Source: Desulfolithobacter dissulfuricans (lineage in GTDB: Bacteria > Desulfobacterota > Desulfobulbia > Desulfobulbales > Desulfobulbaceae). From it: DNA of 64,000 bases. Positions 1-64,000 of the stretch are shown here, piece by piece (position 1 is the stretch's first letter; each line of letters begins with the position of its first letter). The DNA lies in assembly GCF_025998535.1 (NCBI RefSeq), contig NZ_AP024233.1, forward strand, positions 310,001 through 374,000, written 5' to 3'. The translations under genes and the position numbers were made by a program. Below the pieces are notes generated by a model. That model did not search any database and was not told the origin of the DNA. It saw nothing but the letters and a program-made list of their open reading frames with translations.

Positions 1-1230
1 AGCAGGGACGCTCTGCACAAGGCGTTTGGGAAGGTGAGGTCTGCGAAGGGAGCTGCCGGAATAGACGGCCAGTCCATCAAGGACTTTGCCGCATCAGCCG
101 AAGCCAACATCGACTGTCTCCTGAAGGAACTGTGGGAAAAGAGTTACCAGCCACTGGCCGTGCGCCGGGTAGAGATACCCAAGCCAACCGGAGGAGTTCG
201 GTTGCTCGGTATTCCAGCAGTCCGTGACCGTGTAGTGCAGCAGGCACTGCTCGACATTCTCCTGCCGATATTCGATCGGGATTTCCACCCGTCGAGCTAT
301 GGCTATCGCCCAGGCCGCAGTTGTCATCAGGCGATATCCAAGGCGACGATGTTTATCCGTGACTACGATCGAAAGTGGGTAGTTGATATGGATCTGTCCA
401 AATGCTTTGACACCTTGGACCATGATCTCATCCTCAGCGCCTTTCGTCGCCGGATCAGGGACGGGAGTATCCTCGGTCTCCTGGAGAAGTTTCTGAAGAG
501 CGGTGTAATGACGGATTCGGGATTTACGGCTAGCGAGATCGGCAGTCCACAGGGCGGCGTGATCAGCCCTCTGATAGCCAATGTGTATCTCGATTCTTTT
601 GATCAATTCATGAAGAATCGTGGCCACCGAATAGTCCGCTATGCGGACGATATCCTGATTCTGTGCCAATCAAAGAAAGCGGCCGAGAATGCTCTTGAGC
701 AGGCACGGCACTATCTTGAAGGAGAATTGCTGCTGACTGTCAACCGTGAAAAGACCCATATCTGCCACAGCAGTCGGGGCGTAAACTTTCTGGGAGTATC
801 CGTATGCTCTCAGTATACGCAAATCCAGCGAGGCAAGATTAAGTCTTTCAAGGCAAAGGTCAAGGCAATGACCCGGCGTAATTCCCCGGTGAATCTTGAG
901 AAAGTGATTGCAGATCTCAATCCGCTCTTGAGGGGATTTGCCAACTACTTCCGGATAGCGAACTGCACAGGAGAATTTTCAAGGCTGATGAGATGGATTC
1001 GGAGAAGACTGCGAGCCATCCAGCTGAAATTGTGGAAGAAGCCCAATCGGCTTCACCGCAGGCTGAGGCAGCTTGGATACAGGGGGAAGTTTGATGCGAT
1101 CAAAATGAACTCCTGGGCCAATGCGGCAAGTCCTTTGAGCCATTATGCCCTGCCCAACGGATATTTACACCGGGGCTTGGGTCTCTTTGATCTTGGTGCT
1201 GTATCTACTGGAATCTCTGTTTCAATATGA
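1..1230 (+). CDS. Group II intron reverse transcriptase/maturase (5' partial)
   Basis: The frame is open to the window edge, so the start is missing. The protein is an intron-encoded reverse transcriptase with a maturase domain, which helps the intron RNA splice and copies it into DNA at new sites. Visible are the RT palm with the YADD catalytic motif (RYADDILIL, near nt 640-660), the SPQGG motif before it, and a C-terminal maturase (GIIM) region with GFANYFRIAN. No HNH endonuclease domain follows, as in endonuclease-lacking bacterial introns. It is collinear with the second maturase at 2050-3318 but clearly diverged, with roughly six of seven residues identical by eye. No lesion is visible in the part present. 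Confidence 0.93.
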   Translation, partial: SRDALHKAFGKVRSAKGAAGIDGQSIKDFAASAEANIDCLLKELWEKSYQPLAVRRVEIPKPTGGVRLLGIPAVRDRVVQQALLDILLPIFDRDFHPSSYGYRPGRSCHQAISKATMFIRDYDRKWVVDMDLSKCFDTLDHDLILSAFRRRIRDGSILGLLEKFLKSGVMTDSGFTASEIGSPQGGVISPLIANVYLDSFDQFMKNRGHRIVRYADDILILCQSKKAAENALEQARHYLEGELLLTVNREKTHICHSSRGVNFLGVSVCSQYTQIQRGKIKSFKAKVKAMTRRNSPVNLEKVIADLNPLLRGFANYFRIANCTGEFSRLMRWIRRRLRAIQLKLWKKPNRLHRRLRQLGYRGKFDAIKMNSWANAASPLSHYALPNGYLHRGLGLFDLGAVSTGISVSI

Positions 1231-1244
1231 AGGAAAATAAACAG

Positions 1245-1316
1245 GAGCCGTATACGAGACCCGTACGTACGGTTCTGTGAGAGGGATGAGGCAAGCGTAA
1301 TTAACTTGCCTCACCC
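1245..1316 (+). ncRNA. Group II intron domains V and VI, copy A
   Basis: Domain V is 1245-1275: GAGCCGTA pairs with TACGGTTC, a two-base CG bulge follows, and an upper TACG/CGTA stem closes a short loop. It carries the AGC triad. Domain VI is a GGG/CCC base stem plus GAGGCAAG (1288-1295) paired with CTTGCCTC (1305-1312). A1313 is left unpaired between them and is the likely branch-point adenosine. The 31-base domain V is slightly shorter than the usual 34. Confidence 0.8.
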
Positions 1317-2049
1317 TACTCGATTTGCCCGGCATGGCGGGCAAACCCAGCCTGCGTTACGCAGGCGTCACCCTGACCAGGGGGAAGACAATCCGAATCG
1401 TAAGGGCGTTGCTGGTAACGGCAGGGTCTGAAGGAAGCGATAGGAGGTGAGCGGCACATAGCGCAAGCGAACCTGATTCGGCGTATCAGGAGGGTAAGCG
1501 TCCTAAATAGCGCGAAGCCCGATACCTGGTCAGTCCTGATACGTGATTGAGGATGTGGTCGCTCACAGGGGGTCCGCCTTAACCGGGGAAGCCTTGCACT
1601 GTTTCCGCATTGAGCGGAATAGAGAAGCACAAGGAGAAATCCAAGGCGGATCGAAGCGGTGTGAGGTGGCAGATGATTCCGTAGTAGTGATGAAATTCCG
1701 GCCTGTGAAGCCTGGTAACAGTGTGGAGGATAAAACCGGGATGACCCAACGGCCTGGTTCGTTGGGGGCAGTTATGAGCCAAAAGCCATATCTGTTGCGA
1801 AGGGATGAAGTTTATTTGAAGGTTTTCTGGAATCTATGGACACCTGGCAGACTGAACACAAGCCGTCCGACGGGACGGGGTACGCTATCGGCGGTATACC
1901 GTGACAGGTCCTCTGCCGATTTTGACCGTTCATCGGAGTAGATGGGAGTGTTGATCGTATATTGCCCATGAGGATAGAAAGCGGTCGCGCCCATTGAAGA
2001 ACCGAAGTCTCCACGTGGAAATAGAGGAAGGGAAACGCAGGACAGGAGC

Positions 2050-3318
2050 ATGGTTGAAGTCTGGTACAGCCTATATGATCGAATGCTGAGCCGGGAGAAC
2101 CTGGTCAAGGCATTCTACAAGGTGAAATCCTCGAAAGGAGCTGCCGGTATAGACGGCCAGTCCATCGATGATTTTGCCGGCTCATTTGTGACCAATATCG
2201 ATCATCTCCTGACGGAACTGCAGGACAAGAGCTACCAACCGCTGGCCGTGCGACGGGTGGAGATCCCGAAGCCGAACGGCGGGAAACGGCTACTCGGCAT
2301 ACCTGCAGTCCGTGACCGTGTGGTACAGCAGGCCCTGCTGGATATACTTCAACCAATATTTGACCGCGATTTCCATCCGTCGAGCTACGGCTACCGTCCT
2401 GGTCGGAGTTGTCACCAGGCAATCAGCAAAGCCACGATGTTCATCCGGACGTACGAGCGGAAATGGGTAGTGGACATGGATCTGTCGAAATGCTTCGACA
2501 CGTTGAACCATGACCTGATCCTTGCCTCGTTCCGTCGCCGGGTCAGTGATGGAAGTATTCTTGGTCTGCTGGAGAAGTTTTTGAAAAGCGGAGTTCTGAC
2601 AGGAGATGGTTGGCAGGCCAGCGAGGTCGGCAGTCCGCAGGGCGGAGTTATCAGCCCGTTGATTGCCAACGTATACCTTGATTCCTTCGATCAGTTTATG
2701 AAGAATCGTGGCCACCGCATCGTCCGCTATGCGGACGACATCCTGATCCTGTGCCAGTCAAAGAGCGCAGCCGAAAATGCACTGAACCAGGCCAGTCGTT
2801 ATCTTGAAGAAGAACTGCTGTTGACCGTCAACCAGGAAAAGACCCATATAAGCCACAGCCTCAAAGGGATTAAATTTCTCGGAGTTCGTATCCACTCCGT
2901 GATGACCCGAATACAGCGAGGCAAGGTGAGGGCCTTCAAGGCGAAGGTCAAGGCGATGACCCGGCGTAACTCCCCGGTGAACCTTGAGAAGGTGATAGCC
3001 GATCTCAACCGGTTGCTGAGGGGTTTTGCCAACTACTTTCGAATAGCGAACTGCAAGGGTGAGTTTTCTCGGCTGATGAGGTGGATCAGAAGACGGCTGC
3101 GTGCTGTTCAGTTGAAGCTGTGGAAAAAGCCGTGCAGGCTACACCGCAGACTGAGACAGCTGGGCTATAGAGGAGAGTTCAAAAGAATCAAGATGAACTC
3201 CTGGGCCAATGCAGCAAGTCCGCTGAGCCATTATGCCCTTCCCAACAGCTGCCTGCATGGGGAAATGGGGCTCTTTGACCTCGCATCTGTACAGACCGGA
3301 ATTTCTGTTTCAGTATGA
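2050..3318 (+). CDS. Group II intron reverse transcriptase/maturase
   Basis: This 422-residue intron-encoded protein looks complete. RT domains occupy about residues 30-260, with SPQGG and the YADD active site (RYADDILIL). A maturase/X region follows to the end, with GFANYFRIANCKGEF and a basic C-terminus. The length fits maturases that lack an HNH endonuclease. The ATG at 2050 follows a GACAGGAGC Shine-Dalgarno-like stretch. The protein binds and splices its own intron RNA and reverse-transcribes it during retrohoming. Both the frame and the RNA tail look intact, so this copy could be active. It is a sister of the partial maturase just upstream, but the differences are spread along the protein, which argues against a very recent duplication. 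Confidence 0.95.
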   Translation: MVEVWYSLYDRMLSRENLVKAFYKVKSSKGAAGIDGQSIDDFAGSFVTNIDHLLTELQDKSYQPLAVRRVEIPKPNGGKRLLGIPAVRDRVVQQALLDILQPIFDRDFHPSSYGYRPGRSCHQAISKATMFIRTYERKWVVDMDLSKCFDTLNHDLILASFRRRVSDGSILGLLEKFLKSGVLTGDGWQASEVGSPQGGVISPLIANVYLDSFDQFMKNRGHRIVRYADDILILCQSKSAAENALNQASRYLEEELLLTVNQEKTHISHSLKGIKFLGVRIHSVMTRIQRGKVRAFKAKVKAMTRRNSPVNLEKVIADLNRLLRGFANYFRIANCKGEFSRLMRWIRRRLRAVQLKLWKKPCRLHRRLRQLGYRGEFKRIKMNSWANAASPLSHYALPNSCLHGEMGLFDLASVQTGISVSV

Positions 3319-3333
3319 AGGAAAAATAAACAG

Positions 3334-3405
3334 GAGCCGTATACGAGGCCCGTACGTACGGTTCTGTGAGAGGGATGAGGCAAGCTTAATTACCTTGCCT
3401 CACCC
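3334..3405 (+). ncRNA. Group II intron domains V and VI, copy B
   Basis: Same architecture as copy A. Domain V is at 3334-3364 (GAGCCGTA/TACGGTTC). Domain VI has GAGGCAAG (3377-3384) paired with CTTGCCTC (3394-3401), with A3402 bulged before CCC. The domain V loop differs from copy A by one base. Confidence 0.8.
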
Positions 3406-3443
3406 TACTCGATATGGTGCAACTGTCAGATCAGGACATCTGT

Positions 3444-5063
3444 CTAGAAATAGACATCAAAGCTCAGGTAGATCTGATTGGCGTTCTCGATGGGATTCAT
3501 GCCCAAACTCTGCAACATAGCCAGATCGTTGGCATCATCCAGGTCGTACGGCTTCAGGTTCCAGTCGTTGATGCCGGAGTAATTGTAGTCATAGTACTGC
3601 CAGCCCAGACGGACAAAGGTCTTGGCATACTTGGAAATGGCCTCGCCGGTGGGCAGGTCGTAGATCATGTAGATCTCGTAGGCGTTACCGCGGGTGGCCA
3701 GCTTGGAGTTGTACAGATCATCGTTGCCCGGAGTGAAGGCGACCCAGTAGCGGGAGCCGTAGTTATACTCGGCACCGATCTTCAGACCGAGGTCGTCGAT
3801 GTCATACCGGACGCCGACATAGATGGAATAGCCGTTCTCGGAGTCGGTATTGGCGATTACAGGAGGTACCCCGCCGTTGCCCAGTATGGCAGCCAGGCTC
3901 ATGTCATACTCGTTGAACATACCGCTGGAATCCGGTTCGGTACGGCTCCAGCCACCGGCGATGAAGTAGCTGAAGTTGTTGACCTTGTCCATGTAGATGG
4001 CTGTGGTGTGGTACATGTTGCCCAGCGTGTCCTGGGGGCCGTACTGCGGTGCAATAAGGTTGTCTTCGCTGTACAGGTCCAGGAAGTCAGGATAGTTGAA
4101 CAGGTTGAAGACCTTGAAGGACTGGATGTTCATGAACCGGTGACCCTTCTTGAACACGTCCCAGCTCAGGCCGGCGAAATCGGTATCGTCGATATGATAA
4201 CTTCCAGGAGCTTCGTCGAGGAGGCCATTTTCAAAGCCGCGGCCATAACAGAAGCGGATCCGGCCGGTTCCCAGGGCCTCGTTGCCCCAGGCATAGGCAT
4301 ATCCCAGGGAAATACCGTCAAAGGGATAGTCCATGTAGGCAATGGGGGTGGCCATCCGCTGGTCAGTGCCCATGCGGACCTGGGCCGGCGGTCCGTCGGT
4401 GGTGGGGCGGCGGCCGATGGAGAACCAGATGGGCATGCCGCCGATGTTGTTCCAGTTGACAAAGGCCCGGTCCACCCGCAGGGCGTTGTCATCGGGAGTA
4501 CGGGTGGTGTTGCCGTCGAAGATAGGCATGGCAGTGCCGTTGTTGTACATGTCGCCTATGCCCTCTGGGGTAGATTCCATGCCCCAGGCCTTGTACATGG
4601 CCAGCCGGCCCTTGAACTCGACATTCTCGGTGGCCTTGACCCGCATGTTCAGCCGGAACCGGTTGGTGAATATTGTGTCGTTTTTGAGATCACCTCCAGA
4701 TGTTCCTGCAGCAAGAGCAGAAAAACCGGTAGGAAACTGAAGAGGTGTTCCGGCAGAAAACACGGTGTCAGCCTGGTAATAATCCATCCGGGCGCGGAAA
4801 TCGCCGTAGAACTTGAACCGGGCGGCCAGGTCCCAGGACTCGCCCTTCTCCTCGAGCATCTCGTCCATGTCGTCGACCCTGTCACCGTACTCGGTGATGA
4901 CTTCACTCTGCTTGGCCATCTGCGCTTTGAGCGCATCAAGCTGGCGGGAGAGCTCCTCAATCTTGGCCTCAAGATCCGAGGGCGCTTTGCCTGCACTGGC
5001 AGAGGCGACCGCCGGCAAGGCAATCAACCCGGCCAGTGCCAGCATGGAAAATTTCTTTACCAT
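3444..5063 (-). CDS. Outer-membrane porin-like protein, DUF3373 type
   Basis: A 539-residue predicted outer-membrane beta-barrel. An N-terminal signal peptide (about residues 1-23, ending ASASA) is followed by a short coiled coil (about 28-75, Leu/Glu/Lys-rich) and then a long barrel region. That region has alternating aromatic strands and ends in DVYF, with a terminal Phe as used for Bam-dependent assembly. The coiled coil plus barrel layout resembles DUF3373 proteins of deltaproteobacteria; the transported substrate is unknown. The ATG at 5063 has a strong GGAGGAAG ribosome site. It is transcribed alone from the promoter at 5253-5281, and group II introns sit just beyond its 3' end. Confidence 0.85.
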   Translation of the reverse strand: MVKKFSMLALAGLIALPAVASASAGKAPSDLEAKIEELSRQLDALKAQMAKQSEVITEYGDRVDDMDEMLEEKGESWDLAARFKFYGDFRARMDYYQADTVFSAGTPLQFPTGFSALAAGTSGGDLKNDTIFTNRFRLNMRVKATENVEFKGRLAMYKAWGMESTPEGIGDMYNNGTAMPIFDGNTTRTPDDNALRVDRAFVNWNNIGGMPIWFSIGRRPTTDGPPAQVRMGTDQRMATPIAYMDYPFDGISLGYAYAWGNEALGTGRIRFCYGRGFENGLLDEAPGSYHIDDTDFAGLSWDVFKKGHRFMNIQSFKVFNLFNYPDFLDLYSEDNLIAPQYGPQDTLGNMYHTTAIYMDKVNNFSYFIAGGWSRTEPDSSGMFNEYDMSLAAILGNGGVPPVIANTDSENGYSIYVGVRYDIDDLGLKIGAEYNYGSRYWVAFTPGNDDLYNSKLATRGNAYEIYMIYDLPTGEAISKYAKTFVRLGWQYYDYNYSGINDWNLKPYDLDDANDLAMLQSLGMNPIENANQIYLSFDVYF

Positions 5064-5252
5064 TCTTCTTCCTCCTACTTTTAGTTATCCCAAGGGGAAA
5101 TACCCCAGCTTCAACCTGTAAGGACGGGGTGTTGTGGCAATCTGGAAATGAAACCCTGTGTTCGGCAGATACAAATTTTTTAACAAACAGGAGTCATACG
5201 ATGCAGCCAGAACCCGGTTACCGTATAGAAATACGAAATACGTGTATATGCA

Positions 5253-5281
5253 TTTCTATCGCATCGACCGATGGATGTCAA
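5253..5281 (-). promoter_or_regulatory. Sigma-70-like promoter of the porin gene
   Basis: On the minus strand a perfect -35 TTGACA (5276-5281) is followed by 17 bp and then TAGAAA (5253-5258). It leaves a leader of about 180 bases before the porin ATG. The -10 lies in one arm of an inverted repeat, ATAGAAAT (5225-5232) and ATTTCTAT (5252-5259), which could be an operator. The 5064-5442 gap holds no convincing gene. Confidence 0.6.
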
Positions 5282-5357
5282 CATGACGGGCGAAAAAAGT
5301 AAAAAAAATTGTACTGGGAAGGGGAAGGGAAAAAGAAATTCGCTCAGGCACCACAAC

Positions 5358-5385
5358 GGGGGACCTCTGTTATTGAAAGTCCCCC
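5358..5385. other. Hairpin between clpA and the porin promoter
   Basis: GGGGGAC (5358-5364) pairs with GTCCCCC (5379-5385) around a 14-base loop, downstream of the clpA stop. There is no clear T tract, so it may be a weak or Rho-assisted terminator. Confidence 0.4.
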
Positions 5386-5442
5386 CATTGCTTCTGCGAC
5401 GCGGCTCTCCTGATTATGCCGGACAGGCAACATGATGGTCAA

Positions 5443-7716
5443 TCAGGAGTCATAGGTGAAGATGGTCTTGCCACCCTTGCGGCTGACCCGGACAGTACCG
5501 CCCTTGCTCAGTCGTCCGAAGAGAATTTCCTCGGTGAGTGGATCACCGATTTCCTTCATGATCAGCCGCCGCAGGGGCCGGGCTCCATAGGCCGGATCAT
5601 AGCCTTCGCTGGCCAGCCACCGCCGGGCTGCCGGAGTCAGGCTGATGCGGACCTTCTTCTCGGCCAGCTGGGCCTGGAGTTCGCCGACCATCTTGTCCAC
5701 CACCTTCTCCACGGTTTCCGGCTCCAGGGCCCGGAAGGTGATGATAGCATCCAGCCGGTTACGGAATTCCGGCGAGAACAGGTTTTTGAGCGCTTTCTGC
5801 TCCTTACCACGGTTGTCGCCGAGAAAACCGATGCTGCGCTCGCTCATCTCCCGGGCACCGGCATTGGTGGTCATGATCAGGATCACATTCCGGAAATCCG
5901 CCTGTCGGCCGGCATTGTCGGTCAGGGTGGAGTGATCCATCACCTGGAGCAGGATGGAGAAGACATCGGGATGTGCCTTTTCGATTTCGTCCAGCAGGAG
6001 GACCGTATACGGGTGCTTGCGGATGGCGTCGGTGAGCAGACCTCCCTGGTCAAAACCGATATAGCCGGGAGGGGCGCCGATGAGGCGGGCCACCGCGTGT
6101 TTTTCCATGTACTCGGACATATCGAACCGTTCGAAATGCACCGACAGGGCCGCGGCAAGCTGACGCGCCACCTCGGTTTTGCCCACACCTGTGGGGCCGG
6201 CGAACAGGAACGAGCCCGTGGGCGACTGGGGATTTCCCAGTCCGGCCCGGGAGCGCTTCACCGCCCGGACCACGGCGTCGATGGCATCCTGCTGGCCAAA
6301 GATGACCGATTTGAGCTGGCTGTCCAGTTCCCTGAGGGCCGCCACGTCGCTGGTGCTCCTGGAATTGACGGGAACGCGGGCCATCTTGGAGACGACCTTT
6401 TCCACGTCCCGTACCGACACCGTCTTGCCCAGCTTGCCGGCCAGCCGGAAGGCCGCCCCCACCTCATCCATTACGTCGATGGCCTTGTCGGGCAGGAAGC
6501 GGTCGTTGATATAGCGGTTGGCCAGTTCCACGGTGGCCAGAACCGCAGGTCTGGAGTAGCGGACATGGTGGTGTTCTTCGTAGCGTGACTGCAGCCCCTT
6601 GAGGATATTACAGGTATCAGCCACCGAAGGTTCTTCGATGTCGATTTTCTGGAATCGTCTGGAGAGGGCGCGGTCTTTTTCAATGTGATTTTTATACTCT
6701 TCGTAGGTGGTCGACCCGATGCAGCGGATGGTCCCGGCCTGCAGGGCGGGCTTGAGCAGGTTAGAGGCATCCATGGAGCCGCCGCTGGTGGCCCCGGCCC
6801 CGACAATGGTGTGCATCTCGTCGATAAAGAGGATGGCATTGTCCTTTTTCTCGATCGCAGCTACCACGGCCTTGAGCCGTTTCTCGAAATCGCCCCGGTA
6901 CTTGGTGCCAGCCACAAGGGTGCCCATGTCGAGCATGTAGATTTCGGTATCGCGGAGCAGGTCCGGCACCAGTTTTTTCGGATCCGGCTTTTCCTGCTGC
7001 CGGGCGATTTTATCTTCATGGATACGCAGGGCCAGTCCTTCGGCCATGGCGGTCTTGCCCACACCGGGCTCGCCCACCAGCAGGGGATTGTTTTTCCGCC
7101 GCCGGCAGAGGACCTGCATCATCCGTTCAAGCTCACGGTCCCGGCCGATCAGGGGGTCGATACTTCCCTCGGCCGCCCGCCGGGCAAAATTGACAGTGTA
7201 TTTTTCCAGGGCGTCATCGGTCTTGACCTCGCTCTGCTTGCCCTTGCGCGGCGCAGGCTGCGGCTGGCGGAAGGGTTCGCTCTGCAGCGACTCGGGCAGC
7301 CCGTGGGAGATATACTCCACCACTTCCAGCCGACCGATCCCCTCGCTGCCGAGAAAATAGACCGCATGGGAGTCGGGCTCGGCAAAGATGGAAACCAGGA
7401 CATCGCCGGTGTCCACCTGTTTCTTGCCGCAGCTCTGGACGTGGTTCACCGCCCGCTGGAGAACCCGGTTGAAGGCAACCGTCTGGGACGGTTCACTGTT
7501 TTCATCCTTGAGGGTGGGCAGCCCGCCGGAGAAAAACCGTTCGAGCCGCTCCTTGAGATTGGTGTAGCTGCCGCCGCAGCTGTCAATAATGTGGCGGGCC
7601 AGGTCGTCGTGGAGCAGGCCGTAGAGCATGTGCTCGACGGTCACGTACTCGTGCCTGTGCAGTTTCGCTTCTTTTATGGCCTTGATGAGGGCCAGTTCAA
7701 GTTCTCTACTCAACAT
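5443..7716 (-). CDS. clpA: ClpA, ATP-dependent Clp protease unfoldase subunit
   Basis: A 757-residue AAA+ unfoldase, almost the same length as E. coli ClpA. It unfolds substrates and feeds them into ClpP in the cytoplasm. The Clp N-domain (about 1-145) is followed by two AAA+ modules: Walker A GEPGVGKT with FIDEMH, and then GPTGVGKT with [14 protein letters not shown] Clp D2-small domain ends the protein. The ATG at 7716 is preferred over an upstream in-frame start because it follows AGGAG at good spacing and matches the family N-terminus MLSRELE. It lies downstream of clpS on the same strand, the usual adaptor-unfoldase pair. clpP is not in the window. Confidence 0.97.
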
Positions 7717-7884
7717 ATCTGGTATCTCCTCAAGAGCCCACGGGCACCACATCTTCGCGCGATCGCTCCCGTCCGCACAGGTCGGCTGTCGGGGTCTCCC
7801 TTCGGTCGCTTACCTGCGGTCGGTCGCTTGCGTGAATCTGCACCACTCGTGAACTCCTGCAGTGGTTTTTTTTCAATGCACCTT

Positions 7885-8202
7885 TCAGCCCGCCTTTTCC
7901 AGCGAGCATTTCAGTGGAAATTGATTTTTTCGCGCCATCTGGTGAACAACGGCGATCTTGGTTTCCCCGATTTCCCGGGTATAGATTCCGGCAACTCCCA
8001 CACCCTGGTGATGTACGTTGAGCATGATACGGGTTGCCTCGGCCGTGTCCTTGCCGAACACGGACTGGAGGATCATGACCACAAAGTCCATTGTGGTGTA
8101 GTCGTCATTGTGCAGGAGCACCTTGTACAGCGGGGGTTCCTGGAGTTCTTCCTGGTTTCTGGTCAGGGTTTCTTCCTGACCCCTGGTTTTGTTTTTGCTC
8201 AT
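7885..8202 (-). CDS. clpS: ClpS, ATP-dependent Clp protease adaptor
   Basis: A 105-residue adaptor that delivers N-degron substrates to ClpA. The flexible charged N-terminus is followed by the ClpS core with LLHNDDYTTMDFVV, the conserved patch that binds N-terminal residues and contacts ClpA, then HHQGVGVAGIYTREIAET-like segments typical of the family. It sits upstream of clpA with a 168-base gap that holds no gene and only short GC-rich repeats (CGGTCGCTT twice near 7805-7830). Confidence 0.96.
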   Translation of the reverse strand: MSKNKTRGQEETLTRNQEELQEPPLYKVLLHNDDYTTMDFVVMILQSVFGKDTAEATRIMLNVHHQGVGVAGIYTREIGETKIAVVHQMARKNQFPLKCSLEKAG

Positions 8203-8297
8203 GATTTCAGTTGGGTTGCAGTAGATAAGTCAAGATCATTGACTTGAATCTATCCTCTATAATTGTAATACTCCGTCAATTTTTTGGCAAGGCCGGT

Positions 8298-9656
8298 TTA
8301 TGCTTCCCTGGAGAGCATGGACAGGAGCAGGTGTACGATCACCGTCCGGGCCGAGACCGGGGAGCCTTTGAGGCGCAGTTCAGCATCCAGGATCAGGCGG
8401 GGCCAGCAGCACAGGGTGGCCGGGGAAAACGAGGCCGCGGTGCGGAACTGCATGAACAGGGCATAAGGGTGCCCTTTGAGTTCCGTTGCCCAGGAACCGT
8501 TTTCCTTGAGCAGGGGCAGACACTGGCTTTTGAACTGATCGGCGCTCATGGTCGGCCGGTAGTCATAGCGCTCCTGCAGCTGCAGCGACCTGAACAGCAG
8601 CAGGGTGCGGGCATAGTTGCGCAGGGTGGCGATGATGGCCAGGGGATGAATACCGTTTTCCTGGATACGACCGGCAACAAGCAGGGCCCTGTCGAGATTT
8701 TTTTTCCCCACCGCGTCGGTGAGCTCAAAGAGCGCCTCCTGCCTGGTTCGACCAACCACCGCGTCCAGATCCTCATGGGTGATCCTCTGCCGATCGCCCA
8801 CATAGAGGGCCAGTTTTTCACTTTCCATGACCACGGCCACCGGATGAAAACCAACCCGTTCGATGAGCCGGTCCGTGACCGGGGCCGGCATGGTCTTGCC
8901 AAATTCGCCCAGGGTTTTTTTGACCAGCTCCTGGAGAACCGATTTCTGGGCCTTCTGCGCCCTGGACGAGCTGCCGCTCTCCACGCTGCAGTCGATCACT
9001 GCAAACCGGTCCTGCAGCAGTCTGAACAGTTTTTTGCGCCTGTCGACTTCCTCGGCCAGCAGGAGGAGGATGTTGTTTTTCGGAAGACCTTCCTGGAGGA
9101 TTTTTTCAAACATGTCCACCGGGTCGCCACCGGAAGTCGGTGAAGGCAGGGAGGCTGCTTTTTCGCGCAAAGGTTCAAGCCAGTCCAGCGGAGCTGCCGG
9201 CTTTGGAAAACCAAAGGCCTGCTGCCACCGGGTGGCCGGCAACCCGGCCAGGTCCAGCTCCAGGTCAGAGGGATCCAGGCCTGCGGCAACGAGCATGGCC
9301 CGCAGATGGCGGGCAGCCAGGTCCTCCTTGTTGTTTTCCCGGGCCCGGAGTACCTTTTTCCACAAGGCATCAGCCACTTTCTTTGAATGAAACAGCCTGG
9401 TATCGCTGACCCGGTAGATCTGCCGGCCGGGCAGGAGGCTGAAGCTGCGCAGGTTCAAAAGGGTGGCGGCCGGATCCTCCTGTTCGCCGTCAACGGGGTG
9501 GATGGTACCGCCGTCGGCCAGCAGGACCTGGCACAGGGTATCGGCAGCCTGCCGGCAGAGATACCTGTCGCCAAACACCAGATAGACCGGCGAAATGTCA
9601 CCCTGTTTGATTTCCTTGATCAGGGTGGTCAGTTTTTCCCGGCTGATCAGCGCCAT
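8298..9656 (-). CDS. holA: DNA polymerase III delta subunit (HolA)
   Basis: The clamp-loader delta subunit opens the beta sliding clamp and works with gamma/tau and delta-prime. The N-terminus (SPVYLVFGDRYLCRQAAD) matches the family start. The middle AAA+-like domain carries NNILLLLAEEVDRRKKLF, and the C-terminal helical collar has LIERVGF and LRNYARTLLLFRSLQ. At 452 residues it is longer than the E. coli protein (about 340), with the extra length in the region around residues 100-175. Like other delta subunits it has no working Walker A site. It follows the large secreted-protein gene on the same strand with a 76-base gap. Confidence 0.9.
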   Translation of the reverse strand: MALISREKLTTLIKEIKQGDISPVYLVFGDRYLCRQAADTLCQVLLADGGTIHPVDGEQEDPAATLLNLRSFSLLPGRQIYRVSDTRLFHSKKVADALWKKVLRARENNKEDLAARHLRAMLVAAGLDPSDLELDLAGLPATRWQQAFGFPKPAAPLDWLEPLREKAASLPSPTSGGDPVDMFEKILQEGLPKNNILLLLAEEVDRRKKLFRLLQDRFAVIDCSVESGSSSRAQKAQKSVLQELVKKTLGEFGKTMPAPVTDRLIERVGFHPVAVVMESEKLALYVGDRQRITHEDLDAVVGRTRQEALFELTDAVGKKNLDRALLVAGRIQENGIHPLAIIATLRNYARTLLLFRSLQLQERYDYRPTMSADQFKSQCLPLLKENGSWATELKGHPYALFMQFRTAASFSPATLCCWPRLILDAELRLKGSPVSARTVIVHLLLSMLSREA

Positions 9657-9732
9657 GATAGAGTGTCCCAGGTGTTGGCCCCGGTTTTCCGGGGGTTCGG
9701 GGAGCGGTTCGTGACCACTGGTAACCGTATCT

Positions 9733-12246
9733 TCACAGGCTGGCTTCCTCTTCCACCATTTCCGCTGCTATGCCCCCGGATGCCCTGGTTAAACCGTCCT
9801 TTTTTTCCTCTTCCAGCAGTTTGTGGAGAATGGCCGGCAGGGAGCCCGGTTGCAGATAGTCGCGGCCCAGACCTCTGCCGAAGATATGGGCCGATTGGAC
9901 AGCCACGTCTTTCCAGGTGATCTCCGAAGGGTTTCGGGCGATCACTTCGAAAAAATTTTTGTTGTAGGGGTCATTGATCACCGCCATGCCGGTGCCGATG
10001 GTGGCCAGCAGGTCCACATGGCCCAGGAACATCCGGGTTAACTTGGTGTAGGCCTTGACGCCGCCGCAGGAACCAAGGCTGAGGAACCGCTGTTTGGCGG
10101 TCAGGTCCCCACTGGTAATGATCCGTTCCCGGAGGAGCTCGGTGAGTGGATCGGTGATCTGTTCCGAACGCCAGTAGCTGTGGCCGCGCTGGGCAAACAT
10201 CTCGTCACCGCTGCGGAGAAACCGGGTCAGCAGTTTTTCCTGGTCCTTCTGGTTTTTGTATATGTAAACTGCGTGGCGTATCTCGATTCCGTTGATATTT
10301 TTCCTGAACTCCAGGGCGAAGTGAGTTCGGCGCATGGCCTGGTACAGCCGTCGAAGAGGGGTGGTATAATCCCTGCCGGCCATCTTGATCAGGGACTGGA
10401 TTTTTTGCCGCCGGTCACTGGACAGCGGGGTCAGGGTGTACTGGTCGGAGAGGGCGAGCTGATAGCCATTCTTGAGCAGGATGCGGCCGTTGGACAGAAA
10501 AGAGCGGCGGCCGTCATCGTCTGGATGAAACACCGAGATGGAGGCCAGCCGGCCATCCGCCTTCCACTCGGCAAACGGTGTGGCCAGGTAGCGGCCGAGA
10601 TCCACGGCTCCGAGCCGTACGGTCATCCGGATAATCCGTGACTTGTCCTCCGGTCCCAGGAGATCAGGGTATTCCTGCAGGTAGTACTGGAGGATGACGC
10701 TGATCAGGCGGGAGAACACGGCGCTGCCCCGGTCGGCTTCCTCCACCATCCGTCCGATCAGGTAGCTGCGGGCCGGCGGCTTGAGCACTTCAAGCAGGTG
10801 CATGAAGGTGGCGGAAAAGATAATGATCGAATCTTCATCCTTGAAGGCGGATCTGGCCACCAGGTCGAGAATCTGTTCCTGCTCCGGTTCGTTCTCCGGA
10901 AAAAAGGTTGTCAGTTTGCCCTTCTGGGCCAGGCTGACAATGAAACTGGAGACCAGCATGTTGTCCGGATCAGTATCCTGGAGAAAGGCCAGCAGGTTGT
11001 CGTCGTATTTTGCCCTGATCCTTTTCTTCAGCACCGGGACCAGGATGTCCCGGAACGACGAATCGTAAAGCTCGCTGCCCTGGGCCAGGAGGGCGTAGAT
11101 GTCCGGCGAGGTCAGGTTGCGGGCCGTGGCCCTCCGCTCGGCCGCGGTGGCCCGGCGCAGGGCGGTGATCATGGCCCCTTTTTTGTCAGCGTTAAATGCC
11201 GGGTAGAACTCCCTGCCATATTCGTAGACCACCTCCCGGGAAAGCTGTTCAAACTGTTTGCGCAGGGCCCGGTCGGACCAGCGCCACAGCCTGGCCGAGG
11301 AAATTTCGAAACCGAACCGGTCGGTTATCGAGTGCAGATTATTGATCTTCCAGATAATCTCCTCGCCGCCGTCATAAAAGGCCTGCAGGAGGGCTCTTTT
11401 GTCTTCCCTGGAGAGTTTATAGTACTGGATCTCCTGTATTTCGGGAGGATTGGCAAAGTAACGCACCAGCCAGTTCCAGCCGCTGATCCTGTCCATGTCG
11501 GGCTGGAGGAAGAGCTTGTGGGCATTCCAGGCATCGTCCTGGCGCAGTTGTCTGAGCAGGGGCAGGGCATCGAGCATGGTCTCTGTGTTCATGTTCCGGA
11601 TGGAAGCAAAAGACTCGCAGGCCCAGCCCTGTTTATCCTTGAGCAGGGCCAGAACCATGAGTCCGTCCAGGGCCAGGTCGGCATCGATGTCCTGGATGGT
11701 GAAAAAAGCCCGGACCGCCCGGTTGTTGGCGTCATCCATGCTGGTCAGGAGTGAAATGGTTTGCAGGGCGTGGCGCGGAGTGATGCCGGGCAGTTGCAGG
11801 TAGGCCCGAAAGGCGCGGCCGGCCTCGTAGCTGAGGGTTTTGATTTTTTCCAGGGCCTGGATGGCCAGATCCGCGTCCACTCCCCGAAGCAAGGTCCATC
11901 GTTCAAAAGAGAGGGTCTGTTCATAGGATAGGCGGAGCCGCAGCAGTTCGGCCCAGGCCCGCCGGCTCCGCTCAAAATCGATCCCGGGCAGCAGGCAGAC
12001 GCGGCGGAAGGCACGCTGGCTGTTGTAGCTCAGGCCCCGGATGACCTCCCGGCCGAAATCCAGTTGATCTTCGGTCAGGCAGGGCACCATCTGGTACAGT
12101 TCCACCGTGCGCCTCCAGCTGACATCATCGGATTTCGTGCGGCCGGCACGAAGATCCGGGCAGGAAAGAGCAAGGAGCAGCAGAGCGATCGGCAAAAAAA
12201 TGATTGCTCTTGAAATTTGTGGGTATATGGTGTGCCGATGATGCAT
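9733..12246 (-). CDS. Large secreted protein with possible caspase-like C-terminus
   Basis: An 837-residue protein of unknown function. A signal peptide or signal anchor (about residues 14-35, IIFLPIALLLLALS) is followed by a long, mostly helical, repeat-rich region, with repeated segments around LSYEAGRAFRAYLQLPGI, and a more mixed C-terminal part. That part contains RGHSYW (His about 689) and then LGSCGG (Cys about 727). This His...Cys pair after predicted strands resembles the dyad of clan CD caspase-like proteins. That assignment is inference from the motif only. The start is uncertain: the ATG at 12246 overlaps the divergent EamA gene by nine bases. Confidence 0.7.
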   Translation of the reverse strand: MHHRHTIYPQISRAIIFLPIALLLLALSCPDLRAGRTKSDDVSWRRTVELYQMVPCLTEDQLDFGREVIRGLSYNSQRAFRRVCLLPGIDFERSRRAWAELLRLRLSYEQTLSFERWTLLRGVDADLAIQALEKIKTLSYEAGRAFRAYLQLPGITPRHALQTISLLTSMDDANNRAVRAFFTIQDIDADLALDGLMVLALLKDKQGWACESFASIRNMNTETMLDALPLLRQLRQDDAWNAHKLFLQPDMDRISGWNWLVRYFANPPEIQEIQYYKLSREDKRALLQAFYDGGEEIIWKINNLHSITDRFGFEISSARLWRWSDRALRKQFEQLSREVVYEYGREFYPAFNADKKGAMITALRRATAAERRATARNLTSPDIYALLAQGSELYDSSFRDILVPVLKKRIRAKYDDNLLAFLQDTDPDNMLVSSFIVSLAQKGKLTTFFPENEPEQEQILDLVARSAFKDEDSIIIFSATFMHLLEVLKPPARSYLIGRMVEEADRGSAVFSRLISVILQYYLQEYPDLLGPEDKSRIIRMTVRLGAVDLGRYLATPFAEWKADGRLASISVFHPDDDGRRSFLSNGRILLKNGYQLALSDQYTLTPLSSDRRQKIQSLIKMAGRDYTTPLRRLYQAMRRTHFALEFRKNINGIEIRHAVYIYKNQKDQEKLLTRFLRSGDEMFAQRGHSYWRSEQITDPLTELLRERIITSGDLTAKQRFLSLGSCGGVKAYTKLTRMFLGHVDLLATIGTGMAVINDPYNKNFFEVIARNPSEITWKDVAVQSAHIFGRGLGRDYLQPGSLPAILHKLLEEEKKDGLTRASGGIAAEMVEEEASL

Positions 12247-13191
12247 TATCTCTTGTCGTCCAGAATATCCAGGGGCCGTCTGCTTCCCACCCTGGCACTG
12301 CTCACGGCCATGCTGCTGTGGGGAAGCTCGTTCGTGGCCATGAAGCTTGCCTTCCGTGAGCTCTCACCCATGGTGGTTGTCTTTGGCCGCATGGCAGTGG
12401 CTGCACTCTGTTTTGCTCCGTTTATACCATCCTTTCGCAGGATTCCGCTTGGAAAAGAACACCTCGTGCCACTGCTGGCCATGGGATTTTTCGAGCCGTG
12501 TCTCTATTTTCTTCTCGAAGCGGCTGCCCTGCAGAATACCAGTGCCTCGCAGGCGGCCATGATCACCACCATGCTGCCCCTGATGGTGGCCATGGCGGCC
12601 GGGTTTTTCCTGGGTGAGCGTATCGGGTTGCGGACCGTGCTGGGCTTTGTCCTGGCCGCGGCCGGCGCCATCTGGCTCAGCTGCGCCGCCGGCTTTGATC
12701 AGGAGGCACCACGGCCGGCCCTGGGTAATTTCCTCGAGTTTCTCGCCATGATCAGTGCCACAGGATACATCATTTTGATGAAATATTTAAGCCGCGATCT
12801 GCCGCCCTTCTTTTTAACCGCGGTCCAGGCATTTATCGGTACGGTCTTCTTCCTGCCGCTGATCTTTCTGCCCGCCACCGAGCTGCCCCGGACCATCACC
12901 ATTTCCGGGCTGGGGGCTGTGGTCTACCTGGGGATCGCCGTGACCGTGGGGGCGTACGGGCTGTACAATTACGGTATCAGCAAGGTGCCGGCAAATCAGG
13001 CGGCAGCCTTTATCAATCTCATTCCGGTGTTTACTATAATTATGGGGTTCCTGATACTGGACGAGCGTTTGAGCCCCTGGCAGATCGTGGCCTGCCTGCT
13101 GGTCTTCGGTGGGGTGCTGCTCAGTCAGAATGAACCCGGAGAAAGGGATCGCGGAGCCGGGCAGAACACCAGGGTGGAGAGTCCGGGATGA
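12238..13191 (+). CDS. EamA/DMT-family inner-membrane transporter
   Basis: A roughly 317-residue drug/metabolite transporter with two EamA repeats of about five helices each: the first from LLTAMLLWGSSFVAMK to AAAGAIWLSC, the second from LGNFLEFLAMISATGYII to the end. The end of the first repeat carries the usual conserved segment NTSASQAAMITTMLPL. Such proteins export or import small metabolites; the substrate cannot be told from the sequence. ATG codons at 12238 and 12241 are both possible, and a TTG at 12217 is less likely. The gene is divergent from the secreted protein and its 5' end overlaps that gene's start. Confidence 0.88.
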   Translation: MMHYLLSSRISRGRLLPTLALLTAMLLWGSSFVAMKLAFRELSPMVVVFGRMAVAALCFAPFIPSFRRIPLGKEHLVPLLAMGFFEPCLYFLLEAAALQNTSASQAAMITTMLPLMVAMAAGFFLGERIGLRTVLGFVLAAAGAIWLSCAAGFDQEAPRPALGNFLEFLAMISATGYIILMKYLSRDLPPFFLTAVQAFIGTVFFLPLIFLPATELPRTITISGLGAVVYLGIAVTVGAYGLYNYGISKVPANQAAAFINLIPVFTIIMGFLILDERLSPWQIVACLLVFGGVLLSQNEPGERDRGAGQNTRVESPG

Positions 13192-13321
13192 CCCGCCGCC
13201 CCGGACCTGGAACGGCCGGGACAGATATGGGGGACAGGGACCACCCGGTATTCCGTGTGCCGCGTCCCGGGGACAGAGGAAGGACAATGCTTCTGGCACA
13301 GAAAACAGACAGGGGGAAAGG

Positions 13322-13525
13322 ATGGCAAGGACGTTGATTCTTCTTGGCGTGCTGCTGGTGGCGGCCGGGCTGCTCTGGCCCTGGCTTAAAAATCTGCCCC
13401 TTGGCAGGCTGCCCGGCGATATCATTATCAGCCGGGAAAACTTTCGTTTCTACTTCCCGGTGACCACCTCCATCGTGGTCAGCATTATCCTCAGCCTGCT
13501 CTTGTGGATTTTCAGGAAATTCTGA
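13322..13525 (+). CDS. DUF2905-family small membrane protein
   Basis: A 67-residue protein with two predicted membrane helices (about residues 4-20 and 46-62) and the family core LGRLPGDIIISRENFRFYFP between them. The function is unknown. The ATG at 13322 is preceded by GGGGGAAAGG, a good ribosome site. The frame is open further upstream, but that part is out of character for the family. It lies 130 bases after the EamA gene and may share its transcript. Confidence 0.85.
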   Translation: MARTLILLGVLLVAAGLLWPWLKNLPLGRLPGDIIISRENFRFYFPVTTSIVVSIILSLLLWIFRKF

Positions 13526-13563
13526 GCCGCAGCGACAAGATGTAACAACCTCAATTTGGGAAC

Positions 13564-13597
13564 AAAAAAAGGACCTGGCCTAATGACCAGGTCCTTT
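13564..13597 (-). terminator. Rho-independent terminator of tRNA-Lys
   Basis: An 11-bp stem, AAAGGACCTGG/CCAGGTCCTTT, has an 8-base loop. On the minus strand it is followed by a run of seven T. It lies 10 bases beyond the tRNA 3' end and may also act on the convergent DUF2905 transcript. Confidence 0.85.
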
Positions 13598-13606
13598 GCT
13601 GTTTTC

Positions 13607-13682
13607 TGGTGGGCCGTCAGGGATTCGAACCCCGGACCAATGGATTAAGAGTCCACTGCTCTGCCAGCTGAGCTAACGGCCC
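13607..13682 (-). tRNA. tRNA-Lys (anticodon CTT)
   Basis: A complete 76-base cloverleaf. The acceptor is GGGCCGT/ACGGCCC with an encoded CCA, the D arm has TTAGCTCAGCTGGCAGAGC, and the anticodon stem GTGGA/TCCAT frames loop CTCTTAA. The T arm is GGGGTTCGAATCCCT. The anticodon CTT reads AAG lysine codons. Confidence 0.96.
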
Positions 13683-13720
13683 TGCAAGTCCTGATGTTTT
13701 CTGGGCATCAAAACGGTCTC

Positions 13721-13749
13721 TACTTAGCACAAGATATGCAGGCCGTCAA
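13721..13749 (-). promoter_or_regulatory. Possible promoter of tRNA-Lys
   Basis: On the minus strand TTGACG (13744-13749), a 17-bp spacer and TAAGTA (13721-13726) lie about 40 bases before the mature tRNA. The -35 is good and the -10 is weak. Confidence 0.4.
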
Positions 13750-13785
13750 GGAGAAGCGGTTGCCCTGGACCTGTTTTTTGTCATC

Positions 13786-16052
13786 TTACCGGTAGTAGAG
13801 GCTCGGGCTGCCCATGGTGAGCAGGGCCTTGTACAGGTTGCGCCGGAAATCGCGCCGGTCCCAGATGCCCTGGATGTGCCCCCGTTTCAAGGCGTTGCGT
13901 GCCTTATGATAATCCGGCGGGATGTCGCGACCCGTGGTCTCCCGGATCACCCGCGGTCCGGCAAAGCCGATCCGGCAGGAGCGGATGGCAAACTGGTAGG
14001 GCGAGCAGCCCAGGAACGAGGCCACCGGCCCGGCATAGGAGTTGTTGTCATAGACGACAATGTAGAGTCCGCCGGAATCAATGTATTCCCGGACCGCCAT
14101 GGTGCACTTGGGCATCTGGATAACCCCGAGCGTCCCTTCCTGGATCCGGATGCCGCCGGTGGTGTGCACATAGGCCAGCAGTGGCCGTTTCTTGCGCCGG
14201 GCGATCTCGCAGGCCTGGACGAATTTTTCTCCCTCGGCCGATCCCACCGTGCCGTTACGGAAATCGGAAAACAACATGGTGACCACCAGGTTGATATCCA
14301 TGATCCGGGCATGGAAGGTCAGGTTGGCACAGCCCAGGCCGGTCTTGCTGCGCGACATCTGGAGCCGTTCGTCAAACCCCTTGTAGCCCAGCGGATTTTT
14401 TGAATAGATATCGTTGTTGAAAACCCGGATCGATTCGGGATCAAAGATATTTTTCAGATACCACTGGTACTCCAGGGGGAAATGGTGGCCACAGGTCTCG
14501 CAGACCCCGCAGAATTCACCGTAGAGATCGGGAACCCAGAGATCCTTGCAGCCGTACTTTTCCGCATTGGGACAGGTCACCGTCCGGTCCTCGTTGGCCA
14601 GGGGGCTGGTGTAGGTATCGGTCAGTTCCAGCGGATCCTGGTAGCTGCTGATGGACGGCGTCAGTACCTGGGGCGAGGGCCGGGGAGCCTTCTTTCGCTC
14701 CTCCTTGCGGCGGATCATGTCGTAGGCCGAGGTAAAAGGTGAAGTGATCCGCTTGAGAAAGGCCGATCCTTCACCGGAGACCTCCTTGATGGCCTTCTGC
14801 ATCTGTTTCTGCTGGGTTTTGAGAATATCGTAGCGGAAGGTGTAGTAGAGTTTCTCGGTCAATGTTGTGACCGAGCGGAAAACGTTTTCCGCCGGCAATG
14901 TCTGGCCGCCGAAGCCGTGCATGGCCATCTCCCGGTACTTTTTCGAACGCAGGGTCAGCAACCGCTTGATTTCTGCATCGTTCAGGTTCCACGGGATATC
15001 GATCTGCGGGGCTTCCTCCGGGTTTTCCGCCTTTTTGCGTTTCACCTCATAGGCCCGGAAACCACGCAGGCTCTTGGTTTTGAGCACCACCTCGTCGGTG
15101 GCCCGGATGATCTCCGAGCGCACCATGGCAAAAAAGTTGAAATCATCGCTCCTGGCGCCCAGGGGTGGTTCCTGGATGATCCGGTCGATGGTGCCGAGCT
15201 TGAGGTTTTCCTCGGCCGTGATGTGGAGCTGCCGGGCGCAGTTTTCGATAAGCTCCGCCGGCACCTTCTGGCCTTCCCGCACCTTGCCCTCGATGGCCGC
15301 CGCCCCTTCGGGGAGATAACCGAATAGTATCCGTGGGAAAACATCAGACGGAAATCGGACAGGCCAATGGCCTCGGCCCCGCCGGATCCGCCCTCGGAGA
15401 TAACCGAGATCATCGGCACCCGGAGCTTGGTCATGGCGTACAGGTTGCGGGCGATCTGCTGGGCAGCGCCGGGATACTCCTCCACCGGGTAGGACCCCGG
15501 GGTGAAGATATAGAAATGGATCGGTATGCCTTCGGTCTCGGCGACCTTCATATAGCGCAGGGCCTTCTCGTTGCCCCAGGGCTTGCATGAGCCGCCGTTA
15601 CGGAATTCCTCCGCATGGCCCACTTCCTGGCCGATGACCATGACCGGTGAGGTGTAAGGCTTTTTCTTGATCCGGCGGACGATATACGCCTTGGCGACCA
15701 CCATGGCCGGATCAATGTTGGCCTCGCCCTCGCCGCCGAGCTCGGTGTATTCCTCGTAGACATTTTCCAGGATGTCCTTGAGCGAAAACCTGAGCGGGCT
15801 GCGGACGATACGGACCCGTTCCATGGGGGTAAGCTCGGCCTCACACCGCTCCTCGAGGAAGACCACCGCCTCTTCGAGCCGGATCAGGGCCGCACCGAGG
15901 GCGTCTTCGTCCATGTCGTAGAACGAATTCTTCAGCTGCTCGCATTCGTCACGGAAGACCGAGAGGTTGCCCCAGTTGTCCGTGTCCTTGATATGGATCA
16001 GGCAGCTGATGCGCTGCTCGATGTCCTGGAGTTTTTTTAACAGATCATTCAT
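13786..16052 (-). CDS. Acetyl-CoA carboxylase carboxyltransferase, AccA-AccD fusion, frameshifted
   Basis: The product would be the carboxyltransferase of acetyl-CoA carboxylase, which makes malonyl-CoA for fatty acid and polyketide synthesis. The frame from ATG 16052 encodes the AccA-like half, with SEGGSGGAEAIGL and HGYYSVISPKG. It then runs off frame at a CCCC run (15310-15313). The correct continuation, PEGAAAIEGK, is one frame away and leads through the rest of AccA into a Zn-ribbon (CPN...CGVCETCGHHF) and an AccD-like half ending at 13786. One extra base would restore a protein of about 755 residues. The order alpha then beta on one chain is unusual compared with separate E. coli subunits. 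It is the neighbour of accC (98 bases). Whether the break is real, programmed or a sequencing error cannot be decided here. Confidence 0.85.
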
Positions 16053-16150
16053 GGATATATGAGTAGTCGGCCGGCAGCTTTCGCCACCGGCCCGCAAGAG
16101 AGACAAGGATACAAAAAAAACCGCGCGCGCCGCAGATCGGCCGCCGGTTG

Positions 16151-17554
16151 TTAAAATGTCAGCAGTCGATCAAGATTTTCCCGGAGATAGCGCAGATTGG
16201 TGATGATGGAGCCGCCGGAGCTGTCCTCTCCTTCGATGACCGTGTTGTCGATAAACTCCCGGGCCCGCTCCTTGGCCTCTTCCATGGAATCTCCCCAGAC
16301 CAGGGCCAGGGCCAGGTTGGGGTCGTATTCGCTGGGAATGGGATAGGGCCGGTCCGAGGGTACGTGGGTGTAGACCGCCGACCATTCATAGGAGGGCAGG
16401 TCGAAACGGGTGATGGTGCCGATCCAGGGCGCAAAATCGCGCTGGGTGTTTTCAGCCACGATCCGCAGCTCGATGCTGGCGCCGCGGAACTCGATATCTT
16501 CCTGGCTATATCCCATGGGCTCGCCAAGAGCCAGCCGGATCTGTTCACGGATCAGATTTGGGTGTTTGCCGTTTAGATAACTGATCCTGGCCGAGACATC
16601 GTTTTCCACCTGGATGCGGGTGTTGACCTCCAGCAGGTATGGCTGACCTGTGCGGCTGACAATCCATTCCCAGGTGCCCACATTATCGTATTTGACGTGG
16701 TCGGCCAGCTTGAGGGAATAGTTGACGATCCGATCGAGCAGCTCGTCGGCATCGAATTCATAGTCAAAGCAGGAGTTGTCAAAGCCGGGGGCGGCCTCGA
16801 TCCGTTTCTGCCGGCCCGTGGACTGGATGGTGCAGTTGCGGGAGCTGAAGTGGACCCGCTCGTTATGACGGGAGCAGACCAGCTGGACCTCGAGATGGTT
16901 GAAATCAAGCAGCCGCTGCTCGATGAGCACCCCGCCGTCCCCGAACTGGCGCTTGGCATAGTTCTGCACCTGGCGGTAGACCCGGCGGAACTGTTCGATC
17001 CGGTTGACCTCCTCGATGCCCATGCCACCACCGCCGGCCGCAGCCTTGATCAGGACCGCCGGCCTGGCGATGCCCTGTTCCTCCTGGACGTCAAAGAGAT
17101 GCTGGGCGATCTCTTCGGCCTCCATTTCGTTGTATATGGGGCTGTCGGTGCCGGGAATGGTGGGGATACCGAGCTTGTTGGCCACCCTCTTGGTGTTGAT
17201 CTTGTCGCCCAGGTCCTTGATGACCTCCCAGCTCGGACCGATAAAGATCAGGGGCCGGTCGCGGATGGTTACCCGGCGGGCGAACCGGTAGTCTTCGGAA
17301 AAGAACCCGTAGCCGGGATGAATGGCCGTGCACAGGGTGTGGTCGGCCACGGCCAGGATGTCGTTGGGATCGGTGTAGCTGGTCACCCGCCAGGCATTCT
17401 GCCTGGGACCGGAGAGCCGGTTCCGCTGGACATGCTCGGAATCCCGGTCTGCATCGGTATAGACGACCACATACTCGAGACCCAGGTCCTCGCAGGCCTC
17501 CATGATCCGTATGGCTATTTCTCCGCGGTTGGCGATCAGAATTTTGCCCTGCAC
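16151..17554 (-). CDS. accC: Biotin carboxylase subunit of acetyl-CoA carboxylase
   Basis: A 467-residue ATP-grasp enzyme that carboxylates biotin on the carrier protein. The N-terminal domain (ILIANRGEIAIRIMEAC) is followed by the ATP-grasp with the Gly-rich loop KAAAGGGGMG, and then FLEVNTR-like LLEVNTRIQVEND. The C-terminal domain has the usual RIVAENTQRDFAPW variant of the family. The GTG start follows AGAGGA. It is cotranscribed with the carboxyltransferase downstream. A carrier protein gene (accB) is not visible. The sequence is an atypical, deeply branching AccC, but the core residues look complete. Confidence 0.92.
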   Translation of the reverse strand: MQGKILIANRGEIAIRIMEACEDLGLEYVVVYTDADRDSEHVQRNRLSGPRQNAWRVTSYTDPNDILAVADHTLCTAIHPGYGFFSEDYRFARRVTIRDRPLIFIGPSWEVIKDLGDKINTKRVANKLGIPTIPGTDSPIYNEMEAEEIAQHLFDVQEEQGIARPAVLIKAAAGGGGMGIEEVNRIEQFRRVYRQVQNYAKRQFGDGGVLIEQRLLDFNHLEVQLVCSRHNERVHFSSRNCTIQSTGRQKRIEAAPGFDNSCFDYEFDADELLDRIVNYSLKLADHVKYDNVGTWEWIVSRTGQPYLLEVNTRIQVENDVSARISYLNGKHPNLIREQIRLALGEPMGYSQEDIEFRGASIELRIVAENTQRDFAPWIGTITRFDLPSYEWSAVYTHVPSDRPYPIPSEYDPNLALALVWGDSMEEAKERAREFIDNTVIEGEDSSGGSIITNLRYLRENLDRLLTF

Positions 17555-17648
17555 GCGAAATCCTCTTTGCTGTGAGTGTTATGAGTGCGAAAATATCCCG
17601 GAACCTTGCCCATGGGTGGGCCGGTTGCCTGAAAATGTATGGGAGTAG

Positions 17649-17711
17649 TTGCAAGTTGCAGACTGTGTCAGCTTGAACCCTATACAATACCCTACCTGTC
17701 ACAACTTGCAA
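17649..17711. promoter_or_regulatory. Paired palindromic operator-like sites upstream of accC
   Basis: TTGCAAGTTG (17649-17658) is repeated inverted as CAACTTGCAA (17702-17711). Centre distance is 53 bp, about five helical turns. The first site is also part of its own palindrome, TGCAAGTTGCA. It lies in the 374-base divergent gap between accC and corC, which otherwise holds no gene. A plausible role is binding of a dimeric repressor controlling acc expression. Confidence 0.45.
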
Positions 17712-17928
17712 AGCTCTGAATCAGGTGAATTTCATTTCGCCGCGATCAGACCGGGCCGCGGGAGGCGGCGGATCGTTTTTTTCTTGACTTTGAACAGGGG
17801 AAAGGGATTAGGGTTATCTTAAAAGCCAGGACCCGGTAAACAACACGGTCTGTCTGCAGTCCCCTGCCGGGGCCTTCCATCTCCTTTGCCGCGCAGTCGG
17901 ACCCCATGTCGAACTAACTGTATCCTTG

Positions 17929-18789
17929 ATGAAAACAAAAGAAACCGACCAGAAAACTGGTCCAGACAAGCGTTTCCTGGCCCGGTTGCGGGGCCTGCTT
18001 CGCTTCAACCGACCGCCCGACACCACTAAGGAGCTGGAGCAGGAAATCCAGGAACTGCTGGAGGAGGGCGAAGAACAGGGACTGATCAGCTCCCAGGAAG
18101 AGCGGCTCATCAACTCGATTTTCGATTTCCGGGAAACCGTGGCCTCGGAGATCATGACTCCATCGGTGGAAATGGTCTGCGCCGAGGAGAGCACGCCCCT
18201 GCCCGAGCTTATCCGCCTGGTCACCGAGGAGGGTTTTACCAGGATTCCCATCTACCGGGGCAACCAGGACAACATCATCGGTATTCTCCATGCCCGGGAC
18301 CTGCTGCGGATCTGCTCCCGCCAGGATGAGGGTTCCGTCTCCCTGCAGCCCTATCTCAATCCCCCCACCTTCATTCCGGAATCCAAGCCGATAACCGAGC
18401 TGCTGCGGGACTTTCAGGCCAAAAAGACCCACATGGCCATTGTCACTGACGAATTCGGCGGGGTGCGTGGCCTGGTCACTCTGGAAGATGTCATCGAGGA
18501 GATAGTCGGCGAGATCGATGATGAGCACGACCAGGAGGAACGGGAACTCCTGGTGGTGGATGAGCGGACCATCGTGGTGGATGCCAAGATCGATATCGAA
18601 GAGGTGGAAAGCCACTTCGGGATCAAACTGCCCGAGGGGCCCTATGAATCGGTGGGTGGTCTGGTCATCCATCAGCTCAGCCGGGTTCCCCAGGCCGGTG
18701 CCGAAATCCGGATCGGGCCACTGATCTTCAAGGTTCTGGCCGCTGACAAGCGGAGGATCAAGAGCGTCCGGATCCGGCGGGAAGGGTAG
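17929..18789 (+). CDS. corC: CorC/HlyC-type CBS-domain protein
   Basis: A 286-residue cytoplasmic protein with an acidic N-terminal segment, a paired CBS domain (about 65-200, with IMTPSVEMVCAEES and TRIPIYRGNQDNIIGILHARDLL), and a C-terminal CorC_HlyC domain ending in IKSVRIRREG. Family members are linked to magnesium or cobalt efflux and membrane homeostasis. The ATG at 17929 is used here; a TTG one codon upstream is possible. It is followed by lnt and prfB, the order often seen in this group. No membrane helix is present, which separates it from the longer DUF21-CBS relatives. Confidence 0.9.
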   Translation: MKTKETDQKTGPDKRFLARLRGLLRFNRPPDTTKELEQEIQELLEEGEEQGLISSQEERLINSIFDFRETVASEIMTPSVEMVCAEESTPLPELIRLVTEEGFTRIPIYRGNQDNIIGILHARDLLRICSRQDEGSVSLQPYLNPPTFIPESKPITELLRDFQAKKTHMAIVTDEFGGVRGLVTLEDVIEEIVGEIDDEHDQEERELLVVDERTIVVDAKIDIEEVESHFGIKLPEGPYESVGGLVIHQLSRVPQAGAEIRIGPLIFKVLAADKRRIKSVRIRREG

Positions 18790-18826
18790 CGATCCCGCTG
18801 TCGCTTGAATGTATAAGTTCGACCTC

Positions 18827-18847
18827 AATCATTTGCCAATCATTTGC
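18827..18847. repeat. Two 10-base direct repeats before lnt
   Basis: AATCATTTGC occurs at 18827-18836 and again at 18838-18847, an 11-bp period or about one helical turn. The pair is flanked by CCTCAA and TTGAGG. It lies in the corC-lnt gap and could bind a regulator. Confidence 0.3.
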
Positions 18848-18916
18848 TTGAGGCCACCGTGAAAATATGTGGTCCAGCCATGCTGGTTCGTTCAAAGGGT
18901 AAACGGTAGTAACTAA

Positions 18917-20500
18917 ATGGTACCATCATCCAGTCCTGTGCGGTTGACGGGCTCTGCTCTGGCAACCGCTGCACTTCTCTCCCTGGCCATGCCCGGCGGA
19001 GCCGGAGCCTGGATGCTGCTTTTTGTCGCCTTTATTCCCCTGCTGGGTATCTCGCTTCATCAGACGCCCCGGCGTGCGGCCTTTTTCGGCCTGGTCGGCG
19101 GGCTGGTCTATCACCTGGTACTGCTCTACTGGATTGTCATTGTCCTTGGTCGTTATGGAGGCCTGCCCCTTTGGGTGGCTGTTCCCGTGCTTCTGGTCCT
19201 GGCCCTGTACATGGCCCTCTACTGGGGCCTGTTCTGTCTGCTTCTCAGCTTTTTCGCCGGCCGGCATTTCTACCGGGAACGTCCCCTGTCCACCATGGTG
19301 TGGATGGCGCCGCTGCTCTGGACCGGGCTCGAGTATGGCCGGGGCCTGCTCTTTTCCGGTTTTCCCTGGATGGATATCGGTTATGGCCTGGCCGGGCAGC
19401 CGGGGTTGATCCAGGCCGCGGACCTGGGCGGGCATTACCTGGTGGGCTTCTGGCTCATGCTGGCCAACAGCCTGATTTTCTATTTCGTGCACCGGCAGAG
19501 GCCCGGGGTGGAGTGGAACCGGCGCCGCGAGCAGCGGGTGATGATGGGCTTGTGCTGTTTTTTTGTCTTTGTGGCCGGGTATTCCCTGCTGCGCTACCGG
19601 ATGCTGGCCCCGCTGGTCCAGCGGACCCTCCAGGCCCGGATCACCGTGGTCCAGGGGAATATCAGCCAGGACAGGAAGTGGACCCCGGCCTTCAAGGCCT
19701 CCACGGTGGCCGCCTATGAGCGTCTTTCCCGCCAGGCCCTGGACGAGCACACCTCGGAGCTGGTGGCCTGGCCCGAGACCGCGTTGCCGTTTTATCCCCA
19801 GGATGATCCTCTGGCCGCCAGGCTCTACGATTTCACCCGCCGGGAAAATGCCTGGCTGCTGACCGGGGCGCCCACCTACCGGCGGTTGGCCGGACAGGGC
19901 CCGGCCGGCAGGGACAGGATTACCTTCTTCAACTCTGCCCTGCTGATCTCGCCCTCGGGTATCGTTACCGGCCGCTACGACAAGCAGCATCTGGTACCGT
20001 TCGGGGAATATGTTCCCCTGAAAAAGTTTCTCCCCTTTCTCGAGCCGGTGGTGGAGAGTGTGGGTGATTTCTCGCCAGGTACCTCCCTGGAGCCGCTGGC
20101 GGTGGGCGACATGAAGATCGGGGTGCTGATCTGCTTCGAGTCCATCTTTCCCGAGCTGGCCCGCCAGGAGGTCCTGCGCGGGGCCAACATTCTCGTCAAT
20201 CTGACCAATGACGCCTGGTACGGCCGGTCCAGCGCCCCGCATCAGACCTTTGCCATGGCCATCTTCCGTGCTGTCGAGAACCGCCGTTCCCTGGTGCGGG
20301 CCGCCAATACCGGCATTTCCGGGTTTGTCGACCCCCTGGGCAACGTCCTCGCGCGGACCGGGCTTTTCGAGGCCGCCGCTCTGACCGGGAATGTGCCCAT
20401 GTACAGGGAGCAGACCCTTTTCACCCGTTCCGGTTATCGGTTCGGGGCCGTCTGTCTGGCCATGATCCCCACTCTGCTCATTTTCTGGCGCCGCCGCTAG
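18917..20500 (+). CDS. lnt: Apolipoprotein N-acyltransferase
   Basis: A 527-residue inner-membrane enzyme that N-acylates the terminal cysteine of lipoproteins, the last step before Lol-dependent sorting. About six to eight N-terminal membrane helices (residues 10-215) precede a periplasmic nitrilase domain. The catalytic triad can be seen: Glu in WPETALPFY, Lys in GRYDKQHLVPFGEY, Cys in VLICFESIFPE. A last helix (about 505-525) ends the protein. It is placed between corC and prfB. Its presence confirms a diderm envelope, which fits the outer-membrane lipoproteins predicted elsewhere in the window. Confidence 0.96.
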   Translation: MVPSSSPVRLTGSALATAALLSLAMPGGAGAWMLLFVAFIPLLGISLHQTPRRAAFFGLVGGLVYHLVLLYWIVIVLGRYGGLPLWVAVPVLLVLALYMALYWGLFCLLLSFFAGRHFYRERPLSTMVWMAPLLWTGLEYGRGLLFSGFPWMDIGYGLAGQPGLIQAADLGGHYLVGFWLMLANSLIFYFVHRQRPGVEWNRRREQRVMMGLCCFFVFVAGYSLLRYRMLAPLVQRTLQARITVVQGNISQDRKWTPAFKASTVAAYERLSRQALDEHTSELVAWPETALPFYPQDDPLAARLYDFTRRENAWLLTGAPTYRRLAGQGPAGRDRITFFNSALLISPSGIVTGRYDKQHLVPFGEYVPLKKFLPFLEPVVESVGDFSPGTSLEPLAVGDMKIGVLICFESIFPELARQEVLRGANILVNLTNDAWYGRSSAPHQTFAMAIFRAVENRRSLVRAANTGISGFVDPLGNVLARTGLFEAAALTGNVPMYREQTLFTRSGYRFGAVCLAMIPTLLIFWRRR

Positions 20501-20558
20501 GCCGGTCTTTCCCGGGAGGTGACGGGTGGAGCGGCCCGCCGGCCTGGGATAACATGGC

Positions 20559-20587
20559 TTGAGAGTTTGGTTCTGTTCTGGTAAAAT
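20559..20587 (+). promoter_or_regulatory. Sigma-70-like promoter of prfB
   Basis: TTGAGA (20559-20564), a 17-bp spacer and TAAAAT (20582-20587) match the consensus at five of six positions each. It lies about 80 bases before the prfB ATG, in a stretch with several GGTTCTG repeats. Confidence 0.6.
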
Positions 20588-20665
20588 ATAAGGTTCTGGT
20601 TCTGTAGAAATTGCGCTGCAGCCGGGCAGCTTGAACATACCAACGAATGCAAAAGGAAAAAAGTT

Positions 20666-21779
20666 ATGGCTCAACTGATCGACGCCTCGGAAGCGAAACA
20701 GAAACTTCAGGATCTCAAGGGCCGGATGCTGGCCCTGAAGGAGCATCTTTGACTTAGCCGGCAAGAAAGAGGAGGCGGCCAGGCTGGAAAAGGAGACCAT
20801 GGATCCGGAGTTCTGGAATGACCAGGCCCGGGCCAAGAAGGTCCAGAAAGAGCTTGGCCAGCTCCAGGACATCATCGCGGTCTGGGAAAAGAACTTCGAG
20901 GACCTGGAAGAGGCGGACATGCTGCTTGACATGGCCGTGGAGGAGCGGGACGCCGAGACCTACGACGAGGTGGTCTCGAGCCTGGACGAACTGCGCCAGC
21001 GGGTCGACGTGGTCGAAGTCCAGTGCATGTTCTCCGGCGAGCATGACATGAACAACGCCATCCTCACCATCCATGCCGGCGCCGGGGGTACCGAGGCCCA
21101 GGACTGGGTCGACATGCTCATGCGCATGTACCTGCGCTGGGCCGAGGACAAGGGCTTCAAGACCGACGTCCTCGACCACCTGCCCGGTGACGAGGCCGGG
21201 ACCAAGTCGGTCACCATCCTCATCAAGGGCAAGTATGCCTTTGGCTATCTGCGTTCCGAAGTGGGCATCCATCGACTGGTGCGAATTTCACCCTTTGACA
21301 CCTCTGGTCGCAGACATACCTCCTTTGCCTCGGTCATGGTCCTGCCCGAGCTCGATGATACCATCGAAATCGACATCAATGAAAAGGATCTGCGCATCGA
21401 TACCTACCGGGCCAGCGGCGCCGGTGGCCAGCATGTCAACAAGACCGACTCGGCCATCCGCATCACCCATCTGCCCACCGGTATCGTGGTCCAGTGCCAG
21501 AACGAGCGCTCCCAGCACCGGAACAAGGACATGGCCATGAAGATGCTCATGGCCCGCCTCTACGAGAAGGAAAAAGAGGAACAGGCAAAGGAGCAGGAGA
21601 ACCTCCACGGCGACAAGAAGGAGATCGCCTGGGGCAGCCAGATCCGTTCCTATGTGCTCCAGCCCTACCGGATGATCAAGGATCATCGCACCGATCATGA
21701 GGAGGGCAACGTGGATGCGGTCCTCGACGGCCGGCTGGATCCATTCATCAAATCCTACCTGCTCTGGCAGCCATCGTAG
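20666..21779 (+). CDS. prfB: Peptide chain release factor 2, with programmed +1 frameshift
   Basis: RF2 reads UGA and UAA stop codons. Translation starts at ATG 20666 and reaches an in-frame TGA at 20750-20752 after 28 codons. A +1 shift at CTT-T continues into the long frame to 21779, giving 370 residues. The site CTTTGAC with an upstream AAGGAG is the classic autoregulatory frameshift of prfB. The main part contains the codon-reading SPF motif (RISPFDTSGR) and the catalytic GGQ (GAGGQHVNK). It has its own promoter upstream, and its stop overlaps the GTG of the next gene by one base. Confidence 0.97.
20738..20753 (+). promoter_or_regulatory. prfB programmed frameshift signal
   Basis: The stretch AAGGAGCATCTTTGAC holds an internal Shine-Dalgarno-like AAGGAG, the slippery CTT codon, the TGA stop and a C after it. 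When RF2 is scarce the ribosome slips +1 and makes more RF2. Confidence 0.92.
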
Positions 21780-23062
21780 TGGATGCACCAGGGGTGGAAC
21801 AGCGGGACACCCTCGACAAGGCGGTGCGGGACTGTGCCAAATGCGGATCCTGCTCAGTGGTCTGCCCGGTCTACCGGGTCAGTGGTCGGGAGTCGCTGAC
21901 TGCGCGCGGCCGGCTCCATCTCCTGGGAACCGAGCTTGCCGGTGCTGCCTCGCCACGTTTTCAGGAGATCTTTTCCCGCTGTCTGCTCTGCGGCGCCTGT
22001 GAGTCGGTCTGCCCCCGTAACCTCGAAGTGACCGAGGTGGTCAGTCTGGCCCGGAGCCGGTTTCCCCGGTTTTACGGTCCCCATGGAGTGGTCAAGGAGC
22101 TGGCCCGGATGACTCTGGACCATCCTGCGCTTCTGCAGGGGTTGGTCCGGGCGGGTATCAGTCTTAAACGGCTGCAGGCCCTGCCCGCCACCAGCGGACT
22201 GCGGATAAGGCTGAGTATCCTCGAGGAAGTATCTGGTTCCGGCATGCCGGAACCGCATCTGGAAGGACAGGGCGCTGCGGATACGGACCCCGGGATCCAG
22301 TATTTCACCGGCTGCCTGGCCCGCTACCTGCAGCCCTCGGTGGCCGGGGCGACACAGAAACTGTGCCGGGCTGCCACGGGCATGTCCGCCGTGGCACCCG
22401 GGGTCCAGGCATGCTGCGGACTGGCCGCCTGGTCGGCCGGAAAACGCGACCAGGCCCGGGAGCTGGCCCGGCAAAACATCCAGGCCTTTGGTGATTCTTC
22501 CGGCCCGATCCTGACCTCATGCGCTTCCTGCTCGGCGCATCTGAAGCGATATCCGGAACTCTTCCCGGATGATTCCTCCTGGCAAGAGCGGGCCCGCGAA
22601 TTCAGCCGCCGGGTGTGTGAGTTTTCAGAATTTTTCCTCGCTCACCGGCAGAGGGTCTCGTTTGTTGCCCGAAACGGGGTACCCGTTTTCTATCACGATC
22701 CCTGCCATCTCCGATTTTCCGCTCCTGGACGGGAAATGCCGAGAAAGCTGATCAAAACTGTGGCAGGGGCGTACCTGCTCAATCCGGAGCGCCCGGGGCC
22801 CTGCTGCGGCCAGGGAGGGCTTTTTCATCTCGGCTGTCCCGACCTGTCGGACCGTATCTTTACCAGAGCGGCAGAGAGCGCCCTGGCCCAGGGCCCGGAG
22901 CTGGTGGTGACCACCTGCTCCGGCTGCCTCATGCAGTGGCAGCAGGGCATGATTCGGCGCGGTAAACCGGTTGCCGTGACCCATCTTGCTGTTTTTCTGG
23001 CCGGTTGTCTTGGGCAGGATACGCCGGAACTCCCCAGGGAGGTTGTGATGGAGGCAGAGTAA
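21779..23062 (+). CDS. Fe-S oxidoreductase subunit, GlcF/LutA-like
   Basis: A 427-residue protein with two 4Fe-4S ferredoxin motifs (CAKCGSCSVVCPVY and CLLCGACESVCPRN, about residues 19-85) and two cysteine-rich CCG domains (FTGCLARY...ACCG and HDPCHLR...GPCCGQGG). This matches the electron-transfer subunit of glycolate, lactate or related oxidoreductases. No flavin-binding partner gene is adjacent, so the substrate is open. The GTG start overlaps the prfB stop (TAGTG), suggesting translational coupling. Confidence 0.85.
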   Translation: MDAPGVEQRDTLDKAVRDCAKCGSCSVVCPVYRVSGRESLTARGRLHLLGTELAGAASPRFQEIFSRCLLCGACESVCPRNLEVTEVVSLARSRFPRFYGPHGVVKELARMTLDHPALLQGLVRAGISLKRLQALPATSGLRIRLSILEEVSGSGMPEPHLEGQGAADTDPGIQYFTGCLARYLQPSVAGATQKLCRAATGMSAVAPGVQACCGLAAWSAGKRDQARELARQNIQAFGDSSGPILTSCASCSAHLKRYPELFPDDSSWQERAREFSRRVCEFSEFFLAHRQRVSFVARNGVPVFYHDPCHLRFSAPGREMPRKLIKTVAGAYLLNPERPGPCCGQGGLFHLGCPDLSDRIFTRAAESALAQGPELVVTTCSGCLMQWQQGMIRRGKPVAVTHLAVFLAGCLGQDTPELPREVVMEAE

Positions 23063-23069
23063 GAAAATC

Positions 23070-23118
23070 CTTGTCTGAAGGTGGTGGTGCTGCTAAGAGT
23101 GTGTCGAAGACAGACAAG
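23070..23118. repeat. Inverted repeat after the Fe-S gene
   Basis: CTTGTCTG (23070-23077) and CAGACAAG (23111-23118) form an 8-bp inverted repeat with a 33-base spacer in the gap before dgt. It could be an operator or a weak terminator. Confidence 0.25.
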
Positions 23119-23174
23119 TACTGGTTGCGGGGACAGATAAGGTCGTAAGGTATTCAAGGGGTTGATCCGGTTTC

Positions 23175-24248
23175 ATGGGAACGAGTATTCGTAAGGCACT
23201 GGAAGAACAGGAGCGGCGCATTCTGTCGCCGTACGCCTGTCTGAGCTGCAAGTCCCGGGGCCGGCTGCGGGACGAACCGGATCATTGTGATCTGCGAACG
23301 GTTTTCCAGCGTGATCGGGACCGGATTATTCATTCCAAGACCTTTCGCCGGCTCAAACACAAAACCCAGGTCTTCCTGGCCCCGGCCGGAGATCACTACC
23401 GGACCCGGCTCACCCATGTGCTGGAGGTCTCCCAGATAGCCCGGACCATTGCGGTCTGTCTGCGGCTCAACGAGTACCTGACCGAGGCCATTGCCCTTGG
23501 GCACGATCTCGGCCACACGCCCTTTGGCCATGCCGGTGAGTTCAGCCTCAACCAGCTCCATCCCGGCGGCTTCCGGCATTATATCCAGAGTCTGCGGGTG
23601 GTGGATTTCCTGGAAAATCATGGTACAGGGCTCAACCTGACCTGGGAAGTACGCAACGGGATCATCAAGCATTCCAAGGGATATCGTGATATTCTGCCCG
23701 AGGATTCCTCTGAACTGCCCGCAACCCTTGAGGGACAGGCGGTCCGGGTGGCTGACATCATCGCCTATCTCAATCATGACATGGACGATGCTCTGCGGGC
23801 CGAGATGATCAGGGAAACGGATCTGCCCCGTCATCTGCGTCAGGTGATCGGTGATAACCCGTCCCGCCGGATCGATGCCATGGTTCGGGACTTGATAAGC
23901 GAGACCCTGCGCCACGATGATGGCCGGCTGCACCTGAGTTCGATGATGCAGGAAACCATCACCGAACTGCGGACCTTTCTTTATGACCATGTGTACCGGA
24001 ACCACCTGGTCCATGCAGAGTTCGAGAAGGCGCAGAAGATCATCAAGGAACTCTACAGTTTCTTCATGGAACACGAGTTTCCCAACTGCTCCGGCATCCC
24101 CTTTGCCGAGCGCCCGGTCCTGAAAGGGGTTGAGGATGAGCGGAAGCGGCACCGGCTGGTCTGCGATTTCATCGCCGGCATGACCGACCGGTACGCCCTG
24201 GATCTCTATACTCACATTTTCATGCCCCAGCCGTGGAGTGTGCTCTAG
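23175..24248 (+). CDS. dgt: Deoxyguanosinetriphosphate triphosphohydrolase-like protein
   Basis: A 357-residue HD-domain enzyme that hydrolyses dNTPs to the nucleoside and triphosphate. The N-terminal signature RDRDRIIHSKTFRRLKHKTQ is followed by the metal-binding HD residues: His in RTRLTHVLEVSQ, the pair in GHDLGHTPFGHAGE, and the later Asp in VADIIAYLNHDMDDA. The length matches the shorter, type 2 dGTPase family rather than E. coli Dgt (about 505). It precedes valS by 121 bases without a visible gene in between. Confidence 0.92.
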   Translation: MGTSIRKALEEQERRILSPYACLSCKSRGRLRDEPDHCDLRTVFQRDRDRIIHSKTFRRLKHKTQVFLAPAGDHYRTRLTHVLEVSQIARTIAVCLRLNEYLTEAIALGHDLGHTPFGHAGEFSLNQLHPGGFRHYIQSLRVVDFLENHGTGLNLTWEVRNGIIKHSKGYRDILPEDSSELPATLEGQAVRVADIIAYLNHDMDDALRAEMIRETDLPRHLRQVIGDNPSRRIDAMVRDLISETLRHDDGRLHLSSMMQETITELRTFLYDHVYRNHLVHAEFEKAQKIIKELYSFFMEHEFPNCSGIPFAERPVLKGVEDERKRHRLVCDFIAGMTDRYALDLYTHIFMPQPWSVL

Positions 24249-24369
24249 TACTGTTTTAGTGATGGATGGTGTCCGGGCGGACGTGTCGCCTGTATATTTG
24301 TCGGACCTGCTGAACTGCAGCTCCTGACTCTTTTTTCATGTAACCTGTTTTTTGTTTTTATTTATTGAT

Positions 24370-27033
24370 ATGTCGAAAAAATACGATCTACCCAAGGCCT
24401 ACGAGTTCAATGAGGTGGAGGCCCGCTGGTATGCCTACTGGCAGGAACATAAAACCTTTGCCGCCACCATGGAGGAGGGCAAACCCTCCTTTTCCATTGT
24501 CATTCCGCCGCCTAATGTCACCGGAGTGCTCCATATCGGCCATGCGCTCAACAATACCCTGCAGGATATCCTGGTCCGCTACCACCGGATGAAGGGCGAC
24601 AATACCCTCTGGGTTCCGGGCACCGATCACGCCGGTATCGCCACCCAGAATGTGGTCGAGCGGCAGCTGGCCACCGAGGGGAAGACGCGCCATGATCTTG
24701 GTCGGGACAAGTTCATCGAGCGGGTATGGCAATGGCGCGAGGAAAAGGGCGGCACAATCATCAACCAGCTCAAGCGGATAGGCTCGTCCTGCGACTGGGA
24801 CCGGGAACGGTTCACCATGGACGAAGGCCTGTCAAAGGCGGTGCGCGAGGTCTTTGTCCGGCTCTACAACGAGGGACTGATCTACAAGGGCGATTACATC
24901 GTCAACTGGTGCCCGCGCTGCCATACGGCCCTGGCCGATGATGAGGTGGAGCACGACCCCACAGACGGCAAACTCTATCATATCCGGTACCCCTTTGCCG
25001 ATGGTTCCGGACATGTGGTGGTGGCCACCACCCGGCCGGAAACCATGCTCGGGGATACCGGCGTGGCCGTCCATCCCGAGGACGAGCGCTACCAGCACCT
25101 CAAGGATGTGGGTATCAGTCTGCCGCTTACTGACCGTACCATTCCCGTGGTTTTTGACCGCCACGTCCAGCGGGAATTCGGTACCGGCGCCCTCAAGGTT
25201 ACCCCGGCCCATGACCGGGATGACTATGAGATCGGCCTGCGCCATAACCTGGAGATCCTCAAGGTCATGGACGATCACGGGGTGATGAACGAGGCCGCCG
25301 GCAGGTACGCCGGTCTGGACCGGTTCGAATGCCGCAGGAAGATTGTCGAAGACCTGAAGGAACAGGGCTTCCTGGAGAAAATCGAGGACTACCAGCACGC
25401 AGTGGGCAAGTGTTATCGCTGTTCCACCGTGGTCGAGCCCATCACCTCCAAACAGTGGTTCGTCTCGGTGCGGCCCCTGGCCGACAAGGCCGTTGAGGCG
25501 GTCCGGGAAGGGAAAATACGCATCTTCCCCAACACCTGGTACAACACGTTCTACTCCTGGATGGACAACATCCGCGACTGGTGCATCTCGCGCCAGATCT
25601 GGTGGGGACACCGGATTCCGGCCTGGACCTGCCAGGACTGCGGCGAGGTGATCGTGGCCTCCGAGGATCCGGACACCTGCCCCAGGTGCGGTTCCACCCG
25701 GCTCGAACAGGAGACCGATGTGCTCGACACCTGGTTCTCCTCGGCCCTGTGGCCTTTTTCCACCCTGGGCTGGCCGGAAAATACCAGGGAACTGCAGATG
25801 TTCTATCCCACCTCGGTTCTGATCACCAGTTTTGACATTCTCTTTTTCTGGGTCGCCCGGATGATGATGATGGGAATCCATTTCATGGGTGAGGTACCCT
25901 TCCGCGATGTGTACCTGCACGCCCTGGTTCGGGACAAGCACGGCAAAAAGATGTCCAAGTCCACCGGCAACGTGATCGATCCGCTGGTGATGATCGAGAA
26001 GTACGGCACCGATGCCTTCCGTTTCACCCTGACCGCTTTTGCGGCCCAGGGCAGGGAGATCCGCATGGACGAGGACCGGATCGAGGGCTACCGCCATTTC
26101 ATCAACAAGCTGTGGAATGCGGCCCGCTTCGCCCAGATGCACATCAAGGACTGTGATCCGTCAATCACCCGGGTTGTCGATGATCCGCAGTCACTGCCCC
26201 TGCAGCACCGCTGGATCCTGAGCCGGCTGGATAAAACCATCGGCGACGTGCGCCGGGACCTGGATGGCTACAACTTTAACGAGATCGCCTCGGCCATCTA
26301 TCAGTTCACCTGGCACGAGTTCTGCGACTGGTACGTGGAATGGATCAAACCTGAACTCTACGGCGAAGATGCCACCTACCAGGAGCAGGCCCGGGGCGTA
26401 CTGCTGACGGTGCTGGAGAATATTCTCAAGCTCCTCCATCCCATTGCGCCCTTTGTCACCGAGGAGATCTGGTCGGTGCTGCCCGGTGAGCGTTCCACCA
26501 TCATGCTCGAACCCTTTCCCGAGGTCCGGCCGGAGTGGGAGGACGCGGACGCTGAACAGGAGATGGGGCTGCTCATGGACGTGATTTCCGGAATCCGCAC
26601 CATCCGCAGCGAGGCCGAACTGCATCCCACCGCCAAAATAGAGGCCACGGCCATCTGTCCTGACCCGGAGAAGCGTCGGCTGATCGAGACCTTTTCGCCT
26701 TCCATCGAGGCCATGACCAGGGCGGAAAAACTTCATGTCACGCCCGAGGCGGTGATCCCCGATGACGCCGGCCATGCCCTGGTCCAGGATGTGGAGCTCT
26801 TTGTGCCGCTCAAGGGACTTATCGACGTGGAGGCAGAGCTGGACAAGCTGGCCCGGGAACGGACCAGGCTTGAAAAGGAGCTCAAACGGGTGGAGGGCAA
26901 GCTTGGCAATGAAAAATTTCTTGCCAATGCCCCCGAGGCCGTGGTCGAGAAAGAACGGGAGAAACAGGCCGAACTCCAGGCCCGGCTGGAGAAAAACCAG
27001 GCCAACCGGACCCGGCTGGAAAAGCTGCTCTGA
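24370..27033 (+). CDS. valS: Valyl-tRNA synthetase
   Basis: An 887-residue class I aminoacyl-tRNA synthetase. The HIGH motif (VTGVLHIGHAL) is near residue 45 and KMSKS (KKMSKSTGN) near 525. The editing domain lies between them, with TTRPETMLGDTGVAVHP. A pair of Cys-X2-Cys Zn-binding sites sits around the catalytic core. An anticodon-binding domain and the C-terminal coiled coil (from about 810) follow. The ATG at 24370 (MSKKYDLPKAYE) fits the family start better than a TTG six codons upstream, although no good Shine-Dalgarno is visible. Confidence 0.97.
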   Translation: MSKKYDLPKAYEFNEVEARWYAYWQEHKTFAATMEEGKPSFSIVIPPPNVTGVLHIGHALNNTLQDILVRYHRMKGDNTLWVPGTDHAGIATQNVVERQLATEGKTRHDLGRDKFIERVWQWREEKGGTIINQLKRIGSSCDWDRERFTMDEGLSKAVREVFVRLYNEGLIYKGDYIVNWCPRCHTALADDEVEHDPTDGKLYHIRYPFADGSGHVVVATTRPETMLGDTGVAVHPEDERYQHLKDVGISLPLTDRTIPVVFDRHVQREFGTGALKVTPAHDRDDYEIGLRHNLEILKVMDDHGVMNEAAGRYAGLDRFECRRKIVEDLKEQGFLEKIEDYQHAVGKCYRCSTVVEPITSKQWFVSVRPLADKAVEAVREGKIRIFPNTWYNTFYSWMDNIRDWCISRQIWWGHRIPAWTCQDCGEVIVASEDPDTCPRCGSTRLEQETDVLDTWFSSALWPFSTLGWPENTRELQMFYPTSVLITSFDILFFWVARMMMMGIHFMGEVPFRDVYLHALVRDKHGKKMSKSTGNVIDPLVMIEKYGTDAFRFTLTAFAAQGREIRMDEDRIEGYRHFINKLWNAARFAQMHIKDCDPSITRVVDDPQSLPLQHRWILSRLDKTIGDVRRDLDGYNFNEIASAIYQFTWHEFCDWYVEWIKPELYGEDATYQEQARGVLLTVLENILKLLHPIAPFVTEEIWSVLPGERSTIMLEPFPEVRPEWEDADAEQEMGLLMDVISGIRTIRSEAELHPTAKIEATAICPDPEKRRLIETFSPSIEAMTRAEKLHVTPEAVIPDDAGHALVQDVELFVPLKGLIDVEAELDKLARERTRLEKELKRVEGKLGNEKFLANAPEAVVEKEREKQAELQARLEKNQANRTRLEKLL

Positions 27034-27110
27034 GCGGGTTCGGGGGCGGGCGGTCCTCTTCTGCAACCGATCCCTCGATTGCCTTTCATCCCATAAAGGA
27101 GGACAACGGT

Positions 27111-27947
<837 letters not shown>

Positions 27948-28048
27948 ATCAAAGCGGGTGTTGCCCGCAACCAAATAAGTTGAAGACGCCTGATAATTTT
28001 CTTGTTCTTTATGACAGGAATTCAGGCGTAAGGCACAAAAAACGCACA

Positions 28049-28581
28049 ATGCCCCGTCTCTTTGTAGCCATTGACCTGCCCGCCGACGTCACCACCGGGC
28101 TGGGCAGTATCTCCTGCGGCCTGCCCGGTGCCCGCTGGGTCCCCCCGAACAGCTGCACCTGACCCTGCGTTTCATCGGCGATGTGGACGGTGGGGTCTTT
28201 GCCGATATCCGCGAAGCCCTGGCCGGGGTGCGCTCTGATTTTTTTTCCCTGAGAATCAAGGGAGTTGGCTTCTTTCCGCCGCGTAAAAGGCCACGGGTGA
28301 TCTGGGCCGGAATCGAACCAAGCGAGGAACTGATCCTGCTGCACAAGCGGATCGAAACCACCCTGGTCGGCTGTGGTCTGTCCCCGGAGGGACGAAAATT
28401 TTCTCCCCACATCACCCTGGCCAGGCTCAAAAACACGCCGCTTTCCAGGGTGACCTGTTTTCTCGGCCAGCATGCGCTGCTCGCCAGCCGCACCTTCACC
28501 GTGGACCGGTTTCTGCTCTATTCCAGCGTGCTGGGCCGAAGTGGGGCCAAACATTACGTGGAGGAGGAGTACCTGCTGTAG
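28049..28581 (+). CDS. thpR: RNA 2',3'-cyclic phosphodiesterase (ThpR), frameshifted
   Basis: A member of the 2H family, once called 2'-5' RNA ligase. The first frame starts at ATG 28049 (PRLFVAIDLPADV) and reaches GARWVPPN before stopping at 28162. The matching continuation, HLTLRFIGDVDGG, with the first HxTx motif, is in the next frame and runs to 28581. The second motif, SPHITLAR, is seen near 28405. One extra base in the six-C run at 28141-28146 would restore VPPEQLHLTLRF and a protein of about 177 residues. The break is next to CCCCGAA, the same seven bases as in the accA-accD break. It may be an error or a real loss of function. Confidence 0.85.
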
Positions 28582-29042
28582 GCTGCCGGCAGGGTGAGGG
28601 CAAGGCAGGTGTGCAGCCGTTCGGAGGCGGCTGCGGGCGGTCGCGACCTGCCGTGGCCAGGCCCGGAGGGTGGCCAGGAAACCGGGGTGAAGCCAAGACC
28701 CAGGTGCAGGTGCATGGAGATGTTGTTGTCCGGCCGGACAAAGGAGAGCAGCTGCCTGCCCCGGCAATGTTCCCCGGTATAGCGGATCGCCAGGCGCAGC
28801 AGCCGGCCACCGATACCCCGGCCCTGGCAGGACTGGTGGACCGCGAGGCCCCGGATGGTCCAGATCCCCGAGGGTTGCCTGCAGCTCAGCCGCAGGTAGC
28901 CGATGACATCGTTATGGACCCGGGCCACGATGAGTGGCCGTGTTCTACTCCATCCGCCATGACGGGCTGGACCTGTCCAGCCCGGAACCATCGGTTCCGG
29001 CCGGGTGGGGTCATGATGGTGGTGGATGCGGTAGACGACCAT
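28554..29042 (-). CDS. GNAT-family N-acetyltransferase
   Basis: A 162-residue protein with the acetyl-CoA-binding core RGLAVHQSCQGRGIGGRLL (the QxxGxG loop, about residues 67-85) preceded by a strand, IGYLRLSCRQ. The N-terminal 50 residues, rich in His, Pro and Arg, do not look like a standard GNAT helix pair, and the C-terminal 40 residues are low in secondary structure. The gene may be divergent or partly decayed. Its 3' end overlaps the convergent thpR by 28 bases. The acceptor substrate is unknown. Confidence 0.6.
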   Translation of the reverse strand: MVVYRIHHHHDPTRPEPMVPGWTGPARHGGWSRTRPLIVARVHNDVIGYLRLSCRQPSGIWTIRGLAVHQSCQGRGIGGRLLRLAIRYTGEHCRGRQLLSFVRPDNNISMHLHLGLGFTPVSWPPSGPGHGRSRPPAAASERLHTCLALTLPAAYSRYSSST

Positions 29043-29117
29043 GGTTCCAGTGGCGGAGTCCTCCTGCGGACCAGAAAAATGTGATGACTACTGAAATGCA
29101 GCCTTCGATGGATGAAG

Positions 29118-29222
29118 GTGTCGGGGCTTGCTTGTTTCACGGGTGTCTGTGGCCTGGATGGCCACAGTCAAGCCCCCAGAGACGGGTTTATGGCGTCCCG
29201 TGCAACAAGCGAGGTCCGACAC
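29118..29222. repeat. Long inverted repeat with alternative inner pairings
   Basis: Two 26-base arms (29118-29143 and 29197-29222) match at 22 of 26 positions when one is reversed and complemented. Between them CTGTGGCC/GGCCACAG (29147-29154 and 29160-29167) forms a perfect hairpin. GGGGCTTG in the left arm (29123-29130) can instead pair with CAAGCCCC (29169-29176). On the minus strand it lies upstream of the GNAT gene, after the tRNA-Cys terminator. Confidence 0.6.
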
Positions 29223-29256
29223 CGGTTTCAATGCTGAATATTGATGGTAATCACAT

Positions 29257-29298
29257 AAAAAAAGGGTTTACAGGATATCATGAAATCCTGTAAACCCT
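29257..29298 (-). terminator. Rho-independent terminator of tRNA-Cys
   Basis: GGGTTTACAGGAT (29264-29276) pairs with ATCCTGTAAACCC (29285-29297) around an 8-base loop. On the minus strand it is followed by a run of seven T. It lies 10 bases past the tRNA-Cys 3' end. Confidence 0.9.
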
Positions 29299-29308
29299 GC
29301 AGTTTCGC

Positions 29309-29383
29309 TGGAGGCGACGACCGGATTCGAACCGGTGAATAATGGTTTTGCAGACCACTGCCTTACCACTTGGCTACGTCGCC
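29309..29383 (-). tRNA. tRNA-Cys (anticodon GCA)
   Basis: A complete 75-base cloverleaf. The acceptor is GGCGACG/CGTCGCC with an encoded CCA, the anticodon stem GTGGT/ACCAT frames loop CTGCAAA, and the T arm is CCGGTTCGAATCCGG. It is a single gene with its own promoter and terminator. Confidence 0.96.
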
Positions 29384-29399
29384 TCTTCTGTGACGGCAC

Positions 29400-29427
29400 T
29401 TTATAACATAGATTTTGATTTTGACAA
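29400..29427 (-). promoter_or_regulatory. Promoter of tRNA-Cys
   Basis: On the minus strand TTGTCA (29422-29427), a 16-bp spacer and TATAAA (29400-29405) preceded by an extended TG. It would start transcription about 10 bases before the mature tRNA. It overlaps the rnc leader on the opposite strand. Confidence 0.65.
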
Positions 29428-29442
29428 GGGGAAATAACGAAA

Positions 29443-30204
29443 ATGGCTGCCACCCTGGAAACACTGGTTCAGGATAACGAGGAACAGCTTCGCGAACTGG
29501 AGTCGGTTATCGGTTATCAGTTCAAGGATATCAGCCTGTTGCAGTTATCGCTCATCCACAGCTCCTTTGCCTTTGAGCGGCTCGGTTCCGGATTGCATAA
29601 TGAGACCCAGGAATTTCTGGGCGACGCGGTGCTGGATCTGACGGTGGGATACATCCTGTTCAAGCGATTTCCAGAGATGCGGGAGGGCAAGTTGACCCGG
29701 ATCCGTTCCGCCCTGGTCAATGAGTCCGGGCTGGCAGAAATGGCCCGCAAGATTAATCTGGGCAAATATCTGCTGCTGGGCAAGGGTGAAGACGCCTCCC
29801 GCGGTCGGGAAAAACCGTCCATCCTCTCCTGTGCCTTCGAGGCCGTGGTGGGGGCGCTGTTTCTTGATGGCGGCTACGGCGCGGCCCTGGAGTTCGTTCA
29901 GCGGACGTTCGGGCCGCTTATTGACGAGGGACGGGATCGGTTGATGCTGGCTGATGCCAAGTCGAGCCTCCAGGAAAAGCTGCAGGAAAAATACAACGAA
30001 GGGCCCCAGTACGTCCTGGAGGATGAGGAAGGCCCGGCCCATGCGCGTATCTTCACGGTCTCGGTCCGGTTCCGGGACGAGGTACTCGGCACCGGCAGGG
30101 CGTCGAGCAAGAAGGAGGCAGAGCAGCAGGCGGCCCGGGCGGCGCTGAACTCCTTTACCGAAGAGTCCCCCGCTCCGGCTGCCGATAATCAGGCGGCAGG
30201 CTGA
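29443..30204 (+). CDS. rnc: Ribonuclease III
   Basis: A 253-residue double-strand-specific endoribonuclease that processes rRNA and mRNA. The RNase III domain has the active-site signature ETQEFLGDAVLDL near residue 55, the later acidic residues in FEAVVGALFLDGGY, and a C-terminal double-stranded RNA-binding domain (SLQEKLQEKYNEGPQY to EAEQQAARAAL). The common HRSY segment is HSSF here. The ATG follows AAGGGG. It starts 60 bases from the divergent tRNA-Cys gene and is followed by a radical SAM gene 19 bases later. Confidence 0.96.
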   Translation: MAATLETLVQDNEEQLRELESVIGYQFKDISLLQLSLIHSSFAFERLGSGLHNETQEFLGDAVLDLTVGYILFKRFPEMREGKLTRIRSALVNESGLAEMARKINLGKYLLLGKGEDASRGREKPSILSCAFEAVVGALFLDGGYGAALEFVQRTFGPLIDEGRDRLMLADAKSSLQEKLQEKYNEGPQYVLEDEEGPAHARIFTVSVRFRDEVLGTGRASSKKEAEQQAARAALNSFTEESPAPAADNQAAG

Positions 30205-30223
30205 TTCCAGAGGCATACTATTC

Positions 30224-31237
30224 GTGTCCCGCCAGCTGGTCATCCCGGTTTTCATTCCCCACGAGGGATGCCCTCATTGCTGTGTGTTCTGCAACCAGCA
30301 CCGGATCAGCGGTCAGCGTCGTAAGGTGACGGCCGGTGATGTCCACCGGACCATCGAGGACTGGCTCGGCTATGGCCGCGGCAACCCGGCGACGGTCCAG
30401 GTGGCTTTTTTCGGCGGCAGTTTCACCGGCCTGCCCCTGGAGCGGCAGGAGGAGCTGCTGGGCGCGGTGCAGCCCTGGCTTGAGCGGAACCTGGTCCACT
30501 CCATCCGGCTTTCCACCCGGCCGGACTATATCGATACCCGGGTCACGGATTTGCTTTGCAGGTACCGGGTCGGGGTGGTGGAACTCGGGGTGCAGTCCAT
30601 GGACGACAGCGTGCTTAGCTGCTGCCGGCGCGGCCACCTGGCCCGCCATACCCGCCAGGCCATACCGTTACTGCGCCGGGTCGGGTTGCAGGTCGGGGCC
30701 CAGCTCATGTTGGGGTTGCCCGGCGAGAGCCGTCAAACCCTGCGGGCAACCGTGGATGCGGTCATAGCCCTGGCACCGGATTTTGTCCGCATCTATCCCC
30801 TGCTGGTCCTTGCCGGCAGCGAGCTGGCGTACAGGTACGAGCAGGGGCAGTACCGCCCCCTGAGCCTGGAATACGCGGTACTGCTGGCGGCCTGGATGAA
30901 AAAACGGTTTGACGCCGCGACCATTTCAGTGGTACGGATGGGCCTCCAGGCCGGACCGGAACTGGAAGAGGCCCTGGTAGCTGGACCCTACCATCCGGCG
31001 TTCGGCGAACTGGTCCAGAGCCGGATCATGCTGCAGAAGGCGAGAAAACTGCTCGCCGGTGCGGCTCCGGGCAAAAGATATCTTTTGCGGATAAACAGCA
31101 GGGACCAGTCCATATTCCGAGGTTTCAGATCCGCCAACCTGCGTCGCCTGGCCCATCTCGGTCTGCTCGACCGGTTCACCCTGCATCCTGATCCGGCCCA
31201 GCCCCGCATGACCCTCAGCCTGGTTCCTGTTTCCTGA
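30224..31237 (+). CDS. Radical SAM protein, Elp3-like domain
   Basis: A 337-residue radical SAM enzyme. The cluster-binding CX3CX2C is in GCPHCCVFCNQ (about residues 16-26), followed by FFGGSFTGLP and GVQSMDDSVLS, all typical of the Elp3/MiaB-fold radical SAM group. Its length and IPVFIPHEGCPHCCVFCNQ start resemble uncharacterised bacterial Elp3-core proteins often next to rnc. No acetyltransferase domain is present. The GTG at 30224 is the likely start. The substrate is unknown. Confidence 0.85.
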   Translation: MSRQLVIPVFIPHEGCPHCCVFCNQHRISGQRRKVTAGDVHRTIEDWLGYGRGNPATVQVAFFGGSFTGLPLERQEELLGAVQPWLERNLVHSIRLSTRPDYIDTRVTDLLCRYRVGVVELGVQSMDDSVLSCCRRGHLARHTRQAIPLLRRVGLQVGAQLMLGLPGESRQTLRATVDAVIALAPDFVRIYPLLVLAGSELAYRYEQGQYRPLSLEYAVLLAAWMKKRFDAATISVVRMGLQAGPELEEALVAGPYHPAFGELVQSRIMLQKARKLLAGAAPGKRYLLRINSRDQSIFRGFRSANLRRLAHLGLLDRFTLHPDPAQPRMTLSLVPVS

Positions 31238-31306
31238 CAAACAGCATGGCCGGACCTGTTTGGGCATTATTCATTCACAGTCACTGAAAAGAAATCACAG
31301 TCATCC

Positions 31307-33277
31307 ATGCTCAGTATCAACAATCTTAATCTCCAGTACGGTCGCAAGCACCTGTTTCGGGATGTGTCGGTCCAGGTCCATGACGGCGAGCGCATAGGGC
31401 TTGCCGGCGTGAACGGGGCAGGTAAATCCACCCTGCTGAAAATCATGGCCGGCGAGATGGAAACCGATCCCGGTATTGTCAGCCGGGCCTCCTGGTTCAC
31501 GGTGGCCTACCTGCCCCAGGAAATCACCATCGAACTCACCAGCCGCAGCCTGTACGAGGAGGCCGAGACCGCCTTTGCCGACGTCCTGGCCTTCCAGCAG
31601 GAGATGGAACAGATCGGTGAGCAATTGGCAACGCTTCCCCCGGATGATCCTGAGGTGGACAGGCTGCTGGCCCGCCAGGGAGAACTGCAGCAGCATCTCG
31701 AAGGGCGGGACGTCTTTCGCATCCGCCCGCAGATAGAGCGCATTCTCTTCGGGCTCGGGTTCTCGGCCGCAGATCTTGACAAAGAGGTGGCCAGCTTTTC
31801 CGGTGGCTGGATCATGCGGTTGCTCCTGGCCAAGCTCCTGTTGCGCAAGCCATCCCTTCTGCTCCTGGACGAGCCCACCAACCATCTGGACATCGAGTCC
31901 CTCACCTGGCTCGAGGAGTTCCTGCTCCAGTACGACGGCGCCATGGTGATCATCTCCCATGACCGATCCTTCCTCGACCGGGTCACCTCGATCACATGGG
32001 AACTGAGTCTCGGCCGGCTTACGGTCTACAAGGGCAACTACTCCCACTATCTGGTGGAAAAGCAGCAGCGGCTCGAGCTGGAACGGGCCGCCTATGAAAA
32101 CCAGCAGGCCAAGATCAGGCAGACCGAGCGGTTCATCGAGCGGTTTCGCTCCAAGGCCACCAAGGCCCGCCAGGTCCAGAGCCGGATCAAGCAGTTGGAG
32201 AAGATGGAACGGATCGAGCTGTCGGAAACAGACCGTTCCATCCGCTTCTCCTTCCCGCCGGCCGCCCCTTCGGGCCGTGATGTTCTGACCCTGAAGGGTG
32301 TTCGCAAGACCTTTGGTGATCGGGTGGTTCTCGATGGGCTGGATCTCCATCTCCAGCGGGGCGACAAGCTGGCCGTGGTGGGCGTCAACGGGGCCGGCAA
32401 AACCACGCTTCTCAAAATTCTCGCCGGGGTGGAGGATGCCGAGGGTACCATCCGCATGGGGCACAACGTGATTCTCTCCTATTTCGGTCAGCACCAGGCC
32501 CAGGAACTGCCGGGCGAGCTGAGCGTGCTCGATACGGTCTACCACGGGGCCGAGGAGATGACCATTACCCAGGTCCGCTCCCTGCTTGGAGCCTTCCTGT
32601 TTTCCGGCGACGAGGTGGAAAAAAAGGTCAAGGTCCTGTCCGGGGGGGAAAAGAGCCGGGTTGCCCTGGCCAAAATGCTGGTGCGGCCGGCCAACCTCAT
32701 GCTCCTGGACGAGCCCACCAACCACCTCGATATCTCCTCCCAGGAAGTGCTGCAGGAGGCCATGGCCCAGTACGAGGGCACCATTATCGTGGTCTCCCAC
32801 AACCGCTACTTCACCAATTCGTTTGTCAACAAAGTGCTGGAGATCCGTGACGGCAGGGCAACCCTGTACCAGGGCAATATCGACGATTACCTGGCACGGC
32901 GCAAAAAAGAGGAGGAAAAACAACATTCGCCTCAGTCCAGGGACCGAAACGCGGACTCGGAAGGAAAAGGGACCGCTGTGGCCGATAAAAAAGCCCTGCG
33001 CCGCCAGCGGGCCCAGCTCCGTCAGGAGATGAATCGTAAACTCGGGCCGTTGAAAAAGCAGGTCAAAACCGCGGAACAGGAAATCGAAAAACTGGAAGAG
33101 CGCAAGGCCGAACTGGAACAGCTTATGGCCGATCCTGAACTCTACTCCGATTCACAGCGCTGGAGCGAGACCAGCAGGGAGTACAACGCACTGGAACGGC
33201 GTCTGGAACGCTGGTATGGAAAATGGGAAGAAGCTCAGGAAAAAATTGAGGCTCTCGAAGAAAAAGTCGAGGTTTAA
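31307..33277 (+). CDS. ABC-F family ATPase (Uup/YheS-like)
   Basis: A 656-residue soluble protein with two ABC cassettes: Walker A GVNGAGKS and GVNGAGKT, signatures FSGGW and LSGGE, Walker B LLLDEPTNHLD twice. A linker of charged helices joins the cassettes, and a C-terminal coiled coil (about 540-655) follows. There are no membrane helices, so it is a translation-associated ABC-F factor and not a transporter. It is 69 bases downstream of the radical SAM gene. A specific subfamily cannot be set with certainty. Confidence 0.92.
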   Translation: MLSINNLNLQYGRKHLFRDVSVQVHDGERIGLAGVNGAGKSTLLKIMAGEMETDPGIVSRASWFTVAYLPQEITIELTSRSLYEEAETAFADVLAFQQEMEQIGEQLATLPPDDPEVDRLLARQGELQQHLEGRDVFRIRPQIERILFGLGFSAADLDKEVASFSGGWIMRLLLAKLLLRKPSLLLLDEPTNHLDIESLTWLEEFLLQYDGAMVIISHDRSFLDRVTSITWELSLGRLTVYKGNYSHYLVEKQQRLELERAAYENQQAKIRQTERFIERFRSKATKARQVQSRIKQLEKMERIELSETDRSIRFSFPPAAPSGRDVLTLKGVRKTFGDRVVLDGLDLHLQRGDKLAVVGVNGAGKTTLLKILAGVEDAEGTIRMGHNVILSYFGQHQAQELPGELSVLDTVYHGAEEMTITQVRSLLGAFLFSGDEVEKKVKVLSGGEKSRVALAKMLVRPANLMLLDEPTNHLDISSQEVLQEAMAQYEGTIIVVSHNRYFTNSFVNKVLEIRDGRATLYQGNIDDYLARRKKEEEKQHSPQSRDRNADSEGKGTAVADKKALRRQRAQLRQEMNRKLGPLKKQVKTAEQEIEKLEERKAELEQLMADPELYSDSQRWSETSREYNALERRLERWYGKWEEAQEKIEALEEKVEV

Positions 33278-33374
33278 AAGAGGTTCCCCGCTCCCTGTCA
33301 GATAAGCCCGTGTTCTGACCGTCTATACTTTCTCTCTCGAACTGGAACTGGCCGCCTGTGGTCGGGTCCCGTGA

Positions 33375-34691
33375 TCAGAAAAAGTACCTGATGCGCAGTT
33401 CAATTTTATCAGTATTTGTCTTTTCACCATATTCACTGTTATCAGCACCATTGAGCAGTGAATACCTGAGCCGCAGCTCCCAGTTGGTAAACCCGGTGTA
33501 GAGCAGTTCCGGAGTCAGGGTCCAGGAGTTGTCGTCAAGGTTGATGATGCCGGTGATCCCGGGGGTGAAATAGACAATATCGTACGGCTCCTTCCAGGTA
33601 ATCCTGGCATAGCCGTAGTTTTTTCGGTTCTGAAAGGCTCCGTAACCGTTTTGGCTGACGGTCTGTGCCTTTTCAAGCAGCAGGGTTGCCACCGTGGGAT
33701 CACTTTCTCCCTGTGCCTCATTGACCAAGTGATAGTAGCGGCTCATCTCTTCTTCGGAATATCCCGAACCGTTGTGGTAATACTCCAGAATCGTAGTGAT
33801 GTTCTGCTCGGAAAGGTAGCGCATCCCCAGCAGGAAGCTGGCAGAAGAAGATTCTTCCACTCGCAGTTCCCCGTTTTGTTCCAGGACGACCCGGTCAGCA
33901 TGGGGAATCCAGGAAAATTCTCCATGAATGGCAAAGTTGGTGGCAAGGTTTGAGGCAAAGTCGATACCATACCGAGAGGATCGACTGTCGCCGGTGAAAT
34001 ACAGAAAATCAATATCGGTGTTTTTCACCAGGAAATAGAGTTTGGCAGCCAGGTTGATATTGTCCTTCCGACCGAAATCATCATTCACCCCGTCCCATAC
34101 CGGCAGGATACTGACCGAGGCGGCCATGGATTCCAGGGTGGAGCCAACACTGCGGACCCAGGATGTTTCCAGGCTGACAAAACCTTCCATGTCTTCATCT
34201 GGATCATTGGGGTCCTTACGCTGGTTGAGAAAACCCACCGGGTTCCAGGCATAACCGGTTCCCCATTTGTAGGACTGCTTTCCCGCCTCCACAGTTACCG
34301 TGTCTGTCGGGCGCAGCCGCAGATAGGCCTCGTAAATATTCGCCCAGTCATCATACTGATCCTGGTCCTGGCTGGCCGATGCCTTGAGCAGCCAGTTGAA
34401 ACTGCTTTTTTTAATACTGTAACTGCCGACGAGCTGAAGGGTTCCGGTCGTCCTGTCCAGGGTCGAACGCTCCGTGTTCCGGACATTGAGAAAATAGAGG
34501 GCACTGTCCTCGTTGTAGGAAAACTGCTCGAATTTTCCCTCAACATAGCCTCCCCATTGCAGAGATTTTTTTTCAAAGGCATCCGGATCAAAGTCAAAAC
34601 CGTCCAGGTCGTCTTCGGCTGCCCGGGAAATCCCGGCCGCGAGAAGGACCATGCAGAATCCCAGGGCAATGGCGGGCATGTTCCGGATCAT
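33375..34691 (-). CDS. Outer-membrane beta-barrel protein of the Lol-like exporter set
   Basis: A 438-residue predicted outer-membrane barrel. A signal peptide (about 1-24, ending SRA) and a short acidic stretch are followed by alternating aromatic strands, and it ends in IRYFF with a terminal Phe. It is the last gene of a set with a LolA-like protein, a FtsX-type permease and a LolD-like ATPase on the same strand, and probably works with them in moving a lipid or lipoprotein to the outer membrane. Its 3' end faces the ABC-F gene. The exact family is not recognised. Confidence 0.75.
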   Translation of the reverse strand: MIRNMPAIALGFCMVLLAAGISRAAEDDLDGFDFDPDAFEKKSLQWGGYVEGKFEQFSYNEDSALYFLNVRNTERSTLDRTTGTLQLVGSYSIKKSSFNWLLKASASQDQDQYDDWANIYEAYLRLRPTDTVTVEAGKQSYKWGTGYAWNPVGFLNQRKDPNDPDEDMEGFVSLETSWVRSVGSTLESMAASVSILPVWDGVNDDFGRKDNINLAAKLYFLVKNTDIDFLYFTGDSRSSRYGIDFASNLATNFAIHGEFSWIPHADRVVLEQNGELRVEESSSASFLLGMRYLSEQNITTILEYYHNGSGYSEEEMSRYYHLVNEAQGESDPTVATLLLEKAQTVSQNGYGAFQNRKNYGYARITWKEPYDIVYFTPGITGIINLDDNSWTLTPELLYTGFTNWELRLRYSLLNGADNSEYGEKTNTDKIELRIRYFF

Positions 34692-34739
34692 CGTATACTC
34701 TTTATCTCGTCTTGATGGTATCAGCTCTGCCCCCGGGTA

Positions 34740-35480
34740 TCAGCGAAGTTCATCAACTCGGGGCATGAATTCCAGGCTGAAGACTTCGTCGTCAAATTCC
34801 CGTTTTTTTATTTTGGCAAAGATCATCACCGAACGGTATCCTTTGTGCAGAGGGCTGTCGGTTATCAGCTTCGCCGGGCGGACGACACCGTCGCCTAAAT
34901 CCTTTATGTCACTGTAATGCAGGGTCTTGATGAGCATTCCCGAACTGGCGAAGCACTGGATATCAAGCGGCTGCACGGTTTTCTTGTCAACCGTCATTTT
35001 CAGCCGGTCATAGGCAACGGCCCGGGTCTTGGCCTGCAGTTCCAGGGACCATGTATCCCCCTGGTCAATCACCGCGGCAACATCATACTCCACGTGAAAA
35101 TCCAACCGCAGAATGTCGGAATTGTTGAACACGCCACCCACCACTGACTGCAGGCTGGTTATCCGGATCGGCTTGCCCACATTGGGGATGTAGAGCCACA
35201 TGTTGTCGCCAATCCGCAGGGAAACCCGTCCTTTTTCACTGGCCGGTGAGAGAAACAGGGCCACCATCCTGTCTTTGCCCTTTTTAGCGGTGTAGAATAC
35301 AAATTCTTTTTTTCTGCCGTCTGGTTCTATATTGATCAGCTTTCTGTACATTTCATAGGATTCAGGCTGAAGATTGGCATCCACCTGGCGGAGCAGGGCG
35401 TTGCCGTCAACAGCCAAAGCCTGCCCAGGCAGTGCGGCCAGCAGACAACCGATCATCAGGTACAACACTGTGTTTTTCAT
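34740..35480 (-). CDS. LolA-like outer-membrane lipoprotein-sorting protein
   Basis: A roughly 246-residue periplasmic protein. A signal peptide (MKNTVLYLMIGCLLAALPGQALA) is followed by a LolA-fold region with FYTAKKGKDRMVALFLSPASEKG, IGDNMWLYIPNVGKPIRI and MTVDKKTVQPLDIQCF. This is the pattern of the outer membrane lipoprotein-sorting (PF17131-like) family. It would carry a lipid or lipoprotein across the periplasm between the permease and the outer-membrane barrel encoded next to it. The ATG at 35480 follows AGGAGACAG and is better than an upstream in-frame start at 35528. Confidence 0.85.
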   Translation of the reverse strand: MKNTVLYLMIGCLLAALPGQALAVDGNALLRQVDANLQPESYEMYRKLINIEPDGRKKEFVFYTAKKGKDRMVALFLSPASEKGRVSLRIGDNMWLYIPNVGKPIRITSLQSVVGGVFNNSDILRLDFHVEYDVAAVIDQGDTWSLELQAKTRAVAYDRLKMTVDKKTVQPLDIQCFASSGMLIKTLHYSDIKDLGDGVVRPAKLITDSPLHKGYRSVMIFAKIKKREFDDEVFSLEFMPRVDELR

Positions 35481-35534
35481 CTCTGTCTCCTGTTCGTAGG
35501 GTTGTGCATTCTTCAACCTGAGAAACAATAAACC

Positions 35535-36779
35535 TTATACATGGCGCAGGGCCTTGATTGGATCCATGCGTGCCGCCTTGATGGCAGGCTGCAGGCTGCC
35601 GAGAACAGCTATGGCCACGACGATCCCGGCGATGGCGAGAATATCAGTCGCTCCGATGGTCGGAGAGAGCAGCAGACCCTTTTGCCGTCCGAAATCAAAA
35701 CTGAGGCCGACGGCATTCATCCAGGCTATTCCGCCCAGGCTCAGGCCGATACCGATGATAGTGCCGAGAATGCCGAGCAGCAGCCCTTCGGTCACAAAAA
35801 GCGCCAGAATCCTGGCCGGTCTGGTGCCGATGGCGGCAATGGTGCCGATCTCGTTGATCCGTTCATACACGGCCATGATCATCACATTCATAATCGATAC
35901 CAGAACAATGGCAACCAGCATGATCTTGATAAACAGGGTCAGCAGGTCGATCATGCGGGCAATATTGAAAAAGGGAGAGAGCTTTTCCCAGGTGTGAATT
36001 TCAAAAACAGGCTTGCCCTTTTTGTTTTTGATGGAACCGAGTTCCTGTTGCAGCTGGTTGTAGACAGGATGCAGCATATCCATGTTTTTCAGGCGGATGG
36101 CCACCTCGCTGGCTTCTTTGGAGTCTATACGCAGCAACTCGCGCGCATCCTGGATATGCATGACACCGTCACGACCACCCGGGCCGGAAATGCCCTCCAG
36201 AACCCCGCGCACAGTGAATGTCTGTCCGTTGACCGAGCCGTCCTTGTTGTTAGCCACCAGCACGATGGAGTCGCCGATCTTCACCTTCATGCCTTTTGCG
36301 ATCAACTCGGGGATCAGTATCTCGCCCCGGCCGATAAGGCCGTCCTTTTTTCCCTTGATGATCCGGGCAGCCAGCAGGGGCACGGTATTCATCTCCATTT
36401 CCGGATTGACAGCAGCGAGCCTGATATTGGTGGTCTCACTGAAGTTGGAAAACATGGCTCCAAAGCGGATGCGTGGAGAAAATGCCTCAATTTCCGGATT
36501 GTTTTTAAGTAGTTTGCTGATTTTTTTAACCTGCTTTTCGTTCAGGTTCCGGTCCAGCGGCAGGCTGTCCATGGAAGAGAGATATCCTTTTTTGTGGATC
36601 TGGATATGGCCGATCATGGAGTCGGTGATTTGGCCGACCATCATGTTTTTAAACGAGCCCGACACCGAGACAAAGAGCAGGACTGAAACCACGCCAAGGG
36701 TTATGAGGATGGAGGTCAGCAGGGTGCGCCGTTTATAGCGCCAAAGGTTTCTTGCGGCAATTTTTATTATATTATACAT
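35535..36779 (-). CDS. MacB/FtsX-family ABC transporter permease
   Basis: A 414-residue permease with one N-terminal helix (ARNLWRYKRRTLLTSILITLG), a large periplasmic domain (about 45-270) and three C-terminal helices with YERINEIGTIAAIGTRPARIL. This is the MacB/LolC/LolE arrangement used for lipoprotein and lipid extraction rather than for channel-type import. It overlaps the ATPase gene by eight bases, which indicates coupled translation. With the LolA-like and barrel genes it forms a four-gene exporter. Confidence 0.9.
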   Translation of the reverse strand: MYNIIKIAARNLWRYKRRTLLTSILITLGVVSVLLFVSVSGSFKNMMVGQITDSMIGHIQIHKKGYLSSMDSLPLDRNLNEKQVKKISKLLKNNPEIEAFSPRIRFGAMFSNFSETTNIRLAAVNPEMEMNTVPLLAARIIKGKKDGLIGRGEILIPELIAKGMKVKIGDSIVLVANNKDGSVNGQTFTVRGVLEGISGPGGRDGVMHIQDARELLRIDSKEASEVAIRLKNMDMLHPVYNQLQQELGSIKNKKGKPVFEIHTWEKLSPFFNIARMIDLLTLFIKIMLVAIVLVSIMNVMIMAVYERINEIGTIAAIGTRPARILALFVTEGLLLGILGTIIGIGLSLGGIAWMNAVGLSFDFGRQKGLLLSPTIGATDILAIAGIVVAIAVLGSLQPAIKAARMDPIKALRHV

Positions 36780-37476
36780 GGTTACCTCTTTTGCTGTCTT
36801 CCTGGCTTATCAGGCATCCATCTTCCAGTGTAAAAATTATTTCTGCATTTTTGACCACCCGCGGGTCGTGGGTGGAAAAGATAAAGGTGGTGCCGAACTC
36901 GTCGCGCATCTTTTTCATCAGGTCAATGATGCGCTCGGCTGATTTCCGGTCCAGGTTGGCCGTGGGCTCATCGGCCAGCACAAGAGGCGCATTGGTGACC
37001 AGGGCCCTGGCAATGGCCACCCGCTGCTTCTGGCCGCCGGAAATCTGGCGGGGAAACTTGTTTGCCTGGTCGGCGACACCTACGGCTTCAAGCAGCTCGT
37101 TGACCTGTTTTTCCCGCCTGGCCTTTGGCCAGTTCTGGACCATGATCAGGGGATATTCGATGTTTTCAAACACCGAAAGTACCGGAATAAGGTTGAAGTC
37201 CTGGAAAACAAAGCCGATGTTTTCTCCCCTGAAAGCGGCGGCCCTGCTTCTGCCCATATCCGAGATATTCTGTCCAGCCACCTTCAGTGTGCCGCTGGTG
37301 GGCGGATCAAGACAGCCTATCATGTTGAGCAGGGTGGATTTTCCGCTGCCGGAAGGGCCGACAAAGGCGACAAAAGAGGATTCGTCGACGGTAAAGGATA
37401 CGTCCTGTATGGCCTTTACGCTTACCTCCCCGGACTGATAGATCTTGGTGATGTTGCTGCACTCCACAAGATGCAT
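36772..37476 (-). CDS. LolD/MacB-like ABC transporter ATPase
   Basis: A 234-residue ATPase with Walker A GPSGSGKST, Q-loop VFQDFNLIPVLSVFENIEYPL, signature ISGGQKQR, Walker B LVLADEPTANLD and the H-loop STHDPRV. This is the LolD/MacB/FtsE type that pairs with the FtsX-like permease directly downstream. The start codon follows GGAGG. It is the first gene of the exporter set, after an AT-rich gap. Confidence 0.93.
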   Translation of the reverse strand: MHLVECSNITKIYQSGEVSVKAIQDVSFTVDESSFVAFVGPSGSGKSTLLNMIGCLDPPTSGTLKVAGQNISDMGRSRAAAFRGENIGFVFQDFNLIPVLSVFENIEYPLIMVQNWPKARREKQVNELLEAVGVADQANKFPRQISGGQKQRVAIARALVTNAPLVLADEPTANLDRKSAERIIDLMKKMRDEFGTTFIFSTHDPRVVKNAEIIFTLEDGCLISQEDSKRGNHV

Positions 37477-37682
37477 GAATTTTCCTCCGGTAGAAGAAGT
37501 CTGGTATTGATACTACTTAATTTTTTACAAATGAATACGTTGCAATATTGGTTTGATCTTTCGGTCAGCAATGATAAGCAAAAAACAGGCCATGGGCAAA
37601 GAGAAACAAGAATAAATCGTTTTTTCGATAGGCTCCTTTTGATGTGATGAACAGTTATAAGCAAAATGTGCTGTAATTTGCG

Positions 37683-38066
37683 GTGTTTATTGTGGATATC
37701 GTATTGTTTTGCCAAACTTGTGAGGAGGCGCTGCCGATAACGGTGAAAAACACTATTTACCCTGGTAATAGCAAAAAAAATCGACAAGCATGGTTTTTTG
37801 TCGACGTTTTTGTCGAAACTGTCGATGTGAAACCATCTTCACAGCTATTCCTGTATTGGTTCAGCGAAAATGAGACTTTCCGAGTGTTGCCTCTCACATT
37901 AACTGGTTCTGATTTTTCTGATTATCTTGCTAATTGTGCTCGGGGTGGTCAATTTTCGGTTAGCACAACCAAGGGAATCCGTGTCCTCGGGGAATTGCTG
38001 ATTTTTATTGACATCCTCCGAAGCGAAAATAAAACTATATCTAAAGACAATTATGGATGTATCTAA
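37683..38066 (+). CDS. Hypothetical protein in an AT-rich island
   Basis: A 127-residue open frame with a GTG start and no ribosome site that stands out. No domain is recognised. The sequence is markedly richer in A and T than its neighbours and the codon use is unlike theirs, which suggests either transferred DNA or a non-coding spacer. A hairpin (TCGACAA/TTGTCGA at 37781-37804) falls inside it. The rest of 37477-38215 shows no other gene. Low confidence. Confidence 0.3.
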   Translation: MFIVDIVLFCQTCEEALPITVKNTIYPGNSKKNRQAWFFVDVFVETVDVKPSSQLFLYWFSENETFRVLPLTLTGSDFSDYLANCARGGQFSVSTTKGIRVLGELLIFIDILRSENKTISKDNYGCI

Positions 38067-38215
38067 TGGTTCTCGCCAGATAATAGCAGCGGCCCCAACT
38101 GCTTAACATCGTGTGCCGTCCAGGGTAATCCCGTCAGGCAGGTCTGGCAAACTACCGGGCTTGTCAACAATTCACATTTTTTCTGCCACTTGCACGCTTC
38201 GGAGGGTAATTCGTT

Positions 38216-39418
38216 ATGAAAACGGAAAGAATGATTGGGTCTGAGAGATTTAGTCGAATGGTGAGGCGGGTGAGAGAAGTGCATGCTTTCTCGTTGCCGA
38301 TAATTTTTCTTGTCATGTTCCTGGTGTTTACATCTTTTTCTTCAGCCTGGTCGCTGGAGCCGAGGTTAAGTGACAGTGTCAGGGTCATGACCCGAAATCT
38401 TTACCTTGGGGCTGACATCTTCAGAATTGTCCCTGCGCTTGCTGATCCAGATCCTTTGGCAATTCCGGAAGCTGTGGCGGAAATATACAGTATAATGCAG
38501 TACACTGATTTTGTGCAGCGGGCCGAGGCTGTCGCCGATGAGATTCAGCGTTACAGGCCGGACCTGATCGGTCTGCAGGAAGTGACCACCATTCGTCGCC
38601 AGGCGCCCGGTGATTTCGTGCAAGGTTTCACAGCGCCTAATGCCGAGGAAACGGTCTGGGATTACCTTGATATTCTTACCCGCGCCTTGGCTGCCCGGAA
38701 TCTGGATTACCGGGTCGCCGCGGTTGTTACCAATGCCGACGTGGAACTGCCGATGTTGACAGGTTTTGATTCCGCCGGCGCGCCGACATTCGATGATGTC
38801 CGTCTCACGGATCATGATGTTATTCTGGTCCGCGGTGACGTGGATGTCGCCAATCCCTTTGTCTACAATTATACCAGTAAAATCAGGGTACCTGTGGATG
38901 ACAGCCTCTGGATTGAATTTGTTCGTGGTTTTGTGGCAGTGGATGCGACCGTCAGGGGACAGACCTATCGTTTCGTAAATACGCACCTGGAAGTAGGGGG
39001 GCTGCCGGGTGACATTTTTTCTCGGATCCAGGCCGACCAGATGCAGGAACTTCTGAGTATCTTGGCCGCGGAAGACAAAACCGTCATCCTGGCCGGAGAT
39101 TTCAACAGTTTTCCCGGGAGTGACCCGGGATCGGACGTGCCATATACCCAGGCTGTAGATGCAGGTTATCTGGACACCTGGATCCTGAGAGAAAGGAAAG
39201 CTGATGGTTATACATGCTGTTTCAATGAAACGCTGGATGATCCATGGGCTCGGCTCTACGAGCGGATCGATCATATTTTTGTCCTGCCCAGGGGCAAAGA
39301 TGTGAAAAAGGTAAGGGCCAAGGTGGTCGGCAACAGGATTTTCAACATGACCGATGAAGGCCTGTGGCCGTCGGATCATGCCGGGGTGATTGTCGGAATA
39401 AGGTTTTTCCGGGAATAG
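38216..39418 (+). CDS. Secreted endonuclease/exonuclease/phosphatase-family protein
   Basis: A 400-residue EEP-superfamily hydrolase with an N-terminal signal or anchor (about 25-46). Conserved motifs are visible: VMTRNLYLGADI, LIGLQEVTT with the metal-binding Glu, FVNTHLEV, ILAGDFNS, RIDHIFV and the final SDHAGV. Members act on nucleic acids, inositol phosphates or sphingomyelin; the secreted form next to a lipid locus would allow a phospholipid-type substrate, but that is a guess. It is on the opposite strand to the operon around it. The ATG follows CGGAGGG. Confidence 0.85.
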   Translation: MKTERMIGSERFSRMVRRVREVHAFSLPIIFLVMFLVFTSFSSAWSLEPRLSDSVRVMTRNLYLGADIFRIVPALADPDPLAIPEAVAEIYSIMQYTDFVQRAEAVADEIQRYRPDLIGLQEVTTIRRQAPGDFVQGFTAPNAEETVWDYLDILTRALAARNLDYRVAAVVTNADVELPMLTGFDSAGAPTFDDVRLTDHDVILVRGDVDVANPFVYNYTSKIRVPVDDSLWIEFVRGFVAVDATVRGQTYRFVNTHLEVGGLPGDIFSRIQADQMQELLSILAAEDKTVILAGDFNSFPGSDPGSDVPYTQAVDAGYLDTWILRERKADGYTCCFNETLDDPWARLYERIDHIFVLPRGKDVKKVRAKVVGNRIFNMTDEGLWPSDHAGVIVGIRFFRE

Positions 39419-39430
39419 GACCGGTGGTGA

Positions 39431-39456
39431 CCTGTCCTTGCTGGACAGGGATTTTT
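39431..39456 (+). terminator. Terminator-like hairpin after the EEP gene
   Basis: CCTGTCC (39431-39437) pairs with GGACAGG (39443-39449) and is followed by GATTTTT. It lies 13 bases beyond the stop codon. Confidence 0.65.
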
Positions 39457-39457
39457 C

Positions 39458-39500
39458 GCGGCATGAACCAGGTCGGTCCTTCCTTCCTGGTTCATGCCGC
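39458..39500. repeat. Perfect 15-bp inverted repeat
   Basis: GCGGCATGAACCAGG (39458-39472) and CCTGGTTCATGCCGC (39486-39500) form a strong hairpin with a 13-base loop, directly after the terminator. The remaining sequence up to 39668 has no gene, only a short CAGGGA/TCCCTG hairpin near 39622. Confidence 0.75.
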
Positions 39501-39668
39501 AAGCAGAAAGTCAAGGCGTATCTGGCGACTCTGAGACTTGTTTGTCACCGAACCCCTCAACACTCCCGAGGGATCAGCTTATCAGCTTGCCGTCGCTATC
39601 GTCTGCCCGCATGGATGACCGTCAGGGATTTTTTCCCTGGATCTATCGGTCTGCGATTTTAGACTGGA

Positions 39669-41156
39669 TTATTTTTCTACCATCTCGTCCGCCAGGCCTA
39701 CCCATCCTCCACCCATGGCTTTGTAAAGCTTTATGAGAGCGGCGTAAATGTTGCTTGCTGTCTGTACATGTTTGATTTCGGCCGAGTAAAGGCGTCTCTG
39801 GGCATCCAGCACGGTAAGGTATCGCAGATATCCTGTCTCGTAGCGGATCCGTGAGAAGTTTTCATAGTCCTTCAGAACCGCTATGTATCGTTGCAGCTCG
39901 GTATACTGTTCCTTCTGTTTCTGAAGATAGATCAGTGAATCGTTGACTTCCCTGAAGGCCGTCTGCACGGTCCACATGTAGTCGTTGAGCACCTGACGGT
40001 AAACGGCGTGCGCCTGCTGAAGCTCGCCGCTGATTTTTCCTCCTGTAAAAAGAGAGCCGGCAATGTCCGAACCAATGCTCCATACGTTGGAAGAACCGGT
40101 AAGCAGTTCGGAAAGTTCCTTGCTCACATAGCCCAGTAAACCGGTCAGCGAGATCGAGGGAAAGTATTTTGTCCTGGCGATGCCGATGCGGGCGTTCGCC
40201 GCGACAAGATCCTGTTCTTTCTGCCGAATATCAGGGCGCCGCGAAAGAAGATCCGAGGGCAGGCCGGCCGGGACATCCGGCGTGCCGAGGGATTCCAGCG
40301 AGCGACCCCTTGGAATCCGGCCTGGATTGAATCCGCACAACAGGCTGAGGTAGTTTTCCTGAATAGAAATCTGGTATTCTATTTCAGGAATCAGCACTTT
40401 GATTTCTTCGTACGAGGAAAGAACCTGCGCCAGCTCAAGGTTGGATATCTGTCCTTTTTCCTTCTTGATCAGGTAAACATCAAGTAATTCTTTCCTGGAC
40501 TTGAGGGTATCGCGTGAAACCTCGAGTTTTTTAACCAGGGTCAACAGGTTAATATAGTTCAATGCTACATCGGTGGTCAGACTCATCACCACAGCCTTGC
40601 GGTTTTCTGCCGCCGAAAGTAGCTGCGCCCTTGCCTCCTCCGTGGACCGGGCGATACGGCCCCATAGATCGAGCTCCCAGCTGACCGGAAGTTGCAGGAG
40701 ATAGTTCGACGAAATCCTGTCCCCTCCTATAACTGTCAGGTCTCCATTCCCGCTTTTCTGCTGTCTTGAAGCCCGGGCATCGTATCCGAGCTGGGGATAC
40801 TTGAGCGCGGTTGTCGAACGCAGCCGTCCCTGCATCTCGTCGACCCGGGCAACAGCGATTTTCAGGTAGTGATTGTTCCTGAGCGCAGCGGTTATCAGAT
40901 CATTGAGCACAGGATCCTGGAACTGTTCCCACCATTTTTTTTCAGAAGCTTCGAGATTTGTAGGCAAAGTTGTCCGCCATCCGTCCGGTGAGGAAACGAC
41001 CGGCGGCTTGAAGTCTTCAGTTACGGCGCATCCCTGCAGACAACAGGTCACCAGAAAGATGATGACCGCCACCACGGTACCTTGCATGCCGATCGGCTGA
41101 TGGCAGGGGATGGTCGAGAGGCTGCCTGGCAGGGACAGTGGATACTTGCGTAACAT
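39669..41156 (-). CDS. OprM/NodT-type outer-membrane efflux lipoprotein
   Basis: An outer-membrane channel subunit of the TolC family, about 495 residues from ATG 41156. A lipobox (CLQGC) near residue 42 makes it a lipoprotein like OprM. Two OEP repeats follow, with the long coiled-coil alpha barrel and SWELDLWGRIARSTEEARAQ typical of NodT. In-frame ATGs at 41192 and 41087 are also possible. It is the last gene of the long operon and could partner the HlyD-domain protein four genes upstream or the MacB-type exporter. Confidence 0.9.
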   Translation of the reverse strand: MLRKYPLSLPGSLSTIPCHQPIGMQGTVVAVIIFLVTCCLQGCAVTEDFKPPVVSSPDGWRTTLPTNLEASEKKWWEQFQDPVLNDLITAALRNNHYLKIAVARVDEMQGRLRSTTALKYPQLGYDARASRQQKSGNGDLTVIGGDRISSNYLLQLPVSWELDLWGRIARSTEEARAQLLSAAENRKAVVMSLTTDVALNYINLLTLVKKLEVSRDTLKSRKELLDVYLIKKEKGQISNLELAQVLSSYEEIKVLIPEIEYQISIQENYLSLLCGFNPGRIPRGRSLESLGTPDVPAGLPSDLLSRRPDIRQKEQDLVAANARIGIARTKYFPSISLTGLLGYVSKELSELLTGSSNVWSIGSDIAGSLFTGGKISGELQQAHAVYRQVLNDYMWTVQTAFREVNDSLIYLQKQKEQYTELQRYIAVLKDYENFSRIRYETGYLRYLTVLDAQRRLYSAEIKHVQTASNIYAALIKLYKAMGGGWVGLADEMVEK

Positions 41157-41161
41157 ATTAA

Positions 41162-42109
41162 TTATTTGGTGAATTTTTTTGCAAAATTCCATGCAGCCTC
41201 GCTGGCGGAAATATAACGGCCGTCTTCCGGGGTATTGCGCCGCCCATGGCCGCCCGGCCAGACATGCTTGCCGTTCTTGATAGTGATAAGCTCAAAGGGG
41301 GCGCCACTGGTGCAGGTATAAGTAGTATGCTTGATCACACCGTGGAGGATTTCCACTTTGGGTGGGGCGCAGTCCCTGGTTGCCGTCATCATCCTGACGG
41401 TTTCCTCGACCGAACGATGACGCACTCCTGCCCTGCTGTTGTGACCCATACCCCCTTTATAGGGAACATTGTCATCCATTTCTCCGTGGATGTGGAGTAC
41501 AGCAACCTGGTTGGCCTTGTCACTGCAACTGTCAACTGCCAGCGTACCTGATACAGCGATAATGGCGGTAATTTTCTCCGGAATTTCGCAGGCCAGTCGG
41601 TATGCCAGCATGGCACCGTTGGAAAAGCCGGCCACATAGACCCGCCGGGGATCGATACCATACTCGCGCTGCATTTTGTCTATGAGATTGGAGATAAAGG
41701 CGACGTCATCCACATTGAAACGGACTGCGGGACCACAACACGACCCGGCATTCCAGGTTCTCCGGTTTTTAACCTGTCTCCGCATGGCATATCTGGGGCC
41801 GGTGCCATTTGGATAGACAACGATAAATCCCTCTTTGTCAGCCACGTTGTCCATACCGCTGGTCCGTTCCATGGCGGCGGCATTGCCAAGCCCTCCATGG
41901 AGAACGATCATGAGAGGCGGTGCCTGGGACGTTGTCGCAGATGAGGGTTTGTAGACGATGAAACTTCGGGTTTCACCGTCGACAAGCATTTGCAGGGATT
42001 TTTTTTCCGCCACACCGCCGTTCCCGGAGCTGACAGTGGCGGCACAACCGGTTGTACTCGTGATGAGAAGAGCCGAGATCAACATGACGGTCCTGAAAAA
42101 ATACGACAT
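41162..42109 (-). CDS. Lipoprotein esterase, PHB depolymerase/LpqC-like
   Basis: A 315-residue alpha/beta hydrolase. From ATG 42109 it has a signal peptide with a lipobox (TTGC), then VLHGGLGN (oxyanion region), nucleophile elbow GFSNGAM, Asp in HGEMDDNVP and His in GKHVWPGG. This is the PHB-depolymerase / feruloyl-esterase-like family LpqC. Anchored in the envelope, it could release or trim an ester-linked acyl product. Its stop is 5 bases from the next gene's start. In-frame codons upstream to 42163 are less likely. Confidence 0.87.
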   Translation of the reverse strand: MSYFFRTVMLISALLITSTTGCAATVSSGNGGVAEKKSLQMLVDGETRSFIVYKPSSATTSQAPPLMIVLHGGLGNAAAMERTSGMDNVADKEGFIVVYPNGTGPRYAMRRQVKNRRTWNAGSCCGPAVRFNVDDVAFISNLIDKMQREYGIDPRRVYVAGFSNGAMLAYRLACEIPEKITAIIAVSGTLAVDSCSDKANQVAVLHIHGEMDDNVPYKGGMGHNSRAGVRHRSVEETVRMMTATRDCAPPKVEILHGVIKHTTYTCTSGAPFELITIKNGKHVWPGGHGRRNTPEDGRYISASEAAWNFAKKFTK

Positions 42110-42169
42110 GGTACTGTTCTCCGAATTTTGATTATATTTTTCATCGCAAGGTGGTCTGCGCACGCCATT

Positions 42170-42592
42170 TTACTCTTCCTGCGAACTGAGATAATCGAGA
42201 AACGCATCCTCTATCTCCTTTATCTGGGCAAGTTCGTTGGTCAGTTCCTTGCAGATGGCTTCGAACCAGCGGATAGACGATTCAATTTTTTTTCGTTCAG
42301 CGATGATTTCGTGAATCGGCGCATTGGCCGGGAGTCGGCCTTTCTCGTCGAAGAAAAACTGGATCGCCTCCGCCACCTGGCGGTTGAGATTGACATATTC
42401 GATCTGCTCTTCGATAAAGCTTCTGACCTGGGCAGAACGAAAGCGGGTTATCGTTGCTTGCCTGAGGGCTTTGAGGGACTCGGGCAGATCGTCCGGTGTA
42501 CTGGTGGTGCTTTCCGGGTCGGTGTCGAGCAGACCGATGGGTTTTCTGGTGCCTGCTTTCAGCTGGTGCTCCGGTTGCTTGTCGTTGGTCAT
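42170..42592 (-). CDS. Hypothetical cytoplasmic protein of the lipid operon
   Basis: A 140-residue protein with no recognised domain. The first 45 residues are polar and disordered; the rest is predicted helical, with heptad-like repeats near the end (ERKKIESSIRWFEAICKELTNELAQIKEIEDAFLDYL as one long helix region, about 98-135). It is between the sulfotransferase and the esterase on the same strand, with short gaps, so it belongs to the operon. A scaffolding role is possible but unsupported. Confidence 0.7.
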   Translation of the reverse strand: MTNDKQPEHQLKAGTRKPIGLLDTDPESTTSTPDDLPESLKALRQATITRFRSAQVRSFIEEQIEYVNLNRQVAEAIQFFFDEKGRLPANAPIHEIIAERKKIESSIRWFEAICKELTNELAQIKEIEDAFLDYLSSQEE

Positions 42593-42670
42593 GTCAGGAA
42601 AATTTTCCTCTGGGTTCCCTGTGTTGGTTCATGAAGGAATGTTACTGTACGGATCGCGGACCGCTATCTG

Positions 42671-43579
42671 CTAGCAGTAGCCGAAGGAGCGGGCCAGTTC
42701 CGCGACTTCCGGGTAAAGTTGTCCGCCGTCGTCTCTCCAGGGAAGCGGACCTTCCAGGGGTGGCGGTTTCGGCTTGTGCTGGCGGAAGCTGGGGCCTCGG
42801 AGAAAGTTGGGATCATTTCCGTACAGGGCATTTATAGGCCCGAAACAGGCAAACGGCGATCGCTCCGGATGCATCATCTCGTCGATGGCCGCGTCGTCGT
42901 CACGAATTTCCAGCCATTGACAGATCTGGCGGAGATACCGGACCGGCTGTTCCATCAGTTTTTCTCCCTGCAGGCGCATCTTGTTCCTTTCAGGCACCAT
43001 GTCCAGAAAATTCATAATGGTGATGTTGATATTGTACCACGCGATCTGCGGTTCGATGATGGCCCTGTCTCCCCGGAATTCCAGCGCGTTGACCCAGAGG
43101 GCGAAGATGCCGTCGTTGAGTTTCATCACCGATTTGCACTGGGCGACGGGATGGCGGAGCAGATGGATGAAACGAGCATCGGGAAATGTTTCCAGTATCC
43201 TCTGCAGGTAGCGAAGCGAGAGGGAATACAGTGGACTTTTCTCGACAATGATGAGCGGATCGAGCTTATCGGCCAGTTCCCTGTAGACTTCTCCGGAGCT
43301 ACGTTCCTGGCGGGCGGCAGCCCAGTGATTCGCCATGTGTACTGTGGCGGCGGTCTGCTCGCCACCATATATTTCGGCCACGGCCCGCAGAAGGCCGTTT
43401 CTGCGCTTTGGTTGCGTTACATTGTCTGTGGGCTTGCGACGCCACAGATCCTTGAGGTGTTCAACATTGAAAAGGTTGAGTTCCGGCAGACCGAAAGTCT
43501 GCGGATGCTGACCTATCATGGCGTTGATAACCGAAGTGTAGGATCGTGGCGGGGCCAGCAGAAAAAGTGGAGGTGCCAT
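42671..43579 (-). CDS. Sulfotransferase family protein
   Basis: A 302-residue PAPS-dependent sulfotransferase. The 5'-phosphosulfate-binding loop is APPRSYTSVINAMIG (about 9-23), a variant of the usual PRSGTT, and the 3'-phosphate-binding strand is RFIHLLRHPVAQCKSVMK (about 136-153). The usual C-terminal region follows. It would transfer sulfate to a hydroxyl or amine, here plausibly on the lipid or polyketide made upstream. It is 10 bases from the phosphatase-like gene. Confidence 0.85.
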   Translation of the reverse strand: MAPPLFLLAPPRSYTSVINAMIGQHPQTFGLPELNLFNVEHLKDLWRRKPTDNVTQPKRRNGLLRAVAEIYGGEQTAATVHMANHWAAARQERSSGEVYRELADKLDPLIIVEKSPLYSLSLRYLQRILETFPDARFIHLLRHPVAQCKSVMKLNDGIFALWVNALEFRGDRAIIEPQIAWYNINITIMNFLDMVPERNKMRLQGEKLMEQPVRYLRQICQWLEIRDDDAAIDEMMHPERSPFACFGPINALYGNDPNFLRGPSFRQHKPKPPPLEGPLPWRDDGGQLYPEVAELARSFGYC

Positions 43580-43589
43580 ATGCTGCAGT

Positions 43590-44405
43590 TTATTTCAGAC
43601 CTTCCACAAACGGAACCTCGAAACACTTTTCGTGCATCACCGGACCGTGGCCGAAATAGCCGTCCTCGCCAAAGAGCTCACCATGGTCCGAGGTGACGAT
43701 AAACCAGGTATTCCCGGGTGCCTTATCCATGAGCCTCCCGATCTGCCCGTCCAGATACTCGACGCATTTGACCTGCTGCCTGTGCAGCATTTGCATCTGT
43801 TCCGGATCAAAGAATTTTTCACGGGAACCCTGTTGCCGGTCCCTGTTGTCCAGGGATTTGAAGACCCCGTGGACGCCGGAGATATGAGGCAGTTGGTCGT
43901 CATTGAGCATGTACGGATAATGCGTCTCCCCGAGATTGAGGAAATAGTAGTGCGGCTGGTCCGGGTTGAACTCCATTTCGTCGATCATGCCGGAGAAATC
44001 ATTGTGGTTCTCCATGAGCTTGTAATCGTCAAAGTCGCGGCTGATCAAGGTGAATTTATTCAACACGGGCAGTGAAACACGGGCAACGGTTCTGTAGCCC
44101 AGTTTCCTCAGGACCAGCGGCAGGGAAATTTCCGGTAGAAAGTCTTTAAAGGAAATATCGGGCAGCCCTGTTCTGTCTGTCCATAGAACGAATTCTTCCT
44201 TGTACACTGTGGAGGCGAAGACGCCAACCGGGCTGGTATGCGGCATCATCCCCATGGTAAAGGCGTAGTGGGATGGCGCTGTCCAGGAGGCATAGCTGTA
44301 CCGCTTTTCAACAGCTCCGAGGCGGTCGATATTGGGTGTGTCCGCCATCGTGAAAGTGTCGTAGCGACAACTGTCCATGATGATAAATACAATATTGTTT
44401 GCCAT
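43590..44405 (-). CDS. Sulfatase-like alkaline-phosphatase-superfamily protein
   Basis: A 271-residue protein from ATG 44405 (IVFIIMDSCRYDTF). Metal-binding features of the superfamily are present: the Asp in IIMDSCRYD, the TPNIDRLG segment and the C-terminal TSDHGELFGEDGYFGHG. The nucleophile position reads WTAPSH, with Thr where true sulfatases have the formylglycine Cys (CxPSR). It should therefore act more like a phosphatase or phosphoethanolamine-transferase-type enzyme than a sulfatase. No signal peptide is seen. It is shorter than most sulfatases (about 450), so it may be a trimmed form. Confidence 0.82.
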   Translation of the reverse strand: MANNIVFIIMDSCRYDTFTMADTPNIDRLGAVEKRYSYASWTAPSHYAFTMGMMPHTSPVGVFASTVYKEEFVLWTDRTGLPDISFKDFLPEISLPLVLRKLGYRTVARVSLPVLNKFTLISRDFDDYKLMENHNDFSGMIDEMEFNPDQPHYYFLNLGETHYPYMLNDDQLPHISGVHGVFKSLDNRDRQQGSREKFFDPEQMQMLHRQQVKCVEYLDGQIGRLMDKAPGNTWFIVTSDHGELFGEDGYFGHGPVMHEKCFEVPFVEGLK

Positions 44406-44476
44406 GATACTATCCAGGGAAAATGTAATGGTAACGCTCTCGGCCGTCTCCATGGCCGACCGGAACGGGTAATTGC

Positions 44477-46846
44477 CTATGGCAGCCAGGACCACACTTC
44501 TATTCTCGCAAATCTCCTCAGCCCCATGGACAGGATGTTCCACAGGGGAAGTTCAGAGCTCTGTATCTTGGCGTAGCCTGTCATGCCCGATTTTATGGCG
44601 CCGTCGTGATTTTCCAACCTAACCATAACGCTTATGAATTTTCCGAACTGCTCTTCTGTGACGTCGGGCCCAATGTTTGTAACTGTGCCATGAAATTCCA
44701 TATTTTCATAGGCCAAAGGACGGAGCTCGGCCTCTGCACCGGTTTGGACGAAATCTATGTCAACCTCGGGGATATTGATCTGGGCAGTCACGCTCTCGGT
44801 ATTTTCGGCCAGAGCAAAAGGCTCTCCTTTCTCAAGAAAACTGCCGATTTTCTGCTTCAGGTGCAGGGTGGTCAGTGTGCCGGTAAATGGCATGCGCAGG
44901 ACAGCCTGGTCGATCAATCTCTGGTAGTAGTCGCGCATTTCCTTGAACCGCTGCAGCTTGGCAGTGGCTGCCTCAAGTTCTTCGGGAGCAACACCGGCAT
45001 CGGTCAGGGCCAGATTGGCGGTGCGCTCTTCTTCCTGCATCTTGTCAACATTATACTGTTTTTCTATATCGGCAAGCTCTTCCAGGGAAATAGCCTCTTT
45101 CTGGAACAGTTCTCTTGCCCGCTGTAATTTTGCCTCGCTGAATCTGACCTTGGTCTTTTCGACCTCAAGACTTCTCAGAGCCAGGAGGTGTTCTTCCGGA
45201 CGGGGCTTGGCTTTCATGTTCTCGATGATTGCCGCCTGTTCCTTCACCTTGTAGGCATACAGGTTTCGCTGGTACTCGAATTCAGAGGAGTCAAGAACCG
45301 CGATGGGCGTGTCGGCGGTAACCGTCTCTCCGCCGTTGAAATACACTTCCTTGATGATGCCGGGATAGTTCGAGGTGATCTCCTGCTGTTTGCCGGGGAT
45401 GATGACGAAGTTTCCGCCCGGATTGTACCTGCAGGGCACCATCAGCAGTAGAGCGGTTATGAAGACGATTGAAGTCCAGACCACCGACCTGGTGATATTT
45501 CTCTGGCGACCGGGGACGATACTGTCACTGTTGTCAGGAGCAAGGCGCTTTCGCCATCGTTCAAATTGAACGGTGCGTTCGTACTGTTCGGTTATTTTCT
45601 TGAGCTGTCGCCATATTCTGTAACAGACAAACAAAAAGAGAACGGCTGTTACGATTATTCCGGCTGGTCCTATCTGTATCTTGAGGATGTGACCGACAAA
45701 GTACACGCCGACGGTAATCACCGTCAGCAGGCAGAGTATGGACAGCAGGGCATAGGCGCTGAGAATGGTGTTGTCCGCCGAGGTGTAAACCCGTCCATGC
45801 AGTTTGTTCAGCAGGGTTTTGTACGCCTTTTCCTTGAGATACGGTTCGTTGGCAAAGGCCGATAACAGATAGTAGCCGCTGCTCTTTATAAGAGGGTTGG
45901 CGGTAATGAGGAAAGATACACCACTGATCGTGGCCAGGGAAAGCCCGAACAATGATTGCCCGGTCCCCTGTCCCCTGGTGATGTACCACAGCAGGATGCC
46001 GAGGCTGAAGAGGGCGATCCGGACCACGAGGGGAGTGGCATGCAGCCATATCCGTTCACGCCTGCTGAGCTGCTGAACATGGCCGATCCGGAGCATGAAC
46101 CGGGGCAGGAAGAAGAAATAAAAAACAAGGCAGACGGCATGTACAGTGGCGCGAAAGGAATGGGCCACGAATGCGGTTGTAACCGTCACAGCGAGGTTCA
46201 CTGTGATCATGCCCAGGAGGATGTGCTCCAGAAAGGTGATATTATCGAGTACAAAGCCGATATCGTGTTCGATCAGGACAAAGTATTTCGTCGCGATATA
46301 GAGCGACACAAGAAAAAGGGTCGGCAGCAGATAGATAGAGTACCGTAGAGGTGCGACAATCGGTGCCAGTATCTTGAGCAACGGACCGGGATCGAAAATC
46401 TTGAATCCCCGGAAGGCGACAGTATCGTCCATGCCGGCGACATCCTTGATTCCGGCCGGCAATTCCTCGTCGGAAACCGTTTTTCCGGTACTCGCGGCGG
46501 AAGCCTGGCTCCCCTTTCTCGTCTTTAACTCCTCAAGGATAGGATGAGAAAAGGCCTGTATCCTGAAAAGCTTTTTTTCTTCGATTTCATCGAAGAGTTT
46601 TTCGGCCTCGTCGATGGTGAGTGGTCGGCCGAATCGGTCTTCGAATACAGAGGAAAGTTTTTTGAAGTCCTCGCAGCCGACCAGCACCTCGAGGACGAAA
46701 AACTGCCAGGGTTCAAAATAGTGAGACTGCCGTGTGTTCTTGTCCCGTATGATATAGGTCTGTTGCTGCCCGTCATCGACCCGGAAGGCCTGCAGGTGCT
46801 TTTTCAGCAGTGCGGGAACAGCAACTTTTTTCGCTTCTTCACCCAC
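44477..46846 (-). CDS. PqqD-like / M50-like membrane core / HlyD adaptor fusion
   Basis: A 789-residue membrane protein. Residues about 20-95 look like a PqqD-type winged helix (PWQFFVLEVLVGCEDFKKL). About 160-410 hold several helices resembling M50 membrane metalloproteases, with NPLIKSSGYYLLS as the counterpart of the usual NPLLRxDGYY. The HExxH motif is missing: AHSFRATVHAV is in its place, and the Asp of the second motif is replaced. After a further helix (about 453-470) comes a HlyD barrel-hairpin-barrel adaptor with a coiled coil (about 520-640). It probably spans the inner membrane and contacts the OprM-type channel. GTG start after AAGGA; overlaps the propeller gene by eight bases. 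Confidence 0.82.
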   Translation of the reverse strand: MGEEAKKVAVPALLKKHLQAFRVDDGQQQTYIIRDKNTRQSHYFEPWQFFVLEVLVGCEDFKKLSSVFEDRFGRPLTIDEAEKLFDEIEEKKLFRIQAFSHPILEELKTRKGSQASAASTGKTVSDEELPAGIKDVAGMDDTVAFRGFKIFDPGPLLKILAPIVAPLRYSIYLLPTLFLVSLYIATKYFVLIEHDIGFVLDNITFLEHILLGMITVNLAVTVTTAFVAHSFRATVHAVCLVFYFFFLPRFMLRIGHVQQLSRRERIWLHATPLVVRIALFSLGILLWYITRGQGTGQSLFGLSLATISGVSFLITANPLIKSSGYYLLSAFANEPYLKEKAYKTLLNKLHGRVYTSADNTILSAYALLSILCLLTVITVGVYFVGHILKIQIGPAGIIVTAVLFLFVCYRIWRQLKKITEQYERTVQFERWRKRLAPDNSDSIVPGRQRNITRSVVWTSIVFITALLLMVPCRYNPGGNFVIIPGKQQEITSNYPGIIKEVYFNGGETVTADTPIAVLDSSEFEYQRNLYAYKVKEQAAIIENMKAKPRPEEHLLALRSLEVEKTKVRFSEAKLQRARELFQKEAISLEELADIEKQYNVDKMQEEERTANLALTDAGVAPEELEAATAKLQRFKEMRDYYQRLIDQAVLRMPFTGTLTTLHLKQKIGSFLEKGEPFALAENTESVTAQINIPEVDIDFVQTGAEAELRPLAYENMEFHGTVTNIGPDVTEEQFGKFISVMVRLENHDGAIKSGMTGYAKIQSSELPLWNILSMGLRRFARIEVWSWLP

Positions 46847-48326
46847 GTTGTTCGTTTCCTTGTCTAGTTTTCATCGGTTGATATTTTTCTGGCCCCAAGA
46901 AAGATTTCGCATCCCCCCGGGGATTGCGAACGTATTTATGCCCCCCCAGGGGCATGACCTTGGGACCGAATGGATTTGCCGTTCCGAGAAACAATCCCGC
47001 AGGAGAGGCCACCATGGTCCGTAAACCGATATTGTAGGGGTTGCCCATGCCATTGGTTGTTACCGGGATCCAGTTCTCCCCGTCAAAAGAACGAAAAAGA
47101 TCGAACCCGGCATGATTGTCGATAATGAATCTTTCGCCCAGTTCATTAACAATATTGACAAAACTCTGCGGCCAGCTTTCCCTTCTGGCATAGGGTATCA
47201 TGATACTCCAGTCAAAGGTGGACAGGTATAGCCAGTCATCATAGGCGCACATTTTCCAGAAGTATCCGTTGAAAAAGTTGTCAAATCCCGACAGGTATCC
47301 GGAGAGAGGATATTTGTGGCCATCCGGTGTGTCCCTTTCCTCACCGACGATCAGGTCCCAGGAGCCGTCGGGATGAATCCGGATGAGCTCGGGAGGGGCC
47401 GGACCGATATTGTTCTGCCTGTCGATTCCTCCGCCCTGAATGGCGCTGCCGACATAAAGGGCCCCCTTGAAGGGATACATGCTCAGAACGCATTGGTTAT
47501 GTTTGCCGCGGTAGGCCCCTTTTTCGATGATCCGTTCCCAGCGGTAAGGCGGTTCACCCTCGGCGTCGGTTCGCCAGACCTGATAGCCTTCCAGGTTGAA
47601 GGTGCCGACATAGAGATAGTCGCCAAAGCCTACCATTTCAAAAACAGTCTTGTTGCCGATATCTCCGAAGCCGAAATCGCTCACCGGTTCCCATTGCCCG
47701 GCGGCCGGGTTCCGGCTTTCGTACACAATGGAATGGGACGAGGTATTGGGGTTGCCTCCTCGGGCGCCTGCCGGAGTCGTGTAGAGTCGACCCTTGAAGG
47801 TGGCCAGGGTTCTGATGGTGGTTACCGGCAGGCCGATCAGGCCGGGTTCGCAGCTTATGTCGAAATTCCGTCCATCTTCAGTCCGCAGGAGTACCGGGCC
47901 CCGGCCCTTTGCCGGTGACCAGGTGGCCACGTAGAGGGCCGGTGGATTTTCCTCTTCGTTGACCACCATTCCCCTGTAGCCCAGTTCCCTGGGGATGGGT
48001 TTGCCGTGGCTGCCGGTGATGACCGGTGATTTGAAAACTCTCTCCCAGGTATCGGTACCGGGATCATAGCGCCAGATTTCAGCCCGCAGGTCAAGGTCGA
48101 AGGGTTTTTCCGGGCATTCCACCGGCCAAGGGTCCAGGGCGATGGGCAGCCGCGCCTTCATGAGGGGAAAGTTTCCCCTGGTCGTCGCCACGTACAGGTG
48201 CCCGTTGAACCAGGCCATGGAGTGGGCGTAGGCGTTGAGACCGTCGCCGAACCCACCATAGGCGATAAGACGGAAATCCTGTTGTCGCAGGCCGGGATGA
48301 ATGCCGAGCCGATGGTAGTCAGTCAC
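46839..48326 (-). CDS. Seven-bladed beta-propeller protein, unknown function
   Basis: A 495-residue protein without a signal peptide or recognised family. Seven strand motifs of the type xLYVxT occur along it: GHLYVATTRGN, ALYVATWSP, RLYTTPAGA, YLYVGTFNL, ALYVGSAIQ, WLYLSTFDW and GLFLGTANPFGPK. That spacing fits a seven-bladed propeller with one strand pattern per blade. Propellers are usually binding platforms or enzymes. It overlaps the PqqD/HlyD fusion gene, so the two are probably translated together. The GTG start has only a weak ribosome site. Confidence 0.75.
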   Translation of the reverse strand: MTDYHRLGIHPGLRQQDFRLIAYGGFGDGLNAYAHSMAWFNGHLYVATTRGNFPLMKARLPIALDPWPVECPEKPFDLDLRAEIWRYDPGTDTWERVFKSPVITGSHGKPIPRELGYRGMVVNEEENPPALYVATWSPAKGRGPVLLRTEDGRNFDISCEPGLIGLPVTTIRTLATFKGRLYTTPAGARGGNPNTSSHSIVYESRNPAAGQWEPVSDFGFGDIGNKTVFEMVGFGDYLYVGTFNLEGYQVWRTDAEGEPPYRWERIIEKGAYRGKHNQCVLSMYPFKGALYVGSAIQGGGIDRQNNIGPAPPELIRIHPDGSWDLIVGEERDTPDGHKYPLSGYLSGFDNFFNGYFWKMCAYDDWLYLSTFDWSIMIPYARRESWPQSFVNIVNELGERFIIDNHAGFDLFRSFDGENWIPVTTNGMGNPYNIGLRTMVASPAGLFLGTANPFGPKVMPLGGHKYVRNPRGDAKSFLGPEKYQPMKTRQGNEQRG

Positions 48327-48374
48327 TGCCGAAACCTGTGTTGGTCATGGAATTGTTCTTTTGAGGCGCTGGGT

Positions 48375-49286
48375 TCAATATACGAGGTGCTGGCGCAGGG
48401 GCGCAAGGGGAGGGGACTGCGATTTGCTCCAGAAAAGATGACAGGTTTCAACCACTTCATCCTGGCGGGACAGGGGAAAGAAGTGGCCTGCGTTGCGGAA
48501 AATATGGAAATCCGCCTGCGGCCAGACATCCTTGAGAAAATGCATCGTGGGCAACGCCTGGGAATGTTCTCCGTACATGGCCATTAGGGGAAGTTCCAGC
48601 CGGGACAATCTGTCTGCGCAAAGCCCGTCGGGCGCCATTATTTCTTTTTCCGCCGCTTCTGTTGCAACAAGCTGGAGCCATTTCAAAGCGGTTCGTCTGT
48701 CGAAGCGGCAGATAAGAGGCCCAAGGGCCTGCTTGATTTCAGGAGCAAAACTGGCCTGGCCGGCTTTCATCCTGGCGATCACCGTCAGTAGATGATAGCC
48801 GAAAAAAGGATCCTCGCTGTCAATGGGGATGTTGAATCTGTTCAGCAAGGTCGCGATATCACGGCCCTGTTTCCAGGGGAACCGATTCGCATTCTTTCTG
48901 CCTTCCCAGAGATGGGTGTCGGCAAGGACCAGGCTGGCAACAGAGTCGGGCCGGCGGCAGGCGTGGCACAAGGCAACAGCCCCGCCGTAGCTGTGGGCGA
49001 GAAAATGCGCTTTCTCGATACCGAGAAATTCCAGTAGCCCTGCCAGGTCCCTGGCCATACTGTCGGGTGTGTAGCCCCCTTGTGGTACAGAGGACCTTCC
49101 ATGTCCCCTCAGATCGTACAGGGTGACATGGAAGCTGGCCCTGAATTCCTCCACGTAGTGAGGGCACCAGAAAGCCAGGCTGGTGGCCAGTCCATGTATC
49201 AGAACCAGTTCCTCGGCCGCCTCGTTGGCTGTGCACTCAATTCGCATGTAATTGAGCTTTATTCCATTTATTTCCGCTGAGGGCAT
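48375..49286 (-). CDS. Alpha/beta hydrolase
   Basis: A 303-residue alpha/beta-hydrolase-fold protein. LVLIHGLATS gives the oxyanion region, LYDLRGHGRSS follows, the nucleophile elbow is AHSYGGAVA (Ser about 98), and the His is in NAGHFFPLS near the end. It has no signal peptide and would act in the cytoplasm, possibly as a thioesterase releasing the product from the synthase. The proximity to the KS-AT genes supports that role, but many hydrolases share this fold. Stop of the previous gene is 6 bases upstream. Confidence 0.88.
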   Translation of the reverse strand: MPSAEINGIKLNYMRIECTANEAAEELVLIHGLATSLAFWCPHYVEEFRASFHVTLYDLRGHGRSSVPQGGYTPDSMARDLAGLLEFLGIEKAHFLAHSYGGAVALCHACRRPDSVASLVLADTHLWEGRKNANRFPWKQGRDIATLLNRFNIPIDSEDPFFGYHLLTVIARMKAGQASFAPEIKQALGPLICRFDRRTALKWLQLVATEAAEKEIMAPDGLCADRLSRLELPLMAMYGEHSQALPTMHFLKDVWPQADFHIFRNAGHFFPLSRQDEVVETCHLFWSKSQSPPLAPLRQHLVY

Positions 49287-49292
49287 CTGTTC

Positions 49293-50897
49293 TCACTCCA
49301 TGTAGCCCAGCATTTTGAGCTGTTCCAAAAGCCGTTCTTTCTCGTCTTCGGACATCTTGTCCGCTCCTGTTTCCTTTTTCTCCAGCACGGTCGGATCCCC
49401 GAGGCATACGGGATGGTCCTGCAGTTGGGAGTCGGTGAACAAATTTTCAGGCACCCGCCCTTCCATGTTCCGCGGTACCTTCAGGCCGAGGCTGTACAAC
49501 AGTAACGCGCCGGCATCGACAATATCGCATGGAGCTACAGTTTCATTTTCCCTGATTCCTCTGCCGCAGGCAATGAGGATCCCTTCTGGATGATGGGTGC
49601 CGGCAACTTCTTCCCGCGGCTGCACCACCGGTTTTTTATTTTTTATGGATACAAAACCGAAATCCCTCAGGACCAGCAGGAGGTCCGGGGCGTCGGCCAT
49701 GGCCGGGCCGGAAAATACCTCCTCGCGTTTATGGATCCCGGTGATGATCCGTTCGCCGGTGGCCGGATCGCGCAATTCCCGGAGATCCTCGATGAGTTGT
49801 TCCCTGAAGCGTTCATATTCCTGTTCCGGCACTCCCGGATCTCCGGGGTTCCGGGCGACCCGGATCGTAATGCCGTTGCTGGAGGGTGTGCTGCAGTAGG
49901 CGGTGGTTCCTGACCAGTCCAGGTTGGCGAACATGCTCTCCTCGCGCCTTTTCGCAGCTTCGGTGTCGGGCATTTCTTTCCACTTAAGGTATCCCTTCTC
50001 ATGCAGATAGGTGTTGATGCGCACGACCTCGTAGGTTGTCGTGAAACCGTGATCCGAGACCAGAAATACCTGCGCATCCGGGCCGGCCGCGGTCACGAGC
50101 TCCTGGATGTATCCGTCGAGGTTCCGGAAGTATTCCAGGCAGAGGGATCGCATGCGGTGATAATATTCATCCCTGTCTGTCTCCTGCACTGTTGGATCGA
50201 GAAAATGCCAGGCCTGGTGCTGTATCTTGTCAACACCATCGAACATTACTGCCATGAGATCTGGTTGCTCTGTTTCCATCAGATATTTCGCAATGGAGAA
50301 CCAGAGGCGTTCCCGGGGAAGATGGTAGCGTATCCAGTCTTCTCTCTCTGTGGCGGAAAGTTCGGTGACCGCCTTTTTTTCAAGTTCGAAATCCCATGCC
50401 AGTTCCCGGGGATTGAAATCAGGCAGGTCCTGGCGCAGCCGGTCGTAAAGATCTTTGGGGGTTGTGTTGTTTCTGAGGTGGCGCCACGGAATAAATCCGG
50501 GAATCATTACCCCGTTGATGTCGTCGGGAGGCGGGGCCGTAAAGGGAAAATTCAGGGCCACAATACGTTGGCCGGCCCTGCTGGCCAGGGACCAGATGGT
50601 TTCGACCCTGCAGTCTCTCGCATCGTAGAGCGTGAAAAAAATATCGTTGTCAGCTTCTTCGGAGCGGATGAAATCGTAGATGCCATGATGTCCCGGAGAG
50701 TACCCTGTCATCAGGGATACCCAGGCAGGCGGGGTGAGGGGATTGGGCGTGGACCGGAGGATACCTCGGGATCCTTTTCTGTACAGGGATGCCAGAAAAG
50801 GCATGGTTACTTCCTCTTCTCCATGCTGGGCGGTCAGAGAGTCCAGAATGGTGAAAGTGGCGCCGTCAAGACCGATCAGCAGTGTTTTTGTTCCCAT
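49293..50897 (-). CDS. Type I phosphodiesterase/nucleotide pyrophosphatase family protein
   Basis: A 534-residue alkaline-phosphatase-superfamily protein. Metal ligands and the nucleophile can be seen: LIGLDGATF near the start, TPPAWVSLMTGYSPGHHGIYDF with the Thr nucleophile, FDGVDKIQHQAWHFLD, VSDHGFTT and THHPEGILI near the C-terminus. No signal peptide is present. It ends with a helical tail of charged residues. It may remove or transfer a phosphate-containing group during product maturation. The ATG at 50897 follows AAGGAGC; ACP and this gene are 10 bases apart. Confidence 0.85.
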   Translation of the reverse strand: MGTKTLLIGLDGATFTILDSLTAQHGEEEVTMPFLASLYRKGSRGILRSTPNPLTPPAWVSLMTGYSPGHHGIYDFIRSEEADNDIFFTLYDARDCRVETIWSLASRAGQRIVALNFPFTAPPPDDINGVMIPGFIPWRHLRNNTTPKDLYDRLRQDLPDFNPRELAWDFELEKKAVTELSATEREDWIRYHLPRERLWFSIAKYLMETEQPDLMAVMFDGVDKIQHQAWHFLDPTVQETDRDEYYHRMRSLCLEYFRNLDGYIQELVTAAGPDAQVFLVSDHGFTTTYEVVRINTYLHEKGYLKWKEMPDTEAAKRREESMFANLDWSGTTAYCSTPSSNGITIRVARNPGDPGVPEQEYERFREQLIEDLRELRDPATGERIITGIHKREEVFSGPAMADAPDLLLVLRDFGFVSIKNKKPVVQPREEVAGTHHPEGILIACGRGIRENETVAPCDIVDAGALLLYSLGLKVPRNMEGRVPENLFTDSQLQDHPVCLGDPTVLEKKETGADKMSEDEKERLLEQLKMLGYME

Positions 50898-50907
50898 GGT
50901 AGCTCCT

Positions 50908-51189
50908 TTATACCCTCTGTGCCACATAATCGGCGATCTGGCTGACCGTCAGGTCAGATACATAACTTCCGTCTTCCATCAGCAGGGACTGAAAGCCTAT
51001 TTTTTTGCCGTAGAACTGTTCAATAGCGACACACAGCTGGATAATATCGACCGATGCGAAATCAAGGTCTTCGACCAGGGACGTCCGGCCCGATATTCCA
51101 TCGGCCAGGTCAAGTCCCCAGTCCTGAACAAGATCCTCGATTATTTCAATCAGTGATTTTTCGACGTTTTCTCTGTTGGTAGATGACAT
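50908..51189 (-). CDS. Stand-alone acyl carrier protein
   Basis: A 93-residue acyl carrier protein. The phosphopantetheine site lies in VEDLDFASVDIIQL (Ser about 46), and helices before and after fit the four-helix fold. It should carry acyl groups as a thioester for the synthase next to it, and would be activated by the phosphopantetheinyl transferase encoded 107 bases upstream. The DFASVD motif is a variant of the common DSLD. The ATG follows AGGAAGGAA. The 51190-51296 gap has no gene; it contains a weak TACAAT -10-like box. Confidence 0.9.
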   Translation of the reverse strand: MSSTNRENVEKSLIEIIEDLVQDWGLDLADGISGRTSLVEDLDFASVDIIQLCVAIEQFYGKKIGFQSLLMEDGSYVSDLTVSQIADYVAQRV

Positions 51190-51296
51190 TTCTGAGATTC
51201 CTTCCTGATAAATATATTGTATGCGGTAAATCTTTTATGTGGTAGTTTTTTTGCAGGCCGTTCCCATATGAAACCTTTGGTTGAAGGTCCCTTCCA

Positions 51297-52988
51297 TCAG
51301 GGAGAGGGAGGGGCAATGGCATACGCTGCGATGCAGGATCCTTTTTTCAGTATGTTCACGGGCACCTGTCGGTCGCCGAGGTGGACCACCGCCTGCCGCC
51401 ACTGGTTGTCGAAGACAACCCGGTACTGTCTGGGGTTACCTTGCAGGCCGCACTTGAAATATTTCGAAGCAGCCTCTCTGGCACACCAGATAAAAAACAT
51501 CTTTTCGCGCAGAGGCTCTCCTTCAAGCCCTTCCAGCATCAGCTGCTCCGACTCTCTCAGGGTTGCCGATACCAGTTCCAGATCAAAAGGCCTGTCGAGA
51601 TGTTCAAAGTCTACCCCTATGGTCCGGCCGGGAGGAACGATGGCGGCCAGGGCCATCTTCCGGTCATGGGAAAGAGATATTTCGGGCAGGGCAATACCCT
51701 GATCCACGACCGTTTCCACGTAGGGAGCCCCATGTTCGTCATGCAGCACAACGAGGTCTGCCGGAAAGATCGTCAGGTCCATGTGAGTCCGAAGCCAGTG
51801 AATGATCCCTTCCTTGATACAGATGCGCCCAAAGAGCCATTCCATCTGTCTGCGTAAAGGTTTTGACGTCATTTCGAGCCAGCTGTCGTACTCTTCCCAA
51901 CTCAACAGGGCTCTGGCGAGAACGCGAAGAAAAATCCGCCCGGACTGGGCGCAGAATTTTTCCGGTAAATAATCCAGTCGCCACAGGACAATATCATCCT
52001 GTTGGTCGGTAAAGAGGCGGCCCAGTCTACCCTGTAACGGATCCTTGCGCACTTCATAAAATCTCTGCGGAACAGGGAAGAAAATGTTGGACAGGCCCGA
52101 CATCCGGAAGAGGGCGTTTCCGTTGTTATCAAGACATTCGAAGTTCCAGAGATGATCACCGTCCCGGGAACCTGGCGATCTCCTGCCGGTAAGGGTGAGA
52201 TTGTCCAGGGTGGTGGGTTGTTTTCCGTAGAGCTCAATCCGGTCTATGGTCGAGGGGAAAGAGTTGAATGCCGGGCCCTCGCGGTGAGCTGTCCAGTAGG
52301 CGGCAAGTTGCCCGGTGGCGTCCAGCAGCACAGGGTTGAGGATCAGCTCGGGTATTTTTTCAGGTTCAAAAAAGCCGGTCAGGGACAGTTCTCCCAGTTT
52401 GGCCTCGATTCCGGTCTCGGCCCAGCCGGTAATCCTGCGTATACTTTGAAAGGTTGGCCCGTGAAACATGCCGGTGGTGTACAGTTCGTCCGGTTGCCAT
52501 CGGTATTCCCGGGTTCCGGTGAGAATCGGTAATGGTTTCAGCAGTCTGTCGACCTGAAACGAGTAAAGAGCTGAAACCGCCGGTTTGCCGTTGTGCAGAA
52601 TAACCGCACTGAATTTTTCCGGCATGTCCTTGAGCCGTTCCGCTCGGACCTCGAGGGTAATTTCATCGGAATCAAGGGCAATCCAGTCAAAAGATTTGAT
52701 GTTTTCTATCGTCTGGACATTGACGTCTCCGGCGGCAAGTGCGCAGGCCTCGGCCATGATTTCAAGGCTGACCATCAGGGGGACGCACGAGAGGCCAACC
52801 ATGTTTTCCTGGAGAGAGCTTTTGCCGGACAGGATATGATCCTGCAGAAAATGGTCTGCAAAAACATCGAGTACTGTCCGCGCAACGCAGAGGTTGCTGT
52901 CAAGTTCTTCTATGAAGTCAAGAAAGGGAGCGGATACCTCGTCGTCAATGGATTGTCCTTCATGGAATTCGACATACCCCTCGTCCAT
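51297..52988 (-). CDS. Polyketide-type dehydratase fused to phosphopantetheinyl transferase
   Basis: A roughly 563-residue protein from ATG 52988. The N-terminal double-hotdog dehydratase has an active-site DHILSG (His about 51) and, in the second half, FHGPTFQSIRRI and the Asp of LLDATGQLAAYW (about 223). The C-terminal part is a 4'-phosphopantetheinyl transferase with GVDFE (about 458-462) and WCAREAASK (about 501). It would dehydrate the 3-hydroxyacyl intermediate and load the cofactor on the ACPs. Its start overlaps the upstream gene by about 80 bases. One extra base in the five-G run at 52990-52994 would join the two frames into one KS-AT-DH-PPTase protein. Confidence 0.85.
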   Translation of the reverse strand: MDEGYVEFHEGQSIDDEVSAPFLDFIEELDSNLCVARTVLDVFADHFLQDHILSGKSSLQENMVGLSCVPLMVSLEIMAEACALAAGDVNVQTIENIKSFDWIALDSDEITLEVRAERLKDMPEKFSAVILHNGKPAVSALYSFQVDRLLKPLPILTGTREYRWQPDELYTTGMFHGPTFQSIRRITGWAETGIEAKLGELSLTGFFEPEKIPELILNPVLLDATGQLAAYWTAHREGPAFNSFPSTIDRIELYGKQPTTLDNLTLTGRRSPGSRDGDHLWNFECLDNNGNALFRMSGLSNIFFPVPQRFYEVRKDPLQGRLGRLFTDQQDDIVLWRLDYLPEKFCAQSGRIFLRVLARALLSWEEYDSWLEMTSKPLRRQMEWLFGRICIKEGIIHWLRTHMDLTIFPADLVVLHDEHGAPYVETVVDQGIALPEISLSHDRKMALAAIVPPGRTIGVDFEHLDRPFDLELVSATLRESEQLMLEGLEGEPLREKMFFIWCAREAASKYFKCGLQGNPRQYRVVFDNQWRQAVVHLGDRQVPVNILKKGSCIAAYAIAPPSP

Positions 52989-55900
52989 TGGGGGCGTGCT
53001 CCCCAATCTCCGGCAGAACCCGGAAGGGAAGGTGTGCCGGCCGCAGTCGCGGCAGGTCCGGCGCAGAACGCTGTACCTGGGACCGGTATCCCGTTGTCGC
53101 CTGAATCTCCGCGAGGTTGCGCAGCGAAAACAGTACTGCGCAGGATCGAAACATCATGTTGATCCAGGTGGATCACCGGCATGGTGTTGTCCAGCACCAT
53201 GCCCCTGGCAGAGTCCTGTTCCTTGTCAGGATTCCGGGCCGTTGACCGGGACCGGAACAGGTTCCCGAGGTCCATGTCCACCCTGTTGGCAAAGAGGAAA
53301 GCCAGGACGGTGAGAAACTGCTGGAGGCTGTTTTTCTTTCTGATGTTGAGGGGCAGGGCAACCGCGTCTTTCCCTTTCAGGATATCGTTGACAAAGGCGC
53401 TGAGGTTCGCGGAGGGTCCCACCTCGATGAAGCATCTGGCACCGGCATCATACATTCTACGGACAGTTTCCGTGAAGCGCACCGTCGTGGACCACTGGCT
53501 TGCGGCCAGTTCCCTTGCCGCCGCAGGGTCGTCGGGAAACAGGTCCGCGGTGGCACAGGAGTAAAGGGGAATTTTCGGAGCGCCAAGTTGCACCTGGTCG
53601 TAATATTTCCTGAACGCCTTGGAAACAGCCGCAAAACGGGGAGTGTGATACCCCCTGTCAAAGGGCAGCAGGATGCATATTCCTCCTTGCCGGACAAGAT
53701 CCTCCTGGACAGCGGCAATGGTGTCCCGGTCTCCGAAGAGTATCACTTGGCTGGCGCAGTTATCCATCGCGATAACCGGGTCCCCTGGCGCTTTTTCAAG
53801 ACACTGGAGGACGGTTTCCCTGGACAGGGCGCCAACTGCAAGCAGGGCCCCGGTGGGAACATCGCCGGCCGCCTGAACTTCCTGGTATACAAGGTTGAGT
53901 TCCTTTATGAGGTTGGCGAGCGTGGATTTACTGCTGGCCTTGATCGCACCCGAGGCCACAAGCGCCGAGGATTCCCCGGTACTGTGGCCAACCATCATGT
54001 CGGCCTTGACGCCCAGGTGTTCAAGGAGGGTGAAGAGTGCCTGGCTGCCGATGAACACTGCTTCGGAACCAGTGTCCATGGAATGAAGCCGCTCTTCGAG
54101 TTCGGCGCGCATTTTTTCGCCCGATTCACCTGGCGGTGGAAACAGAATGTCGGTACGCGACATGTCACCATCGTCGTAAATCCCGCTCCAGCAGTCAAAC
54201 CATTCCCGCACCTCATCAAAGTGAATGGCAAGATCAGCAAGCATTTCGAGGTACTGGGAACCTTCTCCGGGAAACATGAAAGCCAGTTTGCCGTTCAGAG
54301 GTCTGGAGCCAAACGATATGGAGTTGCGCAGGGTCCAGCTTTCCTCTGTTCTTCTGTCGGCAAGGTTTTTCAGCGCACTTTGGATTTTCCGACTGAGGTC
54401 CTGCCTGTCGGAAGCCACAAGTCCAAGGCGGTATGATTGTGCTTCATCCTCGAGAGCCAGGGTTGCGGCGATGGAATCGATCTCTTGCCCCGTGTCTGTG
54501 TCGAGCTGTTCCAGAAGGTCTTGCAGTTTGCCGGAGAGCGTATCCCTGTCCGGGGCTGAAAATACAAAAAGCTCCCAGGGCCACCGGGAAAGCGTGTCCG
54601 GTCTCCGGGCGACGGCAGGGGCTTCTTCCATGACGGCATGGGTGTTTATGCCGCCAAAGCCAAACGCGTTGACAGCGGCCCGGCGGACGAGTTCCGGTTT
54701 GGATATCCAGGGGCGGACCGAGGTATTGATGTAAAAGGGAGTGGTCTCGATGTTGAGTTCAGGGTTGACCCTGTCGCATATCGTCGGCGGCAGAATACGG
54801 TGGTGCAGGGCCAGGGCCGTCTTGATGACTCCGGCTATGCCTGCTGCCGGTATGCAGTGACTGATCATCGACTTGACAGAGCCAAGGGCGATGTGCGCCA
54901 GTTGCCCGCGACGTTGTCCGAACACGTTGCCCAGTGCTTTGATTTCTGTCCTGTCCCCCAGGGGAATGCCTGTGCCATGGGCCTCGATGAGACGCACGGT
55001 CTCTGGATCGACCCGGCACGAACTGTAGGCTCTCTCGATGGCCAGGGTTTCGCCCTCGACACTCGGAGCCAGCAGTCCCTGTCCCCGGCCGTCACTGGAT
55101 TGCCCGATATCCCGGATGAGGGCATAGATTCTGTCTCCGTCCTCCAGGGCGTCTTCGAGCTTTTTCAGCGCGACAATGCCCAGACCCTCTCCCAGCAGGG
55201 TGCCATCGGCATCGGCCGCAAAGGGGCATACCCTTCCTTTTCGGCTCAGGGCGCCAAGCTCTGTGAAGATAATCGCCACTTCGGCCGGCAGGGAGGCATT
55301 TACTCCGCCGGCAAGCATCAGTCGGCTCCGGTTGCTCCGAAGCTCTTCGATGGCGGCATTGAGCGCCAGCAGAGAAGAGGAACAGGCGGCGTCAATCAGG
55401 TAATTGGGTCCCTTGAGGTTGAGCCTGTTGGCTATCCTGCCGGTCATCACATTGGGGACCAGTCCGGGATAGATATCCGTGTTGGACTGTGGCAGCCTGG
55501 CCTCCAGGGTTTTCCGTATCTTCTCCTTCTGAGCCGGGGTGAGATCGGGATAGAATGCTTCAAGCAGTTCCAGGGTCTGGTCCAGGACGATATGGTGCTG
55601 GACCATGTTGACCTGGCCCCGGTGCAGATAGGTGCTGTGACCAAGAATAATGCCTGTCTGGGAATGATCGTGCTCGTCCCCGAGGTATCCGGCATCGGCC
55701 AGGGCTTCCCAGGCAACCCGCAGGGCGAGAAACTGGTCCGGCTCCCCGCCATCCAGGGATCTGGGCATGATTCCGGATGGCCGTGGGTCAAAACGGTACA
55801 GATCCTTGAGATATCCGCCCCTGGCTGTGTGTATCCGGCCGCTTTCAATATAACGCTGTGCTTCCCATCCCGGGACCGGATCATCCACTGCATTGACAGC

Positions 55901-56008
55901 CCTGAGGATATTGTTCCAGAAGGACTTGAGGTCCGGAGCCTGGGGAAAGATACAGGCCATGCCGATGATGGCCACCGCCCCGTTTGTTCTGTTACTGTCT
56001 CGTGACAC
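52910..56008 (-). CDS. Ketosynthase-acyltransferase megasynthase subunit
   Basis: A 1032-residue KS-AT protein. The ketosynthase (about 10-455) has Cys in DAACSSS (about 209), His in EAHGTG (about 344) and His in ISHCIPAAGIAG (about 384), so it is catalytically complete rather than a chain-length factor. The acyltransferase (about 570-890) has GHSTGES (Ser about 676). The last 100 residues are Ala/Pro/Gly-rich and lose all similarity, which suits either a linker or a wrong frame after a missing base (52990-52994). The GTG start overlaps the stop of the large synthase by 17 bases. Confidence 0.9.
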   Translation of the reverse strand: MSRDSNRTNGAVAIIGMACIFPQAPDLKSFWNNILRAVNAVDDPVPGWEAQRYIESGRIHTARGGYLKDLYRFDPRPSGIMPRSLDGGEPDQFLALRVAWEALADAGYLGDEHDHSQTGIILGHSTYLHRGQVNMVQHHIVLDQTLELLEAFYPDLTPAQKEKIRKTLEARLPQSNTDIYPGLVPNVMTGRIANRLNLKGPNYLIDAACSSSLLALNAAIEELRSNRSRLMLAGGVNASLPAEVAIIFTELGALSRKGRVCPFAADADGTLLGEGLGIVALKKLEDALEDGDRIYALIRDIGQSSDGRGQGLLAPSVEGETLAIERAYSSCRVDPETVRLIEAHGTGIPLGDRTEIKALGNVFGQRRGQLAHIALGSVKSMISHCIPAAGIAGVIKTALALHHRILPPTICDRVNPELNIETTPFYINTSVRPWISKPELVRRAAVNAFGFGGINTHAVMEEAPAVARRPDTLSRWPWELFVFSAPDRDTLSGKLQDLLEQLDTDTGQEIDSIAATLALEDEAQSYRLGLVASDRQDLSRKIQSALKNLADRRTEESWTLRNSISFGSRPLNGKLAFMFPGEGSQYLEMLADLAIHFDEVREWFDCWSGIYDDGDMSRTDILFPPPGESGEKMRAELEERLHSMDTGSEAVFIGSQALFTLLEHLGVKADMMVGHSTGESSALVASGAIKASSKSTLANLIKELNLVYQEVQAAGDVPTGALLAVGALSRETVLQCLEKAPGDPVIAMDNCASQVILFGDRDTIAAVQEDLVRQGGICILLPFDRGYHTPRFAAVSKAFRKYYDQVQLGAPKIPLYSCATADLFPDDPAAARELAASQWSTTVRFTETVRRMYDAGARCFIEVGPSANLSAFVNDILKGKDAVALPLNIRKKNSLQQFLTVLAFLFANRVDMDLGNLFRSRSTARNPDKEQDSARGMVLDNTMPVIHLDQHDVSILRSTVFAAQPRGDSGDNGIPVPGTAFCAGPAATAAGTPSLPGSAGDWGARPQWTRGMSNSMKDNPLTTRYPLPFLTS

Positions 56009-59000
56009 GGGCAGTGCCTCCCAGACGGTTTAACTCTTTGCTTGATACGCAGTTGAGATCCTCTATCTTCAGGACCACCCTTCCTTCGCTGTCGGTGAAA
56101 AGCACATCGGCCGATATCATGCTGGGCTCCGGAGTCTCTCTCCGGCGAAACTCCATGGACAGTTTTGGCGGCAGCCTGTCAACATACCTTGTGATGCGGC
56201 CAAACCGCACCGGCAGGGCTGATTCGCCCCGGAACATTCTCGCCCACAGCAGGCCCATCTGCGGTGCGGCGTCGAGCACTGCAGGATCAAGGATCCACCG
56301 GTTGTCCCGCTCCGGGATGCCTGAGAGCCATTCTCCGGGCTCGCTGGGGCGCAGTTCGGCCAGCGCACCTTCAGACGACATTCCATGGATGGTCTCGATG
56401 ACCTGGAACACGGGTCCATGAAAGAGCCATTCGTCGTATGCCTTTGCAACCGACAGGCTTTTTTCCCGGTAGTCGTCTGTCGTGTGGGTGGTGTCCGGCA
56501 TTGCAGGCAGTTCCCGGGCGAACCGTACCGTACATCGGTAGTGGATGACCTGCCTGCCATTGTCCCCCTGCGAGGTGAGAGCGGCCGTTACGGTAACGTT
56601 ATCCCCGTCTCTTTCGCCAGGGTCGAGTTCAAGCACTATCTCCTGGTCCTGAGCGGTGATTTTGATTCCATTCAGAACCCGGAGGTCATGCAATGCAACA
56701 ACCTTTTGTTCAGGGTAAAGCAAAGAGGTCCCTTCGGCGATTATTTCGGCCGCAGCGGCAGCCGGCAGGACTGGAATATTGTCTATCCTGTGTTCGTCAA
56801 GATATCGGTGCCTTCGTCCAAGCAGGATATGAGTCTTTATCTTTCGCTGGTCTGAAGGCGGAAAAGTTTCTGTTGGACTGAAAAAGGGTGTGGGATGATT
56901 TTTCGGAAAAATTTTTCCTTTTTCAGCTTCATGTTCTTCCCATTTCCCCTGCCCGCAGATGATTTCCACCGCAGGGTCATAGGATACCAGAACCTCGTCC
57001 GCGAAAAGTTTTCGTCCCTGGTCACTCTGGACCAGTACCACTCCCTTTTCCAGGAATTTTTTTTCAGTCTCAGGGGTTACCATCCCGGAGCCGTACCTGG
57101 TCGGTCCCCAGGGGCCCCAACAGAGAGCTTTGATGGTGACCTGCTGCGGCCATATCCTCCGCAGCTGGCAACATATCCTGTTCATCAGTTCGTTGGCCGT
57201 GGCATAGTCTGTCTGGCCGGAGTTTCCGTATCTGCCGGCCACTGAACTGAAAACGGTAAAAAATTTCAATGACTCCGGGCGGATATATTTCTGCAGCAGC
57301 ATCAGTCCGATTACTTTTGTCTCAACCACCCGGGACCAGCTCTCCGCAGTTTTATCTTCCAGCAATTTGTCTTCTATTACACCGGCACCGTGGACGATGC
57401 CGTGGATGGCGCCGTATTTTTCGTACAGGTTTTCAAAAAGTGTTTTGACACCATTTTCGTCGGTGATATCCAGCTGGCAGTAGATTACTTCCGCTCCCTT
57501 TGAGCGGAAATCCTCCATGTTGGCGAGCAGTTCTCTGTCCGATAAAATTTTCATGGCCCGGCGCCTGATTTCGGCTGGTTTGAGATCAAGCCTGCCTGTC
57601 CGGACCTGTTCTATGAAATAGCGTTGGATGTCGGCCAGGGATACAAGTTTTTTCAGTTCTGCCGGTTCCTCCTCCGGCAACCCGGAGCGTCCGGCTAACA
57701 CCAGTGTGTTGCCCGGCTGCGCCAGGACTCTCAAAGTTTCCGCGGTGATACCTTTTGCCCCGCCTGTGGCGAACACCACCATGTTTGCCGGCATGCCACC
57801 CTCATGTTCCGGGATGGCGGCCGGGACTGTTTTGAAAATTGTCCGTTCGCCCCGGGGATAGCCGACCTCCTGCCGTCCTCCTACGAGTTCGGTCTCTGCC
57901 AGTACCAGTTCCGCCATTCGGGAAGGTTCCAGGTCAGGATCCAGATCAATCGCCTTGAGTCGGAAATTCGGCTTCTCCTCCAGAAGGGACTTGATAAGGC
58001 CGACAGCGCCCCCCTGCAGGGAAAGTCCCTCGTGCGGCACCGCGAGGCGGCAGAAGGAACCGCCAAGACCGCTGACTGCGACGATATGGGCATTGTCGTG
58101 CAGGAGTGACAAAGTCCGATGCACCAGCAGGAAAAATGATTTTTCGCTGGTGAAAAGTTCTGCCCGCCACTGGTCGGATTTCGCCTCCGTGGGTAGCCAC
58201 GGCGCCGAAACCGGCACCGCATGGATTATACCGGCAAGCTCTCCGGCGGGTACTGTCAGGGCGGCACACCACTGTTCAAGGCTCTGTTCGTCCTCCAGGA
58301 CCTGGCGCGGGAGCAGGATCGGCTTGCAGCCCTTAGCGGACAGCAAGCCCTCCAACTCGCCGGCGAGCCCCATGTCATCCTCGGTGATTATAAAAAAACC
58401 GGTCGTCAGATGGGTTGCCGCTTTCCCATCCAGGGGCTCGGCCACAGGTTCGATGATATACCGGGACGGAAGGTCTGCGGCCAGGACCTCCTGCTCCGCC
58501 CCGGTCTGATCAAAAGGGCGCGAATCCTCCCCCTCTGTCAGCAGGATATCAACCATACCCTTCAGGGTCGACTGGGTGTTCAGTTGTGAGCGTTCTTCCT
58601 CGCCCATTGACCGGACCCGATCCTCGGGCAGAACCTTGAGCAGTTCTCCCACAATTTCAACCCGCTTGATGGAATCAATTCCCAGATCCGCTTCCAGGTT
58701 CTGTTCCAGTCCTATCATATCTTGCGGGTATCCGGTTTTCTCTTCGACGATTTTCAGCAGGGTGGCCGTGAGCTTGTCCCGGTCCATCATTCCGGTCTGG
58801 GCAGGGGTGGGCTGCCTGTCATCACCGCTTTCCCGGCTGCTTCCGGGCTGGAGGTTATCATCGGTGGACGCCGGGGCCGGTTTGCCAGCCATGTCCTCCC
58901 TGGGGGGCTGGCTTTGGGCAGCGGGTTCCGGGCCGGTCCGGGCCTGCGGAGACCCGGCAGCCGAGGCGGCTGAAGGGGGGGATGGACGCCGGGGCACGCG

Positions 59001-62000
59001 GAGGGTATGGGAGCGGCGCCGAACCGGCGTGGCGCTTCCTCCTCCCTGCAGATACATCGACATGACCCGTTCCTGTGTCTCAAGGAACTGGCGCATCATG
59101 TCGAGATAATTTTCCATCAACTCCGCGTGGTCTGCGGAGTCGCCGTGGTGTTTATCCATATCTGGAGTCTCCTTTTTGGGCAGAAGTTGTTCTTTGTTTG
59201 ATTCCTCAAGAGAAACCAGGTCCTCAACCGTCACGCCAATCTGGCGGACAGGCTCATTGATCCGTCTCGCACCGCTGCCGTTGAGCAGCCACACATGATC
59301 CGGCAGAGGACGGTGTCTGGAAAGAGAAGACACGTCCAGGGGATCTCCGATCAGGCAGTCTCTACCTTTGAAAAGCGGGGTCAGGTCGACCTGGTGACCG
59401 GCACATATCAGCCTGCCAAGCATGTGCAGAAAACCGGGAAGACCGGTTCCCTTGTCCTCGGATGAGATGATGTTGCATGGCGCATCCTCCAGGATCTTTT
59501 CAGTCAATCCGCCTAGAATTGATTTCGGTCCCAGTTCCAGAAATGTCCTGGCTCCGTCTGCATACATACTCTTTATTTCCGTGACAAATTCCAGCGGGCT
59601 GGCCAGATGCCTTGTCATTGTGGCCTTGATGGTTTTCACATCATCCGCATGTGGCCTGCCCGTGGTGTTGGAATAAACGGGCATGGTGCCTGCCGTCCAG
59701 TCCGTCCGGTCGATCACAGCGGAAAATTCGCCGGTTACTCCTTCGATCAACGGCGAGTGGAAGGCGGCCGAGACCGGAATCATGACGCTTCGGATCCCGG
59801 CATCGCTGAATTGTTCCACCGCCTTCTTCACCTTTGCGGTCGGGCCGGAAATCACGCTTTGCAACGGAGCATTGTGGTTGGCGACCACCACCTCCCCGAC
59901 ACTGGCCAGGATTTCCTCCACCTGTTCCCGTGGGGCCATGACGGCGGCCATGGTTCCGGTCTCCCTGTTTTTTCTCCCGATGTCGGCAATGAGTCGGCCT
60001 CGACTGACGGAAATATGCATGAGTGTTTCAAAATCGATTATGCCGGCGGCGAACAGGGCCACGAATTCACCGTAACTGTGACCGCCCGCCATGTCGGCAG
60101 TCAGGCCAAATTCTCCCATCAGGAGCCACAGGGATGATTCCACTGCCCCGAGAGCTGGCTGGGCAATGTCGGTGGAGGTGATTTTCCGGGCAGCATCTTT
60201 TTGGGAGGCTTCATCGTAACACCCCCTTGGAAAGATGAAATGACTCAGAAGGTTGCCGGGAGCAAACCGGTTTGCGAAATCGTCCCTGGTCACGGTGTCG
60301 GCCTTTGCCAGCGTGTCGGCGACCAGGGGAAAGTGGAGGGCAAGTTCCCGCAGCATATCGGGATACTGAGCCCCCTGACCGGGGAACAGGACCGCGAGTT
60401 TTCCTCCCCTGGTCATGAGACCGCTGTGATAAATTCCCGGGCCAGGATCGTCCCGCCGGCCGCCGAGATATTCCGATGCCTGGGCGAGTTTGGGTCCCAG
60501 GTCGGAAGGATCGGTGGCGATGATCGCCATCACTTCCCCATCAGGAGCCCGGCGGGCCGCAAGGCTGGCGGCCAGATCCCGCAGTTCCACCCGGGAGATG
60601 GCGGCAGCATCCTTTACGTTGTTGATCTGCGTCAGAAGCTCTTGTCGGTCACCAGCGCTGAAGATCAGCAGTTCACAGGGCCAGTTGTCCCGGACAGACT
60701 GGAAGAGCCAGGGCCGGTATTCCTCCGAGTACTCTTCAAGCACAACGTGAAAATTTGTCCCGCCAAAACCAAAGGCACTGACTGCTCCCCGGCGGGGATG
60801 ACCGGCTGATCGGAGCCAGGGTCGGGGTTTGTCGGGCAGGTACAGTGGGGCGTCGTTGCGGAGAAATATCTCCTGCGGCCGGCTGACGCCGCTGTGTGGG
60901 GGCAGGACGCGATGGTGAAGGGCCAGAACAACTTTGAGCAGGCCAGAAATACCGGCCGCCGCTTTTGTGTGGCCGATCAAGGTTTTGACCGAGCCAATGG
61001 CTGCCTGCGCAGGTCCGGCCCCGTGTTGTTTCAGGAGAGTGGTCGTGCTCTCCAGTTCGGCCAGATCACCGATTGCTGTACCCGTGCCGTGTGCTTCAAA
61101 CAGCTCGACCGATTCAGGCCCGAAGTCCAGGTGTTCGTAGGCACGTTTCATCGCTCTCAGCTGTCCGGCCGGCAGAGGAGCGGTCAGTCCTTTGGCCCGT
61201 CCGTCACTGCCGCCACCGACGCCCTTGATGACCGCGTAAATCCTGTCTCCGTCGCGCTCCGCATCCTCCAGCCGTTTCAGTGCCACCATGGCAATGCCTT
61301 CCGAGATGACGATACCATCGGCGAACTCGTCAAAGGTCTCGCATCTGCCCCGCGGAGACAGGGCCTGAGTCTTGCTGAAGCACATGTAGCCAAAAGGTCC
61401 CTGGACTGTATCGACCCCGCCGGCCAGGACCATGTCGCTGCGTCCGGTCAGAAGTTCCATGGCTCCCTGATAGATTGCAGCCAGAGAGGAGGCGCAGGCG
61501 GCATCTGTGGTGAAATTGACCCCATGCAGGTCGAGACGGTTGGCAATCCTGCCGGCAATCACGTTCAGCAGCAGGCCGGCAAAGGTATCCTCGGTCCATT
61601 CGGGCAGCCGCCGGGCAATGTCTTCGGGAAGTTTTCCATGAAACCTGGGTAATTCAGACCTGAGACCATACTGCATACCCACATCGCCGGCGCCACCGCT
61701 GGCCCCTATGATTACGGATGTTCTTTCCCTGCAGAACGGTTTCCCCGGATATCCCGCATCTTCCAGGGTCTGCCTGGCGATTTCCAGGGCCATAAGCTGC
61801 ATGGGATCCACATGGTTGATGGAATTGGGCGGCATGCCGTAGCGGGAGGGATCAAAGGGAAGATCCTCCAGGAAACCTCCCCAGCGTGAATAAATTTTGT
61901 CTTTTGCGTTTCTGTCGTTGTCATAATACAGACGCCAGTCCCACCGATGGGCCGGTATTTCGTCAATGGCGGTTTGTCCTGTCAGGATGTTTTCCCAGTA

Positions 62001-64000
62001 TTTTCTGGTGGTCGTTGCCCCGGGTAGCAGGCAGCCGAGGCCAATTATGGCGATGTCAAGGGGGCTGCTTGCCCTGGTTTTCAAGGGGGCTGGTTTTGGC
62101 AGCCGACCTTCGAGGAGTCTGATCGCCTCCTGTGTCACTTCCCGGTGAAGGGTGGCAATGTCGGTTGGACGGTCACGCAGGATCGCGACCTGGCCGACCA
62201 TGTACATTCCTTCTTCCTTTTGCCTCGTTTCATCAAGTTTACAAAGAGAATCCGATTCGTCCAGTCTTCCGCAACCTTTGGAGGCGATTCTCAGCCGGCC
62301 CAGGACCAGGTCGTCCAGTATGCGCCGGATTTCCTCCGGGGATTTTTTTTCCCTCTGAAGCTGACGCTGCTTCTGGAAAAAGTACCTTGCAAACCCAGTT
62401 GCAGCGCACCTGCTGGCATGACCCGGACCTGTTTCCAGGCTTACCGTCTGATTGCACTCTATCACCTGGTCCTGAAATGTTTTGACCAGTGCCCTGGAGG
62501 AGACAATCTCTTTGGTGAAGAGGTAGGCGCTTCCCATCAGAATGCCGATTTTCACGCCCCTGTCGACAAGTGGCGCTGCCATCACCTGAACCATTGCCGA
62601 CGAGAGTGCGTCGTGGATGCCCCCGGCAAAAAGTATCTCGACGCTCTCCGGAAGAATTTTCTGTTCCGTCATCTCCCGCTGGAGACGTTCAATCATGGAA
62701 CTCCACAGGACCAGGCTGTTGACCGGTCCGATGTGACCGCCGCATTCACGTCCTTCGAATATGAAACGGCGACAGCCCTCCCGGAGGAAAAGAGCCAGAA
62801 GCTCCGGCGCCGGGATATGCAGGAAGGCATGTATCCCCTCCTGTTCAAGACGGACAGACTGTTCGGGGCGTCCGCCGGCGACAACAGCGTATCCTGGACG
62901 GTATTTACTGATCAGGGTAAGTTGTTCGTCCAGCAGCTCTTTTTCTGCGAATCCCAGCAGGCCGACACCCCAGGACGCCTCGCCAAGCAGCGTGGCTGTC
63001 TCCGAAAGAAGGGTCTCCAGCGGTTTACCGCGCATGAGGGCCAGTCCCAGGACAGGCAGACCGCCACCCCTGGATACAGCCGCGGCGAATTCGGCCCGGT
63101 CCGAGACCCTGGCCATCGGCCCTTGAACAACGGGAAGCGGTGTGTTGAGAGATCGGGCCAGGGGAGAGTTTTCGTCCAGCGGCTTTTTGGCGACCGCTAT
63201 GTCAAGACTGGTGGCCACCGCCTTGTCCACCTCCCTGAAGAGGGCCGACAATACGCCGTATCTTTCGCGCCATGGTCCGGCGAAACAGATGTCCTGACCC
63301 ACAGGAAAAAGTCCAGAGGAGGGCTGGAACCAGTCTGAACGGCTGCGGACCAGTTCGGCAAGTTCCGGCAGCGGCCTGCCCGCAGCCTGGTCGATGAATG
63401 CGAGGACTGCTCCGCCGGCGCCCGGTCTGCGCAGCAGGCGGAAGAAACGGCCGGTTTCGTTGTCGCCCACGGCCACCGTCTCGTTCCCGGAAAGGCCCTG
63501 CAGCAGAGGTTTCAACTGCAAGGCAAGGGGAGATTCCTCCATGAGCAGGATCTGACTGTCGAAGACCCCACCGGCAGCACCAAGGGCAGCGGCCGCGGCG
63601 GCGACCGAGGGGGTCAGTCCACCCCGGATTAAAACAGGCACATCGCTCTTCCTGAGCCATTGCTGCAGGAGGATGAAGGTTGAATTTTCACCCACAAAGC
63701 CTCCTGCCTCGTTACCCTTGAGAACAAGAGCATCTATGGCAAGATCTGCCGGCCTGTCGGGCCAATGGCAGTTTCTGGTTTCTACCAGGACCTTGATACC
63801 ATCATCGCGCAGTTTTTTGATTTTGTCCGCCGGCGGGAGAGTCTCGGAATCCACGATCAGCCACCGCAGGCCACGGCTCGTGTATTCCCGGGCCAGGTCA
63901 AGCAGGTCGGCTTCGGCGGTGTCAAGTTTCAGTCCGAACTCGGCCGATGTCTTTGCGGAGATGAAGTCAAGCTGGCGGGCAATGGTCCCGGCCGTGTCCG
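55992..64000 (-). CDS. PUFA-synthase-like megasynthase (NMO-KS-AT-ACP-KR-DH), 5' partial
   Basis: The frame is open to the window edge, so the N-terminus is missing. At least 2,668 residues remain. Numbering from the GTG at 63854: two nitronate-monooxygenase-type (PfaD-like enoyl reductase) regions (about 1-200 with GNEAGGFVG, and 225-500 with GRECGGHIG); a KS (600-1040; Cys 787, His 922, His 962); an AT (1150-1480; Ser 1260); a Pro/Ala-rich linker; one ACP (about 1690-1770; Ser 1728 in GIDSIKRVEI, the form seen in PUFA synthases); a KR (about 2025-2260; TGGAKG, Tyr 2217); and a C-terminal double-hotdog DH (His 2355, Asp 2528). It would build and reduce an acyl chain. It is the first visible gene of the operon. 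Confidence 0.93.
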   Translation of the reverse strand, partial: DTAGTIARQLDFISAKTSAEFGLKLDTAEADLLDLAREYTSRGLRWLIVDSETLPPADKIKKLRDDGIKVLVETRNCHWPDRPADLAIDALVLKGNEAGGFVGENSTFILLQQWLRKSDVPVLIRGGLTPSVAAAAAALGAAGGVFDSQILLMEESPLALQLKPLLQGLSGNETVAVGDNETGRFFRLLRRPGAGGAVLAFIDQAAGRPLPELAELVRSRSDWFQPSSGLFPVGQDICFAGPWRERYGVLSALFREVDKAVATSLDIAVAKKPLDENSPLARSLNTPLPVVQGPMARVSDRAEFAAAVSRGGGLPVLGLALMRGKPLETLLSETATLLGEASWGVGLLGFAEKELLDEQLTLISKYRPGYAVVAGGRPEQSVRLEQEGIHAFLHIPAPELLALFLREGCRRFIFEGRECGGHIGPVNSLVLWSSMIERLQREMTEQKILPESVEILFAGGIHDALSSAMVQVMAAPLVDRGVKIGILMGSAYLFTKEIVSSRALVKTFQDQVIECNQTVSLETGPGHASRCAATGFARYFFQKQRQLQREKKSPEEIRRILDDLVLGRLRIASKGCGRLDESDSLCKLDETRQKEEGMYMVGQVAILRDRPTDIATLHREVTQEAIRLLEGRLPKPAPLKTRASSPLDIAIIGLGCLLPGATTTRKYWENILTGQTAIDEIPAHRWDWRLYYDNDRNAKDKIYSRWGGFLEDLPFDPSRYGMPPNSINHVDPMQLMALEIARQTLEDAGYPGKPFCRERTSVIIGASGGAGDVGMQYGLRSELPRFHGKLPEDIARRLPEWTEDTFAGLLLNVIAGRIANRLDLHGVNFTTDAACASSLAAIYQGAMELLTGRSDMVLAGGVDTVQGPFGYMCFSKTQALSPRGRCETFDEFADGIVISEGIAMVALKRLEDAERDGDRIYAVIKGVGGGSDGRAKGLTAPLPAGQLRAMKRAYEHLDFGPESVELFEAHGTGTAIGDLAELESTTTLLKQHGAGPAQAAIGSVKTLIGHTKAAAGISGLLKVVLALHHRVLPPHSGVSRPQEIFLRNDAPLYLPDKPRPWLRSAGHPRRGAVSAFGFGGTNFHVVLEEYSEEYRPWLFQSVRDNWPCELLIFSAGDRQELLTQINNVKDAAAISRVELRDLAASLAARRAPDGEVMAIIATDPSDLGPKLAQASEYLGGRRDDPGPGIYHSGLMTRGGKLAVLFPGQGAQYPDMLRELALHFPLVADTLAKADTVTRDDFANRFAPGNLLSHFIFPRGCYDEASQKDAARKITSTDIAQPALGAVESSLWLLMGEFGLTADMAGGHSYGEFVALFAAGIIDFETLMHISVSRGRLIADIGRKNRETGTMAAVMAPREQVEEILASVGEVVVANHNAPLQSVISGPTAKVKKAVEQFSDAGIRSVMIPVSAAFHSPLIEGVTGEFSAVIDRTDWTAGTMPVYSNTTGRPHADDVKTIKATMTRHLASPLEFVTEIKSMYADGARTFLELGPKSILGGLTEKILEDAPCNIISSEDKGTGLPGFLHMLGRLICAGHQVDLTPLFKGRDCLIGDPLDVSSLSRHRPLPDHVWLLNGSGARRINEPVRQIGVTVEDLVSLEESNKEQLLPKKETPDMDKHHGDSADHAELMENYLDMMRQFLETQERVMSMYLQGGGSATPVRRRSHTLRVPRRPSPPSAASAAGSPQARTGPEPAAQSQPPREDMAGKPAPASTDDNLQPGSSRESGDDRQPTPAQTGMMDRDKLTATLLKIVEEKTGYPQDMIGLEQNLEADLGIDSIKRVEIVGELLKVLPEDRVRSMGEEERSQLNTQSTLKGMVDILLTEGEDSRPFDQTGAEQEVLAADLPSRYIIEPVAEPLDGKAATHLTTGFFIITEDDMGLAGELEGLLSAKGCKPILLPRQVLEDEQSLEQWCAALTVPAGELAGIIHAVPVSAPWLPTEAKSDQWRAELFTSEKSFFLLVHRTLSLLHDNAHIVAVSGLGGSFCRLAVPHEGLSLQGGAVGLIKSLLEEKPNFRLKAIDLDPDLEPSRMAELVLAETELVGGRQEVGYPRGERTIFKTVPAAIPEHEGGMPANMVVFATGGAKGITAETLRVLAQPGNTLVLAGRSGLPEEEPAELKKLVSLADIQRYFIEQVRTGRLDLKPAEIRRRAMKILSDRELLANMEDFRSKGAEVIYCQLDITDENGVKTLFENLYEKYGAIHGIVHGAGVIEDKLLEDKTAESWSRVVETKVIGLMLLQKYIRPESLKFFTVFSSVAGRYGNSGQTDYATANELMNRICCQLRRIWPQQVTIKALCWGPWGPTRYGSGMVTPETEKKFLEKGVVLVQSDQGRKLFADEVLVSYDPAVEIICGQGKWEEHEAEKGKIFPKNHPTPFFSPTETFPPSDQRKIKTHILLGRRHRYLDEHRIDNIPVLPAAAAAEIIAEGTSLLYPEQKVVALHDLRVLNGIKITAQDQEIVLELDPGERDGDNVTVTAALTSQGDNGRQVIHYRCTVRFARELPAMPDTTHTTDDYREKSLSVAKAYDEWLFHGPVFQVIETIHGMSSEGALAELRPSEPGEWLSGIPERDNRWILDPAVLDAAPQMGLLWARMFRGESALPVRFGRITRYVDRLPPKLSMEFRRRETPEPSMISADVLFTDSEGRVVLKIEDLNCVSSKELNRLGGTARVTRQ

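Follow-up and report, generated by a model that had tools for sequence, protein, structure and literature searches.

A widespread gene cluster that joins a very probable Type O secondary lipid synthase to a sulfotransferase and export genes in Desulfolithobacter dissulfuricans

Overview

A stretch of 64,000 nucleotides from Desulfolithobacter dissulfuricans (the window; G000:C1:310001-374000, from a single-contig genome of 3.6 Mb) carries a form of an already noted, uncharacterised type of lipid synthase that is equipped with a sulfotransferase and export genes and, in several hosts, with adjoining genes for PAPS supply. The core of the synthase very probably corresponds to the Type O secondary lipid synthase that Shulse and Allen listed in 2011, with its product unknown, for Gloeobacter violaceus, Dinoroseobacter shibae and Parvularcula bermudensis (PMC3098273); the match is made through the organism, and the text of their paper mentions neither a sulfotransferase nor a HlyD gene. 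The open-licence literature leaves the cluster undescribed beyond this Type O entry and a 2025 statement that the product of an hgl island in G. violaceus is unknown (PMC11804610). A sequence-only reading of the window had claimed that no described locus holds this combination, which, given the very probable Type O core, was too strong. What is new is the dedicated sulfotransferase, the PAPS genes beside the cluster in several hosts and the replacement of a phosphodiesterase by an ACP-sulfotransferase fusion in two genera, and the synthase family of 2011 proves to sit within a broader conserved set of genes that brings its own sulfotransferase, supply of the sulfate donor and export functions.

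Layout of the cluster

The cluster comprises 13 minus-strand ORFs at window positions 39669-64124, in which neighbours overlap or are spaced by about -97 to +107 bases; the start codon of the megasynthase lies at 64124, 124 bases past the window edge. This agrees with the earlier count of at least thirteen same-strand genes with short gaps or overlaps, none of which exceeds about 110 bases. Pfam and NCBIfam scans confirmed the domain content of the synthase, the ACP and the tailoring and export proteins, and gave only a sub-threshold match for the propeller. The genes are as follows:

55992..64000 (start at 64124), minus strand: iterative megasynthase, PfaA/PfaD-like, 2710 aa (domain matches, catalytic motifs)
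52910..56008, minus strand: KS2-AT, 1032 aa (KS and AT active-site residues present)
51297..53006, minus strand: DH and 4'-phosphopantetheinyl transferase (PF14765, PF01648; GVDFE and WCAREAASK motifs)
50908..51189, minus strand: free ACP with FASVD serine (NCBIfam ACP 1.4e-5; Pfam PP-binding only at E 0.026)
49293..50927, minus strand: alkaline-phosphatase-superfamily enzyme of the type I phosphodiesterase class (PF01663)
48375..49286, minus strand: alpha/beta hydrolase, candidate thioesterase (S99, D123 and H268 invariant)
46839..48326, minus strand: beta-propeller, the cluster marker (sub-threshold Kelch match and AlphaFold model)
44477..46846, minus strand: inner-membrane protein with HlyD/RND adaptor C-terminus (domain match)
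43590..44543, minus strand: second alkaline-phosphatase-superfamily protein, STM4013-like (domain match, WTAPSH motif)
42671..43579, minus strand: sulfotransferase PF13469 of the CurM/OLS neighbourhood (domain match; E33 invariant)
42170..42592, minus strand: small protein of no known family, kept beside the sulfotransferase in several hosts
41162..42163, minus strand: PHB-depolymerase-like esterase with lipoprotein-like signal (sequence scan)
39669..41192, minus strand: OprM/TolC-type outer-membrane efflux lipoprotein (domain match)

Distribution and synteny

A profile search with the propeller retrieved 53 named loci, the hosts of which are Desulfobulbaceae, Pseudomonas alcaligenes, Rubrivivax, Neptuniibacter, Rhodobacterales, Verrucomicrobia, Myxococcota and cyanobacteria, and the gene order is mostly alike. 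Within the phylum the propeller is rare, occurring in 10 of 395 genomes. Among named relatives, the cluster of a Desulfobulbaceae MAG is the nearest, and related clusters at about 44-48% occur in three genomes of the same family or order (G004, G015 and G032). Where the DH-PPTase, ACP, phosphodiesterase, hydrolase and propeller genes are all found, they stand in identical order on one strand in 23 of the 27 loci, which indicates more clustering than expected by chance, and mapping on the 53 loci places the KS-AT just ahead of this run. The HlyD-type protein is present in 29 and the sulfotransferase in 19 of the 33 full-length loci, and OprM is above threshold in only 6; the position of the sulfotransferase and export genes varies within the cluster, or they are placed away from it. 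The proposal that these genes form one synthesis, tailoring and export cluster is upheld by this conservation of the neighbours with the synthase across the 53 loci, the synteny by which it was to be checked.

Furthermore, several proteins of the Desulfobulbaceae clusters are 60-79% identical to those of Pseudomonas, Neptuniibacter or Rubrivivax, and from these cross-host identities we infer that this widespread cluster has probably moved horizontally. A DNA-pattern scan of the named genomes with the DH-PPTase protein returned nothing, and a plasmid search with the propeller returned no match. As candidate exporter, the ABC-transporter genes at 35535-37476 were rejected, since they were above threshold in 0 of the 53 loci. 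The hosts include the culturable Pseudomonas alcaligenes, Rubrivivax gelatinosus, Neptuniibacter and Tritonibacter, which makes the question of the product directly testable.

A Desulfobulbales subtype (L017/L023, L018/L022, L067 and L069) retains the synthase, phosphodiesterase, hydrolase, propeller and HlyD protein, with short-chain dehydrogenases replacing the sulfotransferase; some of these loci also carry CoA-transferases, methyltransferases and a B12-radical SAM protein, and in the cases read (L017:14455-16950 and L022:2957-5419) the propeller continues into a C-terminal methyltransferase domain. Because this sulfotransferase is missing from the subtype, sulfation is not universal, and the core would make the chain while the tailoring would differ by host.

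The sulfotransferase and its PAPS supply

Could the product of the cluster be a sulfated lipid? This idea, raised as a possibility in the sequence-only reading, is strengthened by a whole-genome search, in which 26 of 30 propeller-bearing genomes have the sulfotransferase, and by the sulfate-donor genes that adjoin the cluster in several hosts. Where genomes with large contigs were compared, the sulfotransferase shares a contig with the synthase. CysD and CysNC adjoin the block of esterase, small protein, sulfotransferase and alkaline-phosphatase-superfamily protein in P. alcaligenes and lie near the sulfotransferase in Rubrivivax, and homologues of CysD/CysNC are also within the loci of a Burkholderiaceae MAG and Aquabacterium. 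Similarly, an APS kinase adjoins the synthase in Fischerella; in the window genome, an APS kinase domain is found in a 569-aa protein outside the cluster. Several clusters (such as L054, L062 and G447:C12 659982-687327) contain 2-5 related sulfotransferase genes, which suits a sulfated, even multiply sulfated, product. The two further attributes proposed earlier did not gain in the same way, a phosphate-bearing product having only the enzyme superfamily as its basis and an envelope-directed one only the export genes.

With modest confidence, we lean towards a pathway in which the iterative synthase makes a long acyl chain, the hydrolase releases it, and PAPS-dependent sulfation and export complete the product. 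The NMO-NMO-KS-AT-ACP-KR-DH protein and the KS-AT-DH-PPTase protein would jointly form an iterative synthase using malonyl units and would hand the chain to the free ACP, from which the alpha/beta hydrolase, acting as a thioesterase, would free it. The PF13469 sulfotransferase would use PAPS to sulfate a hydroxyl of the chain, whether still bound or already released. Export of the sulfated lipid would fall to the HlyD-type membrane protein and the OprM-type channel, and the periplasmic lipoprotein esterase may work on the exported lipid. Underlying this scheme are the observed gene content, active-site motifs, synteny and co-location of PAPS genes in other hosts. The order of the steps, the substrates of the tailoring enzymes and the export of the product are as we propose them from these observations, and the same would apply to any roles given to the propeller and the two alkaline-phosphatase-superfamily enzymes.

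On the other hand, the sulfate might serve only as a leaving group, a reading that has some chance of being right but that we consider unlikely. In such a CurM/OLS-like release, a beta-hydroxyl would be sulfated on the ACP and the hydrolase would cleave the thioester, with decarboxylation and sulfate loss giving a sulfate-free terminal alkene. CurM and OLS are the nearest sulfotransferases of known function: they are the best solved relatives of the window enzyme (CurM, PDB 4gbm, E 1.7e-18; OLS, PDB 4gox, 6.7e-15), and OLS proteins from cyanobacterial genomes match it at E 1e-16 to 1e-22, whereas generic PF13469 proteins from the same order reach 8e-9 at best. However, at about 27% identity, the window enzyme belongs to a sister family of the OLS type. 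Its E33, the counterpart in the alignment of the glutamate in the OLS motif PELHL, does not vary among 19 homologues, and the region of R142-H-P and S150 is kept in most of them, but the PELHL histidine is mostly replaced by Asn or Cys in sulfotransferases of the window type.

The hydrolase gives a similarly divided picture. S99, D123 and H268 are invariant in 26 homologues and align with the triad of OLS thioesterases, sharing the Ser-His-acid layout with the acid after strand 6, but the match to the OLS thioesterase (E 7e-10) is no better than that to ordinary hydrolases. In contrast to CurM and OLS, the sulfotransferase and the thioesterase candidate of the window are free proteins, and none of the 13 genes encodes the fatty-acyl-ACP ligase loading domain of OLS. 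Moreover, a terminal alkene would need neither export machinery nor several sulfotransferases.

Exchange of the phosphodiesterase for an ACP-sulfotransferase fusion

A further point in favour of CurM/OLS-type chemistry comes from four genomes, three of Neptuniibacter and one of Ideonella, in which the phosphodiesterase gene is absent genome-wide; it is present in 10 other carriers at 42-66%. The same four genomes encode an ACP-sulfotransferase fusion (Neptuniibacter L028:17877-19196 and Ideonella L180:5977-7260, 53% identical to each other). In Neptuniibacter, the ACP part of the fusion is homologous to the free ACP of the cluster, and the sulfotransferase part, measured for this genus, is 38-47% identical to the OLS ones. 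Yet Neptuniibacter has this OLS-type fusion in addition to the sister sulfotransferase of the window type, and since the two coexist there and the window enzyme is the sister, we downgraded the view of the whole cluster as OLS-like. An OLS-type sulfotransferase was not seen in the searches made of the ten phosphodiesterase carriers.

These results, seen in two independent lineages, suggest but do not establish an exchange, in two genera, of the ACP and alkaline-phosphatase-superfamily enzyme for a fused ACP and OLS-type sulfotransferase. If the phosphodiesterase does fill the place of the ACP-bound sulfotransferase of Neptuniibacter and Ideonella, the family would hold two unrelated activation or release routes for the same ACP-bound lipid. 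The enzyme (PF01663) has a conserved Thr nucleophile and metal ligands, no signal peptide was seen, and a PDB sequence search found no relative at E 0.01. That it is a new chain-release or activation enzyme beside the ACP, and that the product is a new cross-phylum class of sulfated exported lipid, is a speculation to which we give a low probability, but the exchange marks the step worth first attention.

The synthase and its relationship to known lipid synthases

The megasynthase has the domain order NMO-NMO-KS-AT-ACP-KR-DH in the Pfam and NCBIfam scans, with the ER-like NMO-NMO portion at about residues 1-600, KS1 at 690-1129, AT at 1246-1552, a single ACP at 1788-1830, KR at 2118-2333 and DH at 2425-2697, and it contains the catalytic motifs DAACASS, EAHGTG, GHSYG, LGIDSIK, DYATAN and LDAAPQ. 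The domains expected of a PfaD/PfaA-like megasynthase are therefore present as first described, except that the 'PfaD' portion consists of two N-terminal NMO/FabK-like halves and the start of the gene lies outside the window. Active-site motifs are intact throughout: in KS1 and KS2, in both ATs and both ACPs, and in the KR and the PPTase. KS2 retains Cys-His-His and so is not a chain-length factor.

The functions listed in the first description were likewise found, but the second KS-AT and the DH-PPTase, there counted as two, correspond to one protein. In 31 of the 32 relatives checked, one ORF encodes both (about 1460-1680 aa when complete), whereas in the window (52910-53130) they lie in different frames with overlapping ends, the frame shifting in the linker, so that the pair is a split or frameshifted fusion. 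This reflects either a gene split or an assembly indel, and the window copy may be impaired if the change is real and damaging.

Is the cluster simply an ordinary Pfa-like PUFA synthase, the chain of which enters phospholipids while its neighbours are passengers? We regard this as improbable. The best NCBIfam model is indeed PfaA TIGR02813 (989.8 bits, below the cut-off of 1010.1), and the NMO-type ER, the KS-AT-ACP-KR order followed by a DH and a homologous KS1 recall Pfa types A/B. But the window has its DH in the first protein; instead of tandem ACPs, it has one PP-binding domain with one LGIDSIK site; and instead of the KS and chain-length factor of PfaC, its second protein has a single KS, with no further KS-like domain, both KSs of the cluster being of the Cys-His-His kind. 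In trees that included gammaproteobacterial PfaA-like, cyanobacterial HglE/type G and Gloeobacterales KSs, KS1 and KS2 each fall in a clade of KS domains from this cluster, and KS1 stands outside the PfaA clade, its own clade having support of 98/92 and 100/97. The conservation of the neighbours across phyla also speaks against passengers. Enediyne PKSEs have KS-AT-ACP-KR-DH-PPTase in one protein, whereas the PPTase of the window is on the other protein.

hgl islands also have two KS-AT proteins, and an Hgl-like pathway (HglE/HglC) shares with this cluster an iterative type I PKS, two KS proteins and an exported lipid. There is, however, little chance that a polyhydroxy fatty alcohol or glycolipid is made in this way and then sulfated, even if such an island, its product unknown, is said to be present in G. 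violaceus (PMC11804610): KS1 lies outside the HglE/type G clade with full support, the Fischerella genome has both kinds of KS, the window has a sulfotransferase where Hgl has a glycosyltransferase, and none of the 13 genes encodes a glycosyltransferase or an HglB-type ACP-thioester reductase. The KS phylogeny suggested as a check thus places the window domains within neither the Pfa nor the Hgl clades.

Two Gloeobacterales genomes, taken here as G. violaceus PCC 7421 and G. kilaueensis, carry the same core, and their KSs fall within both window clades. The presumed G. violaceus genome matches the window in the order of its synthase, DH-PPTase, ACP, phosphodiesterase and propeller genes, and differs in that its first protein has several tandem ACPs, compared with one in the window. 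Since the window KSs group with Gloeobacter and G. violaceus is listed as Type O, we take the core to be of this type.

Propeller and membrane-associated proteins

No protein of the cluster is better conserved than the propeller (68-79% to many hosts), which AlphaFold models as a clear beta-propeller (pLDDT 90); it has no signal peptide. The top Foldseek match was the hetero-Diels-Alderase EupfF (E 3e-9), but with a TM of 0.38, and the other structural matches were generic (WD40s, Z up to 28); we dropped the assignment of a function from the fold. Weak matches suggest a PqqD-like N-terminus and an M50-like membrane region in the inner-membrane HlyD protein. The second alkaline-phosphatase-superfamily protein has a WTAPSH site of the Thr/Ser type, where the sulfatase cysteine motif is absent, and its annotated start may be too early.

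Flanking genes

Just upstream of the cluster and outside the window lies a divergent pair (G000 375446-377866 = L014:5446-7866) encoding a lipoprotein-like esterase and a BNR propeller; one or both have homologues in the Fischerella, Westiellopsis, Verrucomicrobia and Rubrivivax clusters. Further upstream (L014:8362-15214), one minus-strand run encodes a PEP-CTERM protein, a family 2 glycosyltransferase, a TackOD1-domain protein and a HlyD protein. At the other end of the window, positions 1-1230 (open at the edge) and 2050-3318 hold two similar tandem ORFs for putative reverse transcriptases of the group II intron type.

Follow-up and report, generated by a model that had tools for sequence, protein, structure and literature searches.

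A family of PqqD-M50-HlyD fusions without the M50 zinc site, encoded beside Pfa-like synthase and TolC-type genes

Introduction

The acyl part of heterocyst glycolipids is made by a Pfa-like synthase. Export of these glycolipids by DevBCA-HgdD relies on an adaptor and a TolC homologue (PMC8277102); the system that we propose here from gene content resembles it in combining an adaptor and a TolC homologue with a lipid cargo, but in DevBCA-HgdD an ABC transporter (DevCA) occupies the inner-membrane place that an adaptor-fused pseudoprotease would take here. MacA and EmrA, the adaptors of MacAB-TolC and EmrAB-TolC, share their fold with residues about 471-750 of the fusion protein described below, but have neither an RRE nor a polytopic core in the same chain. 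Pfa/secondary-lipid synthase clusters comprise PfaA-like KS-AT-ACP-KR-DH, ER and PPTase pieces, which likewise lie beside the fusion, and the main text of a survey of such synthases mentions none of HlyD, M50, peptidase or sulfotransferase (Shulse and Allen 2011, PMC3098273).

The polytopic core of the fusion has its own relatives. HExxH is general in M50, and in site-2 proteases the groove is open to the bilayer. SpoIVFB and M. jannaschii S2P share the fold of fusion residues about 146-388; unlike them, the fusion has lost every zinc ligand. The iRhom rhomboid pseudoproteases likewise keep an intramembrane protease fold without catalysis and in another role, but they belong to a serine-type family, act in eukaryotic trafficking and lack a fused adaptor (PMC3149277). 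Closest of all are intact PqqD-M50-HlyD fusions, which have the same three-part architecture and carry database names such as 'PqqD family peptide modification chaperone' or 'HlyD family efflux transporter periplasmic adaptor subunit'; in contrast to the fusion studied here, HExxH and NPLxxxDG are present in them, their C-termini and neighbourhoods are different, and they form a separate clade. Our literature search, a weak negative because it covered open-licence papers only, returned none on PqqD-M50-HlyD fusions or on the clade without HExxH. The architecture as such is thus already in databases, and the family with a dead core is apparently undescribed.

Results

Domain composition of the fusion protein

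The window analysed is a 64,000-nucleotide stretch of Desulfolithobacter dissulfuricans DNA, in which the fusion gene and the propeller-like gene upstream of it share 8 bp, the start of the former running over the stop of the latter (Table 1). A frameshift or assembly artefact was ruled out; the frame is open for 797 codons, and relatives are colinear. Profile-profile comparison, AlphaFold2 modelling and structural alignment concur in dividing the protein into a PqqD/RRE-like domain, an M50 (site-2 protease) core and a HlyD/MacA-type adaptor. The model has a pLDDT of 87 over the entire protein (86.6 for the N-terminal 474 residues), and its full-length pTM of 0.55 means that the positions of the domains relative to each other are not reliable.

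Table 1. Features of the fusion gene and of the surrounding gene cluster, in window coordinates.
Feature	Position	Strand	Basis or remark
PKS, NMO(ER)-KS-AT-ACP-KR-DH, PfaA-like	55992..63998	-	Domain scans; continues past the window end (2708 aa in the wider contig)
KS-AT protein, PfaA-like	52910..56008	-	Domain scans; conserved neighbour
DH + phosphopantetheinyl transferase protein	51297..53006	-	Domain scans; neighbour survey
Type I phosphodiesterase/AP-superfamily enzyme	49293..50927	-	Domain scans; neighbour survey
Alpha/beta hydrolase	48375..49286	-	Domain scans; neighbour survey
Propeller-like protein (by eye), 495 aa	46839..48326	-	No Pfam/NCBIfam match; most constant neighbour (58/80 loci)
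PqqD/RRE - dead M50 - HlyD fusion protein, 789 aa	44477..46846	-	GTG start
PqqD/RRE-like domain, residues 12-105 (bbb-aaa)	46532..46813	-	AF2; TbiB1 Z 7.9; PqqD matches in 12/69 relatives
M50/site-2-protease-like core without zinc ligands, residues 146-336	45839..46411	-	hhalign; VIA Z 9.8/8.8 to SpoIVFB/mjS2P
HExxH slot, reads VTVTT (V220-T221-V222-T223-T224)	46175..46189	-	Alignment
AHSFRATVH, residues 228-236, outside the HExxH slot	46139..46165	-	Within the A[HY]S[FY]RA[ST]V-like motif of the window subclade; alignment
NPLIKSSGYY, residues 317-326; S323 in place of the catalytic Asp	45869..45898	-	Alignment
Post-core helices, mostly transmembrane, residues 337-470	45437..45838	-	AF2
HlyD/MacA/EmrA-type adaptor, residues 471-750 (lipoyl, helical hairpin, beta-barrel)	44597..45436	-	Pfam; Foldseek
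C-terminal helix + EVWSWLP tail	44480..44545	-	W785, W787, P789 invariant in 69 sequences
Sulfatase/STM4013-like hydrolase	43590..44543	-	Likely real start about 44402
Sulfotransferase (PF13469)	42671..43579	-	40/80 loci
140-aa conserved protein	42170..42592	-	No family match; 8/80 loci
Esterase-like alpha/beta hydrolase	41162..42163	-	Domain scans; neighbour survey
TolC/NodT-type outer-membrane channel, likely partner	39669..41192	-	Domain scans

When the window protein was searched alone against Pfam and NCBIfam, Pfam recognised only the HlyD half (PF16576, E 1.1e-14; PF13437, E 2.4e-9), for which Foldseek of the C-terminal half also returned MacA and EmrA (E about 1e-15); the fused HlyD adaptor that a preliminary description had read from the sequence is thereby borne out. 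Since the PqqD and M50 parts are invisible to single-sequence searches, we assembled a family of homologues and assessed these two parts at family level, by hhalign and by profile matches of relatives. The claim of PqqD and M50 parts fared unevenly in profile searches: the window protein itself matches neither Pfam PqqD (PF05402) nor Pfam Peptidase_M50, and at family level both assignments are clear.

For the N-terminal region, PF05402 matched 12 of 69 dead-core members (best 3.2e-9), and the AlphaFold2 secondary structure of residues 18-90 is that of a bbb-aaa winged-helix fold, which aligned with the RRE of TbiB1 over residues 12-105 (VIA-align Z 7.9, rmsd 2.6, 83 residues). Structure prediction thus places this region in the PqqD/RRE fold and not outside it.

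For the core, we compared the N-termini of 69 dead-core members by hhalign with 18 intact members of the PqqD-M50-HlyD family, every one of which matches Peptidase_M50; the result was a probability of 100 and an E of 1.7e-51, with the match starting at residue 12. The model aligned with SpoIVFB (VIA-align Z 9.8, rmsd 4.9, 161 residues) and M. jannaschii S2P (mjS2P, 3B4R; Z 8.8, rmsd 3.6, 137 residues); because Z values below about 13 can arise by chance in helical bundles, the M50 assignment rests on hhalign, the NPLxxxxGY landmark and the structural match together. The NPLxxxxGYY landmark named in the preliminary description is indeed kept, and an M50 core is what these comparisons indicate. 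NCBIfam NF041824 (daptide HExxH M50) also matches residues 224-420 of the window protein, far under its cut-off (2.8e-6). TRPV channels and other helical proteins appeared with low scores in a Foldseek search of the N-terminal model, and we took them as chance. Within its own subclade, the window protein has a mean identity of 44% in the core, 41% in the RRE and 40% in the HlyD part, and the core has 20 near-invariant residues (RRE, 0); a core conserved as well as the adaptor, and with so many near-invariant positions, is under selection.

Loss of the zinc ligands

We located the zinc-ligand slots by aligning 79 dead-core sequences with 29 intact ones. HExxH is absent from the window ORF and from every dead-core member of the alignment; the first His slot is S, G, V or A in most of them and the second mostly R, Q or K. 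The loss of HExxH from the core was therefore called correctly in the preliminary description, which had, however, let AHSFRATVH stand in its place: the real slot is V220-T224, and AHSFRATVH begins 8 residues past it (slot start to motif start), aligns with CRRFGGEVH of intact proteins and varies, so that we rejected it as a shifted HExxH. The catalytic Asp, the third zinc ligand, is part of the NPLxxxDG landmark itself and, as had been claimed, is lost in the window protein; this slot is D in 44 of the 79 dead-core sequences. No column of these 79 sequences has His or Cys above 23%, which makes a replacement zinc site very unlikely, and the predicted structure, considered for ligands from elsewhere, holds no complete zinc site and leaves the reading of a dead core standing. 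The core is thus an M50 fold without zinc ligands and, judged from those lost ligands, a presumably inactive pseudoprotease.

A clade without HExxH in several phyla

Roughly two dozen homologues came from searches of related genomes; HE[LF]xH and NPLxxxDGY are intact in most of them, and HExxH is missing from a few. The window sequence by itself retrieved no relatives in a contig scan; a profile scan with an alignment (A3) of homologues without HExxH succeeded, recovering 80 loci from contigs of 84,980 species; class genomes were scanned too. Because the scan patterns, [VI]E[VI]WSW[IL]P and [KR]xxMTGxAK, come from the C-terminal part, loci were not selected by HExxH status. Among all readable sequences with a WSW-type tail, HExxH occurs only in locus L052 (a Verrucomicrobiota bin, 1611-4232), where the two motifs are HEFAH and NPLIKLDGY and the C-terminus is WSWW; this protein is likely an intermediate between intact and dead-core fusions.

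In a tree of 100 rows rooted on the intact group, a branch (SH-aLRT 96) sets off 74 dead-core sequences, with L052 adjoining them and 25 intact sequences separate (100). The dead-core clade (about 75 homologues) lacks HExxH and ends in [VI]E[VI]WSW[IL]P, and by record names its rows come from some eight phyla (Thermodesulfobacteriota, Myxococcota, Pseudomonadota, Planctomycetota, Cyanobacteriota, Acidobacteriota, Verrucomicrobiota and Rokuibacteriota). The dead core is therefore not an isolated decay and marks a widespread clade. As M50 proteins in general have HExxH, this tree is most naturally read in the direction of loss, and because the sister L052 keeps HEFAH, the alignment and tree point to a zinc site that was probably lost once.

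The gene neighbourhood

From the PKS to the TolC gene, the window cluster lies on a single strand with many overlaps and short gaps (largest about 370 bp), and domain scans found in it the Pfa/secondary-lipid synthase pieces PfaA-like KS-AT-ACP-KR, DH, ER and PPTase. Across 80 loci (L052 included), homologues of the window neighbours recur: propeller at 58, sulfotransferase at 40, KS-AT at 30, hydrolase at 29, esterase at 27 and AP at 25, with some PKS piece at 32. A propeller-like, Pfa-type PKS and/or sulfotransferase gene is present at 67 loci, and marker neighbours are absent at 12. The same queries found no PKS, propeller or sulfotransferase gene near intact-family fusions (0/16 loci), a contrast that is strong but not exhaustive, since the controls with an intact core belong to the same phylum as the window and the sequence flanking each locus is limited. 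The fusion and its neighbours have correlated protein distances (Mantel rho 0.50, 0.46 and 0.39; 0/999 permutations each), as shared species history can likewise produce, and the gene linkage itself can stem from shared regulation or co-transfer and not from direct function.

A TolC-family gene occurs at 38 loci, the window's own counted, and at 27 it is the immediate same-strand neighbour of the fusion gene (gap -97 to +107 bp). TolC homologues also lie near 5 of 16 intact relatives, so having TolC nearby does not set the dead core apart.

Several smaller features accompany these genes. For the propeller-like protein, we found no family or solved relative; its homologue in locus L031 (3566-5821) bears a C-terminal SAM methyltransferase domain. 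The 140-aa protein is kept near the sulfotransferase and TolC genes in the window subclade (8 loci). On the strand of the TolC gene and 2.2 kb past it, a LolA-like protein, a MacB-like permease and an ABC ATPase (34740-37476) form a possible lipid/lipoprotein transport set, and an ORF between this set and the TolC gene (38216-39418, + strand) is by eye of the secreted endonuclease/exonuclease/phosphatase type. At the Solimonas-type loci (L053, L055, L079, L080, L092, L096 and L099), an MMPL-family transporter gene stands just ahead of the TolC-fusion pair, in most cases with a DUF1329/LolA-like gene.

Discussion

We consider it fairly probable that the fusion serves, in a single chain, as inner-membrane base and periplasmic adaptor of an exporter of the TolC type, and that this exporter is dedicated to what the adjoining Pfa-like PKS/secondary-lipid cluster makes, a lipid that is possibly sulfated. 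The ancestors would have been PqqD-M50-HlyD fusions acting as zinc intramembrane proteases, of which the dead-core clade would have lost the zinc site and retained the fold; the adaptor part would assemble as a ring (hexamer), like MacA/EmrA, and dock TolC. With less certainty than these last two steps, the ex-protease groove may be where an acyl chain, or whatever carries it, enters, and a biosynthetic partner or carrier protein may dock on the RRE-like domain at the cytoplasmic face. The turn from protease to transport module that the preliminary description had suggested fits a single loss of HExxH with an HExxH-bearing sister, the constant HlyD fusion and the TolC linkage. That description also had the PqqD-like domain recognise cargo in the cytoplasm and hand it over to the adaptor; because the neighbouring genes point to a polyketide-type lipid as cargo and not to a peptide, this is a step that we can only infer.

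How such an exporter would be energised divides the possible readings. A survey of 41 loci with 7.5 kb on each side, by hydropathy and motif scan only, found a further membrane-transporter candidate (MMPL, AcrB-type or ABC) at 19 and no other polytopic or ABC gene at 22, 14 of which have TolC; no dedicated pump is conserved across loci. The fusion could be an accessory adaptor to an ordinary ABC, RND/MMPL or MFS pump whose gene lies either close to the fusion or in another part of the genome, with the dead M50 part anchoring the adaptor and docking cargo or pump. Such a role, which we hold to be possible but rather doubtful, agrees with the published description of tripartite systems, which includes an energised ABC, RND or MFS pump (PMC8277102), with the candidates at those 19 loci and with the MMPL genes of the Solimonas loci and the MacB/ABC/LolA-like genes near the window TolC gene; it sits less well with the lack of any one conserved pump type, with the 22 loci without a nearby pump, which include the compact Neptuniibacter operons closest to the window, and with a core conserved as well as the adaptor, which a mere anchor would not need. 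At the other extreme would be a two-gene exporter of fusion and TolC without any ABC, RND or MFS pump, in which a ring of dead proteases gates the PKS lipid sideways from the bilayer into the adaptor tube while the RREs dock synthase or carrier; we regard this version as speculative and unlikely. A pump encoded elsewhere could supply the energy, or perhaps one encoded nearby, in view of the transporter candidates and of the window's MacB/ABC/LolA-like set beyond TolC.

Two further readings depart from the exporter of a polyketide-type lipid. Leader peptides are the usual ligands of RRE-like folds (PMC7470986, PMC12710340), and the structural match is to leader-bound TbiB1, so the fusion might export a RiPP-like peptide recognised by its RRE-like domain, with the PKS cluster a separate neighbour; we judge this improbable, given that PKS, propeller and sulfotransferase neighbours recur across phyla, that the RRE has no near-invariant residue in the window subclade and that no precursor peptide gene was noticed in passing (without a systematic small-ORF search). 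Continued metalloprotease activity of the core with a different set of ligands is scarcely credible: the Asp slot is D in many dead-core sequences and H229 and H236 lie close by in the window protein, but these two His vary even in close relatives, His and Cys stay at or below 23% in every column of the family, the Asp too is gone in the window, and the near-invariant core residues of the window subclade include no His, Cys or Asp.

If the favoured reading, a TolC-type exporter of the Pfa-like product, is true, an intramembrane protease fold would have been reused within an export machine, and TolC systems would gain an extra class of inner-membrane partner. Many uncharacterised Pfa-like lipid clusters would then have a recognisable exporter, with [VI]E[VI]WSW[IL]P plus a dead M50 as the search signature, and an RRE-like domain in a seemingly non-peptide pathway would imply a broader role for this docking fold.

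Variant gene arrangements

In some bins the fusion gene appears as two ORFs (L030, 10950-13352; L040; L048; L126/L141), through a stop codon, a frameshift or a natural split. On plasmid pA of Sinorhizobium chiapasense (L142, 20001-21465), in a part of the record that is unannotated, a HlyD-like stretch is followed by PqqD-M50-like stretches, the reverse of the order in the fusion.
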